Source: Paenibacillus sp. FJAT-29882 (GTDB taxonomy: Bacteria; Bacillota; Bacilli; Bacillales; DSM-1321). Taken from it: a stretch of 64,000 nt of DNA. The DNA is taken from assembly GCF_001510645.1 (NCBI RefSeq), contig NZ_LMVB01000001.1, positions 2,862,981-2,926,980 on the forward strand. Direction: 5' to 3'. The position numbers were made by a program, and so were the translations under genes. Position 1 is the first letter of the stretch; each line of letters begins with the position of its first letter. Shown piece by piece: positions 1 to 64,000 of this stretch. The notes under the pieces are model-generated. The model was given only the letters and a program-made list of their open reading frames with translations, searched no databases and was not told the DNA's origin.

Positions 1-36
1 AATCAATTTATTTGTGCCTTTATAATTTGTTTCCAT
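1..36 (-). CDS. N-terminus of an unidentified protein, cut by window edge
   Basis: A minus-strand ATG at 36 is preceded by a strong ribosome binding site (AGGAGG, 6 nt spacer) and is open to the left edge, giving METNYKGTNKLI. Twelve residues do not allow a family call. The start of a multidrug or sugar transporter would fit but is a guess. Confidence 0.5.
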   Translation of the reverse strand, partial: METNYKGTNKLI

Positions 37-375
37 GGTGAACCTCCTGATGTTTTGATTAGATTTCTGTCAGATTGTCTAAAGATTAAATGATTACTTA
101 CCTCTATCATTTGCATAGGGTAAAGTTTTCACAATAGAAATAATATCCATAATAGCTTTAATTTGTGGAAATAATCTATTAGAACAAATCTTAACAGGAA
201 CCTTATGTTTATTTTCTCTACATTCATTATAAAAAATATAGATAAATCAGTAGAGTCAATCCTTATGTTGTTTCATACCATTTGGAGTGAAATATTAAAC
301 CTCGTCTCGAATCAGGTAAAAAAAAGAGGGTTGATTTTTTACCATCTATTAATTAAAGATGTTTTTTAAAAGCAA
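37..375. other. Intergenic stretch, no gene seen
   Basis: AT-rich stretch of about 340 bases between the leftmost partial gene (starting leftward at 36) and the terminator of the AraC-family gene. It should hold the promoter of the partial gene. I see no convincing open frame, tRNA or structured RNA in it. Confidence 0.5.
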
Positions 376-424
376 AAAAGGATCAGACCCCATATTCTTT
401 TGCTGGTGGTCTGATCCTTTTATT
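376..424 (-). terminator. Rho-independent terminator of the AraC-family gene
   Basis: The inverted repeat AAAGGATCAGACC / GGTCTGATCCTTT has a loop of about 18 nt and a T-run on the minus strand. It begins at the stop codon of the regulator. The A/T tails on both sides mean it could work in both directions. Confidence 0.8.
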
Positions 425-2763
425 TATTGATACGTTTTTCGAATATCAAAAAAGTGAATTGCGTTGCTCGTCAAGTAGGAATAAAATGACCAATTTCCAT
501 CAATCGTTTCATCAAATAATTCCAAAGAAGGACGGCTGGAATTGATGATATAATCAATAATTTCGGCATCCATTCCATGGTTACTGTTTAAGTTCCACCA
601 TTTCGTATATAAAGCTCCATGTTCTTTGTCAAACACTTGTTTACGTATTTGATATTCGCCAGTTTGTAATCCAGAAATAGTAATGCGAATATCTTTATTA
701 AGTTTTTGAAGGATTGTCTCTTCGAGTGAGAAATAAGGATTAACAATTGTACAATTCATCAATACCAATTGAAAACCTCGCTCATTTTGCGTCATCACGT
801 AATCTGAACCGTGTGCCACAACTTCGCCATGAAGACGTTTTAAGAACATCATGGCAAAATATGCAGGACGCTTTCCGTTAAAATAATGGAATAATTCTAA
901 GCCGTCCATTCGAAAACGCTGATCCCTCCCCCCCTCTTCATGGACTTCTGTGTTAATCCAGAATCCGACCGATTCCACGTCATTTGCGATATCCAAAACG
1001 TTTTTTAAGACTAAAGCTCCCCGAAAAAAAGTGCCGTTTGTAAATCGGGTATTCCCAGACAATGTATTCCATGATACGAGATGGAGCGGTTTTTCTAAAT
1101 GGTTTTTCTTTAAATACCGCTTCATCTTACTTGTTTTTTCTTTAATATAATCCTTCGCTAATTGGAACGAGTCATCTACCATTTCTTCAAAGTCAATAAA
1201 CTCATTTTGGTTCGCACTGTAGCCGATAAAATCTATGTACTCACTGCATCCTAATTGCCATATATGATGATCACTTGTTTTTTCTTTGTGGAAAGAAAAC
1301 GGCATATAGACCCCAACACGAATCGACCCAATATACTTTTTCAGTACTCCATGTAATTTTAGATAGATTCTTTGAAGCTCTTTCGCTTCGACACCTGTAG
1401 AATACGACTCATAAAACATAACATGCCAGTGTTTAACAAACGCTTCTCCGTATATTTGCAAACAATGCCTCATGAATTGAGTGAGCTTAGTAAAATAACG
1501 ATCTTCATTCCTTGAAATATCCTTATAATCAATCCGTACGAATAGAGCCAAATCATACTTTTTTAGAAATTCTAGTGCACGATCAATATTAAAATATGGA
1601 GAGGTTGTCGCAATCGCTTCATCTGTTTCTACCTCTGGAGGAATCACTGTGCGGCTGAGCAGATGATGAACTCCAATATACCGAAGCTGTAAATCTTGTT
1701 TCACTGCCAGTACTTGAGATTGAACATCTTCCTTTAATAATTCGACGATTTCTCCAATATTAAGAATGTGATCTGGACAATTTAATTTCAACGATAATGG
1801 CTTGGACAAGTTGATTGACAGCTTATCAAAACGTGTCTCAGTGTGAGAATACGACTTTTGATCTTCCATCAGCAGACTGCTTAAATTCGCAACTATTTCT
1901 GGTGAACGAATCAGCATCGCAGCATCCTCAATGCTATAGCTTTGAACAGAATCTTCTGTTTGTATCCCATGTTTTTCCCGATAAGCATGAGGGGTTATTT
2001 CGTATACTTCTTTAAAAAGGCTAGAGAAAGACTTAGAATTGGGGAATCCATTGTTCATGGCAATTTGCGAAATGGAATCAGACGTATATAGTAAATCCTT
2101 CATGCTATGTTTAAGCCTGATATTCATTAAAAAACGGCTGAACCCCATCCCCATTTTTTGTTTAAAATAGCGGGATAGATAGCTCGTAGAAAGATAAAAT
2201 TTCTCAGCTACCTTTTCTAAAGTAATCATCTGCTCATAATTCTTTTCCATATAGTCAATCATCTTGGATAATCGTAAGTTGTCCGTATCTGCCCTTTCAA
2301 AGACACTACCCTCTTCTTTGAAACGACGGATGAGGATCAGAAGTATTTGCATGATATTTCCATGAATCTCGATCTTATAGCTTTCTTCTTGTCTATAATG
2401 GCTGACCATCACATTTGCAAGCAACCTTCGAATGGATTGAATCATGTCATCTCTTCCCATATCGATTTCTCGAGAATAACATTCAAATCGACGATTCCGA
2501 TACTCCGCGTAATGATGATCCATAAAGGCATCCGAGATAGTTAAGGAAAGCGTGCTATTACTTTCACTTCCTTGGACCTGATAAAGCTGATTGCGATTAA
2601 TAACAAGCAGGTCTTTTTCTTCCAAATGATAAAAACGACTATTGGTTTCAATTTTTAATTCACCATTTATAACAAGGATGATCTTAATTCCTTTGTTTAC
2701 TCTAGGTGCAAGAAATTCGATATTTTGCAAAGAAATTTGAAAATCTGTATGTGAATCGTTCAA
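424..2763 (-). CDS. AraC-family regulator with cupin N-terminus and GH39-like C-terminus
   Basis: 779-residue transcription regulator. Residues 1-90 resemble an AraC cupin sensor. Residues 165-265 form the double helix-turn-helix, with ITLEKVAEKFYLSTSYLSRYF and the second helix region ending in ITPHAYREKH. Residues from about 310 to the end resemble a beta-xylosidase (GH39-type) TIM barrel, an architecture known in Firmicutes sugar regulators. The start is TTG at 2763 with a GGGTG-type ribosome site; nearby ATG codons are out of frame and stop at once. It stands alone, with a terminator at each end. The natural role is probably control of a neighbouring carbohydrate gene in response to an oligosaccharide. 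Whether the barrel is catalytic or only binds ligand cannot be read here. Confidence 0.85.
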   Translation of the reverse strand: MNDSHTDFQISLQNIEFLAPRVNKGIKIILVINGELKIETNSRFYHLEEKDLLVINRNQLYQVQGSESNSTLSLTISDAFMDHHYAEYRNRRFECYSREIDMGRDDMIQSIRRLLANVMVSHYRQEESYKIEIHGNIMQILLILIRRFKEEGSVFERADTDNLRLSKMIDYMEKNYEQMITLEKVAEKFYLSTSYLSRYFKQKMGMGFSRFLMNIRLKHSMKDLLYTSDSISQIAMNNGFPNSKSFSSLFKEVYEITPHAYREKHGIQTEDSVQSYSIEDAAMLIRSPEIVANLSSLLMEDQKSYSHTETRFDKLSINLSKPLSLKLNCPDHILNIGEIVELLKEDVQSQVLAVKQDLQLRYIGVHHLLSRTVIPPEVETDEAIATTSPYFNIDRALEFLKKYDLALFVRIDYKDISRNEDRYFTKLTQFMRHCLQIYGEAFVKHWHVMFYESYSTGVEAKELQRIYLKLHGVLKKYIGSIRVGVYMPFSFHKEKTSDHHIWQLGCSEYIDFIGYSANQNEFIDFEEMVDDSFQLAKDYIKEKTSKMKRYLKKNHLEKPLHLVSWNTLSGNTRFTNGTFFRGALVLKNVLDIANDVESVGFWINTEVHEEGGRDQRFRMDGLELFHYFNGKRPAYFAMMFLKRLHGEVVAHGSDYVMTQNERGFQLVLMNCTIVNPYFSLEETILQKLNKDIRITISGLQTGEYQIRKQVFDKEHGALYTKWWNLNSNHGMDAEIIDYIINSSRPSLELFDETIDGNWSFYSYLTSNAIHFFDIRKTYQ

Positions 2764-2851
2764 TCTTTTTCACCCATTTCTCATTCTTGCCCAATACATG
2801 GCATACTGTGTATTCTTTAAATTTTTATACTCCACCCCCATCATAACAAAT

Positions 2852-2886
2852 AAACGCAGACCAAGAAATCTTGTTCTGCGTTTGCT
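2852..2886 (-). terminator. Native yhbH terminator, stranded by the prophage
   Basis: AAACGCAGA / TCTGCGTTT hairpin (arms 2852-2860 and 2875-2883) with a T-rich tail on the minus strand, just past the native yhbH stop codon. Prophage insertion has separated it from the rest of the gene by about 42 kb. Confidence 0.75.
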
Positions 2887-2890
2887 CTAA

Positions 2891-3039
2891 TTAAGCATGT
2901 ATTTGCGTTTCTTCATTTTTAAAAAAGCTCTTCATCGCGTGAAAAACATCAGATTTTTGTTTTAAAATATAATGGCGAAACTTTTCGTTGCTTATATTTT
3001 TGTAGGCTGTCATAAGAGTTGAGTGGCGATTGTATTGGT
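2891..3039 (-). pseudogene. yhbH: Detached native 3' end of yhbH (attL side)
   Basis: The minus strand reads [14 protein letters not shown]..., then [17 protein letters not shown] and ends QIHA-stop. This matches the C-terminus of the intact yhbH at 45393 ([15 protein letters not shown]..., [17 protein letters not shown]) but differs at many codons. It has no start codon and is interrupted exactly at the shared 10-bp core. It is the original host 3' end, displaced when the prophage integrated. Precise excision would rejoin it to the N-terminal part. Confidence 0.92.
3030..3039. repeat. attL core
   Basis: TTGTATTGGT, identical to 45538-45547. Sequence to the left is native yhbH 3' coding; to the right it is phage. 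In yhbH orientation it reads ACCAATACAA and encodes part of the NQYN motif. Confidence 0.85.
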
Positions 3040-3066
3040 ACAACTATCCACCCTATACACAAATAC

Positions 3067-3702
3067 TTACTTGATTTCTTCAAATGTTTTAACCTCTCCC
3101 CTGATATTTTTCTTTTTCATCCAATCCTCAAATTTACGCTTTCTTTCCTTGTTGGTCGTAAATACACACAAAATGGGAGCAGTTCTCTTTTTAAGTTCTA
3201 CTAACATATCTGCATAGGAATCAATCTTTTTGCGGTTATCGATCATACTACGCGTATTATCAACCTCGATAAGATGAAGATATCCATTACGAGTAAAGCA
3301 AGCATCGGCGACAATCTTTTGCTTTACAAGTGACATGCCACCAAACAAGATACCTCGAGTGTTTAACGGTTCTTTTTCAATCGTATATTCTGTTTTCCAA
3401 TCAACGGGACAGTTAAAGTGAAAGTAAACTTCGTTACCAAGTAAGGTATGTTCCATGAGGGAATTCTTTTTCATTTCTCTTGTAGAACCGATTAGCTCCC
3501 TACCTTCCTTATTCAAATACAACACCTTTTCCCTATCAAACATTGTTTCATTAATATAGGGGGAAAGCTGTTTCACAACCCGGCAAGCATTGCTGTAACT
3601 TTTTAAATCATGGGTTAATTGTAGGTGACGTATCTTCGCCATTCCTAACTTGTCGATCGTTGTTAACAGGCTTTCTACCCTTGATTGCGTTGATGATAGC
3701 AT
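3067..3702 (-). CDS. Replication-relaxation family protein
   Basis: 211-residue protein of the replication-relaxation (plasmid mobilisation-like) family. It has an N-terminal winged-helix-like part (VESLLTTIDKLGMAKIRHLQ) and a C-terminal nuclease-fold-like part (RNGYLHLIEVDN, PILCVFTTNKERKRKFEDW). The ATG at 3702 is chosen because GGAGG lies 9 nt upstream. The gene overlaps the end of the FtsK-like gene by 95 nt in another frame. In Bacillus plasmids, integrative elements and some prophages this pair occurs together. The family is annotated by association and the enzyme activity is unproven. It is the last phage gene before attL. Confidence 0.75.
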   Translation of the reverse strand: MLSSTQSRVESLLTTIDKLGMAKIRHLQLTHDLKSYSNACRVVKQLSPYINETMFDREKVLYLNKEGRELIGSTREMKKNSLMEHTLLGNEVYFHFNCPVDWKTEYTIEKEPLNTRGILFGGMSLVKQKIVADACFTRNGYLHLIEVDNTRSMIDNRKKIDSYADMLVELKKRTAPILCVFTTNKERKRKFEDWMKKKNIRGEVKTFEEIK

Positions 3703-4801
3703 CCTCTTTCGCCTCCATTTGAGTAAACATATATTTGTCGTCAATATAAGGCACTTGCACAGTACGTTTCTTTTCAATCTTATATATGGCCCTTCCCGGA
3801 ATAGAAGGAAGATCCTCAGCTCCTATTTCATCCAGGATTACTCGACTTGCAATTTGTGCTGCAGCAATGAAAGAAATTCTTGCGACAATGTTCATTTTCA
3901 CCTGCATGGGAACAGCTTCTTTAGTTGGGTATTGCGTGCAATAAAGTAATCTAAGCCCTAAACCTCCACCAATCCTTGATATCTCTGATAAGGAAGCCTG
4001 ACAAAATTTCGCGAATTTCTTTCCTTCACCTTCAATGATGTTAGGAGAAAGTTCTGCACCTTCATCAACAATGACAAAGGTCCTTTTCTTGATAGGAGAA
4101 TCAACAACATTTGTATAACCTAACTTTCGGAAATTCTTCTCCTGCAACTTTAGGTTCGTGACTATCTCATTTAAAACCCCAGCCGCTTCAAATACGTCTG
4201 ACGCTACTGCTTTTACTTGCGGAAGCCCGATATATTTGCCAAACTCAAGGCCCCCTTTTAAATCAAGAAAGTAAAATTCGACGTTCTCCATTTGATCCAT
4301 AAGCAATGTGTAAAAGGCTTCTTTAATAAAAACAGTTTTACCAAACCTAGTTACACCACCTACAAGCATATGAGGGTATTTTTCAAAGTCATGATAAAGG
4401 ATGCCAGTATGATTCTTTCCGATAGGAATTTCCCACGTTCCTTTACACAATAAATCATCATTGTATTTCCAACTGGTGGGCAAACTTTGATTGAATACGT
4501 TGATTTTCAATACCCCGTCAAATTCGATTTCTACTTCTTTGTTTAATCCATCTCTAATAGCAGGTAGAATTTTTTCTAAATCCTCAGATGGTACACCAAA
4601 AGGTAAAGAATAGATAAAAGTCTTATGCGTATCCTTTTCATATTTACGAATTAATTTAGGATATTGAAACGAATCCCCTTTTTTAATCCCTACTTTGCAG
4701 TTTTCAAATATCATTTTAAGTTTTCTTTCATCCATCATTTTCTTTTTAGGCATCAATGCGAATCCTAAAGCGATTGTCGGGATAGCTAACCATTCAATCA
4801 T
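3608..4801 (-). CDS. FtsK/SpoIIIE-like DNA translocase
   Basis: 397 residues. One hydrophobic N-terminal stretch (AIPTIALGFAL) is followed by a P-loop ATPase with Walker A GGVTRFGKT (about residue 148) and Walker B TFVIVDEGAEL. This is the short FtsK/HerA class found in plasmids, integrative elements and some Bacillus phages, not the long chromosomal FtsK with a gamma domain. It probably pumps or positions phage or plasmid DNA at the membrane, together with the replication-relaxation protein translated after it. AGGAGG lies 4 nt before the ATG at 4801. Confidence 0.85.
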   Translation of the reverse strand: MIEWLAIPTIALGFALMPKKKMMDERKLKMIFENCKVGIKKGDSFQYPKLIRKYEKDTHKTFIYSLPFGVPSEDLEKILPAIRDGLNKEVEIEFDGVLKINVFNQSLPTSWKYNDDLLCKGTWEIPIGKNHTGILYHDFEKYPHMLVGGVTRFGKTVFIKEAFYTLLMDQMENVEFYFLDLKGGLEFGKYIGLPQVKAVASDVFEAAGVLNEIVTNLKLQEKNFRKLGYTNVVDSPIKKRTFVIVDEGAELSPNIIEGEGKKFAKFCQASLSEISRIGGGLGLRLLYCTQYPTKEAVPMQVKMNIVARISFIAAAQIASRVILDEIGAEDLPSIPGRAIYKIEKKRTVQVPYIDDKYMFTQMEAKEDAIINAIKGRKPVNNDRQVRNGEDTSPTINP

Positions 4802-4809
4802 ACGGCCTC

Positions 4810-4938
4810 CTACTTTTTATCTTTTCTGGATTGCAGAGCAAGACAGAAAAGAAGAATATGAAGTATTCCTGTTATGGTTTTAAAACACAAAACAGAACAA
4901 GGTAGACAATAACAAACATCAAACATTCCATACTCCAT
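4810..4938 (-). CDS. Possible 42-residue membrane protein
   Basis: An open frame between the small membrane gene and the FtsK-like gene, starting MEYGMFDVCYCLP and hydrophobic in the second half (ITGILHILLFCLAL). AGGTGG lies 13 nt upstream, which is a poor spacing. The stop codon abuts the FtsK ribosome site, as in a coupled operon. Low certainty: cysteine-rich and short, so it may be chance. Confidence 0.3.
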   Translation of the reverse strand: MEYGMFDVCYCLPCSVLCFKTITGILHILLFCLALQSRKDKK

Positions 4939-4976
4939 TCAATAATCAACCACCTGGAAACTTGATTCCACACTCA

Positions 4977-5159
4977 TTACAAGAATATTCTCGAGACTAC
5001 TTTCAACAAATATAGAATGCTGCCATACTTGGCTACCTCCATAAAAAGAGTGAGTGCTGTGTCATTAATCTTAAATCCTGCACCATCAAGCAAGGCTATT
5101 CCTCCCAGTGTCGCTCCTGTCACGCCTACAAATACCATACCGAATGTTATAGGGTCCAT
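4977..5159 (-). CDS. Small two-segment membrane protein
   Basis: 60 residues with two hydrophobic segments (FGMVFVGVTGATLGGIALL and ILYLLKVV). AAAGGGGA precedes the ATG. It is first in the leftward FtsK/replication-relaxation module and resembles small membrane proteins found beside such pumps in plasmids and integrative elements. Function not known. Confidence 0.6.
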   Translation of the reverse strand: MDPITFGMVFVGVTGATLGGIALLDGAGFKINDTALTLFMEVAKYGSILYLLKVVSRIFL

Positions 5160-5306
5160 TTTCCATTCCCCTTTCCAGTTGATACTGTATTCTATGGATA
5201 AACGCCTAGATAATGCGTGTCCACCACAAATAATTGTGATTTTTCTCCCAAAATATTGTGGAAGGAAGAATGTACAAATTGTCGAATTAATAAAGTGGTG
5301 GTGTTT

Positions 5307-5507
5307 ATGTTGATTTGTAATGTTGGGAAGTTAATAAAAGATTCACCATTCAAGAGAGAATACTTATGTGATTATTTAGGGGTTTCAGCGAATACCTTAA
5401 CAAATTGGTGCCAAGGGAAAACCTACCCTCCCGCAGATAAGTTATTCAAACTCGCATATGTATTAAAAGTACCGGTAAAAGAATTTTATATTTATGTGGA
5501 GGAATAA
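5307..5507 (+). CDS. Cro/CI-type HTH protein
   Basis: 66 residues, almost entirely one XRE helix-turn-helix (LCDYLGVSANTLTNWCQGKTYPPADKLFKLAYVL). The ATG at 5307 follows GGTGGTG at 5 nt; the longer upstream reading has no ribosome site. It is transcribed away from the FtsK-like module and probably regulates it. The intergenic region contains CACAAATAATTGTG and a related ATTGTGG, possible operator sequence. The next gene starts 2 nt after the stop. Confidence 0.75.
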   Translation: MLICNVGKLIKDSPFKREYLCDYLGVSANTLTNWCQGKTYPPADKLFKLAYVLKVPVKEFYIYVEE

Positions 5508-5509
5508 TA

Positions 5510-5785
5510 GTGGATATTGTTTATGATTTATTAGGGGCAATCATCGGAAGTTGGATTGTTTTTAATTTATTTTGTATCATTCTGTTTAAAGTTTTGGATT
5601 CGAAATCTTTACGCTATGTATCTTTTGTGGGATCCGCAATAGTGATATTAGTCATAACCAATTTTACAATAGGAATGCAAATTGGATTTTTAATGTATAT
5701 ACCCGCTTTATTCATCTGGTTTGTGCTAGATCTTGTTAAACTAAATAAGAATAATAGTAAAACAGAAGAAGCCCCTACTCAATAA
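5510..5785 (+). CDS. Hypothetical three-segment membrane protein
   Basis: 91 residues, GTG start directly after a GGAGGA ribosome site that overlaps the end of the HTH gene. Three hydrophobic stretches cover residues 5-25, 33-55 and 58-75, followed by a short charged tail. Co-transcribed with the HTH gene. A phage cargo or exclusion protein would fit, but nothing in the sequence proves it. Confidence 0.6.
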   Translation: MDIVYDLLGAIIGSWIVFNLFCIILFKVLDSKSLRYVSFVGSAIVILVITNFTIGMQIGFLMYIPALFIWFVLDLVKLNKNNSKTEEAPTQ

Positions 5786-5805
5786 AGAGTAAGGGCTTTG
5801 TTTTC
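5769..5805. terminator. Bidirectional terminator between membrane gene and endolysin
   Basis: AAGCCCCTACTC / GAGTAAGGGCTT hairpin with a 6-nt loop, A-tract before and T-tract after. It ends both the rightward HTH/membrane transcript and the leftward lysis transcript. Confidence 0.8.
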
Positions 5806-6411
5806 TTACTCCTCTTTTATATATACTACATATCCAAATTCTTTTTTTACCTTTGCTGCTGCTGTTTCCGCATCTGACTTAGTACCGAATGTACCAGTAA
5901 CTAACCGGTATCTCTTATCGTTACTAGCAGCAGAGACTTCTTTTTTAACATTAGGATTGATAATACCAAGTGCCGCATTCTTTACATCTGCCATACGAAA
6001 ATTTTTACCAGGACAATCCGTTTTAGCTAAATCTCTATGACCAATCACATCATTAAGAGTTAATCCGTATTCTCTTACAAATTGAGCGATAAGCCACCCT
6101 CCAGCTTCAACTTGAGCATCCGTCATTTTTTGTTCATCAAAGTTCCCTTGGAACGATAAACCGAGCGTATGGCTATTATGACCTGAACAATGAGCGCCTA
6201 CATTTTTACCTCGCCCCTCCTGGATACGTCCATCAAACGTAATGAAGTAGTTATAGCCGATCCCACTCCATTTTAATGCGTTTTTGTGATAGTTATGAAT
6301 CTCTTGTATATCCCAAGTTTTATGTGCAGGATGATGCAATACCAGCTTGTCTACTTTTTTTATAGGAGTTAACTTATCTCGAAATGATAAATTTACTTTT
6401 TCTATTTTCAT
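5806..6411 (-). CDS. Endolysin: N-acetylmuramoyl-L-alanine amidase with short SPOR tail
   Basis: 201 residues. The N-terminal Amidase_2/PGRP domain (about 15-150) has zinc ligands His26, His125 and Cys133 in the motifs LVLHHPA and GHRDLAKTDCPG, plus the YNYFITFDGRI segment. The last 35 residues (RYRLVTGTFGTKSDAETAAAKV...) resemble half a SPOR peptidoglycan-binding domain. It cuts the amide bond between muramic acid and the stem peptide to release virions. Its start overlaps the holin stop, the usual lysis cassette order. Confidence 0.92.
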   Translation of the reverse strand: MKIEKVNLSFRDKLTPIKKVDKLVLHHPAHKTWDIQEIHNYHKNALKWSGIGYNYFITFDGRIQEGRGKNVGAHCSGHNSHTLGLSFQGNFDEQKMTDAQVEAGGWLIAQFVREYGLTLNDVIGHRDLAKTDCPGKNFRMADVKNAALGIINPNVKKEVSAASNDKRYRLVTGTFGTKSDAETAAAKVKKEFGYVVYIKEE

Positions 6412-6821
6412 TATTTATCTTCCCCTTTATCTTTTAATTGAGAAAAAGCACTAGAAATCTGAACAGGTACTTTTACGCCTAGTTTACCGAGATTTTCAAT
6501 AAACGAAATGCCTTCCGTCCCAATCAAAAACATAAGCATGGCGTTTCGCATAAATTGTCCGGTCCCGCCTGTGATCACATCTAATTGATTCGCTACAATA
6601 ACCGCCAAAATCATAGCGCTCTTTTTCATCAAACCTTGAAAGGCTGATTTAGACGAAATGTTTTTTACGGTAAAAGCTGTCATAACCCCTGAAATAAAAT
6701 CAGCCGCCATCAAAACGCCTAGTGCGATAATCAAATTATCTACACCTCCAACTAAGTAAGCTATGACCGATATACCGCCCCCAGTAAAGACGGTCCACAA
6801 TGTATCTGTGCTGTGTTGCAT
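6411..6821 (-). CDS. Phage holin (toxin-secretion/lysis family)
   Basis: 136 residues of the Phage_holin_4 family. Hydrophobic segments lie near residues 13-30, 34-52, 68-82 and 88-105, followed by a charged C-terminus (SQLKDKGEDK). It forms the membrane holes that let the endolysin reach the wall. It overlaps the endolysin start by one base. Confidence 0.9.
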   Translation of the reverse strand: MQHSTDTLWTVFTGGGISVIAYLVGGVDNLIIALGVLMAADFISGVMTAFTVKNISSKSAFQGLMKKSAMILAVIVANQLDVITGGTGQFMRNAMLMFLIGTEGISFIENLGKLGVKVPVQISSAFSQLKDKGEDK

Positions 6822-6851
6822 TTGATTACACCTCCATTAACCCTTTTATAT

Positions 6852-6882
6852 ATAAAAAAGAGACCTCGTAAGAGATCTCTTC
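6852..6882 (-). terminator. Terminator at end of the virion gene run
   Basis: AAGAGATCTC / GAGGTCTCTT hairpin with a T6 tract on the minus strand, between the 81-residue membrane gene and the holin. Some read-through must be allowed or the lysis genes have their own promoter. Confidence 0.7.
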
Positions 6883-6888
6883 GACAAT

Positions 6889-7134
6889 CTAAAATTTTCT
6901 AAATCCATTTTTGTCTACTTCTTTGTTTTCTACAAAAATACTTTTAACGAAATAAATTGCATGGCCAAGGAAATGATATAACCCTATCAATATAACCAAC
7001 CCGAAAACGACAGTTACTACAATTGTTAATAGTGGGTCAATAAAAGAAATGAAATGAATATACGCTAAATAAAAAAGAACGGATAACGGAAAACACAACA
7101 AACCAACTAGGATTATTTTAGAGTATTCCTTCAA
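6889..7134 (-). CDS. Hypothetical two-segment membrane protein
   Basis: 81 residues, two hydrophobic segments (IILVGLLCFPLSVLFYLAYI and LLTIVVTVVFGLVILIGLYHFLGHA), then a charged tail. It starts 4 nt after the stop of the giant virion protein. It may be a lysis accessory protein; not recognised. Confidence 0.6.
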   Translation of the reverse strand: MKEYSKIILVGLLCFPLSVLFYLAYIHFISFIDPLLTIVVTVVFGLVILIGLYHFLGHAIYFVKSIFVENKEVDKNGFRKF

Positions 7135-7138
7135 TTCA

Positions 7139-10100
7139 TCACCTCCCCAAACCAGAATAACTTTCAGCTTGTTTTGCTAGTAGTGTGATAACCATATCTA
7201 TTCTCTTTATTTCCTCCGTTTTTTGCTTACCACCCATATTGGGATCATCTATAATAGATCTTTTTTGTGCCTGTAAATCACTGATGCGGCTACTGATTTT
7301 ATTATAGGTCTTGTAAACATTTTCATTAGGATTAGGGGTGCCGTTTTTCTTTGCAGATAGGCTTTCTCTTTTAGACTTATCTAAACCTTTATAAAAGTCA
7401 TCAACACTCTGATTATTACCTTCTAGGTTTTTAACCACAAAACGGTTTAAAATCGGCAAATCAGCTAAACCTCTATCTGGTAATTCAGGTTTTTCATTCC
7501 CTGCCAATTTAGAGATGCCATCCGTACCCTTTAAGAAGTAATTACCTAAACCACCTGTGTATCCTTTAAATACATGTTCAATCTTTCTGGGTGACTTGTT
7601 GGCGATCTTACCGATCCCTTTTGATAATTCACTCTGATATGGTCCGTACTGATCTTCCGGCAGCATATCTTGTTCACGTCTAGGAACAATAGGAGAATCA
7701 AAATGCATGCTTTTATTCCCGTATGCTTCAATCCATGGGAGTATAGCAGTTGGGATCCAATTTGGTGTAAAAGCATCCTTTACAGTTTTTCCAAAACCTT
7801 CAAAAGATTTCGGGTCATTTGTTTTTGCGTAGTCTAACATTCTTTCAAATGATGTACCGAACATCACACCGGCTTCAAACGGTTTAGGTAGTTTGTAAAT
7901 TTGATTCCCCGCTTCAAAGTGCCAATACAAATCCTTTTCACGTTGCGGAATTTCTTTATACCATTCTTTATCGTGGTTATAATAATATGCCACGATAGAA
8001 GGTAATGTGATACTGGTTATTGCTTTTATTGGTGCTTGCACTGGTCTTTCTTTGAATGTACGAGCGAGTTTATCCATAGATTGAACCGCAGCATTAAAGA
8101 ACGCTGTAACCTGATTATATTGCCTTCCTATGCTCCCCGCTCGGCTGAAGTCAATTAAATCACGGGAAGAGAATGCAGCTTCTTTCGGTGTTGCACCCTT
8201 CTTTAATCCTTTTTTAAATTCCCCTACCCTTGTCGCTTCCTCTGTTATTTCAGAAACTTTTCTTAGTGGCCTGAGAATCGTATCTACCGTTTTAATAGGC
8301 CCACCAAAATCAGCTTTCATCTTTTGGCCTAATGATTGTTTTACCATTTTACGCAAATCGGCTTGTAGATATTCACGGTCGAGCGTTGATAAAACTGAGT
8401 TTGCTCCACCATTCTGTTTCCATAACCAATAGTCGCTATCCTTTTTAATAACACTTTTCATTCCTTTTGCCATATCCAAAAAAGGCACGAATCCATACTT
8501 GGAATTAACAAAGGCTGATAACTGATCTCGAAAAATGTTAACAGGTCCGAAGTCAGGTGATAACACTGCGCCAGCTCGTAATGTTCGTGCAGGAATTCCC
8601 ATCAGATTAATAAAAACATTCTGCTTTTGTGCATCAAGCGAAAGCATTGCTTTATATAAATCGTCTTGAAGCTCCATCTCGATTTTTTGTCCATCTTTGT
8701 ACACATAAACTTTGTTACCTTCACCTTTAAAAAGATTGTCGATTGCATCTGTTCTACCGTCATTCATTTGAACACTTGCATCATCTAAAACACTAGATAG
8801 GTTGTTAATCGAGCTATCTTGCTTGGTTACATTCGTAACCCTGCCCCACATGTTGTTTTCTGGTGCGTTCTTTATTAAATCATGCAAAGCCACACCGACC
8901 TTGTTTCTTTCAGCAATGTTTGTGATAACATATGTGTTTTTGACCAAACTTTCAATCGGGTTAATGATCGGTTTTTCAGAACCTGTCCGTTGCTTGATAG
9001 GATTCGTTAAACTTGCGAACTTATTTTTTGGACTAATCGGTTCAAACCCTCTCACCCTGGGCTCTTGCACCCTGTTCATCGAGATATAGTTAGGGTTATC
9101 TTTAAAGATTTGTTCAACTGCTTCGTCTGTATAATAACCAGATTCTTTCAGTTCTTTCATGAGTGTTTGACTATATTTCACTAACTCCTGTTGATGTGCC
9201 TTAATATTAGGTGATTCAGCTTCAATTTGACGAATAGTTGCTTCTGCAAGTTGATAATCATTCATTCCTTCGACGTTCTTAGGCTTAATTCCTGCTGTTA
9301 ATCCTTTTTTATCATAATCTAAAGCACGTTTAGAAATTGCATAAGCAAGAAAATCATCTATTTTGTTTTCAAACGGCTTAATAATTTCTTTTAATGATTT
9401 CTCTATTTTTTGACCTTGTTCATTAAATACTCCGCCATTCAAATAGGCTTCGGCTTTACCTGCCATCCCACGCGCTAATTGAGCTAATTTATGAGGGTCT
9501 TTTTCTATTTGAAGGCCTTTGCCACCCAAATCCTTTGAAGCTTTGTTTACTGCGTGTAAATCACTCACAACAGCCGTATAAGCCTTATCAAAAGACCATT
9601 TCGTTTTTTCGCGTTTACCATTCGTGTCAATTTGTTTTTTCACGATTTCTTTAGGATTATGAATATCAATTGGAGTACGGTCTATAGGTGTTTCTCCTGC
9701 TTTTAAACGAATTAAAGACCCACCATCATTTCTTGCTGTGATTGGTTCAAACTCACGAGGAGTTGAACGTGCAGTATTTAATCCAGGTAATGTTTCTGAT
9801 AGAGGTCTAATGTTCTCGACTGAAGGCGCTGCTTCACTACGGGATAATGGGTCTAATCCCCTTTCTCTTAATGATGGTTGAGGTTGTTTAGCAGACGCTG
9901 ATAATCGATCAAAGAATTGGTCTGTTTGACCAGAAGCACGACTAAATGGTTTAGGACCTAATTGGTCAAGAGTGCTTTGACTTGGTCTGCCTGTAAAATT
10001 AGGAACATCACCTTTCGCAAGCTTACCTAATTGTTTAGATGCAATACCACCTAACCCATGTAATAACGGATCTGCTATAGCTCCACCTGCAGCACTCAAA

Positions 10101-11098
10101 CCAAAAAGAGCAAGGTTCTGTTTATAGTTAGTATCCTTGGGGTTTAAAGCTTCACGAATGCCGACTTCTGCCGCACCGATACCACCACCAACAATTGCTC
10201 CCTCTTTAGCGATTTGAGCAAATTTCTTAGCGCCTGCTGCTTCTTTGGCTCCTAAACCAAGACCACGAACAGCCTTCACTCCACCTACACCCGGTACTAA
10301 ATAACCTAGACCAGATGTAAGTAAATCCGTACCGCCACCCTCCCCGATTTTACGGGAAGAATTGTAATACGGTTGACGATCATTGACCTTCTTATCCAAG
10401 TTACTCATTAAACCTAACGAAGCAGAATCAACGGCACGATTCGCACCCCGTTGTACTTCTTTTGCTGTTTTAGATGGCTCGTGCTTAAGATAGTTATTTA
10501 TAGCATCTTTAGCTTTTACATCGTCAAATGGATTGAGGACTTCCTTTGCGGCCTTAACTGCTTGGCCTACCTCAGACTTTTTTAACTTATCTATCAACCC
10601 GCCTAAACCCTTTTTCTTCTTCTTTTCTTTTTCCTTTTTCTTATCCCATGAAGGAGCAAGACCTCTAAGTTGCTTTTGGTAAGGTGTCATGTCCTCGTGT
10701 GGTATAAGTGTACCTTTTGAAGCAGAACCATATTTTTTATCAGAATCTTCAATCGCCTTGTTTTGCGCCTTCTTATTCTCACGAGATGGTAAATGACCAC
10801 CTCGCCCTTGTGCTTGTGCTTTCTGTTGTTGTTCAGTTATTTTACCTTGCGCCTCGTTTTTAGCTTGCCATGACTCTTTACTTTGTCCTCCGTACAACTC
10901 ATATTCAGTTCTTAATTCAGCTTCTTTTTTTGCCCTGTCCTTAGCTTCATTCAATCGATCCAGAAAGGCAGCTTTAGCAAATTCAGCTTCCGCTTTCGTC
11001 CTACCGATATCACGAGCCTGAGAAAGACCCGCATCAAACGAGCCTTTCCCGTATCTTTTTTCAAATATATCTTTGTATTTCTTAGAATTGTAAGCCAT
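7139..11098 (-). CDS. Giant virion protein, LPD38-like, probable ejection protein
   Basis: 1319 residues from the ATG at 11098, chosen because AAGGAGG precedes it at 6 nt (an earlier start lacks one). The first 200 residues are highly charged (coiled-coil-like, Lys/Glu-rich). Residues around 230-360 are glycine/alanine-rich (SGLGYLVPGVGGVKAVRGLGLGAKEAAG), suggesting membrane interaction. The C-terminal third (ATRVGEFKKGLKKGATPKEAAFSSRDLIDFSRAGS... and FFNAAVQSMDKLARTF) resembles the large polyvalent protein associated domain LPD38 seen in short-tailed phages. With no tape-measure protein present, it most likely is packaged and injected with the DNA. This function is inferred. Confidence 0.65.
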   Translation of the reverse strand: MAYNSKKYKDIFEKRYGKGSFDAGLSQARDIGRTKAEAEFAKAAFLDRLNEAKDRAKKEAELRTEYELYGGQSKESWQAKNEAQGKITEQQQKAQAQGRGGHLPSRENKKAQNKAIEDSDKKYGSASKGTLIPHEDMTPYQKQLRGLAPSWDKKKEKEKKKKKGLGGLIDKLKKSEVGQAVKAAKEVLNPFDDVKAKDAINNYLKHEPSKTAKEVQRGANRAVDSASLGLMSNLDKKVNDRQPYYNSSRKIGEGGGTDLLTSGLGYLVPGVGGVKAVRGLGLGAKEAAGAKKFAQIAKEGAIVGGGIGAAEVGIREALNPKDTNYKQNLALFGLSAAGGAIADPLLHGLGGIASKQLGKLAKGDVPNFTGRPSQSTLDQLGPKPFSRASGQTDQFFDRLSASAKQPQPSLRERGLDPLSRSEAAPSVENIRPLSETLPGLNTARSTPREFEPITARNDGGSLIRLKAGETPIDRTPIDIHNPKEIVKKQIDTNGKREKTKWSFDKAYTAVVSDLHAVNKASKDLGGKGLQIEKDPHKLAQLARGMAGKAEAYLNGGVFNEQGQKIEKSLKEIIKPFENKIDDFLAYAISKRALDYDKKGLTAGIKPKNVEGMNDYQLAEATIRQIEAESPNIKAHQQELVKYSQTLMKELKESGYYTDEAVEQIFKDNPNYISMNRVQEPRVRGFEPISPKNKFASLTNPIKQRTGSEKPIINPIESLVKNTYVITNIAERNKVGVALHDLIKNAPENNMWGRVTNVTKQDSSINNLSSVLDDASVQMNDGRTDAIDNLFKGEGNKVYVYKDGQKIEMELQDDLYKAMLSLDAQKQNVFINLMGIPARTLRAGAVLSPDFGPVNIFRDQLSAFVNSKYGFVPFLDMAKGMKSVIKKDSDYWLWKQNGGANSVLSTLDREYLQADLRKMVKQSLGQKMKADFGGPIKTVDTILRPLRKVSEITEEATRVGEFKKGLKKGATPKEAAFSSRDLIDFSRAGSIGRQYNQVTAFFNAAVQSMDKLARTFKERPVQAPIKAITSITLPSIVAYYYNHDKEWYKEIPQREKDLYWHFEAGNQIYKLPKPFEAGVMFGTSFERMLDYAKTNDPKSFEGFGKTVKDAFTPNWIPTAILPWIEAYGNKSMHFDSPIVPRREQDMLPEDQYGPYQSELSKGIGKIANKSPRKIEHVFKGYTGGLGNYFLKGTDGISKLAGNEKPELPDRGLADLPILNRFVVKNLEGNNQSVDDFYKGLDKSKRESLSAKKNGTPNPNENVYKTYNKISSRISDLQAQKRSIIDDPNMGGKQKTEEIKRIDMVITLLAKQAESYSGLGR

Positions 11099-11109
11099 GA
11101 AATCCCTCC

Positions 11110-11919
11110 TTAATACCATCCCTTTTCGTCCCAGTGCTGCAACGCTTTTTCTGGAGTTTTGTATCTGTCCTTTACATACTGAACTGTCATGATAATTTGG
11201 TTAACGGGATTAGAATAGCTCATACCCATTTTCTTTTCGTACTGCTTAACTGTATCTTTCAAGAACTGGCCATAACCCTTTGCTGAGCTTCCTTCTTTGT
11301 TCTTAACAGAAGAGCTCCATGTAGATTCTCGACCAATTAATTCAGTTAGAGCAACTACCCAATTCCCCGGTACCTTACCTGTATCTAAAGCTTGTGATAA
11401 ATGACTTTTGTACGCTTGATAACCTGGAGCCTTCAACGCTTCATTTTTCGTTTTCCACGTATTCGTGTAAGAACTGCCCCCGCCTTTTGCGGATGTTTGT
11501 TGGATTGCGGGTGTTCCTTTTTTATTAGGCAATTGGACTGGCGCTGCTACTCTCCGAACATGACCGCTAAATTTAGATTTCCAGTATCCGTCTGACATAT
11601 CTGCGATGGCCACGCCTGTACTGGATTGCGCTCCTAAGAATTTTCCATCGCCCATATAAATACCGACATGACCGTTCTTTTTATACGTATCAAAGAAAAC
11701 CATATCCCCGACCTGCATCTCACTTGCTGATATCTTCGTACCCTTAGTTTTTAGCGTTTCGGTTGTGGCGTTTTTAGATCCTAAATCGATACCTGCTTGC
11801 TTATAGGCGTAATTAACAAAACTTGAGCAGTCAAAATAACCCTTTGCGATATCTGCATCCGTTCGGCCGCCACCCCATACATACTTAGAATTACCAATAA
11901 ATTTTGATCCTGCTTGAAT
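11110..11919 (-). CDS. NlpC/P60 peptidase plus lytic transglycosylase, non-canonical start
   Basis: Virion-associated wall hydrolase. NlpC/P60 domain: YVWGGG, catalytic FDCSSF (Cys31 if counted from ATT at 11919) and NGHVGIYMGDG (His84). After a linker rich in Gly/Ser/Thr comes a transglycosylase-like domain with LIGRESTW (Glu near 198), AKGYGQF and PEKALQHWDEKGWY. No ATG, GTG or TTG lies between the stop at 12001-12003 and Met68 (11718), so the catalytic Cys would be lost with a canonical start. ATT at 11919 is only one possibility. A -1 shift out of the preceding gene is another. It probably drills the cell wall during DNA entry. Confidence 0.7.
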   Translation of the reverse strand: MQAGSKFIGNSKYVWGGGRTDADIAKGYFDCSSFVNYAYKQAGIDLGSKNATTETLKTKGTKISASEMQVGDMVFFDTYKKNGHVGIYMGDGKFLGAQSSTGVAIADMSDGYWKSKFSGHVRRVAAPVQLPNKKGTPAIQQTSAKGGGSSYTNTWKTKNEALKAPGYQAYKSHLSQALDTGKVPGNWVVALTELIGRESTWSSSVKNKEGSSAKGYGQFLKDTVKQYEKKMGMSYSNPVNQIIMTVQYVKDRYKTPEKALQHWDEKGWY

Positions 11920-11942
11920 TGCTTTACCTACCCCCTCCCCTC

Positions 11943-13151
11943 CTACGGAAGAAAATCCATTGCATTTCCGTAAGCATCGATTTGTGCCTGATTTTGAGCT
12001 TTAGCCATCTCACCTTGGTAATTTAGTTCGTATAATCTCCAAGCAGAATCTTCGCCGTATGCTTGTTTCGCCCAATTCAATTGTTCTTTCTCCGAAGCAG
12101 ACATATTATTGAAAGTATGTTTACGCCAGTCCTCTTCCGATTTGAATTGAGCCTTTTGGAACGCTAACTGATCAGCCCATTGTTTATCTGCCACTGCATC
12201 TCTACCAGCTTGATAATTAAATTCCTTGTCATATCTACTATCTGCAACCTTATCTCGACCTGATTGATAGTCAAATTGATTTTGCCATTGCTTATCTCCA
12301 ACAGCGTCCCGTCCAACTTGGTAATTGTAATTCCGATCATCGACAGACTTGCCATAATCAAACTGCTTGTTCCATTGTTGGTCAGCTATCGTATCACGCC
12401 CGCGATTATATTGTGTTTCATCCGCATAACGCGCATCACCAATCACATCACGGCCACGAGAGTAACCCACATCATCAGCACGAATATTAGCATCGTATAA
12501 CGCCTGTGCTCGTTGCGCTTCTAATGCTGCAATTAGCGCTTGTTCATCAGCAGGATTATTTAAATCAGTAATTTGACGATCGAAGTTATTCATAGTTTGC
12601 TGTTCCTGTAGATTCAGGCTATTCAATGCGCCTTGTCTAGCAGATTGTTGAGCTACGGAAGCCGTCACGTTTTCACCAGAAGCGTTTAACCCGTTGGAAG
12701 CCATGATTTCCCGTAATTTCTGCACGTTTTGAGCACTTGTTACATCTGCTTGGTTTCGCATACCTTGATATTGTGGTGCAACCTCTGATTTTTGCTGATT
12801 AATTTGTCCGATGGCTTTATCACGGGAAGCTTGTAATTGAGCTAATTCAGCCGCTTTTCGTTGGTCATAGATCGAGTTCACGCCATCTTGCATCTGCTTC
12901 ATATACGCATTTTGATCAAAGGCTGGTGTTGTTGGTGTCGTTGGTGTCGCCTGTGCTGCGTAATCCTGACCAGTTAAGTTTTTGTAATGGCTTAGTTGGT
13001 GCGTTAAATCCATATTTTGAGCTGTACGATTAGTAATAACCGCTTTAGTTCGTTCGATTTCAGTATTCTTGTCTGTATACGGCTTGGGTGTACCTGTATT
13101 TCCATAACCTATTCCCCAACCATCTTTTACTTGTTGTGTTGTAATAGCCAT
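11943..13151 (-). CDS. Repeat-containing virion protein, possible ejection protein
   Basis: 402 residues, not recognised by family. Gln/Ala/Asp-rich, with a long predicted helical middle (residues 85-220). Then comes a run of about five 18-residue repeats of the type GRDxVADxQWxxQFDYQx between roughly 225 and 335, one of them shortened to about 11 residues. It lies between the fibre genes and the NlpC/P60 gene, the usual place for internal or ejection proteins of short-tailed phages. Its stop at 11943 is overlapped by the open frame of the NlpC/P60 gene. Confidence 0.65.
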   Translation of the reverse strand: MAITTQQVKDGWGIGYGNTGTPKPYTDKNTEIERTKAVITNRTAQNMDLTHQLSHYKNLTGQDYAAQATPTTPTTPAFDQNAYMKQMQDGVNSIYDQRKAAELAQLQASRDKAIGQINQQKSEVAPQYQGMRNQADVTSAQNVQKLREIMASNGLNASGENVTASVAQQSARQGALNSLNLQEQQTMNNFDRQITDLNNPADEQALIAALEAQRAQALYDANIRADDVGYSRGRDVIGDARYADETQYNRGRDTIADQQWNKQFDYGKSVDDRNYNYQVGRDAVGDKQWQNQFDYQSGRDKVADSRYDKEFNYQAGRDAVADKQWADQLAFQKAQFKSEEDWRKHTFNNMSASEKEQLNWAKQAYGEDSAWRLYELNYQGEMAKAQNQAQIDAYGNAMDFLP

Positions 13152-13170
13152 GATTTCACCCCTTTAACAG

Positions 13171-13314
13171 TCACAATGGATTCCGTTCAATATCCTTGAT
13201 TGTTTGTGCTTCCTCTGAAGTGATTAGGTTCTTTTCAACAGCTAGATCAATCTGTTCAATTGATGCTCGATTATTAACCCAGTTTCGATAAAATAGGTTG
13301 TAATAGATATTCAT
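13171..13314 (-). CDS. XkdX-family small phage protein
   Basis: 47 residues (MNIYYNLFYRNWVNNRASIEQ... ending IERNPL). The motif of an aromatic N-terminus, then W, then IDLAVEKNLITSEEAQ is that of XkdX proteins, which follow tail-fibre/XkdW genes in PBSX-like phages. GGAGGT is 8 nt upstream and overlaps the end of the preceding gene. Role unknown. Confidence 0.8.
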   Translation of the reverse strand: MNIYYNLFYRNWVNNRASIEQIDLAVEKNLITSEEAQTIKDIERNPL

Positions 13315-13315
13315 C

Positions 13316-13570
13316 TCAATTACCTCCTAGTACAAGTTGCATTATAATCTCATCTTGATCTGCTTGAGATTGCTTTAATTGTGAGTTTTCTGTTTCAAGT
13401 TCTTTGATACGTTGGTCGAAGGTTGGTGGAATCGGAATAACCTCACTTGGTGGTATTTCCGATTGAACGGGTACTTTTACAATATGAGATACTGTTTCCC
13501 CGTCCCTTGTGTACTCTATGACTTGCATATCGCCTTCAATATACTCATTTTTGATTAATAACATATACAT
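13316..13570 (-). CDS. XkdW-like small protein with C-terminal coiled coil
   Basis: 84 residues. The N-terminal half is beta-rich (YIEGDMQVIEYTRDGETVSHIVKV). A proline-rich link follows, then a heptad helix (FDQRIKELETENSQLKQSQADQD). It is placed directly before XkdX as in many Bacillus phages. Probably a small fibre or tail accessory protein. Confidence 0.65.
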   Translation of the reverse strand: MYMLLIKNEYIEGDMQVIEYTRDGETVSHIVKVPVQSEIPPSEVIPIPPTFDQRIKELETENSQLKQSQADQDEIIMQLVLGGN

Positions 13571-13580
13571 TACCTCCTAT

Positions 13581-14168
13581 TCAATTTTCAAGAGCGTATC
13601 TGACTCCATATCTAAGATTTAAAGTACTATCATTTATAGCAACCTCCACTTTCAAAGAAGATTTAAAAAATAATGGTTGTGGTAAAATTACTGATTTACT
13701 TTCATTAGTATTAGAACTTTGAAGTGCGCTACTTGGATATATAAACATGGTATCGTCAGTGAAAAAAGTGCTTGGATTATTTACACACAGATTTGAACCA
13801 TATCCAACCGCATGAAATGTAACAACACCGTCAATGGTAACTTTTAAAGTAGACTTATAATCCGCATTAACAACAGTTACTGAAGCATTTGATAAATAAC
13901 CTTTGCCAGTAATGTTTAATACGGTCTTTAAAGACGTTGTACCCCGTTCATACCTAGCTAAATGTGTAGGGGTATACTTACTCCAATCCGTTCCTCCACT
14001 AAAATTAGCAAGTTTACTTTCTAATTGTTTCAAATAATTCATTACAGTGGATGTATCAGCATTAGTGGGATTAGGCGATCCTATCAAATCTGTCTTAGGT
14101 TTAATTAAATCTACCTGCGCTTTTGTTGCGTCTAACGTAGGCTTATCAGCTAAAAATATTTGAGCCAT
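13581..14168 (-). CDS. Probable fibre/appendage protein
   Basis: 195 residues. A short N-terminal segment may anchor it (MAQIFLADKPTLDATKAQVDLIK). A helical region (NYLKQLESKLANF) is followed by a beta-rich C-terminal part (LNITGKGYLSNASVTVV..., KVTIDGVVTFHAVGYG). The C-terminal part looks like a small receptor-binding or knob domain. No family name can be given. Confidence 0.55.
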   Translation of the reverse strand: MAQIFLADKPTLDATKAQVDLIKPKTDLIGSPNPTNADTSTVMNYLKQLESKLANFSGGTDWSKYTPTHLARYERGTTSLKTVLNITGKGYLSNASVTVVNADYKSTLKVTIDGVVTFHAVGYGSNLCVNNPSTFFTDDTMFIYPSSALQSSNTNESKSVILPQPLFFKSSLKVEVAINDSTLNLRYGVRYALEN

Positions 14169-14171
14169 CCA

Positions 14172-14780
14172 TTAAACCTCCTCGTATGAAATAAATGCAT
14201 TTCCATTTTGGACACCCAAACCCCATTTATACGTTTTACCCGTTATCGCATCAACAGATTTATGAGGCATTGGATCATTTAAATGGGTAACGTCCACAGG
14301 AGTAAATTTTAGTTTTTGTGGCGTTATTGAACCATCAGGTATTTGCCCAAGGGCAGCCGTATTGATTTGATCTTTCAACCATTCTAAAATTCCTTGAACT
14401 GTATTCGGACTTCCTGACATTGGCGTTGCTTTGATTTTATCCGCTCCGCTATTACCAACGATTACACTATTAAGATCGTTTTTGGAAAATACATCAGAAG
14501 CATAGGCTTTTGTATCTACAAAATCTTTAAGTGACTCTAAGATATCCTGAACGTTATCTCCTGTTAATGTTCCTATTTTGGTGACACCGATATTTTTCGA
14601 ACCACTGTCTCCACTTTCTTTACTCTGGAGAGAATCAATTAATTTGTTAATGATTGCTTTTAATTCATTCCCTCGACTATCAAACGCCTGCTTGATTTCT
14701 TGTGCTGACATTACTTTATATAAGTCGTCTTGCTGGTTAATGTGATCGAAACCAAATTCGCCCATTTTTTGTAGCGTCAT
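14172..14780 (-). CDS. Probable structural/fibre protein
   Basis: 202 residues. N-terminal helical part (KQAFDSRGNELKAIINKLIDSLQ), then two related units of the type ITGDNVQDILESLKDFV / GSPNTVQGILEWLKDQI, a pattern common in phage fibre shafts. The C-terminus is YKWGLGVQNGNAFISYEEV. Starts 10 nt after the stop of the 677-residue tail protein. Function inferred from position. Confidence 0.55.
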   Translation of the reverse strand: MTLQKMGEFGFDHINQQDDLYKVMSAQEIKQAFDSRGNELKAIINKLIDSLQSKESGDSGSKNIGVTKIGTLTGDNVQDILESLKDFVDTKAYASDVFSKNDLNSVIVGNSGADKIKATPMSGSPNTVQGILEWLKDQINTAALGQIPDGSITPQKLKFTPVDVTHLNDPMPHKSVDAITGKTYKWGLGVQNGNAFISYEEV

Positions 14781-14790
14781 GTCCTCACCT

Positions 14791-16824
14791 CTATTTCACG
14801 AAAGATTGATAATCGTATTTAATGCCTAACGAAAGCATCCCGAACGCTTCATCTACCTTCTCATTACGTACTTCCAATTGGAAATACACGATTTTCTTTG
14901 CTTTGATTTTGTTTGTAGCTTCTTGCGGAAAGTCACGGGAGCCATAAGTGAAGAAGCTGTAATCCACATAACTGTAATGGAATAAATCTTTTCGAGTGGT
15001 TTTAATGAATTTACGTGATTTTTTATCGCTCACATAATAAAGATCAGCGCTAGTATGAATATACGGTTTGATGCTGAAAAACACTTTCTCCACAATCTTT
15101 CTTCGTTCATCCATTCCGAAGGAAAGAACCTTGCTAATCCAATGGCATTTTATCGGTTCCCCATCATCGTTATATGGGAAAAGTTCATCCGTCTTTTTAA
15201 ATCGGTACAAAAGTCCGTCTGTAGAACTACCAAAATACAAATAGCCATCCTTCTCTATAAAGCAAGAAGCATGGATGTTATCGTATAAGTACCATTCGCC
15301 ATATGGGTTGTATTGCGAACGTTGGGCATAGTCTAGGACATACACCTTTCCATTCACTGCTACCCAGTATTTATTGTCAAATTCAACTGAAATAGCTTTG
15401 TTTAGATTCGGTTCTTGCAACAACTTTGCATCAACGTTTTCAGATATATGGCTGACATTTCTCTCGTCACGAACAGTAGATGATGTGAGCATATAGACAC
15501 CGTTCTTGGAAAGTGAAACAGGATTGTTTTCAATGATTTGAATGGAGTTCTTCGCAAATGTTCCAACCTGATCATTAATTGGTTTAGATGGGAAAGAAGA
15601 TTCTCCGGAATCCAAACTAAACGAGATTTGATGCTTACCATTTACACGTTCGACCACTAGGTAGTCGTATTGTTTTGCAAATCCCATTACCTTGTCAGGA
15701 AACTTATAAAATCGATTCTCAGGGAAGTAAGCAGGCTCATATAGGTCACTGGCCCATACATAATCGGGCATATCTTTATTCCCACTGACAAACACCCTCG
15801 TATCATTTGATCCACCGAACATGACATGGAAACGACACTTTTTAATTCGCTTTGGGAAATCACTGTTTTCTTTCGTGGATTTAATCACCACATTGTCAGT
15901 TCCAGTTACAGGCGCAGTAATAAACGCTACTAGACCCTTCACGCGATCCACTGTAAAGTCTGTGCCTTCTACCTTGTTAAAGGTTGTTCCTCCATCTACG
16001 GAAGCCACAACAGGAACAGAATCTAATTCTTTACGGGATAACTGAAACTCCTTTTTTGTCCCATCCCCAGAAAAATAATCGGATGCTTCAGCAACAAATG
16101 TTTTGAAGGCTGTAATGATGACATTATTGGTTCCCTTGGTAGGTGCTGTATTAAAGGTTACCTTCCCCTTCACACGATCAACAGTAAAATCAGTGCCTTC
16201 CTTTTTATCCACACCATCAATTGTCACCTTGACCTCTCGAGCATCTAATCGTTGCAAGGATAGAACGTACTCTTTCGCTGTTCCATCACCACTAAAAGAA
16301 TCCTTGAAACCAGTACCAAGCAAATTGAAGTCTTCATATATAGTCCCACCACCTGCTGGTTCCCTTACAATGCTAATAGTAGGAATATACGGATCTATTT
16401 CTTTCACTGTGGTTCCGTCAAATTCAAGGTAATGAGCTCCATCTAATAGATAGCATTTATTATTCATGGTAAAAAAGCTTACCTGTTGATCGGCAAGCCC
16501 TGTATAAAGGCTAATAGGTTGTAACCCATTGTCAGGAATTAAATACAATTTCGTGCCATGAGCCATTAAGAAGTAAACAGACCCGTCGGTCTTTCGATAC
16601 TCATATAACCCATTTATCGCCCCGTTACCGAGGGATTCAGCAAATACCCTCTCATAGCCTGTACGCTTGTTCAAAGCGCCCCTCTCGTCAATATTCATGT
16701 TTAACATGTCCGGACTTTGGGACTGGTCTATTTGAGTGGGTGTGACCGAAAGGTTCATACCTCTAAATGGTTCTATGCGTAATAAAGGAGGTTCGGATTT
16801 ACTTCTGGATTGAAATTGAAGCAA
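14791..16824 (-). CDS. Tail-tube / stabilisation-like protein of short-tailed phage
   Basis: 677 residues. The N-terminus (RIEPFRGMNLSVTPTQID..., MLNMNIDERGALNKRTGYERV) is characteristic of beta-propeller tail tube or head-completion proteins of podoviruses. Residues 165-235 and 245-320 are a tandem duplication, each with FSGDGTxKEY/F, GTDFTVDRVKGxVxF, TAP and NVVI-like elements. The rest is beta-rich (propeller-like). It follows the gp4-like connector gene, so it probably forms the short tail or its plug. Confidence 0.7.
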   Translation of the reverse strand: MLQFQSRSKSEPPLLRIEPFRGMNLSVTPTQIDQSQSPDMLNMNIDERGALNKRTGYERVFAESLGNGAINGLYEYRKTDGSVYFLMAHGTKLYLIPDNGLQPISLYTGLADQQVSFFTMNNKCYLLDGAHYLEFDGTTVKEIDPYIPTISIVREPAGGGTIYEDFNLLGTGFKDSFSGDGTAKEYVLSLQRLDAREVKVTIDGVDKKEGTDFTVDRVKGKVTFNTAPTKGTNNVIITAFKTFVAEASDYFSGDGTKKEFQLSRKELDSVPVVASVDGGTTFNKVEGTDFTVDRVKGLVAFITAPVTGTDNVVIKSTKENSDFPKRIKKCRFHVMFGGSNDTRVFVSGNKDMPDYVWASDLYEPAYFPENRFYKFPDKVMGFAKQYDYLVVERVNGKHQISFSLDSGESSFPSKPINDQVGTFAKNSIQIIENNPVSLSKNGVYMLTSSTVRDERNVSHISENVDAKLLQEPNLNKAISVEFDNKYWVAVNGKVYVLDYAQRSQYNPYGEWYLYDNIHASCFIEKDGYLYFGSSTDGLLYRFKKTDELFPYNDDGEPIKCHWISKVLSFGMDERRKIVEKVFFSIKPYIHTSADLYYVSDKKSRKFIKTTRKDLFHYSYVDYSFFTYGSRDFPQEATNKIKAKKIVYFQLEVRNEKVDEAFGMLSLGIKYDYQSFVK

Positions 16825-16836
16825 GCAATCACCCCC

Positions 16837-17415
16837 TTACCAATTGTCGATACTACGAACTGTACTGTAGGCTCTGTTTTTAAAGTTAGATATGTTATTC
16901 AACCCTTCAAAATAAATGTTAAGCAGCTTATTTGAAATATCTTCTTTTTCCTCTGACAATGCCATCCCACCCATGTAATAGGCAATTAAATGCTGTACAT
17001 GATTATCTACTTCGAATTCGTAGGATTCTGGTGTAGAGGAATCAAGAAGCGTTGGATTTTTCTCGTAAAATACCTCAAATAAACCCTCATACCGATTGTT
17101 AATCCACAACTGACCATTCCTGAGTTGATAATCTGTAAAGGTCTCATCGTACAATGTGATGAACTGTAATGACTTGAAATCATCTGGCAAAGGATACTTG
17201 GTCACACCTTGTTCGTTGACCCTTATTTTGTTTATGGTAAACGATGATTCTATACCTAATCGATTGGATATTTCCATTTGAGCATCACTTGCGAAACGAT
17301 TCATGGATAGCAAATAATCCGCGTTCTCCCCGTCTGGAATCGGCACGCCATCATTGGAAAACTCCAACATGAGGGAAATGGCTTTCTTTTTTGCTTCACC
17401 AAGAGTTAGATTCAT
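16837..17415 (-). CDS. Head-tail connector (gp4-like adaptor)
   Basis: 192 residues from the ATG at 17415 (GAAGGTG ribosome site, 5 nt spacer). Largely helical: LTLGEAKKKAISLMLEFSNDG, then RFASDAQMEISNRLG, a beta region (YPLPDDFKSLQFITLYDE) and helices near the end (HVQHLIAYYMGGMAL). This arrangement is that of P22 gp4/T7 gp11-like adaptor proteins. It lies directly upstream of the tail-tube gene. Confidence 0.65.
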   Translation of the reverse strand: MNLTLGEAKKKAISLMLEFSNDGVPIPDGENADYLLSMNRFASDAQMEISNRLGIESSFTINKIRVNEQGVTKYPLPDDFKSLQFITLYDETFTDYQLRNGQLWINNRYEGLFEVFYEKNPTLLDSSTPESYEFEVDNHVQHLIAYYMGGMALSEEKEDISNKLLNIYFEGLNNISNFKNRAYSTVRSIDNW

Positions 17416-17431
17416 TTGATCACCTTCTTTC

Positions 17432-17463
17432 ATGAAAAAAACACCCCTATAAAGGAGTGCTTT
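17432..17463 (-). terminator. Terminator after the O-acetyltransferase gene
   Basis: CACTCC / GGGGTG hairpin with a 6-nt loop and a seven-T tract on the minus strand. It lies between the acetyltransferase and the connector gene and so isolates the former as its own unit. Confidence 0.65.
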
Positions 17464-17516
17464 CAAGATTTATTTATGTCGCAGTTTCCACCTACTGTGT
17501 CGTAAGATGTATTTTT

Positions 17517-18164
17517 TCATGTAATTTGAAGTTGTCTACTAACTTTTGCAGGCACTCCGAAAGCAACTACGCCTGCTTCAATATCACTGATAACTACTGA
17601 TCCCGCCCCTATTATAGTATTCTCAGCAATTATTTTCCCTTGTATAACACAAGAACCAATACCTATATGTGTTCTCTCTCCTACTCGCACATTACCCGCA
17701 AGGTTTGCTCCGGGTGATACATGTACTCCATCAGAAATATAGCAATCATGATCTATCGTTGCCCCTGTATTTATTATAGAGTGACTACCTATTGATGTTT
17801 CGGGGTTTATACACACACCTGCGGCAATCATTGAGCCATCGCCAATTTGAACAGAACTTGCAATAATTGATTTAGGATGAATAGCTTTAACAAGAGAAAA
17901 ACCCTTTTCTTGTAAATCTTCTCCGATTCTTATTCGAACAGTGTTATTCCCTATTGCTACGAAGGCTTTTGTAATTCCTAAATCTAATAGTTCATCTAAT
18001 TTCTCGTTACCGCCCAAAATAGAAACACCTGCTATATCTTGCTGGTGTATTAAAGTGTTATCATCAAGTATACCAATAATCTCAAATTCACAAAGTTTGA
18101 GAATGTCTATAACAACCTTTGCGTGACCTCCCGCGCCAATTACAATTACCTTATTTTCATTCAT
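17517..18164 (-). CDS. NeuD/PglD-type sugar O- or N-acetyltransferase (cargo gene)
   Basis: 215 residues from the ATG at 18164 (GGGAGG upstream; the longer reading has none). Residues 1-85 are a Rossmann-like sugar-nucleotide-binding domain beginning KVIVIGAGGHAKVVIDIL. Residues 95-215 are a left-handed parallel beta helix of hexapeptide repeats (IIASSVQIGDGSMIAAGVC, NTGATIDHDC, GVHVSPGANLAGNVRVG, THIGIGSCVIQG), with the active His in DHDC. It transfers acetyl from acetyl-CoA to a cell-surface sugar. It has its own promoter and terminator inside the virion gene run, the hallmark of a lysogenic-conversion gene. Target glycan unknown. Confidence 0.85.
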   Translation of the reverse strand: MNENKVIVIGAGGHAKVVIDILKLCEFEIIGILDDNTLIHQQDIAGVSILGGNEKLDELLDLGITKAFVAIGNNTVRIRIGEDLQEKGFSLVKAIHPKSIIASSVQIGDGSMIAAGVCINPETSIGSHSIINTGATIDHDCYISDGVHVSPGANLAGNVRVGERTHIGIGSCVIQGKIIAENTIIGAGSVVISDIEAGVVAFGVPAKVSRQLQIT

Positions 18165-18200
18165 ATAGATATATCCTCCCGTTTTTTTAAAAAAAGTATG

Positions 18201-18230
18201 GTTATAGTACATATTTCTACATATTTACAA
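18201..18230 (-). promoter_or_regulatory. SigA-type promoter of the acetyltransferase gene
   Basis: Minus-strand TTGTAA, 18-nt spacer, TATAAC, 37 nt upstream of the start codon, in a very AT-rich 100-base gap after the tailspike stop codon. Confidence 0.55.
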
Positions 18231-18321
18231 AAAAAACCTTTAAAAACAGGGAAGATTTATCAAAAAAACTAAAATTACGTTTTATTTTCCATCTTTGTCG
18301 CTGTATCGACCAAGTGCGTCG

Positions 18322-19923
18322 TTAAACTGTATAATTACCGTCACTTATACAGTTGGCGTCAACCGTAATGACACCTGTCGCATATCTAGCTACATTTCCA
18401 CTTACGATAGTAGGACTTCCAACAGGTGTACCTGATATGTCAATCGCTTTTATTGCACCTGTGGCTTTAAAATAGTTGTTACGAATATAGTTATTAAAAT
18501 TCGTAGCGTTGTAACTGTGAATCCCTCTATAAGTGAAGTTGTGGAAGCTATTTCCGTTGAAAATACAATCTTCAACGTTATTGTCAAAACTAACTCCTGT
18601 GACAACAGTATCAATTAAATTACCTGTAATGGTACTTTTCTTTGTTCTTAATCCCATAGCTAGATTTGTACAATTATAGAACTTGTTATTAGTAATAACA
18701 TCCCCTTGACTTGTAGTTGTTGAGGCATATCTTATTCCTTTATCCAGTATGTTTGTTATGATGTTCCCTGTAATTGTCCAACCTATGTTAGATAAGGTAT
18801 CTCTATTAATCCCTAAAGAACAATTGTTAATCGTGTTGTTTGAAACAATTACATTCGTGGAATTTCCTTCAAAGGAAATAGCGTTAGAAAAATTATCGTA
18901 AATAAGGTCTTTAATGTTGTTTCCTTGAATGATAATAGAATCACCATTAACGGGATTAATAGCGATACCGGTTTTAGCTGAAGGCATCATCCCTGTGATT
19001 GAATTTCCGATAATTTGAACACCCTTTATACTTGCTATCATACTTGAGATATTGATAGCTAACCAATACGTTTTGAAAAAGTTATTAGTAATTTTCACAT
19101 TGGTCATGTTTTCAGCAAGAATAAGGTCAGCACCTTTATTATTCTCAAAATAATTACCTTCGATTATGATGTTAGATGATGCTGTTTTGTTACCTGGATA
19201 CGTTTCTATATCTATTCCGCTCATAGGTGCTGTTCCACTTATAGTTCCGATGTTTTTAATATGATTGTTATATACCTGTAACCCATCTACATTCACGACA
19301 GATATGCCTTGTCGTCTGTTTGTGTCGAATACGCAATTTCTAATCGCGATGTTTTTACATGATGTAAAAGTTACTCCACTATCTTTTGTAACCGTATCAA
19401 TAATGATACTATCTCCCCACATCTTCGAGATATTTACACCGTCAACAGTAACATCACTAGAGTTTTCAATGAATATACCGAATCCAAAAGCTCCTGCCAC
19501 ACCTACATGCGTGTCTAAATCTCCAACTATATTTCCGCCTTTGATAACGACATTATTAGCACCTTTTACAGTAAAAATATTATATCCTTGTAAATTATTT
19601 TGTTTCTGTTTTAAAGTTGCTTCTTTATGCATTTCCACATGTACAGGGAAATCAACATATATCCCTCCATCATGGTTTTGGTAACGAGCCCCCGAAGCTT
19701 CCCCGTCTATCAAATAAGTTCCTTTGGGAATATATATATGTTTTAAATTGTTTGTTTTAACGTAAGCAAAAGCATCTTTAATCGCTTGAGTATCATCTGC
19801 AATCCCATTACCTTTTGCACCGAACGATTTTACGTTGATCGTAATTTCGGCCAACTGTCTATTAGTTGCATCTAAATCCTTCACAGCTTTATTCGCCAAT
19901 CCTCTTGCAATTACATCTGCCAT
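18322..19923 (-). CDS. Tailspike with pectate-lyase-like beta helix
   Basis: 533 residues. A short N-terminal anchor (DVIARGLANKAVKDLDATNRQ) is followed by the Pectate_lyase_3 signature VKSFGAKGNGIADDTQAIKDAF and a long right-handed beta helix of repeated N-rich coils (IIIEGNYFENN, VKITNNFFKTY, VIVSNNTINNC, WTITGNIITNI). Such spikes bind and often cut surface polysaccharide and set host range. No catalytic residues can be assigned with confidence. The neighbouring acetyltransferase may alter the same glycan. Confidence 0.85.
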   Translation of the reverse strand: MADVIARGLANKAVKDLDATNRQLAEITINVKSFGAKGNGIADDTQAIKDAFAYVKTNNLKHIYIPKGTYLIDGEASGARYQNHDGGIYVDFPVHVEMHKEATLKQKQNNLQGYNIFTVKGANNVVIKGGNIVGDLDTHVGVAGAFGFGIFIENSSDVTVDGVNISKMWGDSIIIDTVTKDSGVTFTSCKNIAIRNCVFDTNRRQGISVVNVDGLQVYNNHIKNIGTISGTAPMSGIDIETYPGNKTASSNIIIEGNYFENNKGADLILAENMTNVKITNNFFKTYWLAINISSMIASIKGVQIIGNSITGMMPSAKTGIAINPVNGDSIIIQGNNIKDLIYDNFSNAISFEGNSTNVIVSNNTINNCSLGINRDTLSNIGWTITGNIITNILDKGIRYASTTTSQGDVITNNKFYNCTNLAMGLRTKKSTITGNLIDTVVTGVSFDNNVEDCIFNGNSFHNFTYRGIHSYNATNFNNYIRNNYFKATGAIKAIDISGTPVGSPTIVSGNVARYATGVITVDANCISDGNYTV

Positions 19924-20381
19924 TATGCCACCGCCGTTCCTTTTACCGTTACATTACCGCCGCTAACAGCCGATATTCTGACACGAAATTTCTTTTGACC
20001 AGTAATGGTAAAACTCCACGATTCATTATTTCCGCTAGTTTGCGTACCCATAGCAAAGTCATCATTTTTAACTCCTTGAATGGGTTTGTATGCCCCACTC
20101 GAACCGGCCGCTTCAAATACAACAGTACGACTCGTCGAAGTCCCGTATATTTCAATTGTGAGGTCTTTGAATGCTCGCACATCGAACTCAGCTCCACTTG
20201 CTGTAGTAGTAGCGATATCTTGAAAGGTGAAGTCTTCTGTTTTGGATTGAAGGTCACCGACTGTAATATCACCAGCTTGAAGAGTGATACTTTGCCCTTC
20301 TGCTAATTGAACAGGTAAGCTCCCGTTTGGATTTAGATCAAGGGTTTTTCCATTGCTGTCCACGATTTGACTTCTAGCCAT
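19923..20381 (-). CDS. Probable head/virion surface protein
   Basis: 152 residues, beta-rich (SFTITGQKKFRVRISAVSGGNVTVKGT). It lies between the major capsid and tailspike genes, with its stop overlapping the tailspike start. Similar small Ig-like proteins decorate heads or necks of phages. Family not recognised. Confidence 0.5.
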   Translation of the reverse strand: MARSQIVDSNGKTLDLNPNGSLPVQLAEGQSITLQAGDITVGDLQSKTEDFTFQDIATTTASGAEFDVRAFKDLTIEIYGTSTSRTVVFEAAGSSGAYKPIQGVKNDDFAMGTQTSGNNESWSFTITGQKKFRVRISAVSGGNVTVKGTAVA

Positions 20382-20405
20382 TATCGATCACCTCTCATAA
20401 TCAAA

Positions 20406-20430
20406 TAAAAAAAGGAGCCGAAGCTCCCTT
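20406..20430 (-). terminator. Terminator after the major capsid gene
   Basis: GGGAGC-TTCG-GCTCC hairpin with a UUCG tetraloop and a T7 tract on the minus strand, directly after the capsid stop codon. It probably lowers, rather than stops, downstream expression. Confidence 0.85.
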
Positions 20431-20433
20431 GAA

Positions 20434-21441
20434 TTAATCTCCCGCTACCGTTCCCTTACCCGGATCAATTTTACAAATCGCTCTCCAGTTGTTTGGAGCA
20501 GCACCGAAACGAGCACGACCTTTAAAGATGTTGTTATCTGTTTCTTCATCAATGTATGATTTCACACTCAAATCTAATCGGTTTAGCCACACTAGACCAG
20601 CGTATGCTTCATTGAAAGAAGAATCCATGAGATACCATGAATCAGTTCCTGCCGTGATGCCTGGAGTATTAGTTAAGTACGGAGAAATGATTACATTCCA
20701 GCGACCAAACTGAAAGTTAAAGGAGTTATTCGCTGTGCCAGGAATCCCCTCTGCACCGATTGCATCAAACACAAGTTTTTTGATTCGAGATTTATCGGGA
20801 ATGATGATCGTATCTGGTTGCAGATTCAAAATGTTCCCATCTTCATCTTTGAAATAGTGCATAGCTTCTTCGATGTAACCTAATGCATCATAGGAAAATG
20901 GATTCCCAAAGTAGTTTGACTGTTTCGGTCCTTTATTAGTAGCAGAAGGATGATCAGTAGAGAATAAAGGTTTAGCATCCGCACCTGTAATATCAAACCT
21001 TTTCCCTTTGCCCCCTAATTGGAATGTAGCGTTTTGAGCATTGTTTAAAATACCAGTCGCAAACAATTCCTTAGTACGGCTAAATGATTGCATAAATTGG
21101 TTAGTCTTTTGCTTAATTTTCCCCATTTTAGCATCTTCGATAATCTGTTGAGTGACCTCGAATGAGTTTTTCCATTCTTCCGGCTCTATTACTTTAGAAA
21201 ATCCTTCTTGCATGGATGAACGAGGGTAAGCAGCACCTTCACCTACTGGCTCAAAGTTTCCTAGAGATGTTTCAGAAGTATACTTCTCAGCGTAATTAGT
21301 TGTATCATCCTCATAAAAGACATGAGAAATGATAGAATTCTTTTCATGTGCTTCCTCTTGCTTTTCTAGCATCATTTTAATTGGCTCTTGGCTCTTTCCA
21401 TAAATGCTCTCGTTTACACCACTTGATTTCGAAAATAACAT
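20434..21441 (-). CDS. Major capsid protein
   Basis: 335 residues with an HK97-like capsid pattern. There is an N-terminal helix region (IKMMLEKQEEAHEKNSII) and an E-loop-like segment (GAAYPRSSMQEG..., WKNSFEVTQQIIEDA). The peripheral and axial domain features are PLFSTDHPSATNKG, PDTIIIPDKSRIKKLVFDAIG, FNFQFGRWNVIISPYL, SFNEAYAGLVWLNRLD and RARFGAAPNNWRAICK. Placed after scaffold and decoration genes, with its own terminator for high expression. Confidence 0.85.
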   Translation of the reverse strand: MLFSKSSGVNESIYGKSQEPIKMMLEKQEEAHEKNSIISHVFYEDDTTNYAEKYTSETSLGNFEPVGEGAAYPRSSMQEGFSKVIEPEEWKNSFEVTQQIIEDAKMGKIKQKTNQFMQSFSRTKELFATGILNNAQNATFQLGGKGKRFDITGADAKPLFSTDHPSATNKGPKQSNYFGNPFSYDALGYIEEAMHYFKDEDGNILNLQPDTIIIPDKSRIKKLVFDAIGAEGIPGTANNSFNFQFGRWNVIISPYLTNTPGITAGTDSWYLMDSSFNEAYAGLVWLNRLDLSVKSYIDEETDNNIFKGRARFGAAPNNWRAICKIDPGKGTVAGD

Positions 21442-21455
21442 ATATTAGCCCCCTC

Positions 21456-21848
21456 TTAGCGTCGGAAATATCCGCGCACTTTTTTATCTCCATCTGTATC
21501 TGAAATTAAAAAGACACCGCCCGTTGTAGTGGCAGTGACTTGAGCTCCATCTGTATGAATTGTTACTTTTCCACCTGAATTAGCAATCGCGGCAGTTGCG
21601 GTAGTTTCAAACTCATCTGCTGCAGTAATACGAATAACAGCCATTGGTGTTTTGGATGGCGTTTCTGCCGCCTGCTTTCGATAGGAAACAAACTCAGGAA
21701 CGTCAGTACCTGTCGCCTTGGTTAAACGACCGTTAGCATCCTGTTTCAAAACATCACCAATGTTAGCACCTTCCCCATCTTTCATAAAATAGGTGTGCTC
21801 CAACGCGTTAATGGAACCATCAATATGTTTAACTAAAATAAATGGCAT
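21456..21848 (-). CDS. Head decoration-like protein
   Basis: 130 residues, beta-rich. Located between the scaffold and the capsid genes, the typical decoration protein position. Contains NIGDVLKQDANGRLTKATG and TGGVFLISDTDGDKKVRGYF. Assignment rests on position and fold impression. Confidence 0.6.
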   Translation of the reverse strand: MPFILVKHIDGSINALEHTYFMKDGEGANIGDVLKQDANGRLTKATGTDVPEFVSYRKQAAETPSKTPMAVIRITAADEFETTATAAIANSGGKVTIHTDGAQVTATTTGGVFLISDTDGDKKVRGYFRR

Positions 21849-21859
21849 ATCCTCACTCC

Positions 21860-22729
21860 TTATAAACTGTTTTTATAATGTTTCACGAAATCTTTTTCGG
21901 ACATTTCACCTGTTTTCAGTTCCTTTTTGAACATCATTTTGTAATTAGACAAAACATCTGGTGGGACCACTCCTAAATCAATATCATCAGCACCTTGACC
22001 GCCATTTTCGCGGATATGAGATTTGCCATTGATTTGATTGAGCGTCTTTTGTTTAGATGATGCTTGAAAATGTTCTCGGATAGCCTGCTTATTGGTCAGT
22101 TCATATGCTTCGATTAACGACAAACCTGATTGACCATCATTCCACTTGATCCAAGTCTCATTCGGGATATCTTCCGCGTTTTTTACGAGATCTGGGTATT
22201 CTTTTGTGAGATTGTCGAAACCATCCAATAAGGCACGGTCTTGCTTTTCCTGTTCAGCCTTTTGTAGAACCTCATCCACTTTAGAAAGCTTTTCAATTAC
22301 CTCGTCAGGCAACCCAGCATCTCTATAGCGTTGTTGTTCCTCAGCTTGTTGTTCAGCTTCAACAGCTCTTTGATACTCCTCAAATGTATGGATACCATGG
22401 GACTCCCCGTACATTTCAGAAATCATATTGTTCATTTGTTGGGTTTGCTGTTCTAACGCTTCTTTATCACGCCTCATTTGAGCGAATGCTTGATTTTGTG
22501 GATCATCCTTAAACGATGGTTCAGCAGGTTCGGCGAACTCCTGCACGTTTTCGCCTGGTTCAATCGGTTCGTCTATAGGAGTATCGATAGTCTCATCAAT
22601 TGGATCATCTACAGGTGTGTCAATCGGTTCATCTACTGGAATGTCTTCACTAAAATGTTGCAAGTCTAGTCTCAATAGTGGTAGTTCAGCGACCTCTACC
22701 TTTTTTACGCTATTTATAGTTGCTTTCAT
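21860..22729 (-). CDS. Scaffolding-like protein
   Basis: 289 residues, acidic and helical. An unusual N-terminal run of proline-aspartate-isoleucine repeats of the DEPIDTPVDDPIDE type (residues 28-55) precedes long coiled helices (QMRRDKEALEQQTQQMNNM, RAVEAEQQAEEQQRYRDAG, VDEVLQKAEQEKQDRALLDGF). The C-terminus is basic and helical (NYKMMFKKELKTGEMSEKDFVKHYKN). The pattern fits phage scaffold proteins placed between portal and capsid. Confidence 0.65.
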   Translation of the reverse strand: MKATINSVKKVEVAELPLLRLDLQHFSEDIPVDEPIDTPVDDPIDETIDTPIDEPIEPGENVQEFAEPAEPSFKDDPQNQAFAQMRRDKEALEQQTQQMNNMISEMYGESHGIHTFEEYQRAVEAEQQAEEQQRYRDAGLPDEVIEKLSKVDEVLQKAEQEKQDRALLDGFDNLTKEYPDLVKNAEDIPNETWIKWNDGQSGLSLIEAYELTNKQAIREHFQASSKQKTLNQINGKSHIRENGGQGADDIDLGVVPPDVLSNYKMMFKKELKTGEMSEKDFVKHYKNSL

Positions 22730-22777
22730 TGTTAACCTCCATAAGTGGGGATTTTTGCGCTGTCCCCAAGCGAGATA

Positions 22778-22921
22778 TTATTTAGATCGTAAATCTCCAC
22801 CCTTAACTTTCTTTGGGCTTACACTGTCCTTCTGGATGGAGTTAGGCGCTTTGATAAAAGCAGTGGATTTGTTAGGGATCTTGTAGTTCCCTGATTGAGT
22901 ACCTTGGTTACGTTGTGCCAT
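22778..22921 (-). CDS. 47-residue basic protein between portal and scaffold
   Basis: Starts MAQRNQGTQSGNYKIPNK and ends KKVKGGDLRSK. GGTGGTG is a good ribosome site 7 nt before the ATG at 22921. Basic and probably disordered. Not recognised. It may bind DNA or the scaffold. Confidence 0.55.
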   Translation of the reverse strand: MAQRNQGTQSGNYKIPNKSTAFIKAPNSIQKDSVSPKKVKGGDLRSK

Positions 22922-22984
22922 GAGTATTCACCACCTTTACGGATTATTTCGAGATAATGGGAAAAGGCTAACCGAGTCTCACGA

Positions 22985-24961
22985 TTAGCCAGATTGTTCT
23001 ATTTGAGCCATCATTTGATCCATGACAGCCTGTTGTTGTTCTGGTGCCATCTTGCGGAAATTATCTTGTTCATGCTTTGGTAACTTCTCAAGTAACTGAT
23101 CAAATACCCGAGGATCATTAGGATCTATTTGTTGCTCCATCATTTGTTGTTCCTGCTGCATCATTTCTTGTTGTTGGGCTTGCTGTTGTTGCATCATCAT
23201 TTGTTCCTCAATCTGCGACTTGATTTGCTTAGCCATCGGGAAGTTTAATGATTCCATAATGGTCCAGAATTGCGTTTTATCAATCGCTTGAGTACCCAAC
23301 ATTTCTTTTGCCTGGTTAAACATGAATATCGCATCTTTCGGAATACCTGAGCCAGCATCGGCAGAGAAAAGGAAATCCGTGTTGTAATAAAGTTCCCCTG
23401 CATCATCCTGCAGCAAGAATTTGTGTTTATCAAAATCACCGTAATCATCATTGCCATTTTGATCCTTAGCAAGATACGGGCGTAATTCATCATAGAAAGC
23501 TAATTTGAATTCGAACATGATCTCGAAAAGTTCTTTGAAGGCTGTCTGCTTGTTGAATTCCTTAGACCTCATCCGACCAGAAGCCTGTTGTACCTGAATT
23601 TGTTTAGCTACACCTGAGGTGGCTGTACTGTCTTCTAAGCCTTGGAAAGAGTTTGTGATACCTAGCATGTACTGAGTGATTTGCCGTTGATGGTCAACGT
23701 ACTGCATATCATCACCAATTGGCGCTTTGATATCCTTTACATTGATCGCGTTGAGTTTAGCAAGATCGCCACGAATAATTTGATATGTCTCGTTTGTGAC
23801 CTCCACTTTCAATTCATCAGGTAGTAAAAGAAAAGAACCGCCCTTCATGACCTTTTCTTCCATCTTGGAGCCGACCTTTTTAATGCTGTCTTGCTGATCC
23901 CGAATGGTATCAACATCGGACTGACCACCAAACGAGAAGTTTTTAGGCACATTCTTTCGGATGACAACAGGGTAACGGGATGGTGTAAAGAATGGAACTT
24001 TAGTTCCGGCAGGAATGATGATTGGTTGTTTGTTTCTATCCAACTTCCCAATCTGAATGTCACGATCCAATTCCTCGTATTCCTCAGTCTGCTTCTTAAA
24101 CTTCTTAGAGCCACACTGACACTCATCGTCCACCTTCACCTTACCGCAATTGGCACAACGTTCTAATCGCCTGTAATAGAACTTAGGAAGGTCCTCAAGC
24201 GCTTGGTCATTCACCCAAACAAACTTCCCGATATCGCCTTCTTTGTCTTTATACCAGCAAACAATTTCGGTTACTTTCTCATTTTCATTCCCTTTTGTAC
24301 CCTCTTCCATGAACGAATGGATCTCAGGGTATTGCTCATCGTCTGAATCATCCAGTTCCACATCATAACGGCGCCCAATGTATTCCTTTGTGACAGATGA
24401 AAGTATAAAAAAGTAATCCATCTTTTGAATATCGTAGATACCAGGCTGTGGTATAAGTTGTTTCGGATGCTTGCTTGTTACTTTAATTTCTCCCCTGTAT
24501 AGATGGTGTTTGAAATCAGGGTCCCAACTTACCTCAATGACAGAAAAGCCTTGGATGGGAGTGATACGCTCGTTTATATCGTTGATTTCCTCAATGCCAA
24601 TCTCTTTTAGATCATTGGAGATGCTATCCTCTATCATGCTGGCTTGTTCCTCGAATCCCGGTCGCTTAGCCTTAACGGAAGGTTGTGGAATAACTGAGTT
24701 GACTTGCGACTCAATCATTTCAAAGGTCACATTATAGATGTTATTTGCTTTTTTAGTGGGAGCCTTACGATTATTCACGTTACCATCCACAGCACGAGTA
24801 CCAAGGTATATCCTCTCTCGTTCATCCATGATGTTCGTGTCATAATTGGTTATGGATGATTCAAGCTTACTTTTCCACTTCCTCAATTTCTTGCTGTCCT
24901 CTGGAGTAAATTTGTCCATAATTTCACCACCCATCTTTTTCAGTTTGTTTAGGAGTTTCAT
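22985..24961 (-). CDS. Portal protein with a zinc-ribbon insertion
   Basis: 658 residues, the size class of P22-like portals. It has a helical N-terminal part, stem and wing features (VPFFTPSRYPVVIRKNVPKNFSFGGQSDVDTIRDQQDSIKK, DAGSGIPKDAI) and a C-terminal Gln/Met-rich coil (EEQMMMQQQQAQQQ). At 269-283 there is CANC...CQC (Cys269, 272, 281, 283), a likely zinc ribbon. It forms the dodecameric DNA gate on one head vertex and docks with the terminase encoded upstream. GTAGGTG ribosome site. Confidence 0.85.
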   Translation of the reverse strand: MKLLNKLKKMGGEIMDKFTPEDSKKLRKWKSKLESSITNYDTNIMDERERIYLGTRAVDGNVNNRKAPTKKANNIYNVTFEMIESQVNSVIPQPSVKAKRPGFEEQASMIEDSISNDLKEIGIEEINDINERITPIQGFSVIEVSWDPDFKHHLYRGEIKVTSKHPKQLIPQPGIYDIQKMDYFFILSSVTKEYIGRRYDVELDDSDDEQYPEIHSFMEEGTKGNENEKVTEIVCWYKDKEGDIGKFVWVNDQALEDLPKFYYRRLERCANCGKVKVDDECQCGSKKFKKQTEEYEELDRDIQIGKLDRNKQPIIIPAGTKVPFFTPSRYPVVIRKNVPKNFSFGGQSDVDTIRDQQDSIKKVGSKMEEKVMKGGSFLLLPDELKVEVTNETYQIIRGDLAKLNAINVKDIKAPIGDDMQYVDHQRQITQYMLGITNSFQGLEDSTATSGVAKQIQVQQASGRMRSKEFNKQTAFKELFEIMFEFKLAFYDELRPYLAKDQNGNDDYGDFDKHKFLLQDDAGELYYNTDFLFSADAGSGIPKDAIFMFNQAKEMLGTQAIDKTQFWTIMESLNFPMAKQIKSQIEEQMMMQQQQAQQQEMMQQEQQMMEQQIDPNDPRVFDQLLEKLPKHEQDNFRKMAPEQQQAVMDQMMAQIEQSG

Positions 24962-24969
24962 ATGGTCAC

Positions 24970-25143
24970 CTACTTATTGACTTTGATGGTAACGCCTTTA
25001 AATTCGTCTGGGGTAAACGCATTGTTCTTCATATTAATCTCAAATTCTGCTTCAGTAATTTGAAGTCTCATTCCTGTTCTTGCGAATAATTGAATAAGCA
25101 AAGCTTCTTTTACTTCTTCGTCACTCAAATAAACACTTATCAC
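24970..25143 (-). CDS. 57-residue protein between terminase and portal
   Basis: GTG start overlapping the terminase stop as GTGA, so probably translated by coupling. Reads ISVYLSDEEVKEALLIQLF... and ends GVTIKVNK. Alpha-beta pattern, no recognised family. Confidence 0.6.
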   Translation of the reverse strand: MISVYLSDEEVKEALLIQLFARTGMRLQITEAEFEINMKNNAFTPDEFKGVTIKVNK

Positions 25144-26984
25144 TTAACCACTCCCCATTTTTTTAATAAATATGCCCTCATATCAGCCGGGGCGTTCCAA
25201 TAATCTTCTTGGAGATCTTTTGACAGTTTAGATATATCGAACTTTTGTGCTGCATCGATTGAATATGACTGCTGATCTCGTATCCCATGAGCAATAGCAA
25301 GCGAGATAATCAAATCATCATGTTTGCCATCTTGTGCTTCCGGTTTGCCCTTCTCATTCTTAATGAAGGTAATCATCTCAGATAATGTATTGCTGTCATT
25401 AATCAGCTCTATATGATCTCTGACGATTTCTACCAAGCTAGCAATGATAGCAGGACGAGTGATTGTCGATGTTCGGAAACCGTATTTCTTCTGAATTTGA
25501 CCAGTGTAGGTATCTGGCACTTCCCGAACGAACATTTTCGGATAGCCCAGACGGGATAACTCCATATTTGGATAGGTACTGAAATTCACTTCTATACCGA
25601 TTAAGGCCGTGTTGTAGTATTTACCGAGACAATACATCTGCTTGGCGTATAAATCCTCATCGTACTGGTGATGAACAACTGCCACTTGATTACCTGTTGT
25701 GTTATCAAGGACATGACTTGCAAAGAAGTCTGACCCATCACCCGATGTATCCCCACCGATAACATACGGATATTTCTTCTTAACATCTTCATAAATGGTA
25801 ATTGGTCCGTTTTCATCGTCAACCCACTTAATAGACTGATCAATAACCTTTTCAGCCACATAGTCATACTTGAACAATCCTACTTTGACTGGTTTTCTGT
25901 CACCAACCAACTTCTTACGTTGCGTGACTTGCTCCAAATCAAATACAGGCTTACCAGTTGCAAGGAATGATTCTTCTGCTGTACATGGATACTCTTGTTT
26001 AATATCCTCTTTGTAATCCTTCCATTGGCTGTAATACCAGTAAACTTGCTCCCAGTCTAAGCCGATGGTTTCAATTAACCATTTACAACGAAAAAAAGAC
26101 CAACGCGCACTATTGGCATCGTTAGTTCCTGGTGTGGATTTCATTACATTGTCTTTGAACTCTGCTTCCTTATGTTCACTCTCGAAGGACAGTCTATATT
26201 CAGGCGTTTCCCACCACTCGTAGAAAAGACCTTCCCAGTTATTCTCAGCATCCCACAATTCTTTAAACTCATTAAATCCATTAGCTGTACTTTCCAACAC
26301 TTGAATACTGTCTTTGGTTAGTGCGGGGTTCAAACCTGTTAGAATCTCGCGTAGATTATCCCAGAACGCTACTTCGGAACCGTGGAAGAAATTCAGTGTC
26401 TTAGAACGACCAACACCTTTACCACCTGCCGTAGCAACCCTCCATCGGCTATTAAGGTTCTCAAAGTGGAACTCTTTTCTGTTGTTGTACTTTTCAGTAG
26501 GTTTTAACCCGTCAGGGAGATTATCATAAGCATACTTTGCTTTATCAGAGAAAATAGTGAGCGTATTGTCACCATCATCTGCCAACGTAAAGCCTGCAAA
26601 GTTCTTTTGAGTTATGCTGCATGACAATTGATAAGCAGTGATAATAGACGTGAAACCTTGTTGTCGACCTTTTAACACCAGAAATTTAAGGTGAAGTCGT
26701 TCGCCTGTTCTATAATCTTTAATGGCTTGATTGAGGGTATTCAAGAACCTTCGTTGAACTTTATTTATGAAGAATGGCACTGTATTTTGGTTCTTATCTA
26801 CAATACAAAAAGCCATTTCGATTAAGTATTCTGGATTGGATCGTATTTCCTCGCGAATAGTCGATCCCTTATCGCTTAGAATATATTCGGTAGCTGCTGT
26901 GACGAATTGTTTATCATCCTCAACATTGCCACCCCATAGTTTCTGACGCTGATTAATAATGTCTTGTGCATTCATAGGCATCAC
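25140..26984 (-). CDS. Terminase large subunit
   Basis: 614 residues. ATPase domain with a Walker A of the phage type (VLKGRQQGFTS, near residue 100) and a Walker B region (FFHGSEVAFWDN). C-terminal nuclease with the acidic motifs IGGDTSGDGSDF and KHDDLIISLAIAH. It pumps DNA through the portal and cuts concatemers. The GTG start overlaps the small subunit stop; an ATG one codon later is equally possible. Confidence 0.95.
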   Translation of the reverse strand: MMPMNAQDIINQRQKLWGGNVEDDKQFVTAATEYILSDKGSTIREEIRSNPEYLIEMAFCIVDKNQNTVPFFINKVQRRFLNTLNQAIKDYRTGERLHLKFLVLKGRQQGFTSIITAYQLSCSITQKNFAGFTLADDGDNTLTIFSDKAKYAYDNLPDGLKPTEKYNNRKEFHFENLNSRWRVATAGGKGVGRSKTLNFFHGSEVAFWDNLREILTGLNPALTKDSIQVLESTANGFNEFKELWDAENNWEGLFYEWWETPEYRLSFESEHKEAEFKDNVMKSTPGTNDANSARWSFFRCKWLIETIGLDWEQVYWYYSQWKDYKEDIKQEYPCTAEESFLATGKPVFDLEQVTQRKKLVGDRKPVKVGLFKYDYVAEKVIDQSIKWVDDENGPITIYEDVKKKYPYVIGGDTSGDGSDFFASHVLDNTTGNQVAVVHHQYDEDLYAKQMYCLGKYYNTALIGIEVNFSTYPNMELSRLGYPKMFVREVPDTYTGQIQKKYGFRTSTITRPAIIASLVEIVRDHIELINDSNTLSEMITFIKNEKGKPEAQDGKHDDLIISLAIAHGIRDQQSYSIDAAQKFDISKLSKDLQEDYWNAPADMRAYLLKKWGVVK

Positions 26985-27772
26985 TTGAAAAAATCTTCTA
27001 GTTTGTTATTGGTATTCACGTTAACCTCTTGCTTATCAACAAACATACCGAGGTGGCGAGCCATAGAATCCAACGCCCCCTTTTTATCATGCAATTTCAA
27101 GGCAATACCATCTCTTGTTCTCTTTATTTCGGCTACAGCGTCCAATTTTTCTCTAAGTATATCTTCAGTGTCAAACACTTCAACATCCTGAGTGAACGCC
27201 ATTATCGGCTTCTTATTACCATCTTCATCTTCTACATAGTCAATGATGGTTTCACCAGTTTTTACTCTTAAATAATCCGAAATATTAGAGAATCCTATTT
27301 TGGCGTATTCTTGAAGAACTCTATCAGCAGTTATTTCAACGCGTTTAGAACGTTCAACCTTAGCTTTTTGAATTGCTTCTTGAACTGTAGTTTTCTGTAG
27401 TTGCTGATAACCTATTTCAGATGCTCTTTTCTCACTATACCCTGTTCTAATAGCTGCTTGCGTAGCATTCAAGTCAATGAGGTATTCCTCAACAAAACGC
27501 CTTTGTTTCTCAGTTAGTCTATCGAGCTCCTCAGTGGATTCTACAACTACATCCGGAACCGGTTTAACAGTTGCATCTTTATTCTTTGTGGTTGCAACCT
27601 TCTCGTTTTGGGTTGCATCTTTTTTAGTTGCATCCCTTGACCAACCTTCACGGCTTTTACGGCTCTTTAGCGTACCGAGCTTTATGTCATGCTTATCAGC
27701 TAATTCTTTTAATGTAACGCTTGATGTCTCATATTCTTTTCTGATGTTCTCCCAATTCATGTCACATGACAC
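26981..27772 (-). CDS. Terminase small subunit
   Basis: 263 residues. The N-terminal helix-turn-helix (EYETSSVTLKELADKHDIKLGTLKSRKSREGW) is followed by the Terminase_2 domain (LTEKQRRFVEEYLIDLNATQAAIRTGYSEKRASEIGYQQL). It recognises the packaging site. The start may be GTG at 27772 (AGGAGG, 5 nt) or ATG at 27760. First gene of the packaging operon. Confidence 0.92.
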   Translation of the reverse strand: MSCDMNWENIRKEYETSSVTLKELADKHDIKLGTLKSRKSREGWSRDATKKDATQNEKVATTKNKDATVKPVPDVVVESTEELDRLTEKQRRFVEEYLIDLNATQAAIRTGYSEKRASEIGYQQLQKTTVQEAIQKAKVERSKRVEITADRVLQEYAKIGFSNISDYLRVKTGETIIDYVEDEDGNKKPIMAFTQDVEVFDTEDILREKLDAVAEIKRTRDGIALKLHDKKGALDSMARHLGMFVDKQEVNVNTNNKLEDFFK

Positions 27773-27799
27773 CTCGTCCTCCTAGCGACAATAAAATAA

Positions 27800-27925
27800 T
27801 CACACTAATAGTCTCCAATCTCTTGTACGAATTGGATCATTCTCTATAGCTGGTACAATATTAAAACAAATGAAAAAAGATAGTGCTATGACTACCCATT
27901 TATTTCTTCGTAGTATTTTCTTCAT
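27800..27925 (-). CDS. 41-residue protein with one membrane segment
   Basis: Starts MKKILRRNKWVVIALSFFICF, a basic end followed by a hydrophobic helix, then a polar tail. It begins inside the end of the preceding small gene (26-nt overlap in another frame), with GGAAAG upstream. Probably real but unrecognised. Confidence 0.45.
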   Translation of the reverse strand: MKKILRRNKWVVIALSFFICFNIVPAIENDPIRTRDWRLLV

Positions 27926-28025
27926 TCACTTTCCAACCTTCCTCTAGGACACATCTTAAATACGGGCAAAAAGAAATGGATTCATTTATCTTTTCTACCC
28001 AGATGCAAGTCTCACATTTCTTCAT
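27900..28025 (-). CDS. 41-residue cysteine-rich protein
   Basis: Starts MKKCETCIWVEK, with cysteines at 4, 7, 20 and 25 in a pattern that could bind zinc. Good GGGGTGAG ribosome site. Lies between the late-region regulator and terminase genes. Not recognised. Confidence 0.5.
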   Translation of the reverse strand: MKKCETCIWVEKINESISFCPYLRCVLEEGWKVNEENTTKK

Positions 28026-28039
28026 GTTCTCACCCCAAT

Positions 28040-28070
28040 AAAAAAGCACCTTCAATTATTTGAAGGCACT
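28040..28070 (-). terminator. Terminator overlapping the stop of the 86-residue gene
   Basis: GTGCCTTCAA / TTGAAGGTGC hairpin with a 4-nt loop and a T6 tract on the minus strand. The stop codon is in the loop. Confidence 0.8.
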
Positions 28071-28316
28071 AAATATAGTACATACGGTTGTTATCAATGT
28101 CATACCCGCGATCCACCATGTTAGTTTACTCATCCCGCTATTCGATTCTCGGTCTGAAACTAATTTGTATATTTCACCAAAGTTCTGAAAACCCAAGACT
28201 TCTATACCTTTTTCATCAATAATTTTGTTCAAATGTTTTACCTTTATTTTTTTAAGACCTGTCTTTTCTACATATTCCCGAAAATCTTTTGGGTTATAAC
28301 TTTCCACTCTATTCAT
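28056..28316 (-). CDS. 86-residue protein with C-terminal membrane anchor
   Basis: Charged N-terminal 60 residues (KDFREYVEKTGLKKIKVKHLNKIIDEKG), then a hydrophobic anchor (LTWWIAGMTLITTVCTIFSAF). Good ribosome site (AAAAGGAG). Monocistronic, with its own terminator, so it could be a lysogeny or exclusion gene. Unproven. Confidence 0.6.
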   Translation of the reverse strand: MNRVESYNPKDFREYVEKTGLKKIKVKHLNKIIDEKGIEVLGFQNFGEIYKLVSDRESNSGMSKLTWWIAGMTLITTVCTIFSAFK

Positions 28317-28439
28317 CTCCTTTTCATCATAATTTCGACAAAATGAGATGTTTTCCTTCTTTATTTCATATTCTCTCTAAACTAGACACTCAAAAAACAT
28401 GGGAAACAAGCTTGGTATATTTTTTGCGAGCATCTAGTT

Positions 28440-28484
28440 TACAAAGAACAGAAGAACGACACCTCGGCATAGTGTCGTTCTCGT
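28440..28484 (-). terminator. Terminator after the ArpU-like regulator
   Basis: Perfect GAACGACAC / GTGTCGTTC hairpin (arms 28454-28462 and 28472-28480) followed by a T-rich stretch on the minus strand. It separates early/middle from late genes. The late promoter should lie in the remaining gap to 28316. Confidence 0.55.
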
Positions 28485-28595
28485 TGATTCACTCATTCCG
28501 TAACTAAAGACGAATCGCGATTACTGCATATCACGAAATGTCCTTTCTATTAGTTTTTCGCTACATTACCATCATACTAGGTTAAATGCTTAAAT

Positions 28596-29063
28596 TCATG
28601 TCGCTTTTACGGTTAAATTACGGTCATTTTCTCCCACATTATTAATAAAGCCAAATGCCTCCGCAACAATTGCAACCATTTCTCTTTTTACTCGGTAATA
28701 TGTCTTGTCTGTTACCTGTAAATCATTGTAGACATCAACATCTCTTTTACCAAGAATGTAACGATCTTCCCATATATGCTGCTGAATGGGTTTCAAGCTT
28801 TCATACACAAGATGCAATTTTCTTTTTGTCCGCACGTATTCTTCTATCTCGAATTCAGTCATTGCCATATTTTCTACCGAACTATAAAATTGATTGCCCC
28901 TTTGACTTTCACCAGGTTCGGGATTCTGTGTCAATCTTGGTTCAAGGTCCATTTTCTTACTTTCAATAATAGCATCCAATATTTTATATCTGCTCATGAG
29001 CTTTTCAGACTTACGTTTCGCTTCTTGGCTGATAGATGTATTTAAAAAGGATAATTGATTCAT
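28596..29063 (-). CDS. ArpU-family late transcription regulator
   Basis: 155 residues matching the ArpU/RinA-like phage regulators: helical N-terminus with the conserved stretch GNQFYSSVENMAMTEFEIEEYV, then a sigma-region-4-like helix-turn-helix (IWEDRYILGKRDVDVYNDLQVTDKTYYRVKREMVAIVAEAFGF). It is the last gene before packaging genes and probably activates their promoter. Confidence 0.85.
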   Translation of the reverse strand: MNQLSFLNTSISQEAKRKSEKLMSRYKILDAIIESKKMDLEPRLTQNPEPGESQRGNQFYSSVENMAMTEFEIEEYVRTKRKLHLVYESLKPIQQHIWEDRYILGKRDVDVYNDLQVTDKTYYRVKREMVAIVAEAFGFINNVGENDRNLTVKAT

Positions 29064-29605
29064 TCAGCTGCCCCTCCTGCTTCTACTGAAAATGGCATCA
29101 ATTTCTTTCTAGCTTCAATTACTGACTTTTTAGCATCGTTTTTATCCTTAAAACATCCGATTAGATTTTCTTTTCCGTCTAACACTACCTTTGCATACCA
29201 TAATTCATCTCTTTTATCCCAATGAACACCTCTAATGCCTGATTTGCTATTTGATTGAGCACCACTTCTATTTTGGCAATTCTCTGCATTTGTCACCAAT
29301 CTCAAATTTTCAATACGTCTGTTATCTAGTCTGTTGTGATTGATATGGTCTACGTGTTTATCTTTAGGATTACCAAATAACCATCGATGCAAAGAAACAT
29401 TTCCTCTTTTCCCTTCCTTATTCTTTGACAAGTTTCCATGAACATATTGAGTTTTTTTATTTATGAACCATGTATTAGGAAAAGAACTAACTCGTTCTAG
29501 GTCGTGTGTATCAATAAGAGTTTCGAATGTATTTCCATCTTTAGTATTTATGAATATCGCAGTAACTTCTCCTCTGACCTCAAATTCATTTTTCAAATTA
29601 ATCAC
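29060..29605 (-). CDS. HNH homing endonuclease with AP2 domain (copy 1)
   Basis: 181 residues. HNH core SLHRWLFGNPKDKHVDHINHNRLDNRRIENLR (residues 75-110), Asn-rich link, then an AP2 DNA-binding domain (SGIRGVHWDKRDELWYAKVVLDGKENLIGCF). Free-standing phage homing endonuclease that cuts at an unoccupied site and spreads by repair. Overlaps the ArpU-like start by 4 nt. A paralogue lies at 30154-30672. Confidence 0.88.
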   Translation of the reverse strand: MINLKNEFEVRGEVTAIFINTKDGNTFETLIDTHDLERVSSFPNTWFINKKTQYVHGNLSKNKEGKRGNVSLHRWLFGNPKDKHVDHINHNRLDNRRIENLRLVTNAENCQNRSGAQSNSKSGIRGVHWDKRDELWYAKVVLDGKENLIGCFKDKNDAKKSVIEARKKLMPFSVEAGGAAE

Positions 29606-29608
29606 TCC

Positions 29609-30013
29609 TTACCTTGTTCTGCTTGATCCATCCTCTACACTGATTCTGATACGATATTTCAAAGCATTTATCTCCTCTTGGGTACTGATAAAAGCATTGG
29701 ACCAACGCTTCATATTGCCATACATCTCTGCTTCTTCTTCCCTTAGTCCGATAACAGCTAATTCTGCTACTGCTGTTTTATTCTTGGTTGCTGCTATATA
29801 AGCTTCTGCATGAGCTCTTTTTCTGCTGGCATAAACTCTCTTGTGACGCTCTGAAAACTCTGCTGATAGCTTACCAATGAACACAAGCATCTTTGACAAA
29901 ATCTCTATACGGGCCATTTCCATGTCGTTGGGAGGGAGGATATCTATTTGTTTTTGGTATTTAATGATTTCTTCGAGATGGGAGTCTGTCCAATCTTTTT
30001 TGGGTTGAGTCAT
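29609..30013 (-). CDS. Hypothetical helical phage protein
   Basis: 134 residues from the ATG at 30013 (GGTGAG upstream, ATGA overlap with the preceding small gene). Long helices (RIEILSKMLVFIGKLSAEFSERHKRVYASRKRAHAEAYIAATKNKTAVAELAVIGLREEEAEMYGNMKRW) of the kind seen in proteins encoded near phage recombination or packaging genes. Family not recognised. Confidence 0.6.
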   Translation of the reverse strand: MTQPKKDWTDSHLEEIIKYQKQIDILPPNDMEMARIEILSKMLVFIGKLSAEFSERHKRVYASRKRAHAEAYIAATKNKTAVAELAVIGLREEEAEMYGNMKRWSNAFISTQEEINALKYRIRISVEDGSSRTR

Positions 30014-30111
30014 TTTCTCACCATACTTAAAGCGAACGCAAAACAAATCATCCCTATCCATCCGAATGGTGTGCAAATAATAACGAACAACAGAATTGCT
30101 ATATCTTCCAT
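30010..30111 (-). CDS. 33-residue membrane protein
   Basis: MEDIAILLFVIICTPFGWIG... is almost wholly hydrophobic and ends MVRK. GAGGGTGAG ribosome site. Its stop overlaps the next start (ATGA), which supports both starts. Confidence 0.55.
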   Translation of the reverse strand: MEDIAILLFVIICTPFGWIGMICFAFALSMVRK

Positions 30112-30153
30112 TAGCTCACCCTCTTTTCCATTCTCCCTTTACCTTCTTCACAA

Positions 30154-30672
30154 CTAATATTTCAATCCTCTTGGTTCTAAAATTTCTTTAACAATTGACT
30201 TTGCTTCTTCTAGAGTGTTATAAGTTCCAAACGTTTCCCTTACTCCCTCTATAAGCAATCTCACCCTATAGCGTCCACTAGGAAGTAATTCAATCCCTCT
30301 TATCCCAGTCCTACTGTCCGATCTTGCACCGTTCTTATTTGTAGAGTTCTCAGATTTAGTTACAACCCTTAAATTGACTTCGCGGTTATCAAGAGTGTCA
30401 TGATTAATATGATCTACAACCATATCATCTGGACAATCGGTAATTAATCGATGAAGAGATAACAAAACTTTAGTTCCGTTCGGTTTAAGGACTGTTGCAA
30501 CAGCGTATTTATATCTGGGATCCTTCTGCGATAAATTCACATTAAATGAATATCCTAAATTATTTATTTTGGGCAAATTCTTTGTATCTATGATTGTAGA
30601 AAACTGTTTCCCACTTCTATTCACCATAAAAATTTCAGTGATATCATCATAAATTTCAATTTTATTTTTCAC
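30154..30672 (-). CDS. HNH homing endonuclease with AP2 domain (copy 2)
   Basis: 172 residues from GTG at 30672 (TAGTG overlap with the preceding stop). HNH core SLHRLITDCPDDMVVDHINHDTLDNREVNLR, then an AP2 domain (TGIRGIELLPSGRYRVRLLIEGVRETFGTY). Paralogue of 29060-29605 with the same architecture but clearly diverged. Two such genes within 1.6 kb suggest repeated invasion of this region. Confidence 0.85.
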   Translation of the reverse strand: MKNKIEIYDDITEIFMVNRSGKQFSTIIDTKNLPKINNLGYSFNVNLSQKDPRYKYAVATVLKPNGTKVLLSLHRLITDCPDDMVVDHINHDTLDNREVNLRVVTKSENSTNKNGARSDSRTGIRGIELLPSGRYRVRLLIEGVRETFGTYNTLEEAKSIVKEILEPRGLKY

Positions 30673-31103
30673 TACGCCCTCACCCACTCCTTGCCTTTTC
30701 TCTTAATCACAATCAACTCTTGCCCATATCGGTATTCAAATAGTTTCTTAGTCATGGGAAAGCGTTCATTGGCCCATCCCTTCACATCGATTACCTCTTC
30801 TTCACCATTCATATAAGTAACCTTAAAGTCAGCATGATAAGTTGAACCGCGTCTTTTTCGTTTTCCTGTCCCTTCACACGTTTTGCATTTAATCAGCCTG
30901 TCAGTCTTAGGAGAAGGCGTTTTGCCCTCCCCTTTACATTTACTGCATCTTATTTTGAATGGCTCTAATAAGGTGTATTGGGGCTGTAATTCGATATGTT
31001 TCACATTAGGATCGTTGGTAAGGTGCTGATAGAATTGCCCCTCCAATTGAGAATCAAATACTATCCCGCCAACGATTGTTTTCTTGCTGTTGATCCTACC
31101 CAT
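30672..31103 (-). CDS. DUF1064-family nuclease-like protein with DnaJ-type zinc motif
   Basis: 143 residues. The DUF1064 pattern (VFDSQLEGQFYQHL near the start, YHADFKVTYMNGEEEVIDVKGW near 90) fits a restriction-endonuclease-like fold. Between them are two CxxCxGxG repeats (CSKCKGEG and CKTCEGTG), as in the DnaJ zinc-binding region. Probably a phage recombination or resolution nuclease; activity not shown. Confidence 0.8.
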   Translation of the reverse strand: MGRINSKKTIVGGIVFDSQLEGQFYQHLTNDPNVKHIELQPQYTLLEPFKIRCSKCKGEGKTPSPKTDRLIKCKTCEGTGKRKRRGSTYHADFKVTYMNGEEEVIDVKGWANERFPMTKKLFEYRYGQELIVIKRKGKEWVRA

Positions 31104-31233
31104 GTTGTTCCTCCACCATCTCTTTATAATAAAACTCTAATTCTTCATCTTTCATTTTCTCGTAAAAGGATTTGGAATAGTTTCCGGTCATAGCTAACCA
31201 CTCGATATAAAATTCACGGTCTGTTTTAGTCAT
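31096..31233 (-). CDS. 45-residue helical phage protein (BH0509-like)
   Basis: Starts MTKTDREFYIEWLAMTGNYSK and continues as a helix ending EEQHG. It overlaps the MazG-like stop upstream and the DUF1064 start downstream. Resembles small conserved Bacillus phage proteins of unknown role. Confidence 0.6.
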   Translation of the reverse strand: MTKTDREFYIEWLAMTGNYSKSFYEKMKDEELEFYYKEMVEEQHG

Positions 31234-31549
31234 TTCGATTCACCGAAGCTTCATGGGAAAAGCCAGATGGGTACCGTTTCTTTAGCTTATCAATGTTTGT
31301 TTCAGCTACTTCTTCCATCGTGATATTTAATGCAGAAGCAATTGCTGTTAAATACCAAAGCGTGTCCCCAATTTCTTTAACCATATTGTCACGATCTAGT
31401 TCATGCCCATGAAAGATGTTCTTTTTTAACGCATCTATTACTTCGCCGCTTTCACCAATCAACCCGAACACGAAGTTTTTTAACAATTCATTTCTGTTAT
31501 CTTTCGGAATTGTTCGTTCTACGTTTATTTGATATATGTGAAAATTCAT
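31226..31549 (-). CDS. MazG-like nucleotide pyrophosphohydrolase
   Basis: 107 residues. Acidic metal-binding helices LIGESGEVID and KEIGDTLWYL, spaced as in the all-alpha NTP-PPase (MazG) superfamily. Hydrolyses (d)NTPs to monophosphates, perhaps cleaning the nucleotide pool during phage replication. Confidence 0.85.
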   Translation of the reverse strand: MNFHIYQINVERTIPKDNRNELLKNFVFGLIGESGEVIDALKKNIFHGHELDRDNMVKEIGDTLWYLTAIASALNITMEEVAETNIDKLKKRYPSGFSHEASVNRND

Positions 31550-31646
31550 TCTCCCTTACCTCCAGTTCATGTAGTGCTGCTTCTCTATATGGAGTGAATC
31601 GAGCCAAGAATAATAATTGGCTCAGATTCGCTTTTGTTAGGTTCAT
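31497..31646 (-). CDS. 49-residue small phage protein
   Basis: MNLTKANLSQLLFLARFTPYR... is helical at first, then basic and Asn/Arg-rich. Overlaps the MazG-like start by 53 nt and contains its ribosome site. Ribosome site AAAAGGTT. Moderate certainty. Confidence 0.4.
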   Translation of the reverse strand: MNLTKANLSQLLFLARFTPYREAALHELEVRENEFSHISNKRRTNNSER

Positions 31647-31650
31647 AATC

Positions 31651-31809
31651 TTAACCTTTTCTTCTAATTGTTTTTATTGGTCGATCTTTTATTACTGAAA
31701 TGAAACCAATTTGAACGATAGTGCATCGAGATGATGAAAATAAACCAATACCGAAGTTTCTCCAATCAAAGTTAATTTCCCACCACGTGGTTCTTAATAA
31801 AATTTTCAT
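31651..31809 (-). CDS. 52-residue small phage protein
   Basis: MKILLRTTWWEINFDWRNFG... ends KTIRRKG. GAGGATG ribosome site 8 nt before the ATG at 31809. Beta-rich and basic, not recognised. Confidence 0.45.
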   Translation of the reverse strand: MKILLRTTWWEINFDWRNFGIGLFSSSRCTIVQIGFISVIKDRPIKTIRRKG

Positions 31810-31812
31810 CTG

Positions 31813-31974
31813 CTATTCATCCTCTCTAAAAGAAGCTAATGCTAATTCACGTTTCAACGATGCATATCCTAGGGTGTAAATTGACTGTCCTTGCTTCGTA
31901 TGTGTAATTCTCAATTCTTCCAACCGTTCAAGAACAACATTCCGTTTCATCTTTTCTTGATAAACAGCTTTCAT
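31813..31974 (-). CDS. 53-residue small phage protein
   Basis: MKAVYQEKMKRNVVLERLEELR... ends ASFREDE. Good GGGGTG ribosome site. Helix-rich and possibly helix-turn-helix-like. Not recognised. Confidence 0.5.
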   Translation of the reverse strand: MKAVYQEKMKRNVVLERLEELRITHTKQGQSIYTLGYASLKRELALASFREDE

Positions 31975-31998
31975 TTAATCACCCCATATGGATTATTT

Positions 31999-32469
31999 TC
32001 AAAATGGAAGATCATCATCTGAGATATCAATCGTTTTTCCGTTCCCTGCAAATGGATCATCATCCACCCTCGTATAATTGTTTTGGGAGCGATTTGAATT
32101 GCTGCCGGATGTATTTGTATTCGTTTGATTGTCACCGCCTGCATTCTGGCTCTTAGGCTCTAAAAACTGCACCGATTCAGTTTGAATCTCTGTCACATAT
32201 ACACGTTTGCCATCCTGCCCCTCGTAGTTCCGTGTTTGGACCCGACCATCTACTCCAGCAAGCGAGCCTTTCTTCAAGAAATTCGCTACGTTCTCAGCAG
32301 GCTTTCTCCAAACCACCACGTTAATGAAATCTGCTTCCTGTTCTCCACCTTGGTTTTTGAATGGACGATTAACAGCTAATGTGAAAGTTGCTACCGGCAC
32401 TCCATTCGGTGTATAGCGAAGCTCAGGATCTTTGGTAAGGCGACCTACTAATACAACTCGATTCATCAT
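31999..32469 (-). CDS. ssb: Single-stranded DNA-binding protein
   Basis: 156 residues. N-terminal OB fold with [37 protein letters not shown] and [15 protein letters not shown]. Gly/Asn/Gln-rich linker and the acidic tip DISDDDLPF that recruits replication and repair partners. Phage copy of the host SSB, next to replication and recombination genes. Confidence 0.96.
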
Positions 32470-32648
32470 GATTGTTTTCCTCTTTTCTCTTTTTGGATAT
32501 CCATCAATGCAAAGAATGTTTGGTTTTTAATATCTTCAAGAATTTCCATAGCTTCTCGGGGCGTAAATCCTTCATCTTCAACCATGTGCAATAAGCCAGT
32601 TACAACAAATGGTGTGCCTAATTTTGAATCATCCATTTTCTTTGCCAT
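32466..32648 (-). CDS. 60-residue small phage protein
   Basis: [37 protein letters not shown]... is a compact helical protein ending KRGKQS. Overlaps the SSB start by 4 nt. Not recognised. Confidence 0.6.
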
Positions 32649-32710
32649 GCTTGTTCCCCTTTACTGTTCGTATTTAAATTGACTAAACTGGATAATAGGG
32701 ATTTTATATG

Positions 32711-32830
32711 CTATTTTTTATCGAAGATAATAAAATCCACCTTGATTGGTTTGCTATCAAGCACCTGTATTACTACCAATGGCTCCCCGTCTACATCATC
32801 TTCAATTTCATAAGACACATAACGTTTCAT
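32711..32830 (-). CDS. 39-residue acidic beta protein
   Basis: MKRYVSYEIEDDVDGEPLVVI... ends DFIIFDKK. AATGGAGA ribosome site. Overlaps the HNH gene stop by 4 nt. Not recognised. Confidence 0.5.
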   Translation of the reverse strand: MKRYVSYEIEDDVDGEPLVVIQVLDSKPIKVDFIIFDKK

Positions 32831-33147
32831 AATCTGTCTCCATTTTCATCCAGATTATTTTCCACCCATTTTTCAAAATCCTTCCGCACTACCTGGTATT
32901 TGTGAGCTTCTCTATGACAATTTAAACAAATACTTACACCGTTTCTTTTGCTGTTATCTCCGCCTTGGGATTTATAAATAACATGATGGGGAACATTTTC
33001 TAAATGGTGCGAACCACATCTTACACATTGGTGATTATCCCGTTCTGATATTTCCCGAATGGTTTTATTAGAGAACTTTCCACGATCACCACGTTTAGCT
33101 ACTCTTCTTTGATGGCTAGGTTTAGGTGTAGGCTTGTACTCAAACAC
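32827..33147 (-). CDS. HNH endonuclease
   Basis: 106 residues with a classic zinc HNH: CVRCGSHHLENVPHHVIYKSQGGDNSKRNGVSICLNCHREAH (residues 41-83). GTG start after GGGTGGTG. Small HNH enzymes of this size often assist terminase; this one sits beside SSB, so another DNA-processing role is possible. Confidence 0.85.
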   Translation of the reverse strand: MFEYKPTPKPSHQRRVAKRGDRGKFSNKTIREISERDNHQCVRCGSHHLENVPHHVIYKSQGGDNSKRNGVSICLNCHREAHKYQVVRKDFEKWVENNLDENGDRL

Positions 33148-33187
33148 TCACAGCACCACCCTCATTTTTAACGGCTGTTACCATAAG

Positions 33188-33748
33188 TTACACCCCTCTC
33201 CAGTATTCTTCCTTGACCATCTTCAATACTTTTAAAACCATAACAGATACCGCTTGCTTAGTTCTCCCTAGTTCTTTAGCTATATCATCTTGTTTTTTAT
33301 CTTCTAAAAATTTTGAAAATACAACACGCTGCTTATCCGTTAATTTTTTAAAAACCATTTCAACTGCTTCGTTAATGCCTTCCCAGTCATACTCCGATTC
33401 TGGATTCGGTATAATATTTTTTAATGATACCTCTCTAGTTGTGCTCCCGCCTGCATTACTTCTCGCTTTTACATCCAGACTCGATGCTTCGTTATTGGCT
33501 TTCCGTTTATCCATTCTTTGTTCATTCATAAATAAATAAATTTCGTTTTTGATGCACGTATAAGCAAACGTTGAGAACTTCACTTGTCCATCCGAATCAT
33601 AAGCATTTATCGCATTATTAAATCCAAACATGCCAGCACTTAAAATATCGTCATAATCAAAATGTGTATTTCTAAATTTCGATACCACTTTATAAACCAA
33701 CCTGATATTTTCTTCTGCCACTTTTTCTTTGTCCAGCGCCGAGATCAC
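33188..33748 (-). CDS. Sigma-70-family factor
   Basis: 186 residues. Region 2: AEENIRLVYKVVSKFRNTHFDYDDILSAGMFGFNNAINAYDSDGQVKFSTFAYTCIKNEI. Region 4 helix-turn-helix: LTDKQRVVFSKFLEDKKQDDIAKELGRTKQAVSVMVLKVLK. GTG start after AAGGGGGA. Probably redirects host RNA polymerase to phage middle or late promoters; a link with host sporulation sigma factors is speculative. Confidence 0.88.
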   Translation of the reverse strand: MISALDKEKVAEENIRLVYKVVSKFRNTHFDYDDILSAGMFGFNNAINAYDSDGQVKFSTFAYTCIKNEIYLFMNEQRMDKRKANNEASSLDVKARSNAGGSTTREVSLKNIIPNPESEYDWEGINEAVEMVFKKLTDKQRVVFSKFLEDKKQDDIAKELGRTKQAVSVMVLKVLKMVKEEYWRGV

Positions 33749-33798
33749 GTTTATTCCCCCTTACTTTATTCCTACTTAGCCCCATTCTCAACCATCCC

Positions 33799-34023
33799 TT
33801 ATTTCCCCAGCCAACCGCCCGGCCTAGTATCAATCATTCCTACATCCCCTAAATGCATGAGCATTAAAAACGCTTCATCCATGGATACACGAAAATAGTT
33901 AGCAATCTGTTTACCTGACAGCCCTTGTTTCCAAAGATCCACTGCACGTTGCAGCGCACTTTCACGCCAATCGAATTTCTTTCCATCCAGAATGATCACT
34001 ACTTTGTCCTGTTCTGCGCTCAC
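33799..34023 (-). CDS. 74-residue HTH-like protein
   Basis: RAVDLWKQGLSGKQIANYFRVSMDEAFLMLMHL reads as a helix-turn-helix. Overlaps the preceding gene by 62 nt in another frame. Probably a small phage regulator. Confidence 0.6.
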   Translation of the reverse strand: MSAEQDKVVIILDGKKFDWRESALQRAVDLWKQGLSGKQIANYFRVSMDEAFLMLMHLGDVGMIDTRPGGWLGK

Positions 34024-34150
34024 GTTCCTCCCTCACTTCCTGCAAAAGATTTTCCGCATCACGTTTTCCTATAGCTTCCCAGTAACCGGGAGGGTAGCAA
34101 GATGTTACTTGCCACGCTCCTGGATATAGTTCTGTATATTTAGCGCTCAT
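33962..34150 (-). CDS. 62-residue small phage protein
   Basis: From the ATG at 34150 (AGGTG upstream): MSAKYTELYPGAWQVTSCYPPGYWEAIG, then a charged helix rich in Arg/Glu. Not recognised. Large overlap with the following gene makes it less certain. Confidence 0.5.
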   Translation of the reverse strand: MSAKYTELYPGAWQVTSCYPPGYWEAIGKRDAENLLQEVREERERRTGQSSDHSGWKEIRLA

Positions 34151-34158
34151 ACCGCACC

Positions 34159-34455
34159 TCACTTTGATCGAATGTATTCCTGCCGATCTAGCCGTTCCAT
34201 TACTTTAAGAAGCTCTTCATACCCTGGCGGCTTCTCTCGTTTCAAATAAAGTTTGAACTCATTCCAACGTTTCCATGGGTTTTCTTCCCTGATTTTCTCT
34301 ATCTCACTTTGAAGGGTGATATTTGATTCTCTGACGTTGCTGAAAATATCCCATCTTGATTTATCCGACAAATGAATACTCTCATTTTCTTGGACCAAAT
34401 GAATAATATCCTCCGCTACACGCTCAGTACTAATGATTAGCGTCAACCTCTTCAC
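34159..34455 (-). CDS. 98-residue helical phage protein
   Basis: MKRLTLIISTERVAEDIIHLVQENES..., then amphipathic helices (LQSEIEKIREENPWKRWNEFKLYLKREKPPGYEELLKVMERLDRQE). Overlaps the IDEAL gene. Not recognised. Confidence 0.55.
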   Translation of the reverse strand: MKRLTLIISTERVAEDIIHLVQENESIHLSDKSRWDIFSNVRESNITLQSEIEKIREENPWKRWNEFKLYLKREKPPGYEELLKVMERLDRQEYIRSK

Positions 34456-34615
34456 CCCTCATTCGAGATTGTAATGATTCAAACCATTCCGAATCTTTTT
34501 TATCCAGAGCTTCATCAATCAAACAAAGATAATCTTCCTCCATTAACCTACGAGGCGGAACCCCAACCTCATCCATATACAAGCCAAACCCTCTATAAAC
34601 AGGCATGTTATCCAC
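34430..34615 (-). CDS. IDEAL-domain small protein
   Basis: 61 residues with the IDEAL motif LCLIDEALDKKDSEWFESLQ at 29-48, a short helical element found at the C-terminus of several Firmicutes regulators and small proteins. Lies just upstream of other small genes and downstream of the helicase-loader gene. Role unknown. Confidence 0.7.
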   Translation of the reverse strand: MDNMPVYRGFGLYMDEVGVPPRRLMEEDYLCLIDEALDKKDSEWFESLQSRMRGEEVDANH

Positions 34616-34619
34616 TCCT

Positions 34620-35444
34620 TTAGAAAGGTATATTTACAACTCGTTGATCCTTCGTTTTCTCAAAAACCACGTAATGGGGGTTTTTAAATAACCTTGAAAT
34701 AATCTTCGCGTCGTATATGCTCTTCAACTGGACACTAGAAAGGTTTGACGTTGTAATGGTGCTTTTATCTTGCCTAGCGTTTAACACTGCTCTTAACACC
34801 CTTTGGATAAAGTCCGTTGCTTGTTTCGTCGTGTCAATACTCCCGACCTCCGCACCTAAGTCATCCAATACTAAAAAATCCACTTCTGATAGCAATTTGA
34901 CAAAATAGGATTCTGTAAACTTACTATCTTTGTTATTAAAAGAATCCTTAATTTTCCGAATCATTTCGTCAATATCGATATATAAACAGGAAACAGTTTC
35001 AGATGAATCGTGAATGCTTTTCAGTAAGCTATAAGCTAAATGGCTTTTTCCTGCCCCCGGAGTACCTTGGATAAAAATATTAAACGTGTGTCCATTTCGA
35101 TACTGTTCGGTTCGGAGCATAACTTTTTGTTTATTAGTCTGCTGCTCGTCTTGCGTAACCTTATAATTATCGAATCGGGCATTTAGAATAGTTTTATCGC
35201 TTACCAAGCTTTCTCGCATTAATGTATTATGCCGAATAAGTCGTTCAGCGTTGTCGTAGAAACGTTGTTGTTCAAGCCTTAGTAATTCGTCTTGCTTTTC
35301 CTTTTCGCAACGCGGGCAAACCTCCAAGCCATCAATGATCATCATTTGTACTGGTTTGACCACTTCTTTACCGAAGGCAATAGTCGTATGCAAATAACAT
35401 TTTTCAGAAAGGAAGGATAGTCCCTCCAAATTCGGCAGTTTCAT
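34620..35444 (-). CDS. DnaC/DnaI-like helicase loader
   Basis: 274 residues from the ATG at 35444 (GGAAAAG upstream; an ATG at 35474 is possible). N-terminal CPRCEKE zinc motif, then AAA+ ATPase: Walker A GTPGAGKS, Walker B FLVLDDLGAE, sensor-like TITTSN and arginine motif ISRLF. Loads host or phage replicative helicase at the phage origin. No phage DnaB-like helicase was seen, so it probably recruits the host one. Confidence 0.88.
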   Translation of the reverse strand: MKLPNLEGLSFLSEKCYLHTTIAFGKEVVKPVQMMIIDGLEVCPRCEKEKQDELLRLEQQRFYDNAERLIRHNTLMRESLVSDKTILNARFDNYKVTQDEQQTNKQKVMLRTEQYRNGHTFNIFIQGTPGAGKSHLAYSLLKSIHDSSETVSCLYIDIDEMIRKIKDSFNNKDSKFTESYFVKLLSEVDFLVLDDLGAEVGSIDTTKQATDFIQRVLRAVLNARQDKSTITTSNLSSVQLKSIYDAKIISRLFKNPHYVVFEKTKDQRVVNIPF

Positions 35445-36165
35445 CTTTTCCAGATCGTCCGCCCCCCTCTTCATATCCGTCTATGAAAGAATCGTTGTTC
35501 AAGAATGTCGTAGGATGCTTGATATATTGCTTGTCCGTCTTTTGGACTTGCTGTGCATATTTTTCGGTACCAGCTAAGATGATTTCTAAAGAATGGTTTT
35601 TAAGTGCTGTCTTGAATGATTTAGCAGCCTTTTTCTTATCAACCTTCCTAGGATAGATAGACCAGAATTGTTCAAACTCGTTTGAGTAAGGATCTTTATT
35701 CTTTTCTTTATCTATATCTAGTTCTTTATCTATATCTGTTGCGTTACCATGCGTTACCTGTAACGTTACATTTGAGATACTTTGAGATTCACGATGACGA
35801 GCAACTCTTTTTCTTGTCTGCTCTCTGATTTTCTCAAGCCCATCAACGTTTTGATGCTTCTCCCAATTGCAAATACTTATAAAATCATTGTCAAAAATTT
35901 CTATCATTCCGAACGTTTCGAGTGTCTTTAATGCTAATCTCACAGTCGCAAGAGGACGATTAAAGATAGTCGCAATCATCTCATCTGTGTACGGAATGTT
36001 CTCATTGAGATAAATAAAACCAGACGCATTTGTCTTACCTGCTTGCGCAAGAAGTTTCACCCATATTATTAAGATCGTGTCAGCTTCAGGCATAGACTCA
36101 ATCAAACGAATTTTTTCATCTTCAAACATGTGAGTGCTCAGCTTGATCCACTTCACATCTGCCAT
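35404..36165 (-). CDS. Phage replisome organizer (DnaD-like)
   Basis: 253 residues from the ATG at 36165 (AAGGAGTG). The N-terminal winged helix (DVKWIKLSTHMFEDEKIRLIESMPEADTILIIWVKLLAQAGKTN... PLATVRLALKTLETFGMIEI) is the Phage_rep_org_N domain. The C-terminal part has FEQFWSIYPRKVDKKKAAKSF. Binds the origin and hands over to the helicase loader, whose gene overlaps its 3' end. Origin-like repeats lie inside this gene. Confidence 0.88.
   Translation of the reverse strand: MADVKWIKLSTHMFEDEKIRLIESMPEADTILIIWVKLLAQAGKTNASGFIYLNENIPYTDEMIATIFNRPLATVRLALKTLETFGMIEIFDNDFISICNWEKHQNVDGLEKIREQTRKRVARHRESQSISNVTLQVTHGNATDIDKELDIDKEKNKDPYSNEFEQFWSIYPRKVDKKKAAKSFKTALKNHSLEIILAGTEKYAQQVQKTDKQYIKHPTTFLNNDSFIDGYEEGGGRSGKDETAEFGGTILPF
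35704..35769. other. Candidate phage replication origin (repeats inside replisome organizer gene)
   Basis: Two exact 16-bp copies of TTCTTTATCTATATCT spaced 18 bp apart (35704-35719, 35722-35737) are followed by GCGTTACC twice (35741-35748, 35751-35758) and the palindrome GTAACGTTAC (35760-35769). Repeats inside the initiator gene resemble the lambda O arrangement. They encode a low-complexity Asp/Ile/Lys linker, so coding constraint could also explain part of it. Confidence 0.4.
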
Positions 36166-36199
36166 ATAAACACTCCTTACTTGTATATTTCGAACGTAC

Positions 36200-36249
36200 G
36201 ATCCTGTAGCCACAATGAAATAAATGGTATATAATTGGACTACAGGATC
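36200..36249. promoter_or_regulatory. 10-bp inverted repeat upstream of the replisome organizer
   Basis: GATCCTGTAG (36200-36209) and CTACAGGATC (36240-36249) enclose a 30-nt AT-rich centre containing TATATA-like sequence. It sits between the antirepressor stop and the organizer start. Operator or attenuator hairpin. Confidence 0.4.
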
Positions 36250-36283
36250 ATAGTATTTATTAAATGAATTTAACTTTTAGAGT

Positions 36284-37369
36284 CTAGTGTTGGCGCACTG
36301 GACTTTTTTCTTGTTCATTTTTATCCATTAAAGGCGTAATACCTCTGTTGGTGAGAATTGTGTGGATGAACAGTCTTCCTTTTTGCGTCCATCTAGTGTA
36401 AAGTTTTGAACCTTCTTCTCCATTTTGTTTTAGGAAATTATATGTTTGGGATTCTGTGAACCCCAGACCTTTATGCTGTGAATATAACAACCATTGGCCA
36501 TTCATCTTATGTTGGACTCTCGCTTCATGAAGGATCTGATTTAACTTCTTACCTGATAAACCGTAATCTTCCGCAATTTGCGAAACCAGCAAAGTATCCT
36601 TTGATTGAAGAATAGTATCTATATAGTTTATTTTCGGCTCATATTCAGCAACCTGCTGTTCAAGCATCATCGTTTTTACTTCAAGCTTTTGTTTTTGCTC
36701 TTCGAGATCCGCGGCCAACCTTAAAGCTTCTGCAAATGTAGTCGGTAAACTGACGACTTGTTCTGTTTGCTTGACTCTGAAATAGCTTTTAACTAAGCTT
36801 CGTTGAACATTCCAGGCTAAATCATCAGTAAATGATTTAACTAGCATTAGATACCCCGACTCTGTTAATAGCTTTAATCCATTAGGAGCTATCACCCCAA
36901 ACTCTTTTGCGGCTTCGTCGGAATTTCGTACGAAGAAATCTTCGCCTTCAATAAAGCGATTTTTATGTTGATTAAAATTCTTCCTCGCTGTTCCTTCTGG
37001 TCTTCCATGAACTTCATCGATATTCTTAAAAGTTACGACTCTATGACCTTTAAATTCTTTGATATCTATATCATCAACAGTCAATACCTTCTTATTTTCA
37101 ACAAGTTCAAGATGAACAGGAATTTCCATCTTTGGTGTATCTAACTTTTGGTGCCTCCTCTCCCTTCTAGCTAGCCTCAACGCTTCTTTATGTTCACTCC
37201 TTAGATAAGTATTCCATCTGTATCCGCACGCCGCAGCTGAACGATCAATAAGTTCCGCCGTATCATCGAACGCTTGAAGCTGAGTTTTTCCATACCTCAC
37301 ATATTCTAGGATTGTATCTGCTAAAACTTTATCCTCATGACTTGTCCAATTATCAACTCTTGTGCTCAT
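36284..37369 (-). CDS. Three-domain antirepressor: RsfA-like, ORF6N, KilAC
   Basis: 361 residues. Residues 1-75 (RVDNWTSHEDKVLADTILEYVR, TQLQAFDDTAELIDRSAAACGYRWN) match the Myb-like domain of Bacillus RsfA/YlbO prespore regulators. Residues 80-190 are ORF6N (KGHRVVTFKNIDEVHGRPEGTARKNFNQHKNRF). Residues 245-350 are the KilAC antirepressor domain (DTLLVSQIAEDYGLSGKKLNQIL, LYTRWTQKGRLFIHTIL). ORF6N/KilAC proteins usually disable the CI repressor. The RsfA-like part adds a second DNA-binding unit. AAGGGGG ribosome site. Confidence 0.88.
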   Translation of the reverse strand: MSTRVDNWTSHEDKVLADTILEYVRYGKTQLQAFDDTAELIDRSAAACGYRWNTYLRSEHKEALRLARRERRHQKLDTPKMEIPVHLELVENKKVLTVDDIDIKEFKGHRVVTFKNIDEVHGRPEGTARKNFNQHKNRFIEGEDFFVRNSDEAAKEFGVIAPNGLKLLTESGYLMLVKSFTDDLAWNVQRSLVKSYFRVKQTEQVVSLPTTFAEALRLAADLEEQKQKLEVKTMMLEQQVAEYEPKINYIDTILQSKDTLLVSQIAEDYGLSGKKLNQILHEARVQHKMNGQWLLYSQHKGLGFTESQTYNFLKQNGEEGSKLYTRWTQKGRLFIHTILTNRGITPLMDKNEQEKSPVRQH

Positions 37370-37383
37370 TCAATTACCCCCTT

Positions 37384-37542
37384 CTATGAGATTTGTTGTT
37401 TCATAGCTTTATGTAAAATCGTCGTGATGTAAGCAGTTTGAGAAACCCCTAAACTAGCCGCTTCCTGTTTGATCTTATCGCTAAGATCATGTTTGATACG
37501 GAGTGTGAAATTTTTCCTAACTTTTTTCGCATCGTTTGTCAT
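37384..37542 (-). CDS. Ribbon-helix-helix repressor (leftward)
   Basis: 52 residues from the ATG at 37542 (GGAGGTG, 9 nt). RKNFTLRIKHDLSDKIKQEAASLGVSQTAYITTIL is an Arc/CopG-type fold. It faces two rightward ribbon-helix-helix-like genes across a region with three TGACGTCA-type sites, so it probably binds these sites and controls itself and its neighbours. Confidence 0.8.
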   Translation of the reverse strand: MTNDAKKVRKNFTLRIKHDLSDKIKQEAASLGVSQTAYITTILHKAMKQQIS

Positions 37543-37546
37543 ATCT

Positions 37547-37634
37547 GTGACGTCACCTCCATATATTAATCTTACCACGTCAGACAAGTGACGTCAAACT
37601 ATTAATAGTAATGTTTTCATATTTTTGACGTCAA
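37547..37634. promoter_or_regulatory. TGACGTCA operator cluster
   Basis: GTGACGTCAC (37547-37556), GTGACGTCAA (37588-37597) and TTGACGTCAA (37625-37634), plus a half site CACGTCA at 37576. The first overlaps the leftward ribosome site region and the last ends 4 bp before the rightward -35 box. Likely operators of the ribbon-helix-helix switch. Confidence 0.65.
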
Positions 37635-37638
37635 AGTG

Positions 37639-37667
37639 TTTACATTTTATTTCCTTTGCATTATACT
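37639..37667 (+). promoter_or_regulatory. Rightward SigA promoter for the small ribbon-helix-helix gene
   Basis: TTTACA, 17-nt spacer, TATACT. The start codon is 43 nt beyond the -10 box. A TGACGTCA operator lies immediately upstream. Confidence 0.75.
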
Positions 37668-37710
37668 GGTGTCAATTGGACATCACACTTAATAAAAGGA
37701 GCAAATTAAA

Positions 37711-37860
37711 ATGACTGAGCAAAAACGTTTTACTTTAAGAATGGATGGAGAATTATTTGAAACAATCAAGAAACAAGCTGAGACTAACAAACGATCAGTA
37801 GCAAAGGAAATCGAACATCTTTTAGAACAACACCTTAAATCTCAAGAAGAAGATAAGTAA
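37711..37860 (+). CDS. Arc-like ribbon-helix-helix protein
   Basis: 49 residues: KRFTLRMDGELFETIKKQAETNKRSVAKEIEHLLEQHL is a clear Arc-type sequence. AAAGGAG ribosome site. Probably competes with the leftward ribbon-helix-helix protein for the operators between them. Confidence 0.8.
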   Translation: MTEQKRFTLRMDGELFETIKKQAETNKRSVAKEIEHLLEQHLKSQEEDK

Positions 37861-37867
37861 TAACTTA

Positions 37868-37884
37868 TTAACGTATTACGTTAA
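37868..37884. promoter_or_regulatory. 17-bp palindrome before the 68-residue gene
   Basis: TTAACGTA-T-TACGTTAA is a perfect inverted repeat 27 nt before the next start codon and right after the stop of the Arc-like gene. Probable operator. Confidence 0.5.
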
Positions 37885-37910
37885 TCCAAAAATAAAGGAG
37901 TGTACGCAAA

Positions 37911-38117
37911 ATGGCCCATGTTCGTAAAGATTCATCTAAACCAACCACTACGATTTCACTTGAACAAATTTTATTGGAGCAAGTTGATGATTACCGGTTT
38001 GCAAAGAGAAAAGATAATCGTTCTGCTGCTATTGCTGATCTGCTCATTAAAGGCTTAAAGTACGTTGAACTACTTGAGAAAAAGAAACTTCGTAACGCTG
38101 AGAGGGTGACTGGATAA
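37911..38117 (+). CDS. Ribbon-helix-helix-like DNA-binding protein
   Basis: 68 residues. TTTISLEQILLEQVDDYRFAKRKDNRSAAIADLLIKGLKYVELLEKK fits a ribbon-helix-helix. AAAGGAGTG ribosome site. Second gene of the rightward unit, with a terminator overlapping its end. Confidence 0.72.
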   Translation: MAHVRKDSSKPTTTISLEQILLEQVDDYRFAKRKDNRSAAIADLLIKGLKYVELLEKKKLRNAERVTG

Positions 38118-38139
38118 TAACCAGCGCCCTCTTTTTTTG
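38102..38139 (+). terminator. Terminator of the rightward ribbon-helix-helix unit
   Basis: GAGGG-TGA-CTGG / CCAG-CG-CCCTC hairpin with a T7 tract on the plus strand. Begins inside the last codons. Confidence 0.85.
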
Positions 38140-38153
38140 AATCCGACTGGACA

Positions 38154-38819
38154 TTACTCTTTAGCATTTAACCAATCGCAATAATTCTGACATTCTTCTT
38201 CAGTTTTGAAGAAAGTATTATATTGATTTAAGTCATCAAACTTCATATCAGGAGAATAGGTATTTTTCACATGTATGGAACTGTCTGAAACAAAACCATC
38301 ATCATCGTCACTGTATTGTCTGTACCATGCTGTCACACCGTTTTTATCTCTGTTCAATTTAAACTCATAACGTATGAATTCGTGAGGGTAATAAACAGAT
38401 TTTCCTTCTTTGCACAAGCAATCCTCGCGTGCTTTTCTACCAAGAGGTGAAATGTATTCAATTCTTCTGTTCGTATCACACTTATTACATTTTTGCGGTA
38501 AAATATGTTTTGAGTAAGCTCTGTAAAGGATGACTTTATGATCTTTCGTGAGGTCAACCAAACGTTCTCGACGAACATTACTTTTAAGTGTTTGATATTC
38601 ACTCTCGAGCTGCCTCTTTTTATTTTCAAAATCCTGTTTAACTGCTTCTAAGTTAGCTTTAATCCCCTGAAGTTCTTTATTTTCTTTTCTTAATCTATCC
38701 ATCTCAGAAACAAAATTTTCTTTAACAGATTTCATTAAGTATTGTTTAAATTCAGTTACCGCAATATCAAATTCCGATGGTTCATTATAAAAGTCTTCTT
38801 CATAACCGTACATTTTCAT
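38154..38819 (-). CDS. Hypothetical coiled-coil and zinc-motif protein
   Basis: 221 residues. A long coiled coil (MDRLRKENKELQGIKANLEAVKQDFENKKRQLESEYQTLKS) precedes a cysteine cluster (CNKCDTNRR... EDCLCKEG) and a beta-rich end. AAAGGAGAGG ribosome site. Not recognised. The parts suggest a DNA- or RNA-interacting phage protein. Confidence 0.6.
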   Translation of the reverse strand: MKMYGYEEDFYNEPSEFDIAVTEFKQYLMKSVKENFVSEMDRLRKENKELQGIKANLEAVKQDFENKKRQLESEYQTLKSNVRRERLVDLTKDHKVILYRAYSKHILPQKCNKCDTNRRIEYISPLGRKAREDCLCKEGKSVYYPHEFIRYEFKLNRDKNGVTAWYRQYSDDDDGFVSDSSIHVKNTYSPDMKFDDLNQYNTFFKTEEECQNYCDWLNAKE

Positions 38820-39012
38820 ATCCTCTCCTTTGTATAAATGAACAGCTTATTCGTTTAAAATACTTAGAGTGTTTTTTAGTCAATTCCTGCATCGCTTTAT
38901 TTCTACCCACTAAATCGGATCTAATATTTAATGATTCACCCAAAATATCTGAAACAGTTTTAAACTTTTTCCCTTCTTGGGCCTGTTCATATATCTCCTG
39001 CATTTTTGACAT
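38800..39012 (-). CDS. 70-residue basic phage protein
   Basis: From the ATG at 39012 (AAAGGTG): MSKMQEIYEQAQEGKKFKTVSDILGESLNIRS..., ending in a basic tail RRGYENVRL. Possibly helix-turn-helix-like. Overlaps the next gene by 20 nt. Confidence 0.55.
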   Translation of the reverse strand: MSKMQEIYEQAQEGKKFKTVSDILGESLNIRSDLVGRNKAMQELTKKHSKYFKRISCSFIQRRGYENVRL

Positions 39013-39034
39013 AATGAACACCTTTCTATTTTAA

Positions 39035-39640
39035 CTATGCGATAACTTTTAGTTGTTCGTTAGCTAATTTCATTCCTAAAAGATAAGCAACAAATACATT
39101 AGGTAGCTTCTTTCCGAAATCAGAAAACATAGAGAAGTCTTCACCTTCGTAATAATAAAATGAGTTGTCCATATAGTAATCATAAAGCTCTCTTTCTAAT
39201 TCCTTTGGAGAAGTAACACTTTCAATAATTTGTTTTAAATTGCTATGGATTTCATTTGTTTCTTTAAGGTATTTTCCTTCTGCATCATGGATAGCTTCCT
39301 CATACCACTCTCTTAGATCATTAAGTGCTTTCCCTTCATCGAAATGCCACCGATCACGAGAATGACAAGATAACATTCCTAACAAATAGCCTATTTCAAC
39401 ATCATCAAAGCTTTTTGGTGTTGATCGCCAAGTCAGATCAAAGATTGCATCGCCGATATCACCTGATATATATAACCTATTGCCAGCAAAAATATAGCGT
39501 ACCGAGTACATATTTGTTCCTTCTTTTCTCCAATCAAGAATGGAGATATCCTCATATTCAGTTAATTTCGCTTTATGATTAGCGAACCAATTTTGTTTTA
39601 TATGTTCTTCCATTTCCTTAATTTCTCCCACTAACTCCAT
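39035..39640 (-). CDS. Hypothetical phage protein, 201 residues
   Basis: Contains TNMYSVRYIFAGNRLYISGDIGDAIFDLTW, then VEIGYLLGMLSCHSRDRWHFDEGKAL and a C-terminal LPNVFVAYLLGMKLANEQL. A single compact alpha-beta protein seen in several Firmicutes phages. No function assignable. Confidence 0.65.
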   Translation of the reverse strand: MELVGEIKEMEEHIKQNWFANHKAKLTEYEDISILDWRKEGTNMYSVRYIFAGNRLYISGDIGDAIFDLTWRSTPKSFDDVEIGYLLGMLSCHSRDRWHFDEGKALNDLREWYEEAIHDAEGKYLKETNEIHSNLKQIIESVTSPKELERELYDYYMDNSFYYYEGEDFSMFSDFGKKLPNVFVAYLLGMKLANEQLKVIA

Positions 39641-39675
39641 CTCCTTTTAATGTCGCAGTTTAATCGTACTGTTAA

Positions 39676-39792
39676 TTAACTGTTTAGTATTTTTCTAATT
39701 TGATTCAGAGTATAATCTGTCGTACTTCCACCCCTCAATGCTATTTCACACTGCTTTTTTATCTCTTCAATTTTTGCGATTTTATCACTCAT
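39676..39792 (-). CDS. 38-residue helical phage protein
   Basis: MSDKIAKIEEIKKQCEIALRG... ends IRKILNS. Excellent ribosome site (AAGGAGGG, 7 nt). Follows the TTCCGAA palindromes, which probably control it and the genes after it. Confidence 0.6.
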   Translation of the reverse strand: MSDKIAKIEEIKKQCEIALRGGSTTDYTLNQIRKILNS

Positions 39793-39840
39793 GTCTTGCC
39801 CTCCTTAATGCATAATTTGTGTCAACTATCTATTACACCG

Positions 39841-39897
39841 TTCCGAACACTTCGGAACTTCCGAGTAACTCAGAAGGACGTTCCGAACCGTTCGGAA
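39841..39897. promoter_or_regulatory. Pair of TTCCGAA / TTCGGAA palindromes
   Basis: TTCCGAA-CAC-TTCGGAA (39841-39857) and TTCCGAA-CCG-TTCGGAA (39881-39897), centres 40 bp apart (about four helical turns). Between them is a weaker dyad CTTCCGAG-TAA-CTCAGAAG. In a 113-bp gene-free gap, so probably operators. An RNA hairpin pair is the alternative. Confidence 0.6.
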
Positions 39898-39905
39898 GTT
39901 GAGTG

Positions 39906-40259
39906 TCAAACGCCTATTAACCCCTTCTTCTGCAATTGCCGAACCTTACTTTTAACTTGGGGGTATGACTTGCCCAACTGGTCAGCTATTTTCGTATTAA
40001 TGCCGTAATAGGAGCCATTGGCATAATGACTAATAACAAATTGCTCATCTTCATGGGTCCATGTGGTCCTGGTATCTTCGTCAAGCGTGCTGATCATTTC
40101 GTATAGTGTTTTCCTTGCATCGCTCCAACACACGATAATACCGTCGTTATAGGTGGAAATAGAGATAGCTTTTGTACACAAGGGTTCGCATTCACAAATT
40201 TTTCTGCGTTGGCTGGTCGCTAATACTGTCATATTGATTTTGCTAATGATGGGTTTCAA
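39906..40259 (-). CDS. 117-residue protein with Myb/SANT-like C-terminus
   Basis: The N-terminal half contains CECEPLCTKA. The C-terminal half, WTHEDEQFVISHYANGSYYGINTKIADQLGKSYPQVKSKVRQLQKKGLI, is a SANT/Myb-like helix-turn-helix. It lies directly before the TTCCGAA palindromes, which it may recognise. Confidence 0.68.
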   Translation of the reverse strand: MKPIISKINMTVLATSQRRKICECEPLCTKAISISTYNDGIIVCWSDARKTLYEMISTLDEDTRTTWTHEDEQFVISHYANGSYYGINTKIADQLGKSYPQVKSKVRQLQKKGLIGV

Positions 40260-40263
40260 AGTA

Positions 40264-40446
40264 TCACCTAGCTTTCATGTAGGCTCGATACGCCTGCTCT
40301 ACAATACGCAGGCGCTCAACCTCTTGGATCAGCCAATTAAATTCGGTATCTATTACCATGTAAAACAATTCTTCTTGCCCATTTCCGTTTGTTGCATGGT
40401 TTGGGTAATCTAAATTCAATTTAATTTCCTGTAACTTATCCTTCAT
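40264..40446 (-). CDS. 60-residue small phage protein
   Basis: MKDKLQEIKLNLDYPNHATNG..., followed by a helix (NWLIQEVERLRIVEQAYRAYMKAR). Common type of early-region phage protein, role unknown. Confidence 0.55.
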   Translation of the reverse strand: MKDKLQEIKLNLDYPNHATNGNGQEELFYMVIDTEFNWLIQEVERLRIVEQAYRAYMKAR

Positions 40447-40522
40447 CCTTCATCACCACCCGATAATAATATCCACCGAAGAATGAGTAAAAGATTACCG
40501 CGAACAATACAATTGCACTCAT
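40436..40522 (-). CDS. 28-residue membrane peptide
   Basis: MSAIVLFAVIFYSFFGGYYYR... has one hydrophobic segment and a charged end. AAAGGAGG ribosome site 8 nt before the ATG. Overlaps both neighbours, as in a tightly packed operon. Confidence 0.55.
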   Translation of the reverse strand: MSAIVLFAVIFYSFFGGYYYRVVMKDEG

Positions 40523-40746
40523 TTAAACTTCCTCCTTTTGGTTATATAAGCAGAATTATCTTTCATCCACACATCTAGGCTACCGCCGCAATACTTGTGC
40601 ATGTAATGACGATTCATATCAATCAATTCGTCTGATACATCTTTGAATTTTTCGATAAGGGATTGAATCATATCGTAAGATTGAGCATCGACTGAGTTAC
40701 GTTGATTTTCAAAGTGTTTTTGAATATCGGTTATGGTGTATCTCAT
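40519..40746 (-). CDS. 75-residue small phage protein
   Basis: MRYTITDIQKHFENQRNSVD... is helical with a basic end (ITKRRKFK). AAGGAGATG ribosome site. Not recognised. Confidence 0.55.
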   Translation of the reverse strand: MRYTITDIQKHFENQRNSVDAQSYDMIQSLIEKFKDVSDELIDMNRHYMHKYCGGSLDVWMKDNSAYITKRRKFK

Positions 40747-40772
40747 GATGGCATCTCCTTATGAGAGGGCTG

Positions 40773-41447
40773 TTAAGCCCCCTGTTTTTTCTTCAATTCT
40801 TTTTCAGCAGAAGCAATCCACCCGTTAATTTTTGTAATGATAAGTTTTGCATCTTTATCAGTGAGTGATTCTATATTGTCAATTTGTAAAGAAGTGTAAA
40901 CGTCAGCATCCGTTTTTCCGCGAAGTTTAGCAAATTCCATAGCTGCAGTTTTCAATAACCCGACATTTGTAGAAGAAACCAATTCTGGTTTGCGGTAAGA
41001 TTCAGCCTTTTCCTGGAATGCATCTGGATCATCTTTATCAGTAGCAATGTTGAACTGTTTTAGGATAAAATATTTCTCGGCATACGTGAGCGCTTTCCCT
41101 ACGCCTTTTTCTCCTGCTATATCCACACCCTGACCGTACCAAGGGCATTCTATCGTTTCATCAGGCTTTTCAGCATTAACCCATGTCATTGTCATTTCCA
41201 ACTCAGTGAAGTAGGTTGTGGTGCGTTTAGTGACGTTTCCATTGTTGTCTTTCATTTCGATTGGCGATTCAAGCACGTTCTTTCCAGTAATCCGAGGAAT
41301 AAGAAGCAATCCTAATTCATCCATCTTGCTTCGAACACTAGCCAACACCTGAGAACTACCAACATAACTGTATTGTTTACCCGACGATTCTTTTTGAAGG
41401 TACGGGACGGATTTGCGGACCTCAACTAATTTTTCGTAAATATTCAT
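40773..41447 (-). CDS. ERF-family single-strand annealing recombinase
   Basis: 224 residues from the ATG at 41447 (AAGGAGTG; ATGA overlap with the Gp157 stop). Signature of ERF proteins: IYEKLVEVRKSVPYLQKE, YSYVGSSQVLASVRSKMDELGLLLIP, ECPWYGQGVDIAGEKGVGKALTYAEKYFILKQFNIATDKDDPD. Anneals complementary strands in phage recombination, working with SSB. Confidence 0.93.
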   Translation of the reverse strand: MNIYEKLVEVRKSVPYLQKESSGKQYSYVGSSQVLASVRSKMDELGLLLIPRITGKNVLESPIEMKDNNGNVTKRTTTYFTELEMTMTWVNAEKPDETIECPWYGQGVDIAGEKGVGKALTYAEKYFILKQFNIATDKDDPDAFQEKAESYRKPELVSSTNVGLLKTAAMEFAKLRGKTDADVYTSLQIDNIESLTDKDAKLIITKINGWIASAEKELKKKQGA

Positions 41448-41923
41448 CGTATACGCACACTCCTTGTTTGAGTTAATGTACACCCTTCAATTAATTCCCC
41501 TTCTTTGAGAGCTGCAAGAATCGCCTTCTTGTCAATTTTCTCAGGCTGAGGTACCATGTAATCAGATGGAATTAGACTTTCATCTTCAATTTCTACAGCA
41601 GGAGGATTGTTCGCAATAGATATGGTTAAAGTTGGACGCTTCACTTTATCTATGCCAGCAACCTCCATTTGATTTTGGAGATACGATTTAATGGATACGA
41701 TCTTGTTTTCAAGAGCTATTCGTCTATCAGCAAACCTTTTTTCCTCCAACTTAATCGCTTCGATAACACCCTGCAAAGAACGAACCAATTTAGCTGAGTT
41801 TTCTGCTTTATCTTCAATTGCTTCCTCGATGGATTCCAACGTATCACGGAATGTGATAGGATCCATTTCCTCAGCCATATCCTGCAACGTATTGTAATGG
41901 GTTGTTAACTCGTATAATTTCAT
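41444..41923 (-). CDS. Gp157-family phage protein
   Basis: 159 residues. LYELTTHYNTLQDMAEE..., helices with AEEMDPITFRDTLESIEEAIEDKAENSAKLVRSLQGV, then KSYLQNQMEVAGIDKVKRPTLTISIANNPPAVEIED. Matches the siphovirus Gp157 family that commonly precedes single-strand annealing genes. Role unclear; it was named for phage resistance in Streptococcus thermophilus. Confidence 0.9.
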   Translation of the reverse strand: MKLYELTTHYNTLQDMAEEMDPITFRDTLESIEEAIEDKAENSAKLVRSLQGVIEAIKLEEKRFADRRIALENKIVSIKSYLQNQMEVAGIDKVKRPTLTISIANNPPAVEIEDESLIPSDYMVPQPEKIDKKAILAALKEGELIEGCTLTQTRSVRIR

Positions 41924-42093
41924 GCGATTTCCTCCTCGATATTTTCCATATCGTGAATTGCAATAAAACGCGCCTTGTACTCCTCTATTTCGTCTTGCTC
42001 CAAATGAGTGAATATTTCAGTCAGTGTTTCTACACTTGGCATGTATCCAGCATCGTGACAGTCGCAGAGATAGAAGAAAATTGACTCAGGCAT
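41920..42093 (-). CDS. 57-residue acidic phage protein
   Basis: From the ATG at 42093: MPESIFFYLCDCHDAGYMPSVETLTEIFTHLEQ..., ending ENIEEEIA. Overlaps both neighbours. Four residues longer if the ATG at 42105 is used. Confidence 0.55.
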   Translation of the reverse strand: MPESIFFYLCDCHDAGYMPSVETLTEIFTHLEQDEIEEYKARFIAIHDMENIEEEIA

Positions 42094-42397
42094 CTGGCAT
42101 ACCATCTAACTGAACATCATCGTCCATGAACTTTTCAAATTCACGAGTTTCGTACAATTTACGCTCTTCGAGAGAGTTGTCATAAAAAGCAGTAATATCG
42201 AATTTTGCATCATAGTCGCGGAAAGAAAACCACTGAGCACCTTTATGTTGGTTGTGTTCCATTAATTCAGTCGGAACCAAGTTTGCAATGAGCTTTTCAG
42301 CTTGACCTATCCCGATGACATTATCAAAAGACATTCTGATAGCTGCACCATTTTCCAAGGCTTTACGGACGATCGCTATTTTTTTTTCGATGTTCAT
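42086..42397 (-). CDS. 103-residue phage protein
   Basis: MNIEKKIAIVRKALENGAAIRMSFDNV... has a mixed alpha-beta pattern with an acidic end. AAGGAGGA-type ribosome site. Seen as a conserved early-region protein type. Function unknown. Confidence 0.6.
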   Translation of the reverse strand: MNIEKKIAIVRKALENGAAIRMSFDNVIGIGQAEKLIANLVPTELMEHNQHKGAQWFSFRDYDAKFDITAFYDNSLEERKLYETREFEKFMDDDVQLDGMPDA

Positions 42398-42409
42398 TTT
42401 TGTTCCTCC

Positions 42410-42577
42410 TTAGTTTTGATAGCAAGCATTTACCGCAGCTTCGATTTCTTTAAGAATCGGATTACCTTTTACTTTTTCAGCTTCAAACCACTTCTTTTTT
42501 TCTTGATCCGAAAAATTTGCGAGTGGAGAGTGTGTATAGATGACCGTATTACCAATGACAGTTTTTTTAATATCCAT
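42410..42577 (-). CDS. 55-residue phage protein
   Basis: From the ATG at 42577 (AGGTGATG upstream): MDIKKTVIGNTVIYTHSPLANFSDQEKKKWFEAEKVKG... It is a small beta hairpin followed by helices. Not recognised. Confidence 0.55.
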   Translation of the reverse strand: MDIKKTVIGNTVIYTHSPLANFSDQEKKKWFEAEKVKGNPILKEIEAAVNACYQN

Positions 42578-42658
42578 TCCCACATCACCTCTTACATCAT
42601 GTTTATGCGGTGATGTACTGTGGACGAACTGATTTAGCAATTAATCGCCTCATTCCTT

Positions 42659-42673
42659 TTCCCATTTTGGGAA
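42659..42673. promoter_or_regulatory. Operator TTCCC-N5-GGGAA (site 3)
   Basis: TTCCCATTTTGGGAA, just beyond the Cro-like stop codon. Same consensus as the two sites at the early promoter, about 240 bp away, a distance that would permit DNA looping by the repressor. Confidence 0.6.
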
Positions 42674-42677
42674 GTTG

Positions 42678-42878
42678 TTAAATAAAAAAAATATCATCTA
42701 ACGAACAGCCTAAAATTTTCGCGGCCTTTACTGCTTTGTTCACTGGTAATTGACGATGACCATTTTCAATCTCATTATACTTAGATGGTGATTTATACCC
42801 TAATAACTCAGCCATTTCTTGTTGTTCTAACCCCTTTTTCAATCGGAGTTCACGGAGTTTTTTATAATTCGTACCCAC
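42678..42878 (-). CDS. Cro-like HTH protein
   Basis: 66 residues from GTG at 42878 (AGGAGGT, 5 nt). XRE helix-turn-helix: YKKLRELRLKKGLEQQEMAELLGYKSPSKYNEIENGHRQLPVNKAVKAAKIL. First gene of the leftward early operon, downstream of the operator-bearing promoter. Confidence 0.85.
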   Translation of the reverse strand: MGTNYKKLRELRLKKGLEQQEMAELLGYKSPSKYNEIENGHRQLPVNKAVKAAKILGCSLDDIFFI

Positions 42879-42896
42879 TTTGTACCTCCTTTCTTT

Positions 42897-42952
42897 TTCC
42901 CATATTGGGAAGGTGTTGACTTTATTATATTTTCCCAAAACGGGAAAGTCAA
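42897..42952 (-). promoter_or_regulatory. Leftward early promoter with two repressor operators
   Basis: TTGACT (42947-42952), 17-nt spacer, TATAAT (42924-42929), a near-perfect SigA promoter. The operator TTCCCAAAACGGGAA (42932-42946) fills the spacer, and TTCCCATATTGGGAA (42897-42911) lies between the -10 box and the Cro-like start. Repressor binding would block initiation directly. Confidence 0.85.
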
Positions 42953-43080
42953 CACTTTTTTTGTCCGTTTTGGCAAATTATTTTTCGTTTGTTTAATTTG
43001 TTTAATCAGAAAGGTAAAATTACATATTATGCACATGCTATAATGGAGCATATTATCGTATTAAAAAAGGGGAAATTAAT

Positions 43081-43425
43081 ATGGCTAGTAAAGAGGATCT
43101 TAAATACGGAAAAAAGATTAGAGAAGTTAGAGAAGCAAATAGAGACACCCTTGAGGAATTAGCAGATAAATTAGACATAAATTGGAGTACATTAGGTAAA
43201 TACGAACGTGGTGAAAGAAAGATTACACCCGCTATATTGGAAAATGTTTGTACGGTGTACGATATTCCCATACTTTTCTTTTTTGGCGAAGAAGGAAAAC
43301 TTTCTGATCGTTTAAAAGACCTAGGGGCTGAATGGGTTGCGTTCGCTGAGGAAATGAAGGAAAAATCCATTACTCCCGAAGAAATAAAGGCAGTATTGGC
43401 ACTAATCAAAAAACATAACATGTAA
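43081..43425 (+). CDS. CI-like repressor (XRE family)
   Basis: 114 residues. Helix-turn-helix at 10-65 (IREVREANRDTLEELADKLDINWSTLGKYERGERKITPAILENVCTVYDI), then a short helical C-terminus (ITPEEIKAVLALIKKHNM). No LexA-like protease domain, so induction probably depends on an antirepressor rather than self-cleavage. AAGGGGAAA ribosome site. Diverges from the Cro-like gene. Confidence 0.85.
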   Translation: MASKEDLKYGKKIREVREANRDTLEELADKLDINWSTLGKYERGERKITPAILENVCTVYDIPILFFFGEEGKLSDRLKDLGAEWVAFAEEMKEKSITPEEIKAVLALIKKHNM

Positions 43426-43612
43426 TCGTTAGACAAAAAACGACATTAAGAATGCTTTGAAATCAACACTAAACAGAAAAATCAGACTAATGTTTGTCGA
43501 AAAAGGGAAACAATAGGTAAATTAATCCACTGACGGAAAACACAAGGAGATGTATAATAAAAATTATACAGCTAAGAACTTATGTTCGTAGTAATTTAGG
43601 AGGCGTGTTTTC

Positions 43613-43750
43613 TTGAAATTTATCGAATGTGACCAACTCGGCAAGGGGAAAACTATCAAAATTGGCAATTTTTTAGTCGTCGGTACAAAAGAAGCAGAGC
43701 CAAAAATAATATTATCAACAGTAATGGAACCAAAAGAAAAAGTTTCATAA
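43613..43750 (+). CDS. 45-residue small protein upstream of the integrase
   Basis: TTG start after AGGAGGCG: MKFIECDQLGKGKTIKIGNFLVVG..., ending KEKVSstop. A compact beta protein in the lysogeny region between repressor and integrase. It may be an excision (recombination directionality) factor, but this rests on position only. Confidence 0.5.
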   Translation: MKFIECDQLGKGKTIKIGNFLVVGTKEAEPKIILSTVMEPKEKVS

Positions 43751-43756
43751 ATACAC

Positions 43757-43790
43757 AAAGGAGAATCTCTATTGATACTCCTTTTTTATT
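43757..43790 (+). terminator. Terminator before the integrase gene
   Basis: AAAGGAG / CTCCTTT hairpin with a 15-nt loop and a T6 tract on the plus strand. Confidence 0.55.
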
Positions 43791-43852
43791 TGCATAAAAT
43801 ACATATTGCTATTCGTGTATAGCCGTTTATATAATTGGGTAGAGGTGTTTAT

Positions 43853-45376
43853 ATGAAGGTTTTTATTTATTTGCGTAAAAGTAGGAAAGATATTGAAGAA
43901 GAACGAAAGCGCGGCGATACATACGATACCTTGAATCGCCACAGAGAGACGCTCTTTGCGTTAATCAAGCACGAGGGGTATGATTTGGCCTTAGAGCCCT
44001 TTGAGGAAGTGGTTTCTGGAGAATCTGTAATAGAAAGACCAGAAATGCAGAAATTGTTAAAACTGATAGAAAACGGCGCTGTTGACGCAGTTGTTGTTAT
44101 GGACCTGGATCGTTTAGGTCGTGGCGACATGTTTGATCAAGGGTTAATAGATCGAGCGTTCCGCTACTCTGGAACCTTATTAATTACGCCAACAGAGACT
44201 TACGACCCCGAATCACAAGAATGGGAATTAGTATTCGGAATTAAATCTCTAGTTGCTAGAGGAGAACTAAAAGCGATTACAAGACGTATGCAAGGTGGAA
44301 GAAGGCATAGCGCTAAAGAAGGTAAGTCTATCTCCAAGAAACCACCATACGGCTACTCAAGAGATGAGAAGTTGATCCTTCATCCTGATGAGGACACTTC
44401 ATGGGTTATAGAAAAAATATTTCAGTTGGTCGCAAACGGATCAGGTAGACAAGCCGTTTCAAATGAACTGGACAAGCTAGGCATTTCTCCACCGAACCCA
44501 GAACGTGATTTTTGGTCACCTAGCATGGTTACTTCCATCGTTAAAAACGAGGTTTATAAAGGTGATATTGTATGGGGGAAATTCAGCTATAAAAAAAGAC
44601 ATGGCAAGTATGAGAAAAAAAGAGTCGATAAAAAAGACTGGATAATTAAAGAAGATGCTCACGAAGCGATTGTTTCTCGTGAATTATGGGAAAAGGCAAA
44701 TGAATCTCACTCGGGTCGCCACCGCCCACCTTCTTATAACTTAGACAAAAAACTTTCCAATCCTCTAGCTGGTGTATTGAAATGCGATATTTGCGATCGT
44801 TCTATATTGGCTCAACCTCGTGTAAACAGAAGAAGCGCAATGATGCGCTGTGTTAACCCTAAATGTAAAGGTGTACAGAAAAGCTCGTACCTTGACATAG
44901 TAGAAGAACGAGTTTTACAAGAGTTGGAGAATTTTATTAGGAAATTCGAAGTGGATTCTCCTGTTGAAAAAAAAGATAATATTATACCGATTAAAGAGAA
45001 AGTAGTAGCAAAGAAGAAAAAAGAGTTAGCAGAGCTGCGCATACAAAAAAATGATTTGCATGATTTTTTAGAAAAGAAAGTGTATGACATTAAAACGTTT
45101 TTAGAACGCCAGGATATTGTGTTAGGAAAAATAAAAGATGTAGAATCCGTTATATCTGAATTAGAAGAGGAAATACAAATAGAACAAATGAAGATCAAAA
45201 ATACAGTCGAATATATTCCAGCTCTCAGAAACGTTGTTGAAGCATATAGATATACTGATGATATAGAAAAGAAAAATCGCCTTCTCAAGTCCATCCTTGA
45301 AAAAGCGACATATAAACGAAAAAAAGATTGGTCAAAACAAGATGAATTCGAGATTCATCTATACCCTAGAATATAA
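43853..45376 (+). CDS. int: Large serine recombinase, prophage integrase
   Basis: 507 residues from the ATG at 43853 (AGAGGTG, 5 nt). Catalytic domain 1-145 with nucleophile Ser10 in YLRKSRKD and the motifs DAVVVMDLDRLGRGD and IKSLVARGELKAITRRMQ. Recombinase domain about 160-265. Zinc ribbon CDICDRS...CVNPKCKG near 305-340. Long coiled coil (385-470) that controls integration versus excision. It sits 17 bp from the yhbH end and about 160 bp from attR, and is the natural agent of insertion at the yhbH core. Confidence 0.96.
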   Translation: MKVFIYLRKSRKDIEEERKRGDTYDTLNRHRETLFALIKHEGYDLALEPFEEVVSGESVIERPEMQKLLKLIENGAVDAVVVMDLDRLGRGDMFDQGLIDRAFRYSGTLLITPTETYDPESQEWELVFGIKSLVARGELKAITRRMQGGRRHSAKEGKSISKKPPYGYSRDEKLILHPDEDTSWVIEKIFQLVANGSGRQAVSNELDKLGISPPNPERDFWSPSMVTSIVKNEVYKGDIVWGKFSYKKRHGKYEKKRVDKKDWIIKEDAHEAIVSRELWEKANESHSGRHRPPSYNLDKKLSNPLAGVLKCDICDRSILAQPRVNRRSAMMRCVNPKCKGVQKSSYLDIVEERVLQELENFIRKFEVDSPVEKKDNIIPIKEKVVAKKKKELAELRIQKNDLHDFLEKKVYDIKTFLERQDIVLGKIKDVESVISELEEEIQIEQMKIKNTVEYIPALRNVVEAYRYTDDIEKKNRLLKSILEKATYKRKKDWSKQDEFEIHLYPRI

Positions 45377-45377
45377 G

Positions 45378-45412
45378 AAAAACCGCGTGAGGTCAATACT
45401 CCGCGGCTTTTT
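45378..45412. terminator. Bidirectional terminator shared by integrase and yhbH
   Basis: AAAAACCGCG / CGCGGCTTTTT hairpin whose loop contains the yhbH stop codon. It is phage DNA, so the phage brings a replacement terminator together with the replacement yhbH 3' end. Confidence 0.7.
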
Positions 45413-46565
45413 GTTCTTCTTTATGAAAGAAAGCTTGTAACGCACGTATGACATCCGATTTTTGTTTTAATATATAATACTTAAACTTTTCTTCTTCGAA
45501 ATCTTTGTATACGCTCATTAGGGTAGAGGGTCTACGGTTGTATTGGTTGACCTCTCCATAACCGAACATATTAGATACCTTCATGAGTTCTTCGACGAGT
45601 TTTACACAGCGGGCGTTATCAGAGGTAAGATTGTCACCGTCTGAGAAATGAAATGGGTAGATATTGAATCTATCAGGGGCGTATTTTGTGTCAACGAGCT
45701 CTAAAGCTTTGCGATAGACGGATGAGCAAATCGTACCACCGCTTTCTCCTTTTGAAAAGAAATCTTCTTCTGAAACGACCTTGGCTTCTGTATGGTGAGC
45801 AATAAATTCTATTTCAACAGATTCATATTTCGTCCGGAGAAAGCGATTCATCCAGAAGAAGAAGCTACGAGCCATATACTTTTCCCAGAGTCCCATACTT
45901 CCTGACGTATCCATCATCGCTAAAACGACTGCTTTAGAGTCCGGCTTTTCGATTTCATTCCAGGTTTTAAATTTATAGTCCTCTTTATAAATCGGATGAA
46001 AACCTGGATCACCACTTAAGGCATTTCGTTTAAATGCAGAGATCATCGTTTTCTTCTTATCGATATTTCCCATCAAACCCGTTTTTCTAATATCATTAAA
46101 TTCAATATCCTCTACTGTGTTATCATCCCTTTCTTTGCGCTGTAAATTTGGAAGTTCTAGCTGACTAAACAATGCCTCTTCAATTTCAAGCATGGTTACT
46201 TCCGCCTCATAATAATCCTCTCCTGCCGAGTCCCCCGCTCCCTGACCTTTACCTGGTCCTTTTTCCGGTGAGCCATCTCTTGCCACTACATCTCCAACTC
46301 GACTTTCTCCGTCACCTTGACCTACATGCTTATTTTTATCATAGTTATAACGGATCTTATATTCATCCAATGAACGAATGGGGATTTTCACGACGTCTTT
46401 TCCATTAGACATGATAATACTTTCCTCAGAAATTAAATCCGGAAGATTATTCTTGATCGCTTCTTGCACCTTTTCCTGATGTCTTTGTTGATCATCAAAA
46501 CCTTTTCGGTGGAGGGACCAATCCTCCTGTGAAATTGCAAACTGATGATTATTCTCTTTCGTCAT
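45393..46565 (-). CDS. yhbH: Chimeric YhbH: host N-terminus, phage-encoded C-terminus
   Basis: 390 residues, the usual YhbH/YeaH (UPF0229) length. Host part: basic Gln-rich N-terminus, [13 protein letters not shown] and a von Willebrand A-like domain ([28 protein letters not shown] with the [41 protein letters not shown]). After NQYN at about 340 the sequence is phage-derived ([12 protein letters not shown]..., [21 protein letters not shown]). The native end lies at 2891. In Bacillus it is linked with prkA and expressed in sporulation and stress. Regulated with PrkA, whose gene is next upstream. Confidence 0.93.
45538..45547. repeat. attR core
   Basis: TTGTATTGGT, the second copy of the attL core. 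Right of it the sequence is host yhbH; left of it phage. The reading frame of yhbH runs through unbroken. Confidence 0.85.
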
Positions 46566-47097
46566 ACACTTTCCCCCCTTAATAGCAAAGCATAATGCGC
46601 CTGCTTATCGGCGACAAGAACAATATGAGCAGGCATAAAGATCACTTTATGATTTTCTTGACAGATTTTCTTGACAGATTGACTTGTGATCTCTGGCCGA
46701 TGACACACAGGCGACTTTATGAAACTTTGACTACTTCTGCCACACTCTTTTTGCAAATATCGAAGTCCGTACAATCATCGCAATCATGATCGTGTATCGT
46801 GCTATACACCAATATTCTATGAATTAGTCTTCTTATTTCTAATAAATTCTCGAACCATCCTTTATCTCCTTGCATATGATACGGTAGTGCGGAAATCTTT
46901 ATAACCCTAATACTATAAAGTGAAACTCCATAGACTTTGCAAATTATTTTCGTAAAAGATTGTATTACTCTATCCTATGCAAGGACACGCAATAATTTAC
47001 AAAAAAATTTTTAAAATAGGCAAATACCTTTAAACTGTACAAGCTTCTAAATATAAAGTTCATTTAACATAATTAAATAGTATGACTTGTCCGAAGC
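46566..47097. other. Gap between yhbH and prkA
   Basis: About 530 AT-rich bases. The yhbH ribosome site (AAGGGGGGAAA) lies at its left end, so its promoter should be here. A perfect 13-bp tandem repeat ATTTTCTTGACAG occupies 46652-46677. A 70-codon open frame (46562-46774, minus) overlaps the yhbH start but runs through this repeat and has no clear family, so it is not called. Confidence 0.5.
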
Positions 47098-47137
47098 AAA
47101 AAGGGATCTGACCTCTCAAACTGAAGTCAGACCCCTT
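47098..47137 (-). terminator. prkA terminator
   Basis: GGGGTCTGAC / GTCAGATCCC hairpin with a T5 tract on the minus strand, directly after the prkA stop codon. The stem is related to the one at 376-424, suggesting a repeated terminator type in this genome. Confidence 0.8.
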
Positions 47138-47143
47138 CTATGA

Positions 47144-49039
47144 TTATCGATTCAATAGACTGCCAACATACTGGAGCAATTCATTTGCAGATGTAGAATT
47201 GTAGCCATGCTCTTCGATTAGCCTTGCCACTACTTCATTCACTTTCTTCAATTGGCTCTCATCTGGTGTTTTCGAAGATGTTGTAATTTTGACAACATCT
47301 TTTAAATCAGCAAATAGTTTCTTTTGAATGGCTTCACGTAGACGGTCATGTGAATTATAGTCAAACCGTTTTCCTTTTCTAGCGTAAGCCGAAATTCGAA
47401 TCAAAATTTCTTCACGGAACGCCTTCTTCGCATTTTCTGAAATTCCAATTTGTTCTTCAATCGAACGCATCAACTTTTCATCTGGAGAAATCTCTTCACC
47501 AGTTAATGGATCGCGCAGTCTCGATTTATTGCAGTATGCTTCGACATTATCGAGATAATTATCCATTAATGTTTTCGCTGATTCTTCATATGAATACACG
47601 AATGCTTTTTGAACTTCATTTTTCGCAATCGCGTCATATTCCTTGCGGGCAAGTGAAATAAAATTTAAATATCTTTCACGTAGCTCAGCTGTAATCGAAG
47701 GATGTTGGTCAAGCCCCTCTTTCAAAGAACGAAGTACATCAAGTGCATTGATCGATGGGTTTTCTTTGCGAATAATCGTCGAAGAAATGCGGTTGATCAC
47801 ATATCGTGGGTCAATTCCGCTCATCCCTTCATCCTGATGCTCTTTTTTCAGCTCATTAATATCCGCTGAATTGAAGCCTTCCACGTTTTCACCATCATAG
47901 AGACGCATTTTCTTAATTAAATCGATATCTCCTTTTTTCGGATCCTTCATCCTGGTCAGAATACTGAACATCGCTGCTACTTTTAATGTATGTGGCGCGA
48001 TATGAACATTATGGACATCGCTTTCGTTAATCATCTTTTCATAAATCTTTTCTTCTTCTGTTACTTTTAAATTGTATGGAATTGGCATAACGATGATTCG
48101 TGAATGCAGGGCTTCATTTTTCTTATTTGAAATGAATGATTTGTACTCGGTTTCATTTGTATGGGCTACAATGAGTTCATCAGCAGAAATCAGTGCAAAT
48201 CTACCTGCTTTAAAATTCCCTTCCTGTGTAAGCGAAAGTAAATGCCAGAGAAATTTCTCATCACACTTCAGCATTTCTTGAAATTCCATCATCCCTCGGT
48301 TTGCTTTATTTAACTCACCATCAAATCGGTATGCACGTGGATCAGACTCCGATCCAAACTCGGCAATCGTCGAGAAATCAATGCTTCCTGTTAAGTCAGC
48401 AATATCTTGAGATTTCGGGTCAGATGGACTGAATGTTCCAATGCCTACCCGTTTATCTTCGGAAAGGAATACCCGCTCAACGATCACATCTTCAATTCTA
48501 TTTCCATACTCCTGCTCAAGCCTCATTAAATTCAGTGGAGACAAATTACCTTCAATGCGAATACCATATTCATCAAAGAAGTCTTGGCGTAAATTTTGTG
48601 GAATTAAATGAAGTGGATCTTCATGCATTGGACAACCTTTTATTGCATAAATAGCACCTGTATCTTTAAGTGAATACGATTCTAACCCTCGCTTCAGTGC
48701 TGAAACGAGCGTCGATTTCCCCCCCGATACCGGTCCCATCAGGAGTAAAATCCTTTTTCTCACATCTAATCGTTTTGCAGCCGGATGGAAATACTCTTCT
48801 ACAAGGCGTTCAAGCGACTCCTCTAATCCAAATAATTGACCACTAAAAAAATTATACTTCCGTGTTCCATTAACTTCTTCTATACCAGCATCTCTGATCA
48901 TGTTATATACACGTGAATGTGCAGATTGCGCAACCCATGACTGTTCTTTGACAATCTCCAAATATTCCGCGAAGGTGCCTTCCCATTTCAACTTGTGCTC
49001 TTCTTCTCTAAATCTCGCAATTTTTCCTAAAATGTCCAT
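47144..49039 (-). CDS. prkA: PrkA serine protein kinase / AAA+ protein
   Basis: 631 residues from the ATG at 49039 (GGGGAGG upstream), the exact usual length. N-terminal AAA+ domain with RKRILLLMGPVSGGKSTLVSALKRGLE (Walker A near 105). C-terminal kinase-like part with DLKDVVKITTS and the helical end YNSTSANELLQYVGSLLNR. Homologue of E. coli YeaG. In Bacillus it is a sporulation-linked protein with reported kinase and, in recent work, protease-like activity. Partner of YhbH. Confidence 0.96.
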   Translation of the reverse strand: MDILGKIARFREEEHKLKWEGTFAEYLEIVKEQSWVAQSAHSRVYNMIRDAGIEEVNGTRKYNFFSGQLFGLEESLERLVEEYFHPAAKRLDVRKRILLLMGPVSGGKSTLVSALKRGLESYSLKDTGAIYAIKGCPMHEDPLHLIPQNLRQDFFDEYGIRIEGNLSPLNLMRLEQEYGNRIEDVIVERVFLSEDKRVGIGTFSPSDPKSQDIADLTGSIDFSTIAEFGSESDPRAYRFDGELNKANRGMMEFQEMLKCDEKFLWHLLSLTQEGNFKAGRFALISADELIVAHTNETEYKSFISNKKNEALHSRIIVMPIPYNLKVTEEEKIYEKMINESDVHNVHIAPHTLKVAAMFSILTRMKDPKKGDIDLIKKMRLYDGENVEGFNSADINELKKEHQDEGMSGIDPRYVINRISSTIIRKENPSINALDVLRSLKEGLDQHPSITAELRERYLNFISLARKEYDAIAKNEVQKAFVYSYEESAKTLMDNYLDNVEAYCNKSRLRDPLTGEEISPDEKLMRSIEEQIGISENAKKAFREEILIRISAYARKGKRFDYNSHDRLREAIQKKLFADLKDVVKITTSSKTPDESQLKKVNEVVARLIEEHGYNSTSANELLQYVGSLLNR

Positions 49040-49195
49040 CTTTAGCAACCTCCCCTTGTTACCTATCAGAGATGAATACTTTAATCTATGCACCGAATCT
49101 GACAAACATGTACAAAAGTTCAGACGAAATGAAAAAGCAATTCGGAAACGCCCCATGTACTATTCAAAAAATTCCCTCCATTAACGTTCACAACG

Positions 49196-49224
49196 TTGAA
49201 AAATTGGGGTATACTACCTTTATA
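49196..49224 (+). promoter_or_regulatory. Promoter of the 30-residue membrane protein
   Basis: TTGAAA, 17-nt spacer, TTTATA, 39 nt before the start codon. An overlapping TATACT may give an alternative -10. Confidence 0.5.
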
Positions 49225-49263
49225 CGCAATATTGGAAGAATTCGGTTTAGAGGGGGGTACATA

Positions 49264-49356
49264 ATGGGAACGGTAATTGTTCTTGCGGTCATGGTGACAT
49301 TTTTAGTGGCAATTTTCACAGCTGGATACAATGACAAACCATTTGTGAAAAAGTAA
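49264..49356 (+). CDS. 30-residue membrane protein
   Basis: MGTVIVLAVMVTFLVAIFTAG..., one membrane helix and a short basic tail. GAGGGGGG ribosome site. Divergent from prkA. Small single-helix proteins of this type are often sporulation or stress proteins, but none is recognised. Confidence 0.6.
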   Translation: MGTVIVLAVMVTFLVAIFTAGYNDKPFVKK

Positions 49357-49415
49357 GAGAAAACACGTGGCAAAGTTTAAATGGGGTAGAATTAATAAGT
49401 GCTTTACTTAAAATG

Positions 49416-49475
49416 TAGCGATCATTCTAAAAAAGGATGTCTCATATGGGACATCCTTTTTTAGAATAATCGCTA
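49416..49475. terminator. Very long near-perfect hairpin
   Basis: TAGCGAT-C-ATTCTAAAAAAGGATGTC, then a 7-nt loop, then its complement to ATCGCTA. The stem is over 25 bp with one mismatch. The inner GGATGTC/GACATCC plus T6 is a good bidirectional terminator for the small membrane gene and opposing transcripts. The extra outer stem is unusual and could mark a repeated element. Confidence 0.7.
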
Positions 49476-49670
49476 CGGCTTTGTCTTCGATTTCTATGTC
49501 AACTATTTCATCTTCATCGCCTCATTCTGAACACAGAAAATAGAACGATTCATAAATGTGTATGGCTCTACTCAAAACACTATTTAAAAAAAGGTTTCGT
49601 TACATTTGTACGGGTAGCTCATATTTATCCCGCTTACAAAAAATAATAACCCCCTGATGAAAGTTTTTCT

Positions 49671-50420
49671 TTATCGTTTGTTCAAGCCTTGACGTTCTAT
49701 AAAATCCTTCATATACATTCTGCTTTTTTTCGTAATCATCCCGACCATTTGTCTTGTCCATGTATCTTTCCGAACGGCATTCGTCCGTTTTCGGTAATAC
49801 CCGGAAATCGTATCATTATAATTCTCCAATTGAGCAATAAATTCCTCTTTATCAGGCTGATACTCATTTTCATGATACACATTTTCAATAGGTAGACGTG
49901 GCTTTTTTTCACTTTTCCCCATTGGATACCCGACAGCCATACCGAATAATGGGATGACTTTGGATGGAATATTGAGAAGCTTTATTACTTCAGGTAAATG
50001 ATTGCGAATGCCGCCAATATAGCAAATACCAAGTTCCATCGATTCCGCAGCTAAAGCAGCATTTTGGGCGGCAAGTGCAGCATCAATGGTCGCAACCATG
50101 AATTTTTCCGTACTTTCTAACGGCACAGATAAATCCATTTCTTCCATTTCCGCTACAATCTCAAGACGATGCAAATCTGCACAAAATATAAATAGGTGTC
50201 CATTATGTTCCACATAAGACTGCGGACCGGAAAGTTCTGCCAACGCCGCTTTTTTCACAGGATCCGTAATCCCGATAATCGAATACGCTTGTACAAAGCT
50301 TGAAGTAGAAGCTGCTTTGGCAGATTGGACAATTGCTTCAATCTGTTCGGACGTTAATAGCTTGTCTTGAAATGATCGAATGGAACGATGATCCATTATC
50401 TTTGCAATAATTTCATTCAT
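49671..50420 (-). CDS. NfrA-type NADPH-dependent flavin/nitro reductase
   Basis: 249 residues, the standard length. FMN-binding features HRSIRSFQDKLLTSEQIEAIVQSAKAASTSSF and LAAESMELGICYIGGIRN, C-terminal NAVRKDTWTRQMVGMITKKSR. Reduces nitro compounds, quinones or free flavin with NADPH and supports oxidative-stress defence. Monocistronic. Confidence 0.88.
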   Translation of the reverse strand: MNEIIAKIMDHRSIRSFQDKLLTSEQIEAIVQSAKAASTSSFVQAYSIIGITDPVKKAALAELSGPQSYVEHNGHLFIFCADLHRLEIVAEMEEMDLSVPLESTEKFMVATIDAALAAQNAALAAESMELGICYIGGIRNHLPEVIKLLNIPSKVIPLFGMAVGYPMGKSEKKPRLPIENVYHENEYQPDKEEFIAQLENYNDTISGYYRKRTNAVRKDTWTRQMVGMITKKSRMYMKDFIERQGLNKR

Positions 50421-50762
50421 ACCCTATTCACCCTCATGTAAGTTCATTTGGTAAAGCTTTATTCACCCAAATCGATGATAAAATAATTTTTATTTGAAGC
50501 ATGTGAAACCACCGTTTCATCGGCAAGAGAAAAATGAGCCAATAATCAACAGCTTCATCTAACAGAGCTTAGTAAAAAAGGGCTCAGCTTTTAAACCGGC
50601 CCTTTTAAATGATGTTCAACAAGTCCGGTAAAAAAGCTTGCGAATTGCACCAAAGCTCTGTCTCTGATCCTCACGCATTACTACATACGCGAAAGGTTCT
50701 CGAGATGCGCTCGCACAACTTTCCCGCTCTTTTATCCTCCTTTTTGAACATGTACTTTTAAG
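50421..50762. other. Gap with trailing terminator (50575-50608)
   Basis: About 340 bases. The AAAAGGGC / GCCCTTTT hairpin with a T6 tract at 50575-50608 (minus strand) probably ends the trmL transcript. The remainder shows no open frame or RNA I can name. Confidence 0.5.
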
Positions 50763-51251
50763 TCAATCTTCTTGCTTCAAATCGAGCTCCCGGTAATTTT
50801 GCTGTCTTAACGCTTCATAAACGAGAATGGCAGCCGTGTTAGAAAGGTTCAACGAGCGAACATTTCCAGTCATCGGTATACGAAGGCAGCGGTCTTTTTG
50901 CTGTTGGATTAATTCCTTAGGAAGCCCTGTAGTTTCCCGACCAAACAAGAAATAAATTTCACGATTTTGGTTGCTGTAATCAAAACCAGTATGTGGTTTT
51001 TCTCCAAATTTGGACAGATAATAGAAATCCTCGCCCTCATTTTGTTCAAAAAACTCATCCAAAGAATCATAATATTGAATATCAACATGATGCCAATAAT
51101 CTAGTCCAGCCCTTTTCAAAGCTTTATCGTCTGTGGAAAATCCAAGCGGACGAATTAAATGCAACTTCGTATCGGTTGCCGCGCAGGTTCTTGCGATGTT
51201 TCCGGTATTGGCCGGAATTTCTGGTTGATATAAAACGACATGTATTGCCAC
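50763..51251 (-). CDS. trmL: tRNA (cytidine(34)/uridine(34)-2'-O)-methyltransferase TrmL
   Basis: 162 residues from GTG at 51251 (GAGGTG, 8 nt); a longer upstream reading overlaps the yhbB-like gene and is rejected. SPOUT/TrmH-like knot with HVVLYQPEIPANTGNIARTCAATDTKLHLIRPLGF, LFGRETTGLPKEL, RIPMTGNVRSLNLSNTAAILVYEALRQ. Methylates the wobble ribose of tRNA-Leu. Known as CspR in Bacillus, next to yhbB as here. Confidence 0.95.
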   Translation of the reverse strand: MAIHVVLYQPEIPANTGNIARTCAATDTKLHLIRPLGFSTDDKALKRAGLDYWHHVDIQYYDSLDEFFEQNEGEDFYYLSKFGEKPHTGFDYSNQNREIYFLFGRETTGLPKELIQQQKDRCLRIPMTGNVRSLNLSNTAAILVYEALRQQNYRELDLKQED

Positions 51252-51318
51252 GTTCTGTTCACCTCTAGTATAAACTTCAATCCATATTATATCACTAAAT
51301 GTACCTTGTGCCTCATCA

Positions 51319-52176
51319 TCAGCTTCCGTCAAGGATTTTGTAAAACTTGTAAACAATATTAGGCGTATAGGCGCTTGAATCTTCATAAGTCCAATAACGA
51401 TGTCTACTGTTTGTGGTATGTGCATTCACAAGCGGCATTCCGTATTCATCCTTAGCCGTCACCATCAACGAATGATTAAACCGGCCGTCTCCTTCAAAAT
51501 CAATACAAATAATATCCCCCACATTCAATTGTTCAGCCGTACGAACTTGCTTTGTCCTAATTCCCTTTCCTCCTGCAAGTAGCTGCTGCAATGCATTCGC
51601 AACCGTCCAGCTAAAGCTCCAACTCTTTCCTGACATCCACCATCCCTTATTTCTATTCGGACTTCCCCACATCGGAATTCCTCCAGCATGAAGGCATTGT
51701 GAGATAAAACTTGAACAATCATCCGTAAACTTAGGATAAGCTGGATTGAAATCATTCCACCATCTTTCTGCATATTTTACGGCCTTCAAGCGATCGTACG
51801 TATAATCCATTCTTTCTGCAACGACATCGATTTCGCGTTCTTCCCGATTCTGACCATATATTCTTTCATTTTCATAATCACTGACCACTCTTCCATCTTG
51901 AAACGTAACTCTCCTATCTTCTGTTTCTTCTTCAATGAAGAAAGTGTCTCCCTGTTTAATAAAATATTGAAGATGGAGCTGATAATCTAATTCTGTTTCA
52001 TTCTGCTTCTCATGCCTAGATAGCACTTGGCCAGTTGCCTTAACATGGACAATTTCTGCTTCCCGTTGTTTAAATAAGTTTTGTTTACGTAAGAGTTTTC
52101 CTTCTACCTCTTCACGCGACTTTCCAATATATTGTTCAATTCGCTTCTGCACAATCGCTTTTAGCTGAAGTTTCAA
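51319..52176 (-). CDS. yhbB: Amidase-domain protein (YhbB-like)
   Basis: 285 residues. The N-terminal 125 residues are a charged helical/beta region. The C-terminal Amidase_6 domain has AVKYAERWWNDFNPAYPKFTDDCSSFISQCLHAGG (nucleophile Cys in DDCSSF), NVGDIICIDFEGDGRFNHSLMVT (His) and VNAHTTNSRHRYWTYEDS. No signal peptide. Found in sporulating Bacillus between queG and trmL; substrate unknown, possibly peptidoglycan or gamma-peptide. Confidence 0.88.
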   Translation of the reverse strand: MKLQLKAIVQKRIEQYIGKSREEVEGKLLRKQNLFKQREAEIVHVKATGQVLSRHEKQNETELDYQLHLQYFIKQGDTFFIEEETEDRRVTFQDGRVVSDYENERIYGQNREEREIDVVAERMDYTYDRLKAVKYAERWWNDFNPAYPKFTDDCSSFISQCLHAGGIPMWGSPNRNKGWWMSGKSWSFSWTVANALQQLLAGGKGIRTKQVRTAEQLNVGDIICIDFEGDGRFNHSLMVTAKDEYGMPLVNAHTTNSRHRYWTYEDSSAYTPNIVYKFYKILDGS

Positions 52177-52414
52177 ACGAATCCCTCCTCTTAAAGTGAA
52201 ACTTCCATCAGTTGGGATCTTAACCCGAAAAACGTGGTTTATACAGATGAATGAATCAGGGATTTATCTACTATTTTACCTCTATAATTTTCCTGATGTT
52301 CTTACACATTTGAAATAGGAATAAACCCATATGATAAGATATATGTATAAAACTTCAGTAAAAACACAAAAAAAGGCTGACCCCCGCAATTCCTCACGAA
52401 AGGTCGAACCTCCA

Positions 52415-53554
52415 TTACTCAGTTATCGTACTAAAACGAAGACCTTTATCAATTTCTGCTAGTACTTCTTCGTCCGTCTCTTTTTCACGTGCTTCTTTAA
52501 GCAAGGGTACCGTCTCATCCCCACCGATTTTACCAATTGCCCATGCAGCTGTCCCGCGTATGACAGGTCGTGGATCTTCTTTCATAACGGCTATCAAATC
52601 TGGCAGTGCAGTCTCATCTTTAAAATGAGCTAACGCTAAAATCGCATTTCGTTGAATCGGCTTTTTGCCTCGCCAAGATCCTGATGCGGAGCCGTATTTC
52701 TCCTTAAACTCGCGGTTTGAAATTGTAAGGAGCGGCTTCAATAACGGCTTAGCCAACTCTGGATCAGGCTCCATTTCTTCATGAAAGTGAAAATCCATGC
52801 CTTTATTTTTCGGACAAACAGTCTGACATGTATCACAACCATACAACCGATTGCCGATTTTCGTCCGGAATTCATCTGGTAAAAATCCCTTTGTTTGCGT
52901 CAAAAATGCAATACAACGCTTCGCATTCAGCTGTCCGCCTTGAACGAGTGCACCTGTCGGACATACGTCCACACATTTATTACATGTGCCACATTGATCT
53001 TCAATCGGTTGATCTGGTGCAAAAGGGATGTTTGTAATCATATCCCCTAAATAAACATACGAACCAAATTCAGGAGTGATAATTGCACAGTTCTTTCCAC
53101 TCCAACCAATCCCAGCACGCTCTGCAACGGCTCTGTCAACTAGTTCACCAGTATCAACCATTGATTTCGCCATGGCTCCTGGTACTTTTTCCTTAATAAA
53201 ATCCTCAAGTAGTTGTAGTTTCTTACGTAGAACAACATGATAATCCTGTCCCCATGAAGCTCGGCAAAAAATCCCACGACGTTCACCTTTCTTACTTTGC
53301 GGTGCATTCTTCATTTTCGAAGGATAAGCAAGCGCAATCGAAATAATCGATCTCGGTTCATTGAAAATCAACGTTGGATCCACTCTTTTATTGATATCTG
53401 GCTCTTCAAAGCCCGATTGGTAATTTAATTCCTGCTGGCGAATAAGTAAATTCTTCATTTCCTGAAACGTTGAAGCCGTTGTAAAACCAATCTTATCTAT
53501 GCCAATTTCCTTACTATATTGAATCACTTCTTGCTTAAATGCATCTATATCCAC
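52415..53554 (-). CDS. queG: Epoxyqueuosine reductase QueG
   Basis: 379 residues from GTG at 53554 (AGGAGT, 8 nt). N-terminal cobalamin-binding DUF1730 region with KMKNAPQ... and RAGIGWSGKNC. Two 4Fe-4S motifs CGTCNKCVDVCPTGAL and CDTCQTVCPKN. The C-terminal HEAT-like repeats (DETALPDLIAVMKEDPRPVIRGTAAWAIGKIG) are the extended bacillus form. Reduces epoxyqueuosine to queuosine in tRNA. Confidence 0.95.
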   Translation of the reverse strand: MDIDAFKQEVIQYSKEIGIDKIGFTTASTFQEMKNLLIRQQELNYQSGFEEPDINKRVDPTLIFNEPRSIISIALAYPSKMKNAPQSKKGERRGIFCRASWGQDYHVVLRKKLQLLEDFIKEKVPGAMAKSMVDTGELVDRAVAERAGIGWSGKNCAIITPEFGSYVYLGDMITNIPFAPDQPIEDQCGTCNKCVDVCPTGALVQGGQLNAKRCIAFLTQTKGFLPDEFRTKIGNRLYGCDTCQTVCPKNKGMDFHFHEEMEPDPELAKPLLKPLLTISNREFKEKYGSASGSWRGKKPIQRNAILALAHFKDETALPDLIAVMKEDPRPVIRGTAAWAIGKIGGDETVPLLKEAREKETDEEVLAEIDKGLRFSTITE

Positions 53555-53652
53555 ATCATTCACTCCTACCAACTAACTAAAGGAGCATACTCCTTCTTAA
53601 ACCCTTCTCATCTATGATAAACTATATCCAACCATTTTTGGAGGTGAAAGGT

Positions 53653-54318
53653 TTGGAAGTTCAGATTGACTCCATACTTCGTGATAAAATTCCTAATTTT
53701 AAAGCGGGTATTATTTTTTATAACAATATTGTAGTAGGTGACTCGCCGCAAATGGTCAAAGGCAGGCTCCAGCTATTTCAGGAATCGATCTTCTTTGATC
53801 TTCAAGACAAAGAATTAAGTGATCTTTCTGGAATTACAGAATGGCGTCAAACATTCAAAGCAACTGGAACAAACCCATCACGCTACCGACCGTCTGTTGA
53901 AGCCCTGTATCGCCGAATAAGCAAACAAAATTACATACAGCCTATCCATTCCGCCATCGACTTAAACAATTTCTTTTCTCTACAATACGAGGTGCCAATT
54001 GGTATATATACCCTCGACCAAATAGAGGGAGATGTCACGCTAAAAATTGGCGCAGAAACCGATCAATACGATGGGTTAAATGGTCGCAGTAATTCCATGA
54101 AAGATATGATTACATCAGCCGACAAAAATGGACCTTTCGGCAGTCCTTTCGTTGATTCAGAGCGTACCAAGGTAACGGAAACAACAACTTCTGCCCTACA
54201 AATCATTTATCTAAAGCCCTCCACTTCACTAGATGAGGCAGATAAGCTGACACAATCATTAATGAAGATGTTTCTACAAGTTCATGGCGGTGAAGGGGTT
54301 TATACAATCGTTAAATAG
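53653..54318 (+). CDS. B3/B4 domain protein
   Basis: 221 residues from TTG at 53653 (GGAGGTG, 7 nt; an ATG at 53614 lacks one). B3/B4 tRNA-binding-like fold of phenylalanyl-tRNA synthetase beta: WRQTFKATGTNPSRYRPSVEALYRRI, IHSAIDLNNFFSLQYEVPIGIYTLDQIEGDVTL. Such free-standing proteins may edit mischarged tRNA or amino acids; activity unproven. Divergent from queG. Confidence 0.9.
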   Translation: MEVQIDSILRDKIPNFKAGIIFYNNIVVGDSPQMVKGRLQLFQESIFFDLQDKELSDLSGITEWRQTFKATGTNPSRYRPSVEALYRRISKQNYIQPIHSAIDLNNFFSLQYEVPIGIYTLDQIEGDVTLKIGAETDQYDGLNGRSNSMKDMITSADKNGPFGSPFVDSERTKVTETTTSALQIIYLKPSTSLDEADKLTQSLMKMFLQVHGGEGVYTIVK

Positions 54319-54357
54319 ACCCTCTTCCTTACAGTTAGAGTAATTTTGAAGACTCTA

Positions 54358-54391
54358 AACACCGTCCAAATCATCGGACGGTGTTTTTGTA
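54358..54391 (+). terminator. Terminator of the B3/B4 gene
   Basis: AACACCGTCC / GGACGGTGTT hairpin with an 8-nt loop and a T5 tract. Confidence 0.85.
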
Positions 54392-54496
54392 CTGAGGTAT
54401 TAAAAAAAGCTGATGCTGCAATCCCATAACTAAATCATACAAAAGGCGCGATTACTTATAAAGAAAGTTTTTAGGAGCAATAAACTCTCATGATTT

Positions 54497-55462
54497 TTAT
54501 GGAATCAATAAGATTTTCCCTGTGCTTTTTCGGCTTTCCAGTAATTTATGTGCTTTTGCGCCATCCTTTAAAGCGAATGTAGTCGGTTCTTTCAGTACTA
54601 GTTTTCCATTGATAATCCAGTTAAATAATTGTCCTGAGCGTGTATTCCTTTCTTCATAAGAAGTTAGAACATTCCAAAGGTCTCCACCAGTTAGGGTTTT
54701 TGAAGTATCCATCAGCATACGTGGATCAACTGGAGCAGGATCGCCACCTGCCATGCCATAAAACACAATCGTACCACCGATTTTTGTTGCTTCAAAACTG
54801 TCTCCTAAAGTCGAACCCACGGACTCATAAACGACGTCCACTCCTCGACCATTTGTCACTTTTTTTACTTTTTCATACCATTTTTCATCATATAGGAATA
54901 CATGATCCGCCCCAGCTAAATACGCTGCCTCCGCCTTTATTCTTGAAGAGGTTAATCCAATAACCTGCCCGCCAAGCAGTTTAGCGATCTGAACAAGTAG
55001 TTGTCCGACACCTCCTGCTGCCGCGTGAACAAGAACAGAGTTTCCTGCTTTGACTTCAAAACTATCCTTTGTTAAATAATGAGCCGTTAACCCTTGAAGT
55101 AAAACACTTGATGCCGTTTCAAAAGAAATAGCATCTGGTAACAAAATGGCTTTTTCAACAGGAACAGCAACCAATTCTGCATTGGCAAACGGCACATCCG
55201 CAAATGCAATTCGGTCACCAACTTTAATATCGGTAATCCCCACACCTACCTCTTCGACAATACCAGAACCTTCATAGCCTAAAATATAGGGTGGCAGACC
55301 TGCTAAATGATAATTCCCCTTCCTTCTGTAAACATCAGCGAAGTTCAATCCTATCGCCTTCATACGCACCAATATTTCCCCTTTCTTAATGGATGGGTCT
55401 GATATCTCTTTATAGTGCAATACCTCTGGACCACCAAACGACTCAAAGATTAATGCTTTCAT
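54497..55462 (-). CDS. Quinone oxidoreductase (zinc-independent MDR family)
   Basis: 321 residues. N-terminal GroES-like domain (FGGPEVLHYKEISDP, IGLNFADVYRRKGNY, LGYEGSGIVEEVG). NADPH-binding HAAAGGVGQLLVQIAKLLGG with ASS-type region GLTSSRIKAEAA and GRGVDVVYESVG. Lacks the cysteines of zinc MDRs. Reduces quinones with one or two electrons from NADPH. Monocistronic. Confidence 0.9.
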   Translation of the reverse strand: MKALIFESFGGPEVLHYKEISDPSIKKGEILVRMKAIGLNFADVYRRKGNYHLAGLPPYILGYEGSGIVEEVGVGITDIKVGDRIAFADVPFANAELVAVPVEKAILLPDAISFETASSVLLQGLTAHYLTKDSFEVKAGNSVLVHAAAGGVGQLLVQIAKLLGGQVIGLTSSRIKAEAAYLAGADHVFLYDEKWYEKVKKVTNGRGVDVVYESVGSTLGDSFEATKIGGTIVFYGMAGGDPAPVDPRMLMDTSKTLTGGDLWNVLTSYEERNTRSGQLFNWIINGKLVLKEPTTFALKDGAKAHKLLESRKSTGKILLIP

Positions 55463-55718
55463 TTTACTACCCCATTTCTGCTAATATGAACGGCTACATA
55501 TGCATGTACCGTTTAGAATTGATGGAACTGACGAAATTTTAGAGCTTACAAATAAGAAGTTAAGTTACTATACACCATTCATTCTCATCCAATCGATCCA
55601 GTTTCTATTCCTTCGAAGGATTGAGATTTGAACAAACCATTACAATTATTTACTATCTAGCTATTTCCACTCAAAAAAGGACCTAACCTCATAATGAGAT
55701 CAAATCCTTGGTAAACAT
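55463..55718. other. Gap before tRNA-Gly terminator
   Basis: AT-rich gap of about 256 bases between the quinone oxidoreductase and the tRNA-Gly transcript. No gene or structure I can name, apart from the expected promoter of the oxidoreductase at the left end. Confidence 0.4.
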
Positions 55719-55762
55719 AAAAAAACGCAATGCGTCGTTCTCTATGTAACGAAACACTGCGT
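55719..55762 (-). terminator. tRNA-Gly terminator
   Basis: AACGCAGTG / related GCATTGCGTT arms with a T7 tract on the minus strand. The stem is imperfect. Confidence 0.6.
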
Positions 55763-55775
55763 TAGTAGCTATGTA

Positions 55776-55849
55776 TGGAGCGGGTGAAGAGAATCGAACT
55801 CTCATCATCAGCTTGGAAGGCTGAGGTTTTACCACTAAACTACACCCGC
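55776..55849 (-). tRNA. tRNA-Gly (anticodon UCC)
   Basis: 74 nt including encoded CCA. Acceptor GCGGGTG / CACCCGC, D-loop with AGTTTAGTGG, anticodon stem-loop CAGCCTTCCAAGCTG with TCC, T-arm GAGTTCGATTCTC. All stems pair. Decodes GGA and GGG. Confidence 0.97.
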
Positions 55850-56003
55850 ATGTAATTTGTCGAAATTTGCGTTTCCTTATCGATAAAATTAATTATATAT
55901 TTCTTTCATGATTTTTGCAACTCTTTTTTCAAAAAATTCTACAGGGCTTTCGTGAAATTGAAAAAGTCCCCCATAGGAGAACTTTTTCATGCAATTGATG
56001 CTT

Positions 56004-56795
56004 TTATTTCAAAGACTGCAAAATGGGATACAACTCTTCTAAATGTGTAATCTCATAAGTTGGAATAACCTCATTTCGTTCTTTCTCATGACGATTAATC
56101 CAAACGGACTGAATGCCTAAGCGGGATGCTCCGAGGATGTCTGTCATTAAATTATCGCCAACCATTAAGACTTCATCCTTACTCACATTCATCCGTTCTA
56201 ATGCATGTTCGAAAATGGATACGTCAGGCTTCCCTTTTCCGAATCCTCCAGAAATAACAATATGGTCAAAATATGGAACAAGCTCAGGTGTAATAGCTAG
56301 TTTCGTATTTTGTAATTCTGGTGAACCATTTGTCAGCAATAATAAACGATATTTATCATGTAGCTCATCCAATACCTGGAACGTTTCGTCATAAAGAAAA
56401 GGCCGCTTTTTCCGCTCTTTGGGGAAGCGTTCCGCTAATTCAGCACCAAATTCTTCATCATTGATCCCAAGCGACTTTAAGCCCCTAGTCCAAGAATCTC
56501 GGCGGTAAGCAGGCGCAAACTCCTTCATCTTGCCAAATTCGATCCCCTCATCACCGAAATCCCCCCACAATCCTTCAAACGGGTTAATGCCAATCATTTG
56601 TGTAAAAGAATAGGTCTCATACGATGCGTAAAGCTTCCTCGCTTCTTCTCGCACTGCTTCCTCTAATTGCAAAGCATCTACTTCATACTTCTCTACAGCA
56701 AACTCGCAAGTAGCTTTAAACGCTTCACTTATACTTTTTTGGTCCCATAAAAGGGTATCATCCAAATCAAAAAAGATCGCTTTAATCAACTTCAA
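56004..56795 (-). CDS. HAD-superfamily phosphatase (YsaA-like)
   Basis: 263 residues. HAD motif [12 protein letters not shown] (nucleophile Asp11), cap region with [23 protein letters not shown] typical of Bacillus YsaA, motif II LLTNGS, motif III K in FGKGKPD and motif [15 protein letters not shown]. Dephosphorylates a small metabolite; YsaA is reported as a phosphoserine phosphatase in B. subtilis. Confidence 0.88.
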
Positions 56796-57065
56796 CAGCT
56801 CCTAGTTCAAATTATGTATAACTCTATCATATACACCTTTGGCTAGGATGAAAAGAGAAAAAAGAGTCCTAATATGAATGACTAGTTTTCATTCTTTTTT
56901 ACGAAATTTATGTATGAGACAAGTTTTTCTTAAACAATATTATCAGTTTGTATTGGGTATTCAAAAGCTTATCGGAAAGTTCGGTAATATTTTCTAACAA
57001 AAATCCAAAAGAGAGAAAAGCCTTCGCTTCTCCCTCTTTTGCTATCATGAAGCTAAAACTCCAGA

Positions 57066-57716
57066 TTAATTATTTACCGAAAGAGTTTCACTCACCACAA
57101 AATCCGCTTCCGTTTTCGCTTTTACTTCATCAAGGGTAACCCCTTTCTGTAGCTCCACCAATTCCATTCCTGATTCCGAGAAATGGAACACCGCTAAGTC
57201 CGTGATCAAGCAATGAACGACGCCTTGACCGGTTAATGGCAATGTACAAGCCTTCTTAACTTTAGATTCTCCATGCTTATTCACATGGTCCATAATCACG
57301 ACTATTCGTTTAGCACCCTGCACTAAGTCCATTGCGCCACCCATTCCTTTTACCATTTTCCCTGGGATCATCCAGTTTGCCAAGTCGCCATTCTCGGCAA
57401 CTTCCATCCCGCCAAGAATAGCAAGATCAATATGACCACCGCGAATCATCGAAAACGATTCTGCGCTGTCGAAATAGGAAGCACCTGCTTTTGCTGTGAC
57501 CGTTTCTTTTCCGGCATTAATTAAATCTGGGTCCACTTCGATATCTTTCGGATAAGCACCAATTCCCAGTAAGCCATTTTCTGATTGCAACATGACATCG
57601 ACATCTTCCGGAATCATATTAGCGATTAAGGTTGGCATCCCGATTCCTAAATTCACACACATTCCATCCCGTAATTCTTTAACTGCACGTTCTAGAATAC
57701 GTTTTCTTCCAGTCAT
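57066..57716 (-). CDS. scoB: 3-oxoacid CoA-transferase subunit B
   Basis: 216 residues. Active-site Glu in SENGLLGIG (near 50), ERAVKELRDGMCVNLGIGMPTL, GGHIDLAILGGMEV and KMVKGMGGAMDLVQGAKRI. With ScoA it activates acetoacetate using succinyl-CoA. It follows scoA by 15 nt. Confidence 0.95.
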   Translation of the reverse strand: MTGRKRILERAVKELRDGMCVNLGIGMPTLIANMIPEDVDVMLQSENGLLGIGAYPKDIEVDPDLINAGKETVTAKAGASYFDSAESFSMIRGGHIDLAILGGMEVAENGDLANWMIPGKMVKGMGGAMDLVQGAKRIVVIMDHVNKHGESKVKKACTLPLTGQGVVHCLITDLAVFHFSESGMELVELQKGVTLDEVKAKTEADFVVSETLSVNN

Positions 57717-57731
57717 AACAACCTCTCCCCT

Positions 57732-58427
57732 TTATGCATTAGCTGTTGTAAGCCTTTCAATTCGTTTCTCATAATTCTCACCAACGAAAACTTTTTGAAC
57801 GTACACACCAGACGTATGAACTTCATCCGGATTCAGTTCACCGATTCCAACTATTTCTTCAACCTCTGCGATTGTCACTTTCCCAGCTGTGGCGACTACG
57901 GGATTAAAGTTTCTAGCCGTTTTCCGATAAACAAGATTGCCAAACGGATCTGCCTTCCACGCCTTCACAAACGCGAAATCGCCAACAATTCCTTTTTCCA
58001 TAATATATGTTTTGCCATCAAACTCTTTATGCTCTTTCCCTTTAGCGACCTCTGTCCCTACCCCAGTAGCTGTATAAAAAGCGGGAATTCCTGCTCCTCC
58101 TGCTCGTAGTCGTTCAGCAAGTGTACCTTGAGGAACAAGTTCTACCTCAAGTTCGCCGCTTAAAAATTGTTGTTCAAACAATTTATTTTCGCCTACATAA
58201 GAAGCGACCATTTTTTTTATTTGTTTATTTTCCAATAGCAAACCTAGTCCCCAGTCGTCGACACCACAATTATTGCTGACTATTGTTAAATCTTTTACTC
58301 CCTTATCTCGTAAACTCGTAATTAATTTTTCTGGAATTCCACATAAGCCAAAGCCACCAACAACGATTGTCGCGCCATCCTCAATTTGTTGAATGACTTC
58401 GTCTAATGATGATAGAACTTTCCCCAT
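57732..58427 (-). CDS. scoA: 3-oxoacid CoA-transferase subunit A
   Basis: 231 residues. [65 protein letters not shown] and [24 protein letters not shown] are those of the alpha subunit. Forms the CoA-transferase heterotetramer with ScoB. It lies 27 nt after the GntP-type permease gene, in the same operon. Confidence 0.95.
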
Positions 58428-58454
58428 TTTTCCATCCCCATTCTTTCGTATTCT

Positions 58455-59840
58455 TTAGATAAATAATGACGCTGAAAATGCAAGAATAAATACGGCCGCT
58501 GTTTTCAAAATCGTAATGACAAAAATATCTTTATAAGATTGACGATGTGTTAGCCCTGTGATGGCAAGTAGTGTGATAACTGCGCCATTATGTGGAAGTG
58601 TATCCATTCCACCGGAAGCCATGGAAGCAATCCTGTGTAGCATCTCAGGCGAAATGCCAAGATTTTGTGCCAATTGCAAATAGTGACTTCCCATAACTTC
58701 CAAAGCGATAGACAATCCGCCAGAAGCAGAACCGGTAATACCTGCAAGAACGTTTACAGCAATTGCTTCAGAGACGAGTGGGTTGCTACTAGCATTGAAA
58801 ACTGAGTCTTGAATTACTTTAAAGCCAGGTAATGTTTTGACTACATTCCCAAACCCAACTTCAGATGCCGTGTTAAAAATAGCTAGCAATGAACCCATTG
58901 CAGCAGCTGTTAATCCGCTTGCCAGCTTTACTTTAATCCGCTTAACATTTAAAAGCATCGCTGCCAGTACCCCAATTGTTAAAGCAACAATCAATGACCA
59001 AGAAGAAGTAACTGTACTAACATTAACTATATTAAATGTGTCCGCTAATACGGTTTGATCGTACCAGTTCTTAACGGAAATTCCGCTACGGCTAAACAAA
59101 TAATTGAATAAGATTACAAGTACGAGTGGTACAATCGCCAGCCAAAAATTAGGAAGTGAATCCCTTTCCGTACTTTCTGGTTCATTAATATGACCGGTGC
59201 CATACCCTTCCCCTTTGACCAAAGCTTGTTTACGACGACGCTCCAGCCAGATCATTCCGCCAATAAATACGATAATGGCTCCGATAATTCCCATTAATGG
59301 TGCTGCATAAGTATCTGTTCCAAAATAATTCGTTGGAATGATATTTTGGATTTGCGGTGTTCCTGGCAGTGCATCCATTGTATAAGTAAATGCTCCAAGC
59401 GCAATTGCTCCCGGAATAAGTCGTTTAGGAATATCTGCTTCTTTAAAAATAGCCGCTGCGAATGGATACACAGCGAAGGCAACTACAAACAAGGAGACCC
59501 CGCCATATGTCAACGCGGAACAGGCTAACACAACTGATAGAATCGCCCGCTGCGATCCTAATTTTTTTACGATCGTTTGCGCAATCGATGCCGCTGCACC
59601 GCTCATCTCCATCACTTTCCCAAAAATGGCCCCTAATAAAAAGATTGGGAAGAATGATTTCACATAGTTAGCAGCATTTGTCATATACGTTTCCGTATAG
59701 CTTGGCAACAAAAGTCCTCCAGATAAAACAACAGCAAGTAATGTAACAAGTGGCGCAATAATAATAACTGGATAACCTCGATACGCCAAAAAGATCAACA
59801 AACCTAAAGCCAACACAATAGCAATAATCTGAATAGCCAA
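58455..59840 (-). CDS. GntP-family permease, probably for 3-hydroxybutyrate/acetoacetate
   Basis: 461 residues with about 12-14 membrane segments and GntP features (PGTPQIQNIIPTNYFGTDTYAAPLMGI, GSASGGLSIALEVMGSHYL, ASGGMDTLPHNGAVITLLAITGLTHRQSY). First gene of an operon with scoA and scoB, so the substrate is probably a short hydroxy- or keto-acid rather than gluconate. A sigma-54 promoter lies about 410 nt upstream. Confidence 0.88.
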   Translation of the reverse strand: MAIQIIAIVLALGLLIFLAYRGYPVIIIAPLVTLLAVVLSGGLLLPSYTETYMTNAANYVKSFFPIFLLGAIFGKVMEMSGAAASIAQTIVKKLGSQRAILSVVLACSALTYGGVSLFVVAFAVYPFAAAIFKEADIPKRLIPGAIALGAFTYTMDALPGTPQIQNIIPTNYFGTDTYAAPLMGIIGAIIVFIGGMIWLERRRKQALVKGEGYGTGHINEPESTERDSLPNFWLAIVPLVLVILFNYLFSRSGISVKNWYDQTVLADTFNIVNVSTVTSSWSLIVALTIGVLAAMLLNVKRIKVKLASGLTAAAMGSLLAIFNTASEVGFGNVVKTLPGFKVIQDSVFNASSNPLVSEAIAVNVLAGITGSASGGLSIALEVMGSHYLQLAQNLGISPEMLHRIASMASGGMDTLPHNGAVITLLAITGLTHRQSYKDIFVITILKTAAVFILAFSASLFI

Positions 59841-59881
59841 GCAAATTCCCCCTTTGATTCAAATTAAAACCCATCCCCATA

Positions 59882-60008
59882 TGAAAAGCGCAAGCGCCTT
59901 GGTCAACCTCAGGCATAGCATAAGACAGGCAAGATATAGGGAGAGTGGTTTCTCGCCCTTAGCTTGATTGGCTTATGACCTCGAGGGGTTAGGCGCTGGA
60001 GCTAGACA
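59882..60008. repeat. Structured repeat-like element in the permease leader
   Basis: Begins AAAAGCGCAAGCGCCTTGGTCA and ends TTAGGCGCTGGAGCTAGACA, with inner CATAAG / CTTATG arms. A repeat with such ends (GCGCCTTGG ... GGCGCTGGAGCTAGAC) is recalled from intergenic regions of several Bacillus-related genomes. It could fold into one long stem. Only one copy is in this window, so repetition is not shown here. Confidence 0.5.
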
Positions 60009-60625
60009 TCAGAACTTATAAAGAAACTTATACTTTCCTATCCTCAAAAAACTTCAGCCTTTCAAGATAACTATGATTCTCTAAAATAACCTATTCCCAT
60101 TAAAACCTGCCTTCCCCAAGTCAGGTCAAATAGAATGATAACTAACTCCCTTACCTTTGATAACGCTTACATAAAATGAAATCCTAACTACCATGTACAT
60201 GCTTGCAAACTATCTATCTCACAGAGAAACCATTCATCTTATATCTATGCAAGTTTCATGCCAAACTTAACTATTCATTTTCTTAAAGCGATAATTCAAT
60301 ACACTTTCTTTCTTTTAAAAATTTTAATAAAAGATCAATCATCGTAAAATCAATTAGAATTTGTCCACGAAAATCCAAAAACTATCCAATCACTGTTCGT
60401 TTTTATTAACAACAAGTAATAGAAGGTCTAAATCATGTTCGGTTTATCTTACACATGATAGATTTCTCCTTTTTTCATGTACGGATTTTCTAACACATCT
60501 TATTTTGCAAATAAAAAACTGTCTCAAAGGTAAAGGTTCACAATTCCTAAATACAGTATTTACAAGTTTATTTAGCACACTATTTGTAGAGTATTTAGGG
60601 CATACCTTTTTCAAGACAGCTTTCC
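60009..60625. other. Gap with sigma-54 promoter, otherwise AT-rich
   Basis: About 615 bases between the repeat-like element and the stop of the sigma-54 activator. Besides the promoter at 60248-60263, which starts a leader of about 400 nt, no gene or RNA is recognised. Activator-binding sites are expected to the right of the promoter. Confidence 0.5.
60248..60263 (-). promoter_or_regulatory. Sigma-54 (-24/-12) promoter of the permease-scoAB operon
   Basis: The minus strand reads TTGGCATGAAACTTGCAT: GG and GC are 10 bases apart, as in the TGGCAC-N5-TTGC consensus. It points at the permease operon and lies beside the gene of a sigma-54 activator. Confidence 0.72.
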
Positions 60626-62302
60626 CTAAGATAACAAGTCATATTTCTTCATTTTTTCATACAGCGTTGTCCGGCTAACCCCTAGCTGTTTGGCCGTTTC
60701 AGATTTATTTCCTTGAGTCATTCCTAAACAAGCTAAAATCGTATTACGCTCCGTATCTTCCATCACTTCAACTAATGAACGAACTGAAGTTATTTCTCTA
60801 TGACCAGCTATTTCTTCAGGTAGATGTTCTTTCGTGATGACTGTTCCTTCATCTACGAAATTCAAGGCGCGTTCAATAACATTCTCTAACTCTCGAATAT
60901 TACCAGGCCACGAATACACAGTAAGTAAACGCAGAGCATGCTCGCAAATTCCTTTTACCTGCTTTTTCATAATCTGTTGGTATTTATCGATAAAATGATT
61001 GACTAAAATTTCTATATCCGTTTGCCGTTCTTTCAACGACGGAATCGTAATTTCCATAACTTTTAAGCGATAATACAAATCAAGTCGAAATTCACCCTTT
61101 CCTACCATTTCTTCTAAATTACGATTCGTTGCAGCAATCACGCGCACGTCAATCGGGATACTACCAGCGGAACCTACACGTTCAATCTCTTTTTCTTGTA
61201 AAACACGCAGTAATTTCACCTGCATATGCATCGGTAGTTCACCTATTTCATCAAGAAAAATAGTGCCACCGTCTGCCGCTTCAAACTTCCCTGCTTTTCC
61301 ACTCTTCTTTGCACCTGTAAAAGAACCTTCTTCATAGCCAAAAAGCTCCGATTCTAATAACTCCGCTGGAATCGCAGCACAGTTTACCTTAACAAATACC
61401 CCTATAGCACGACGACTAGCATTATGAATGGAATGGGCAAACAACTCCTTACCTGTTCCGCTTTCCCCCAATAATAATACATTTGAATCACTTTTAGCTG
61501 CCTTTCTCGCTTGGTTGATTACCTCATTAAAAGCCACGCTTTCCCCGATTAAATGATCGAACGTATAAGAAGCCTTGTTTCTTTCACGGAAATCGCCTTT
61601 GTACTTTTTCAACTCAACCTCAAGCAATTTAATCCGTTTAGATATAGCGGTAACCTGCCCAATATTTTTAAATAATACCTTACCGACAGCTCCCATCACT
61701 TTCCCGTTTTTCAGAATCGGCGATCGAGTCACGATCATATATCCTTCATTTATTTTTTGAAGCTCCGCTAGCTCTTGTTTCCCCGTTTTTGCGACAATAT
61801 GCATACGAGTGTTTTCAATTACCTCTGTCACATGCTTGCCAATCGAGCTTTCCTGATCCACGCCAAGAAAATCCGCATAAGCCTGGCTCAGCATTTGAAC
61901 GTACCCTTGTGGATCAACCATGACCAAACCGTCATAAGCAAATTCAATCATATCTTTAAAAAGTAGCTCTTCATGATTGTCTATATTAAGAAAATCATTT
62001 TTATTATTTGAAAATAAAAGAAGATAAAGCTGGTATTCTTCTTTTAAGATCATAATCACTTCTTTTCGAACAATACCTTGGTTCCCATTTAACTGAATGG
62101 GTGTATTTACTTTAGGCTTAAGCTTTTTTTCGGTAATGATCGAAAGTTTGACATCTAGTTGATTTTCAGAAAAAGACTCTACTATCAGTGAATTGCATAT
62201 GAAGATATCACTTTCATTTTTTGTAACAAAAACGCCAAACGGTAATTTGTCCACGATCGCTTTTAAGATTTCAAATTGAATAGATTGATCATTAATGGTC
62301 AT
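60626..62302 (-). CDS. Sigma-54-dependent activator with PAS domain
   Basis: 558 residues from the ATG at 62302 (AAGGAG, 7 nt). PAS-like sensor near 115-215 (MIEFAYDGLVMVDPQGYVQMLSQAYADFLGVDQESSIGKHV). AAA+ domain 245-470: Walker A GESGTGKE, GSFTGA loop (a variant of GAFTGA), Walker B GGTIFLDEIGEL. C-terminal Fis helix-turn-helix (AKQLGVSRTTLYEKMKKYDL). Drives the -24/-12 promoter next to it, so it probably senses a ketone-body metabolite. Confidence 0.93.
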   Translation of the reverse strand: MTINDQSIQFEILKAIVDKLPFGVFVTKNESDIFICNSLIVESFSENQLDVKLSIITEKKLKPKVNTPIQLNGNQGIVRKEVIMILKEEYQLYLLLFSNNKNDFLNIDNHEELLFKDMIEFAYDGLVMVDPQGYVQMLSQAYADFLGVDQESSIGKHVTEVIENTRMHIVAKTGKQELAELQKINEGYMIVTRSPILKNGKVMGAVGKVLFKNIGQVTAISKRIKLLEVELKKYKGDFRERNKASYTFDHLIGESVAFNEVINQARKAAKSDSNVLLLGESGTGKELFAHSIHNASRRAIGVFVKVNCAAIPAELLESELFGYEEGSFTGAKKSGKAGKFEAADGGTIFLDEIGELPMHMQVKLLRVLQEKEIERVGSAGSIPIDVRVIAATNRNLEEMVGKGEFRLDLYYRLKVMEITIPSLKERQTDIEILVNHFIDKYQQIMKKQVKGICEHALRLLTVYSWPGNIRELENVIERALNFVDEGTVITKEHLPEEIAGHREITSVRSLVEVMEDTERNTILACLGMTQGNKSETAKQLGVSRTTLYEKMKKYDLLS

Positions 62303-62372
62303 ACCCATTCTCCTTATTTTCTCTTTGTTTCACTCATTATAACATAGGAAAAGGAAGGAAATACCACCAGAT

Positions 62373-62630
62373 TCAGAGTCTCTCAGCAATCAATAAAGTC
62401 CCTTGTCCGCCCAAATCACAAGTATACGCAATAGTAAATTGGGCGTGTTGCTTCTCCTGTTCAGTCAACACACCTTCTTCGACTAGTAATGCAAGATTAT
62501 CAGAAATTGCTCCTTTCGCTTTAGACAAGCATTCTACTTTAATATCATTTATGACGACAGAATACCCACTGACCACAAAAGATTGTGCAATTCTGCTCCC
62601 CATCACACCAAAACCTATGAGTACAATATG
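62373..62630 (-). pseudogene. Truncated 3-hydroxyacyl-CoA dehydrogenase (NAD domain only)
   Basis: The minus strand reads IGFGVMGSRIAQSFVVSGYSVVINDIKVECLSKAKGAISDNL..., the Rossmann start of 3-hydroxybutyryl-CoA dehydrogenases. There is a stop just upstream (no start codon) and the frame ends after 80 residues. The other two thirds are missing. A decayed remnant in the ketone-body cluster. Confidence 0.8.
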
Positions 62631-62871
62631 TAGCTATAACTATTACATGCAAAAAATGAGAATTGAAAAAACCCCAATAATTTTCTTTAAAAATTCCGAT
62701 AATTGTGATAGACTTTTCATCAAAACCCAACCTAACATTCTAATTTTGAAAAACCTTCCCCTTCCCTTTTATTAAACAGACTAACTTCCCTTATTTTAAA
62801 ATTTCCTAAGTACACATGCCAATGACCTATTTCTGCAAGTAACCATTACATTTTTATTGGAGGAATGTAAA

Positions 62872-63648
62872 ATGGTTAATCAAAAAGTCGCCATCATCAC
62901 TGGATCAGCAAGAGGAATCGGTTTCGAAATTGGTAAGTCTTTTGCAGAAAACGGTGCAAAAGTTGTATTGTCCGATCTTAATCAACAAACGGTCGAAGAA
63001 TCTGCTCAAAAACTTAAGGGCAATGGTTTAGAAGTGATTGGCCTTAAAGCAGATGTGGCTAAAGAAGAAGACATTATCCAACTAATCGAACAAACAAAAA
63101 ATAAATACGGTCGGGTCGATATTTTTATCAATAATGCTGGGCTCCAACATGTTTCTCCCATCGAGGAATTCCCAACTGAAACATTCGAACTCATGATCAA
63201 AATCATGTTAACGGCCCCATTTATCGCCATCAAACATGTATTGCCAATTATGAAGGCACAAGGCTTTGGAAGAATTATCAATATTGCCTCCATTAACGGC
63301 CTAATTGGTTTTGCCAACAAAGCTGCCTATAACAGCGCTAAACACGGAGTCATTGGGTTAACCAAAGTCGCCGCTCTAGAAAGCGCTTCTTCAGGTATCA
63401 CTGTAAATGCCCTTTGCCCCGGTTACGTAGACACACCACTTGTCCGTGGACAGCTGCAAGACCTGGCAAAAACAAGGCAAGTACCGTTAGAAAGTGTTTT
63501 GGAAGAAGTCATTTATCCACTGGTGCCTCAAAACCGTTTGCTCGATGTCAGTGAAATTGCCGATTACGCTATCTTCCTCGCAAGCGAGAAAGCACGCGGC
63601 ATTACCGGGCAGGCTGTTGTACTTGATGGTGGGTATACCGCACAATAA
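62872..63648 (+). CDS. 3-hydroxybutyrate dehydrogenase (SDR)
   Basis: 258 residues from the ATG at 62872 (GGAGG, 8 nt). NAD-binding TGSARGIG, NNAGL, catalytic Ser in IASINGL and Tyr-Lys in YNSAKHG; CPGYVDTPLVRGQL is typical for the 3-hydroxybutyrate type. Oxidises (R)-3-hydroxybutyrate to acetoacetate, which ScoAB then activates. Divergent from the activator gene. Confidence 0.93.
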   Translation: MVNQKVAIITGSARGIGFEIGKSFAENGAKVVLSDLNQQTVEESAQKLKGNGLEVIGLKADVAKEEDIIQLIEQTKNKYGRVDIFINNAGLQHVSPIEEFPTETFELMIKIMLTAPFIAIKHVLPIMKAQGFGRIINIASINGLIGFANKAAYNSAKHGVIGLTKVAALESASSGITVNALCPGYVDTPLVRGQLQDLAKTRQVPLESVLEEVIYPLVPQNRLLDVSEIADYAIFLASEKARGITGQAVVLDGGYTAQ

Positions 63649-63764
63649 ACAACCAGTGTAGTTTCTTGATAAACAATGGTTAAATTTGTCATATACTCTT
63701 TAATCGCGAGGGACTTGAGACATCTAATCACATTGTAAAACTATAGTCTCACTATAAAAAACAA

Positions 63765-63797
63765 GGCCCCGGACATAAATCATATGTTCGGGGTCAA
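63765..63797 (+). terminator. Terminator of the dehydrogenase gene
   Basis: GGCCCCGGACATA / TATGTTCGGGGTC hairpin followed by a T-rich stretch. Confidence 0.75.
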
Positions 63798-64000
63798 TTT
63801 ATATTATTTCCTTTTATTCATAAGCATCTTTCTACCCAGTTCAAATTTCTCCTTTTTTCCTTTGATTTTTTCAAGCGATCTCACCAAGCCATACAAAGAC
63901 TTCGCTCATTTCTCGGCATTAATAAGGTATTAAATTCTGATCTTTTTCTACCAGTGTTGCTTAAAAATAGCCCGTTAAAAATAGCCCGCTTGTTGAATAC
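63798..64000. other. Right edge: possible 3' remnant and tandem repeat
   Basis: The minus strand ends a short frame reading AKSLYGLVRSLEKIKGKKEKFELGRK..., closed by a stop near 63806 and upstream by TGA. It looks like the C-terminus of a broken or frameshifted protein, not named. At the edge a perfect 14-bp tandem repeat TTAAAAATAGCCCG occupies 63961-63988. Confidence 0.35.

Follow-up and report, generated by a model that had tools for sequence, protein, structure and literature searches.

A temperate phage with a large serine integrase has, in all probability, swapped the end of its host's sporulation-linked yhbH gene for a captured and selected end of its own, leaving the gene complete. The prophage lies in a stretch of 64,000 nucleotides from Paenibacillus sp. 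FJAT-29882, hereafter the window, where it fills 42.5 kb (positions 3038–45545, delimited by the crossover positions and by phage genes) between two copies of the yhbH 3′ end. The gene end that it supplies is homologous and in frame, and the displaced native end is found past the element's opposite border. The target is not broken by integration here, as yhbH is complete, whereas it is broken in truncating relatives.

The prophage and its chimeric yhbH gene

The element carries head, portal, tail, antirepressor and replication genes, of which the first three mark it as a temperate tailed phage; the major head protein is encoded at 20434–21441 and the portal protein at 22985–24961, both on the minus strand. 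Its integrase (P0002, 513 amino acids; 43835–45376, plus strand) combines the Pfam Resolvase (PF00239) and Recombinase (PF07508) families in a single long protein and belongs to a clade found at yhbH. The integrase gene is convergent with yhbH, and the two stop codons are 16 bp apart. Brevibacillus phage Osiris, with a 43% identical integrase, was considered as a phage bearing a yhbH end beside its integrase, and the 6.6-kb stretch of it that was read gave no significant match.

The preliminary description of this DNA held that the prophage splits yhbH, and this is confirmed. A complete chimeric gene of 390 codons (45393–46565, minus strand) joins host codons 1–340 to phage codons 341–390, and the native end (48 codons and a stop, without a start codon) remains at 2891–3037 on the same strand. 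The insertion point is between codons 340 and 341, and the crossover falls within the Gln codon of VNQYN, at 45545–45543 in attL and 3037–3035 in attR; the junction originally placed at 45548 was at most three bases away. Upstream lies prkA (47144–49156, minus strand), whose product is PrkA and which is the usual neighbor of yhbH. In a Pfam search, the chimeric YhbH matches DUF444 up to the last profile position.

The phage end had also been described as homologous but diverged, and DNA identities to the nearest relative, L004, bear this out: 93.1% for the 5′ part of yhbH and 94.5% for the native remnant, versus 70.5% for the phage-borne end (45393–45545, minus strand). The flanks joined in silico give a gapless YhbH of 388 amino acids that is 97.9% identical to that of the nearest relative. 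This gapless empty-site join and the 94.5% identity rule out that the segment at 2891 is an unrelated duplicate, and from the same join, exit of the phage would rebuild the native gene exactly. Nor is the chimeric end the normal end of the species: in all 29 same-genus 3′ ends read, the gene ends in ...QYNRHSTLM..., as in the 2891 copy, and none resembles the chimeric end. These are 28 ends from L004–L032 (except L013, from genome G018, which itself harbors an element of this kind) and L046; the genus search covered 35 other genomes, with G001, G004, G021, G026, and G033 not among the ends read.

A hairpin followed by a U-rich stretch (45374–45411; −16.5 kcal/mol, z −4.3) lies at the shared 3′ ends of the chimeric yhbH and the integrase gene and overlaps the last yhbH codons. 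It is likely a rho-independent terminator, which supports the suggestion that the phage end brings its own; a consensus terminator scanner with a longest loop of 8 did not report it at these positions.

The large serine integrase would have recombined attP with a site in yhbH, the position of which is given by the sequence. attL (45521–45557, minus strand) consists of a host half (GGAGAGGTCAAC), a CA core and the phage P′ arm (ATACAACCGTAGACCCTCTACCC), and attR (3021–3060, minus strand) of the phage P arm (GTGTATAGGGTGGATAGTTGTAC), the CA core and native yhbH. attP shares a dyad, GTGTATAGNGT..CA..ACNCTATACAC, with the phage halves of attL and attR; the host halves lack it, so attB differs from attP. 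This dyad and the integrase family point to such an enzyme step and, for the 2-bp core, most likely to the CA in codon Gln-341. The P′ arm is fused in frame to the phage copy of the yhbH 3′ end, the first ~25 nt of which are also the P′ arm. The arm motif is the mirror of GTGTATAGGGT and is usually read, in the window also, as Pro-Ser-Thr-Leu; the presumed integrase motif of the attP arm is ACCCTCTACCC. Because the arm motif is coding, 25 of 29 restoring sequences have one extra codon relative to the native gene. The attP arm, to judge by its sequence, appears to be dual-purpose, with integrase recognition and yhbH codons probably constraining the same bases. Integration replaces the host's last 48 codons by 50 phage codons, and yhbH, as its reading frame shows, remains complete, with a likely terminator of its own.

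On viral contigs of relatives, attP includes the yhbH end although the stretches examined contain no yhbH N-terminus, which indicates that this end belongs to the phage. A free attP with a yhbH end, arranged as in the window, is seen in relatives L081, L094, L103, L104, L107, and L252 and is recognized by reading frame in L105 and L126; furthermore, in G377 the two prophage ends are linked on a 9.8-kb contig by an attP that bears the yhbH end. This evidence for free elements comes from relatives of the window's phage.

Restoring and truncating members of the integrase clade

An order-level search of 397 genomes found the integrase (49–100% identity) within 4.1 kb of a broken yhbH end in 18 of 18 genomes, on one contig in 17 of them; in G278 the junction coincides with contig ends. 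A phage 3′ segment, which the preliminary description proposed to look for in other prophages at yhbH, is indeed found there: a substitute C-terminus is supplied in nine genomes and yhbH is truncated in the other nine. Restoration is thus not essential, as the half of the clade that truncates yhbH also persists. Twenty truncating loci show no restoring C-terminus wherever they can be read (L191 reads N there). Genomes with a 40% identical integrase have an uninterrupted yhbH in four of four tested (of eight). Three integrases found outside the 18-genome set are not at yhbH, which is uninterrupted in their genomes: that of G020 (same genus, 57% identity) lies on a separate 5.2-kb contig, and L187 and L181 are about 50% identical. 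In the contig profile search, a single integrase as query returned no relatives, and an alignment as query found them.

On the integrase tree we count about 11 changes between the restoring and truncating states, at least nine of which are forced. A single restoring group appears in 0% of 200 bootstrap trees, and a single restoring clade is rejected by the AU test. L191, which reads N over the site, was excluded from the tree, and the counts are the same with it; L233 and L127, with broken integrases, are absent from all trees, and L125 and nine near-copies from the trees used for state counts. Another 22 integrases, for which the contig ends at the integrase or the stretch holds no yhbH, were entered as unknown. 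The tree indicates more than one gain or loss of the restoring state within the clade.

We give an even chance to the reading that the truncating relatives are intervening elements excised during sporulation, in which case the clade would have two solutions, a spare end or exit in the mother cell. Truncating elements are shorter, with a median of 21.7 kb (n = 14) versus 42.4 kb for restoring elements (n = 12; p = 0.0013, kinship ignored). For G106, which has several 3′ ends, this test takes the closest one; it omits G202 (no far end found), G278, G413, G414, G048, G449, G453, G458, G461, and G465 (far end on another contig), G020, G454, and G460 (integrase not at yhbH), G451 and G462 (one part not found), and G455, G456, and G463, which are the same places as G418, G202, and G055. 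In 9 of the 14 truncating elements, the ORFs tested included no head, packaging or tail gene, yet integrases of such elements are under strong selection (dN/dS 0.04–0.07 in the 4 of 6 pairs that were not saturated). Four truncating elements have three serine recombinases, like gin (PMC5595907). On the other side, the Fisher test of structural genes in restoring versus truncating elements gives p = 0.09 with only part of the ORFs tested, G452 has a phage-type endolysin, and selection on restoring integrases is equally strong (dN/dS 0.035–0.047). All 14 truncating elements entered the ORF tests in part (seven ORFs in G446 and two in G439, the integrase apart), with short ORFs mostly going to Pfam first; the restoring side comprised the window and the two longest ORFs in each of eight of the other 11 measured elements, that is, those except G156, G377, and G448.

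Excision in sporulation complements our preferred explanation, a phage that swaps the end of yhbH for one of its own, and does not compete with it. In the wider clade, it is about a coin toss whether one serine-integrase lineage switched repeatedly between dual-arm gene-restoring phages and gene-splitting, excision-dependent and often shorter islands, with ends recaptured from local hosts. Some of the splitting islands, so understood, bear three recombinases and defense genes.

Origin of and selection on the phage-borne end

The homology of the segment suggests that it was captured from a host yhbH, and across the wider clade such capture and loss probably happened repeatedly. We consider it doubtful that all restoring members instead descend from one phage that once took a yhbH end, which truncating members then lost. 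The one-codon layout common to 25 of the 29 restoring sequences would fit such a single old capture, but there are three different fusion layouts among restoring phages. The Lihuaxuella phage end is 74% and 68% identical to natives of its family versus at most 53% to other families. Likewise, the Aneurinibacillus phage end is closest to native ends from its own genus (74% and 71%), with 65% and 62% to Brevibacillus, of the same family, and at most 62% to other families. Bacillaceae phage ends, however, show no clear closest match to the hosts that carry them, and parsimony counts and the AU test alone cannot tell gains from losses, both of which leave room for a single capture.

Beyond the arm, purifying selection acts on the phage-borne end (median dN/dS 0.09, with none of 23 pairs above 1), and the tail after FF is unconstrained (median 0.42, 21 of 122 pairs above 1), in pairs that are not independent and among sequences chosen by a pattern requiring the FF motif. 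Of 36 restoring loci, 32 fit this pattern and 29 were kept after three near-copies were dropped; L164, L167, L170, and L233 were missed by it, and L167 and L170 entered the comparison with own-host ends. All 16 aligned restored proteins keep the C-terminal FF pair, which is lacking in L233, a locus with a broken integrase. In a predicted structure (mean pLDDT 63, only 59 at residues 341–350), the swapped part would contribute one strand and one helix to the terminal portion of the vWA domain, with the additional codon placed in a coil. The original claim that yhbH is not inactivated stands for an intact reading frame under selection, and to that extent only. The segment would be kept because a functional YhbH raises the fitness of the lysogen, most probably during sporulation.

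A diverged end that changes YhbH function to the benefit of lysogen or phage, beyond restoring it, seems improbable to us. Phage ends are clearly unlike the native ends of their own hosts (56–79% identity over about 34 residues in 12 cases with both), and their last residues vary freely, but the same core is kept by purifying selection and no phage-specific motif is seen beyond the attP-derived residues. The question of whether the divergence reflects old capture or altered function is thereby answered in part, through purifying selection, the extra codon of the attP arm and more than one gain or loss. Least credible of all is a mere attachment site in frame by chance, with yhbH function irrelevant to the phage: serine integrases do not require long identity between attP and attB, and truncating relatives in 9 of 18 genomes would agree with it, but the selection outside the ~25-nt arm, the full-length DUF444 match, the FF pair (though not in L233) and the lack of any such C-terminus in the 20 truncating loci where readable all speak against it.

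Comparison with known systems

Comparisons of how prophages break or rebuild a target gene usually span unrelated elements. Here, both states alternate in one integrase clade at one gene position, with at least nine changes, which provides a natural experiment on sparing hosts; it is thus possible to test directly where spare ends come from and what it costs to have a sporulation gene broken. Two codes, one for protein and one for integrase recognition, appear to shape the evolution of the attachment-site arm, and one extra codon is the visible footprint. For annotation and for serine-integrase tools, an integrase site inside a gene need not mean disruption.

The integrase of e14 in icd of Escherichia coli is of the tyrosine type, and that system is not known to alternate between a restored and a split target. 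A gene-restoring attP is already known from it: according to PMC11148124, e14 supplies a homologous 3′ end of 165 bp (54 codons) that differs by 12 nt and 2 amino acids, and the displaced native icd end is left on the other side. The window phage likewise sits inside a protein gene, supplies its 3′ end and displaces the native one, but the replacement in e14 is near-identical whereas the one described here has 70.5% DNA identity.

The initial claim of novelty needs to be narrowed. Our literature search found no description of a serine integrase at yhbH (a survey outside its scope, Mageeney 2020, could list yhbH), nor of one replacing about 50 codons, of a dual-coding att arm or of a clade switching between restoring and splitting. 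Among serine recombinases, however, SCC elements insert near the 3′ end of rlmH and already include its last few codons within their flanking repeats, according to PMC10061031. They share with the window phage large serine recombinases and insertion near a gene's 3′ end, but they are not phages and, as described there, carry the last few codons only, versus 48–50 codons with a domain's strand and helix here.

Recombinase elements in sporulation genes, that is, skin/sigK, SPbeta/spsM, gin/gerE, and yin/yabG, break the gene until excision, as PMC4191935, PMC5025042, PMC5595907, and PMC10747680 present them. The truncating half of the clade resembles these, including the four members with three serine recombinases, as in gin, whereas the window element keeps its target complete. 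Finally, restoration through attP is usual for integrases in general: attP usually carries a replacement for the target gene, and exceptions regulate the gene, according to PMC10111431. Set against that rule, a single serine-integrase clade here uses both strategies repeatedly at the same site, and the replacement sequence overlaps with what is presumed to be the integrase motif.

The yhbH locus and its displaced end

In the window, a complete yhbH of 390 codons is read on the minus strand at 45393-46565, with the host gene prkA upstream, and its open reading frame matches DUF444 to the end of the profile. Convergent with it lies a large serine integrase (43835-45376), and a second yhbH 3' end, which has no start, is found at 2891-3037. 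The 42.5 kb between the two 3' ends is a prophage with head, portal, tail, antirepressor and replication genes. At the attR end of this tailed prophage (window 3067-4801) there is a plasmid-like pair of genes, encoding a replication-relaxation-like protein (Pfam below cut-off; PHROG replication initiation) and an FtsK/SpoIIIE-like protein.

The preliminary description held that the prophage had split yhbH and brought a substitute 3' end, leaving a chimeric but complete gene, and both the observation and its interpretation hold. Relative to L004, the stretch from the nearest relative in the genus and our reference for yhbH DNA and protein, DNA identity is 93.1% for the host portion of yhbH and 94.5% for the remnant at 2891, which marks this remnant as the native, displaced end. 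Joined, these two parts encode a gapless protein of 388 aa that is 97.9% identical to the L004 YhbH. The phage-side end has only 70.5% DNA identity to L004 and encodes a homologous but clearly different C-terminus. None of the relatives read in the genus ends like the copy at 45393: all 29 ends read (28 from L004-L032, plus L046) are of the remnant's type, QYNRHSTLM..., and 0/29 are of the phage type, L013 having been left out because its genome is occupied by such an element.

A yhbH 3' end of this kind is also found on viral contigs, where it follows an intact phage arm and, within the stretches covered, comes without a yhbH N-terminus. Judged from sequence, the spare end is part of the phage. 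A free form of the window's own phage was not seen; free attP is known from relatives. In the genome G377, a 9,829-base contig (L252, G377:C2) bridges both ends of the integrated element, to which it is 99.98% and 99.3% identical, via an attP with the yhbH end. This contig lacks the middle of the element and is therefore either a deletion circle that has been excised or a product of assembly. The corresponding chromosome (L253) has two attR-like yhbH ends 3.6 kb apart, an arrangement that could reflect a deletion circle or nested integrations. In other elements that supply a substitute C-terminus (L036/L176 of G018, L172, L190 and L192), about 1.6-6.3 kb separates integrase from yhbH; thus, the spare end need not adjoin the integrase.

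The attachment site and the swapped C-terminus

A dyad aligns attL, attR and free attP: GTGTATAGNGT on the left and ACNCTATACAC on the right, each separated by about 12 bases from a CA between them. This central CA belongs to the Gln codon within the conserved VNQYN. Among truncating phages, which split yhbH without replacing its end, the right arm can be a plain mirror (ACCCTATACAC in L098), and several truncating elements have worn arms. The right arm of most restoring elements is close to ACCCTCTACMC, which in frame reads Pro-Ser-Thr-Leu, with the variants Arg-Ser-Thr-Leu (L104, L105, L173) and Pro-Tyr-Thr-Leu (L161). Ser-Thr-Leu occurs one codon earlier in the native gene than in phage-borne ends, and therefore one additional codon accompanies the arm spacing that the integrase apparently requires. 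This layout is found in 25 of 29 rows; L192 and L180 accommodate the motif without the extra codon, and in L186 and L183 gene homology begins downstream of the motif and several residues are added. Based on symmetry and conservation, we infer that the arm motif is an integrase-binding site. The attachment site would then be dual-coding, its putative binding motif also serving as yhbH codons.

From the motif to the final FF, median dN/dS is 0.09 in phage-borne ends (maximum 0.23, 23 usable pairs) and 0 in host ends (maximum 0.40, 91 pairs), and the phage tail after FF is loose (median 0.42, 21/122 pairs above 1); these pairs are non-independent and the rows were picked by a pattern demanding FF. 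In an alignment chosen without that pattern, the FF pair is invariant in 16/16 restored proteins, and it is absent from L233, where the integrase is broken. The AlphaFold model of YhbH has a mean pLDDT of 63; much of the range 211-380 lies in blocks scoring 77-91, with dips to 59-72 at 271-280, 311-320 and 341-360. In this model most matches to the C-terminal half are vWA/MIDAS domains, the swapped part holds a predicted strand (361-366) and helix (371-379) at the end of the vWA domain, and the extra codon would sit in low-confidence coil. A truncated YhbH would lack both the strand and the helix. Loss of yhbH impairs sporulation in B. subtilis. The gene is placed among widely conserved sporulation genes in PMC3533761.

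Restoring and truncating relatives

Among 397 genomes of the order, integrase matches at E<=1e-90 occur in 26 and fall into two identity classes, 49-100% (19 places in 18 genomes) and 40-41% (8 places). In 18/18 genomes of the first class the integrase is <=4.1 kb from a yhbH break, including G278, whose contigs stop at the junction, and a second native 3' end is present in 17/18, G202 being without one. In the 40% class, yhbH is single and uninterrupted in the four examined of the eight. The substitute C-terminus noted in the window recurs among the elements at yhbH, with 9/18 genomes restoring (G000, G055, G156, G182, G202, G231, G278, G377, G414) and 9/18 truncating (G037, G077, G085, G090, G106, G216, G413, G417, G418). 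Restoring-element hosts include Heyndrickxia, Anoxybacillus, Geobacillus, uncultured Metabacillus, Neobacillus, Litchfieldia, Lihuaxuella, Aneurinibacillus and Halalkalibacterium. Outside these 18, exceptions with uninterrupted yhbH are the genomes of L187 and L181 (integrase about 50% identical) and, in the same genus as the window, G020 (57%), whose clade integrase lies on a separate 5.2-kb contig (L251, G020:C128, 5241 bases) and represents either another site or an unintegrated element. In G106, three separate yhbH 3' ends (L246-L249) lie next to a single truncated yhbH, a layout suggestive of tandem integration by several elements. Decayed second yhbH segments beside intact yhbH in L040 (G047) and L043 (G045, also with integrase fragments) may be traces left by past integrations.

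On an integrase tree of 51 rows (26 restoring and 25 truncating, attP-only contigs included) there are 11 changes of state, of which well-supported branches force 9; 52-row and 82-row trees likewise give 11 among known-state rows. A single restoring group appears in 0% of 200 bootstrap trees and is rejected by the AU test (p=3e-50). Sister pairs in which the state differs include MM2020_4/Fredinandcohnia, Metabacillus/Anaerobacillus and Lihuaxuella/B. chungangensis. The nearest natives of the phage end come from the host's own family for Lihuaxuella and its own genus for Aneurinibacillus, which favors fresh capture of spare ends in these lineages; among Bacillaceae, phage ends are not clearly closest to the natives of their own hosts.

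Truncating elements (9.0-50.7 kb, median 21.7, n=14) are shorter than restoring elements (26.3-72.5 kb, median 42.4, n=12; p=0.0013). Among tested ORFs, head, packaging or tail genes occur in 5/14 truncating elements (G037, G216, G417, G418 and G457, the last on the basis of a head-decoration match and a weak match to a tape-measure protein) and in 7/9 restoring elements examined (all except G055 and G018), a contrast that is not significant alone (p=0.09); G452, counted among those without structural genes, has a phage-type endolysin. Integrases are under strong selection both in shortened truncating elements (dN/dS 0.04-0.07, 4/6 pairs unsaturated) and, equally, in restoring ones (0.035-0.047).

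Four related truncating elements, in G077, G085, G090 and G106, each encode three serine recombinases, as does the gin element of gerE (PMC5595907), and resemble a gin-like intervening group at a different sporulation gene from gerE. No phage structural gene is present among the tested ORFs of L295 (G077), L329 (G085), L293 (G090) and L332 (G106). Known or likely defence genes occur in 3/3 of these islands scanned: Gabija GajA/GajB in G106 (L331:7518-11737); a type II-A retron reverse transcriptase with NDT partner, a type II methyltransferase and a UvrD/PD-(D/E)XK protein in G090 (L293); and a KAP NTPase with weak defence matches in G085 (L329). The restoring elements without structural genes have a strong Lamassu LmuB match (G055, L296:413-2086) and a type I methyltransferase matching a defence model (G018). 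Together, these features of the truncating elements would fit sporulation-controlled excision.

Comparison with known systems

The preliminary description knew of no such case for a serine integrase in yhbH. Our literature search likewise found no publication joining the two, but restoration itself is a stated rule: according to PMC10111431, attP carries a replacement for the gene it targets, and regulated gene integrity is the exception. A word search of the main text of a large LSR survey, which speaks of disrupted target genes, returned neither yhbH, DUF444 nor "restor" (PMC10083194). "Sporulation protein YhbH" is an entry in the prophage protein library of PMC9341999, a paper that lacks the words "attachment site", and literature on yhbH and prophage also includes PMC517825. 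The window element resembles e14/icd, the classic gene-restoring case, in supplying a homologous gene end, the replacement there being 54 codons (PMC11148124), and the ends of SCC, which uses a serine recombinase, include the last few rlmH codons (PMC10061031). In contrast, the target is disrupted by 29/29 of the streptococcal ICEs that have serine integrases (PMC4701971). To gene-restoring integration this case adds the combination of a serine integrase, a long diverged replacement, a putatively dual-coding attP arm and repeated switching within one clade between gene-restoring and gene-splitting relatives.
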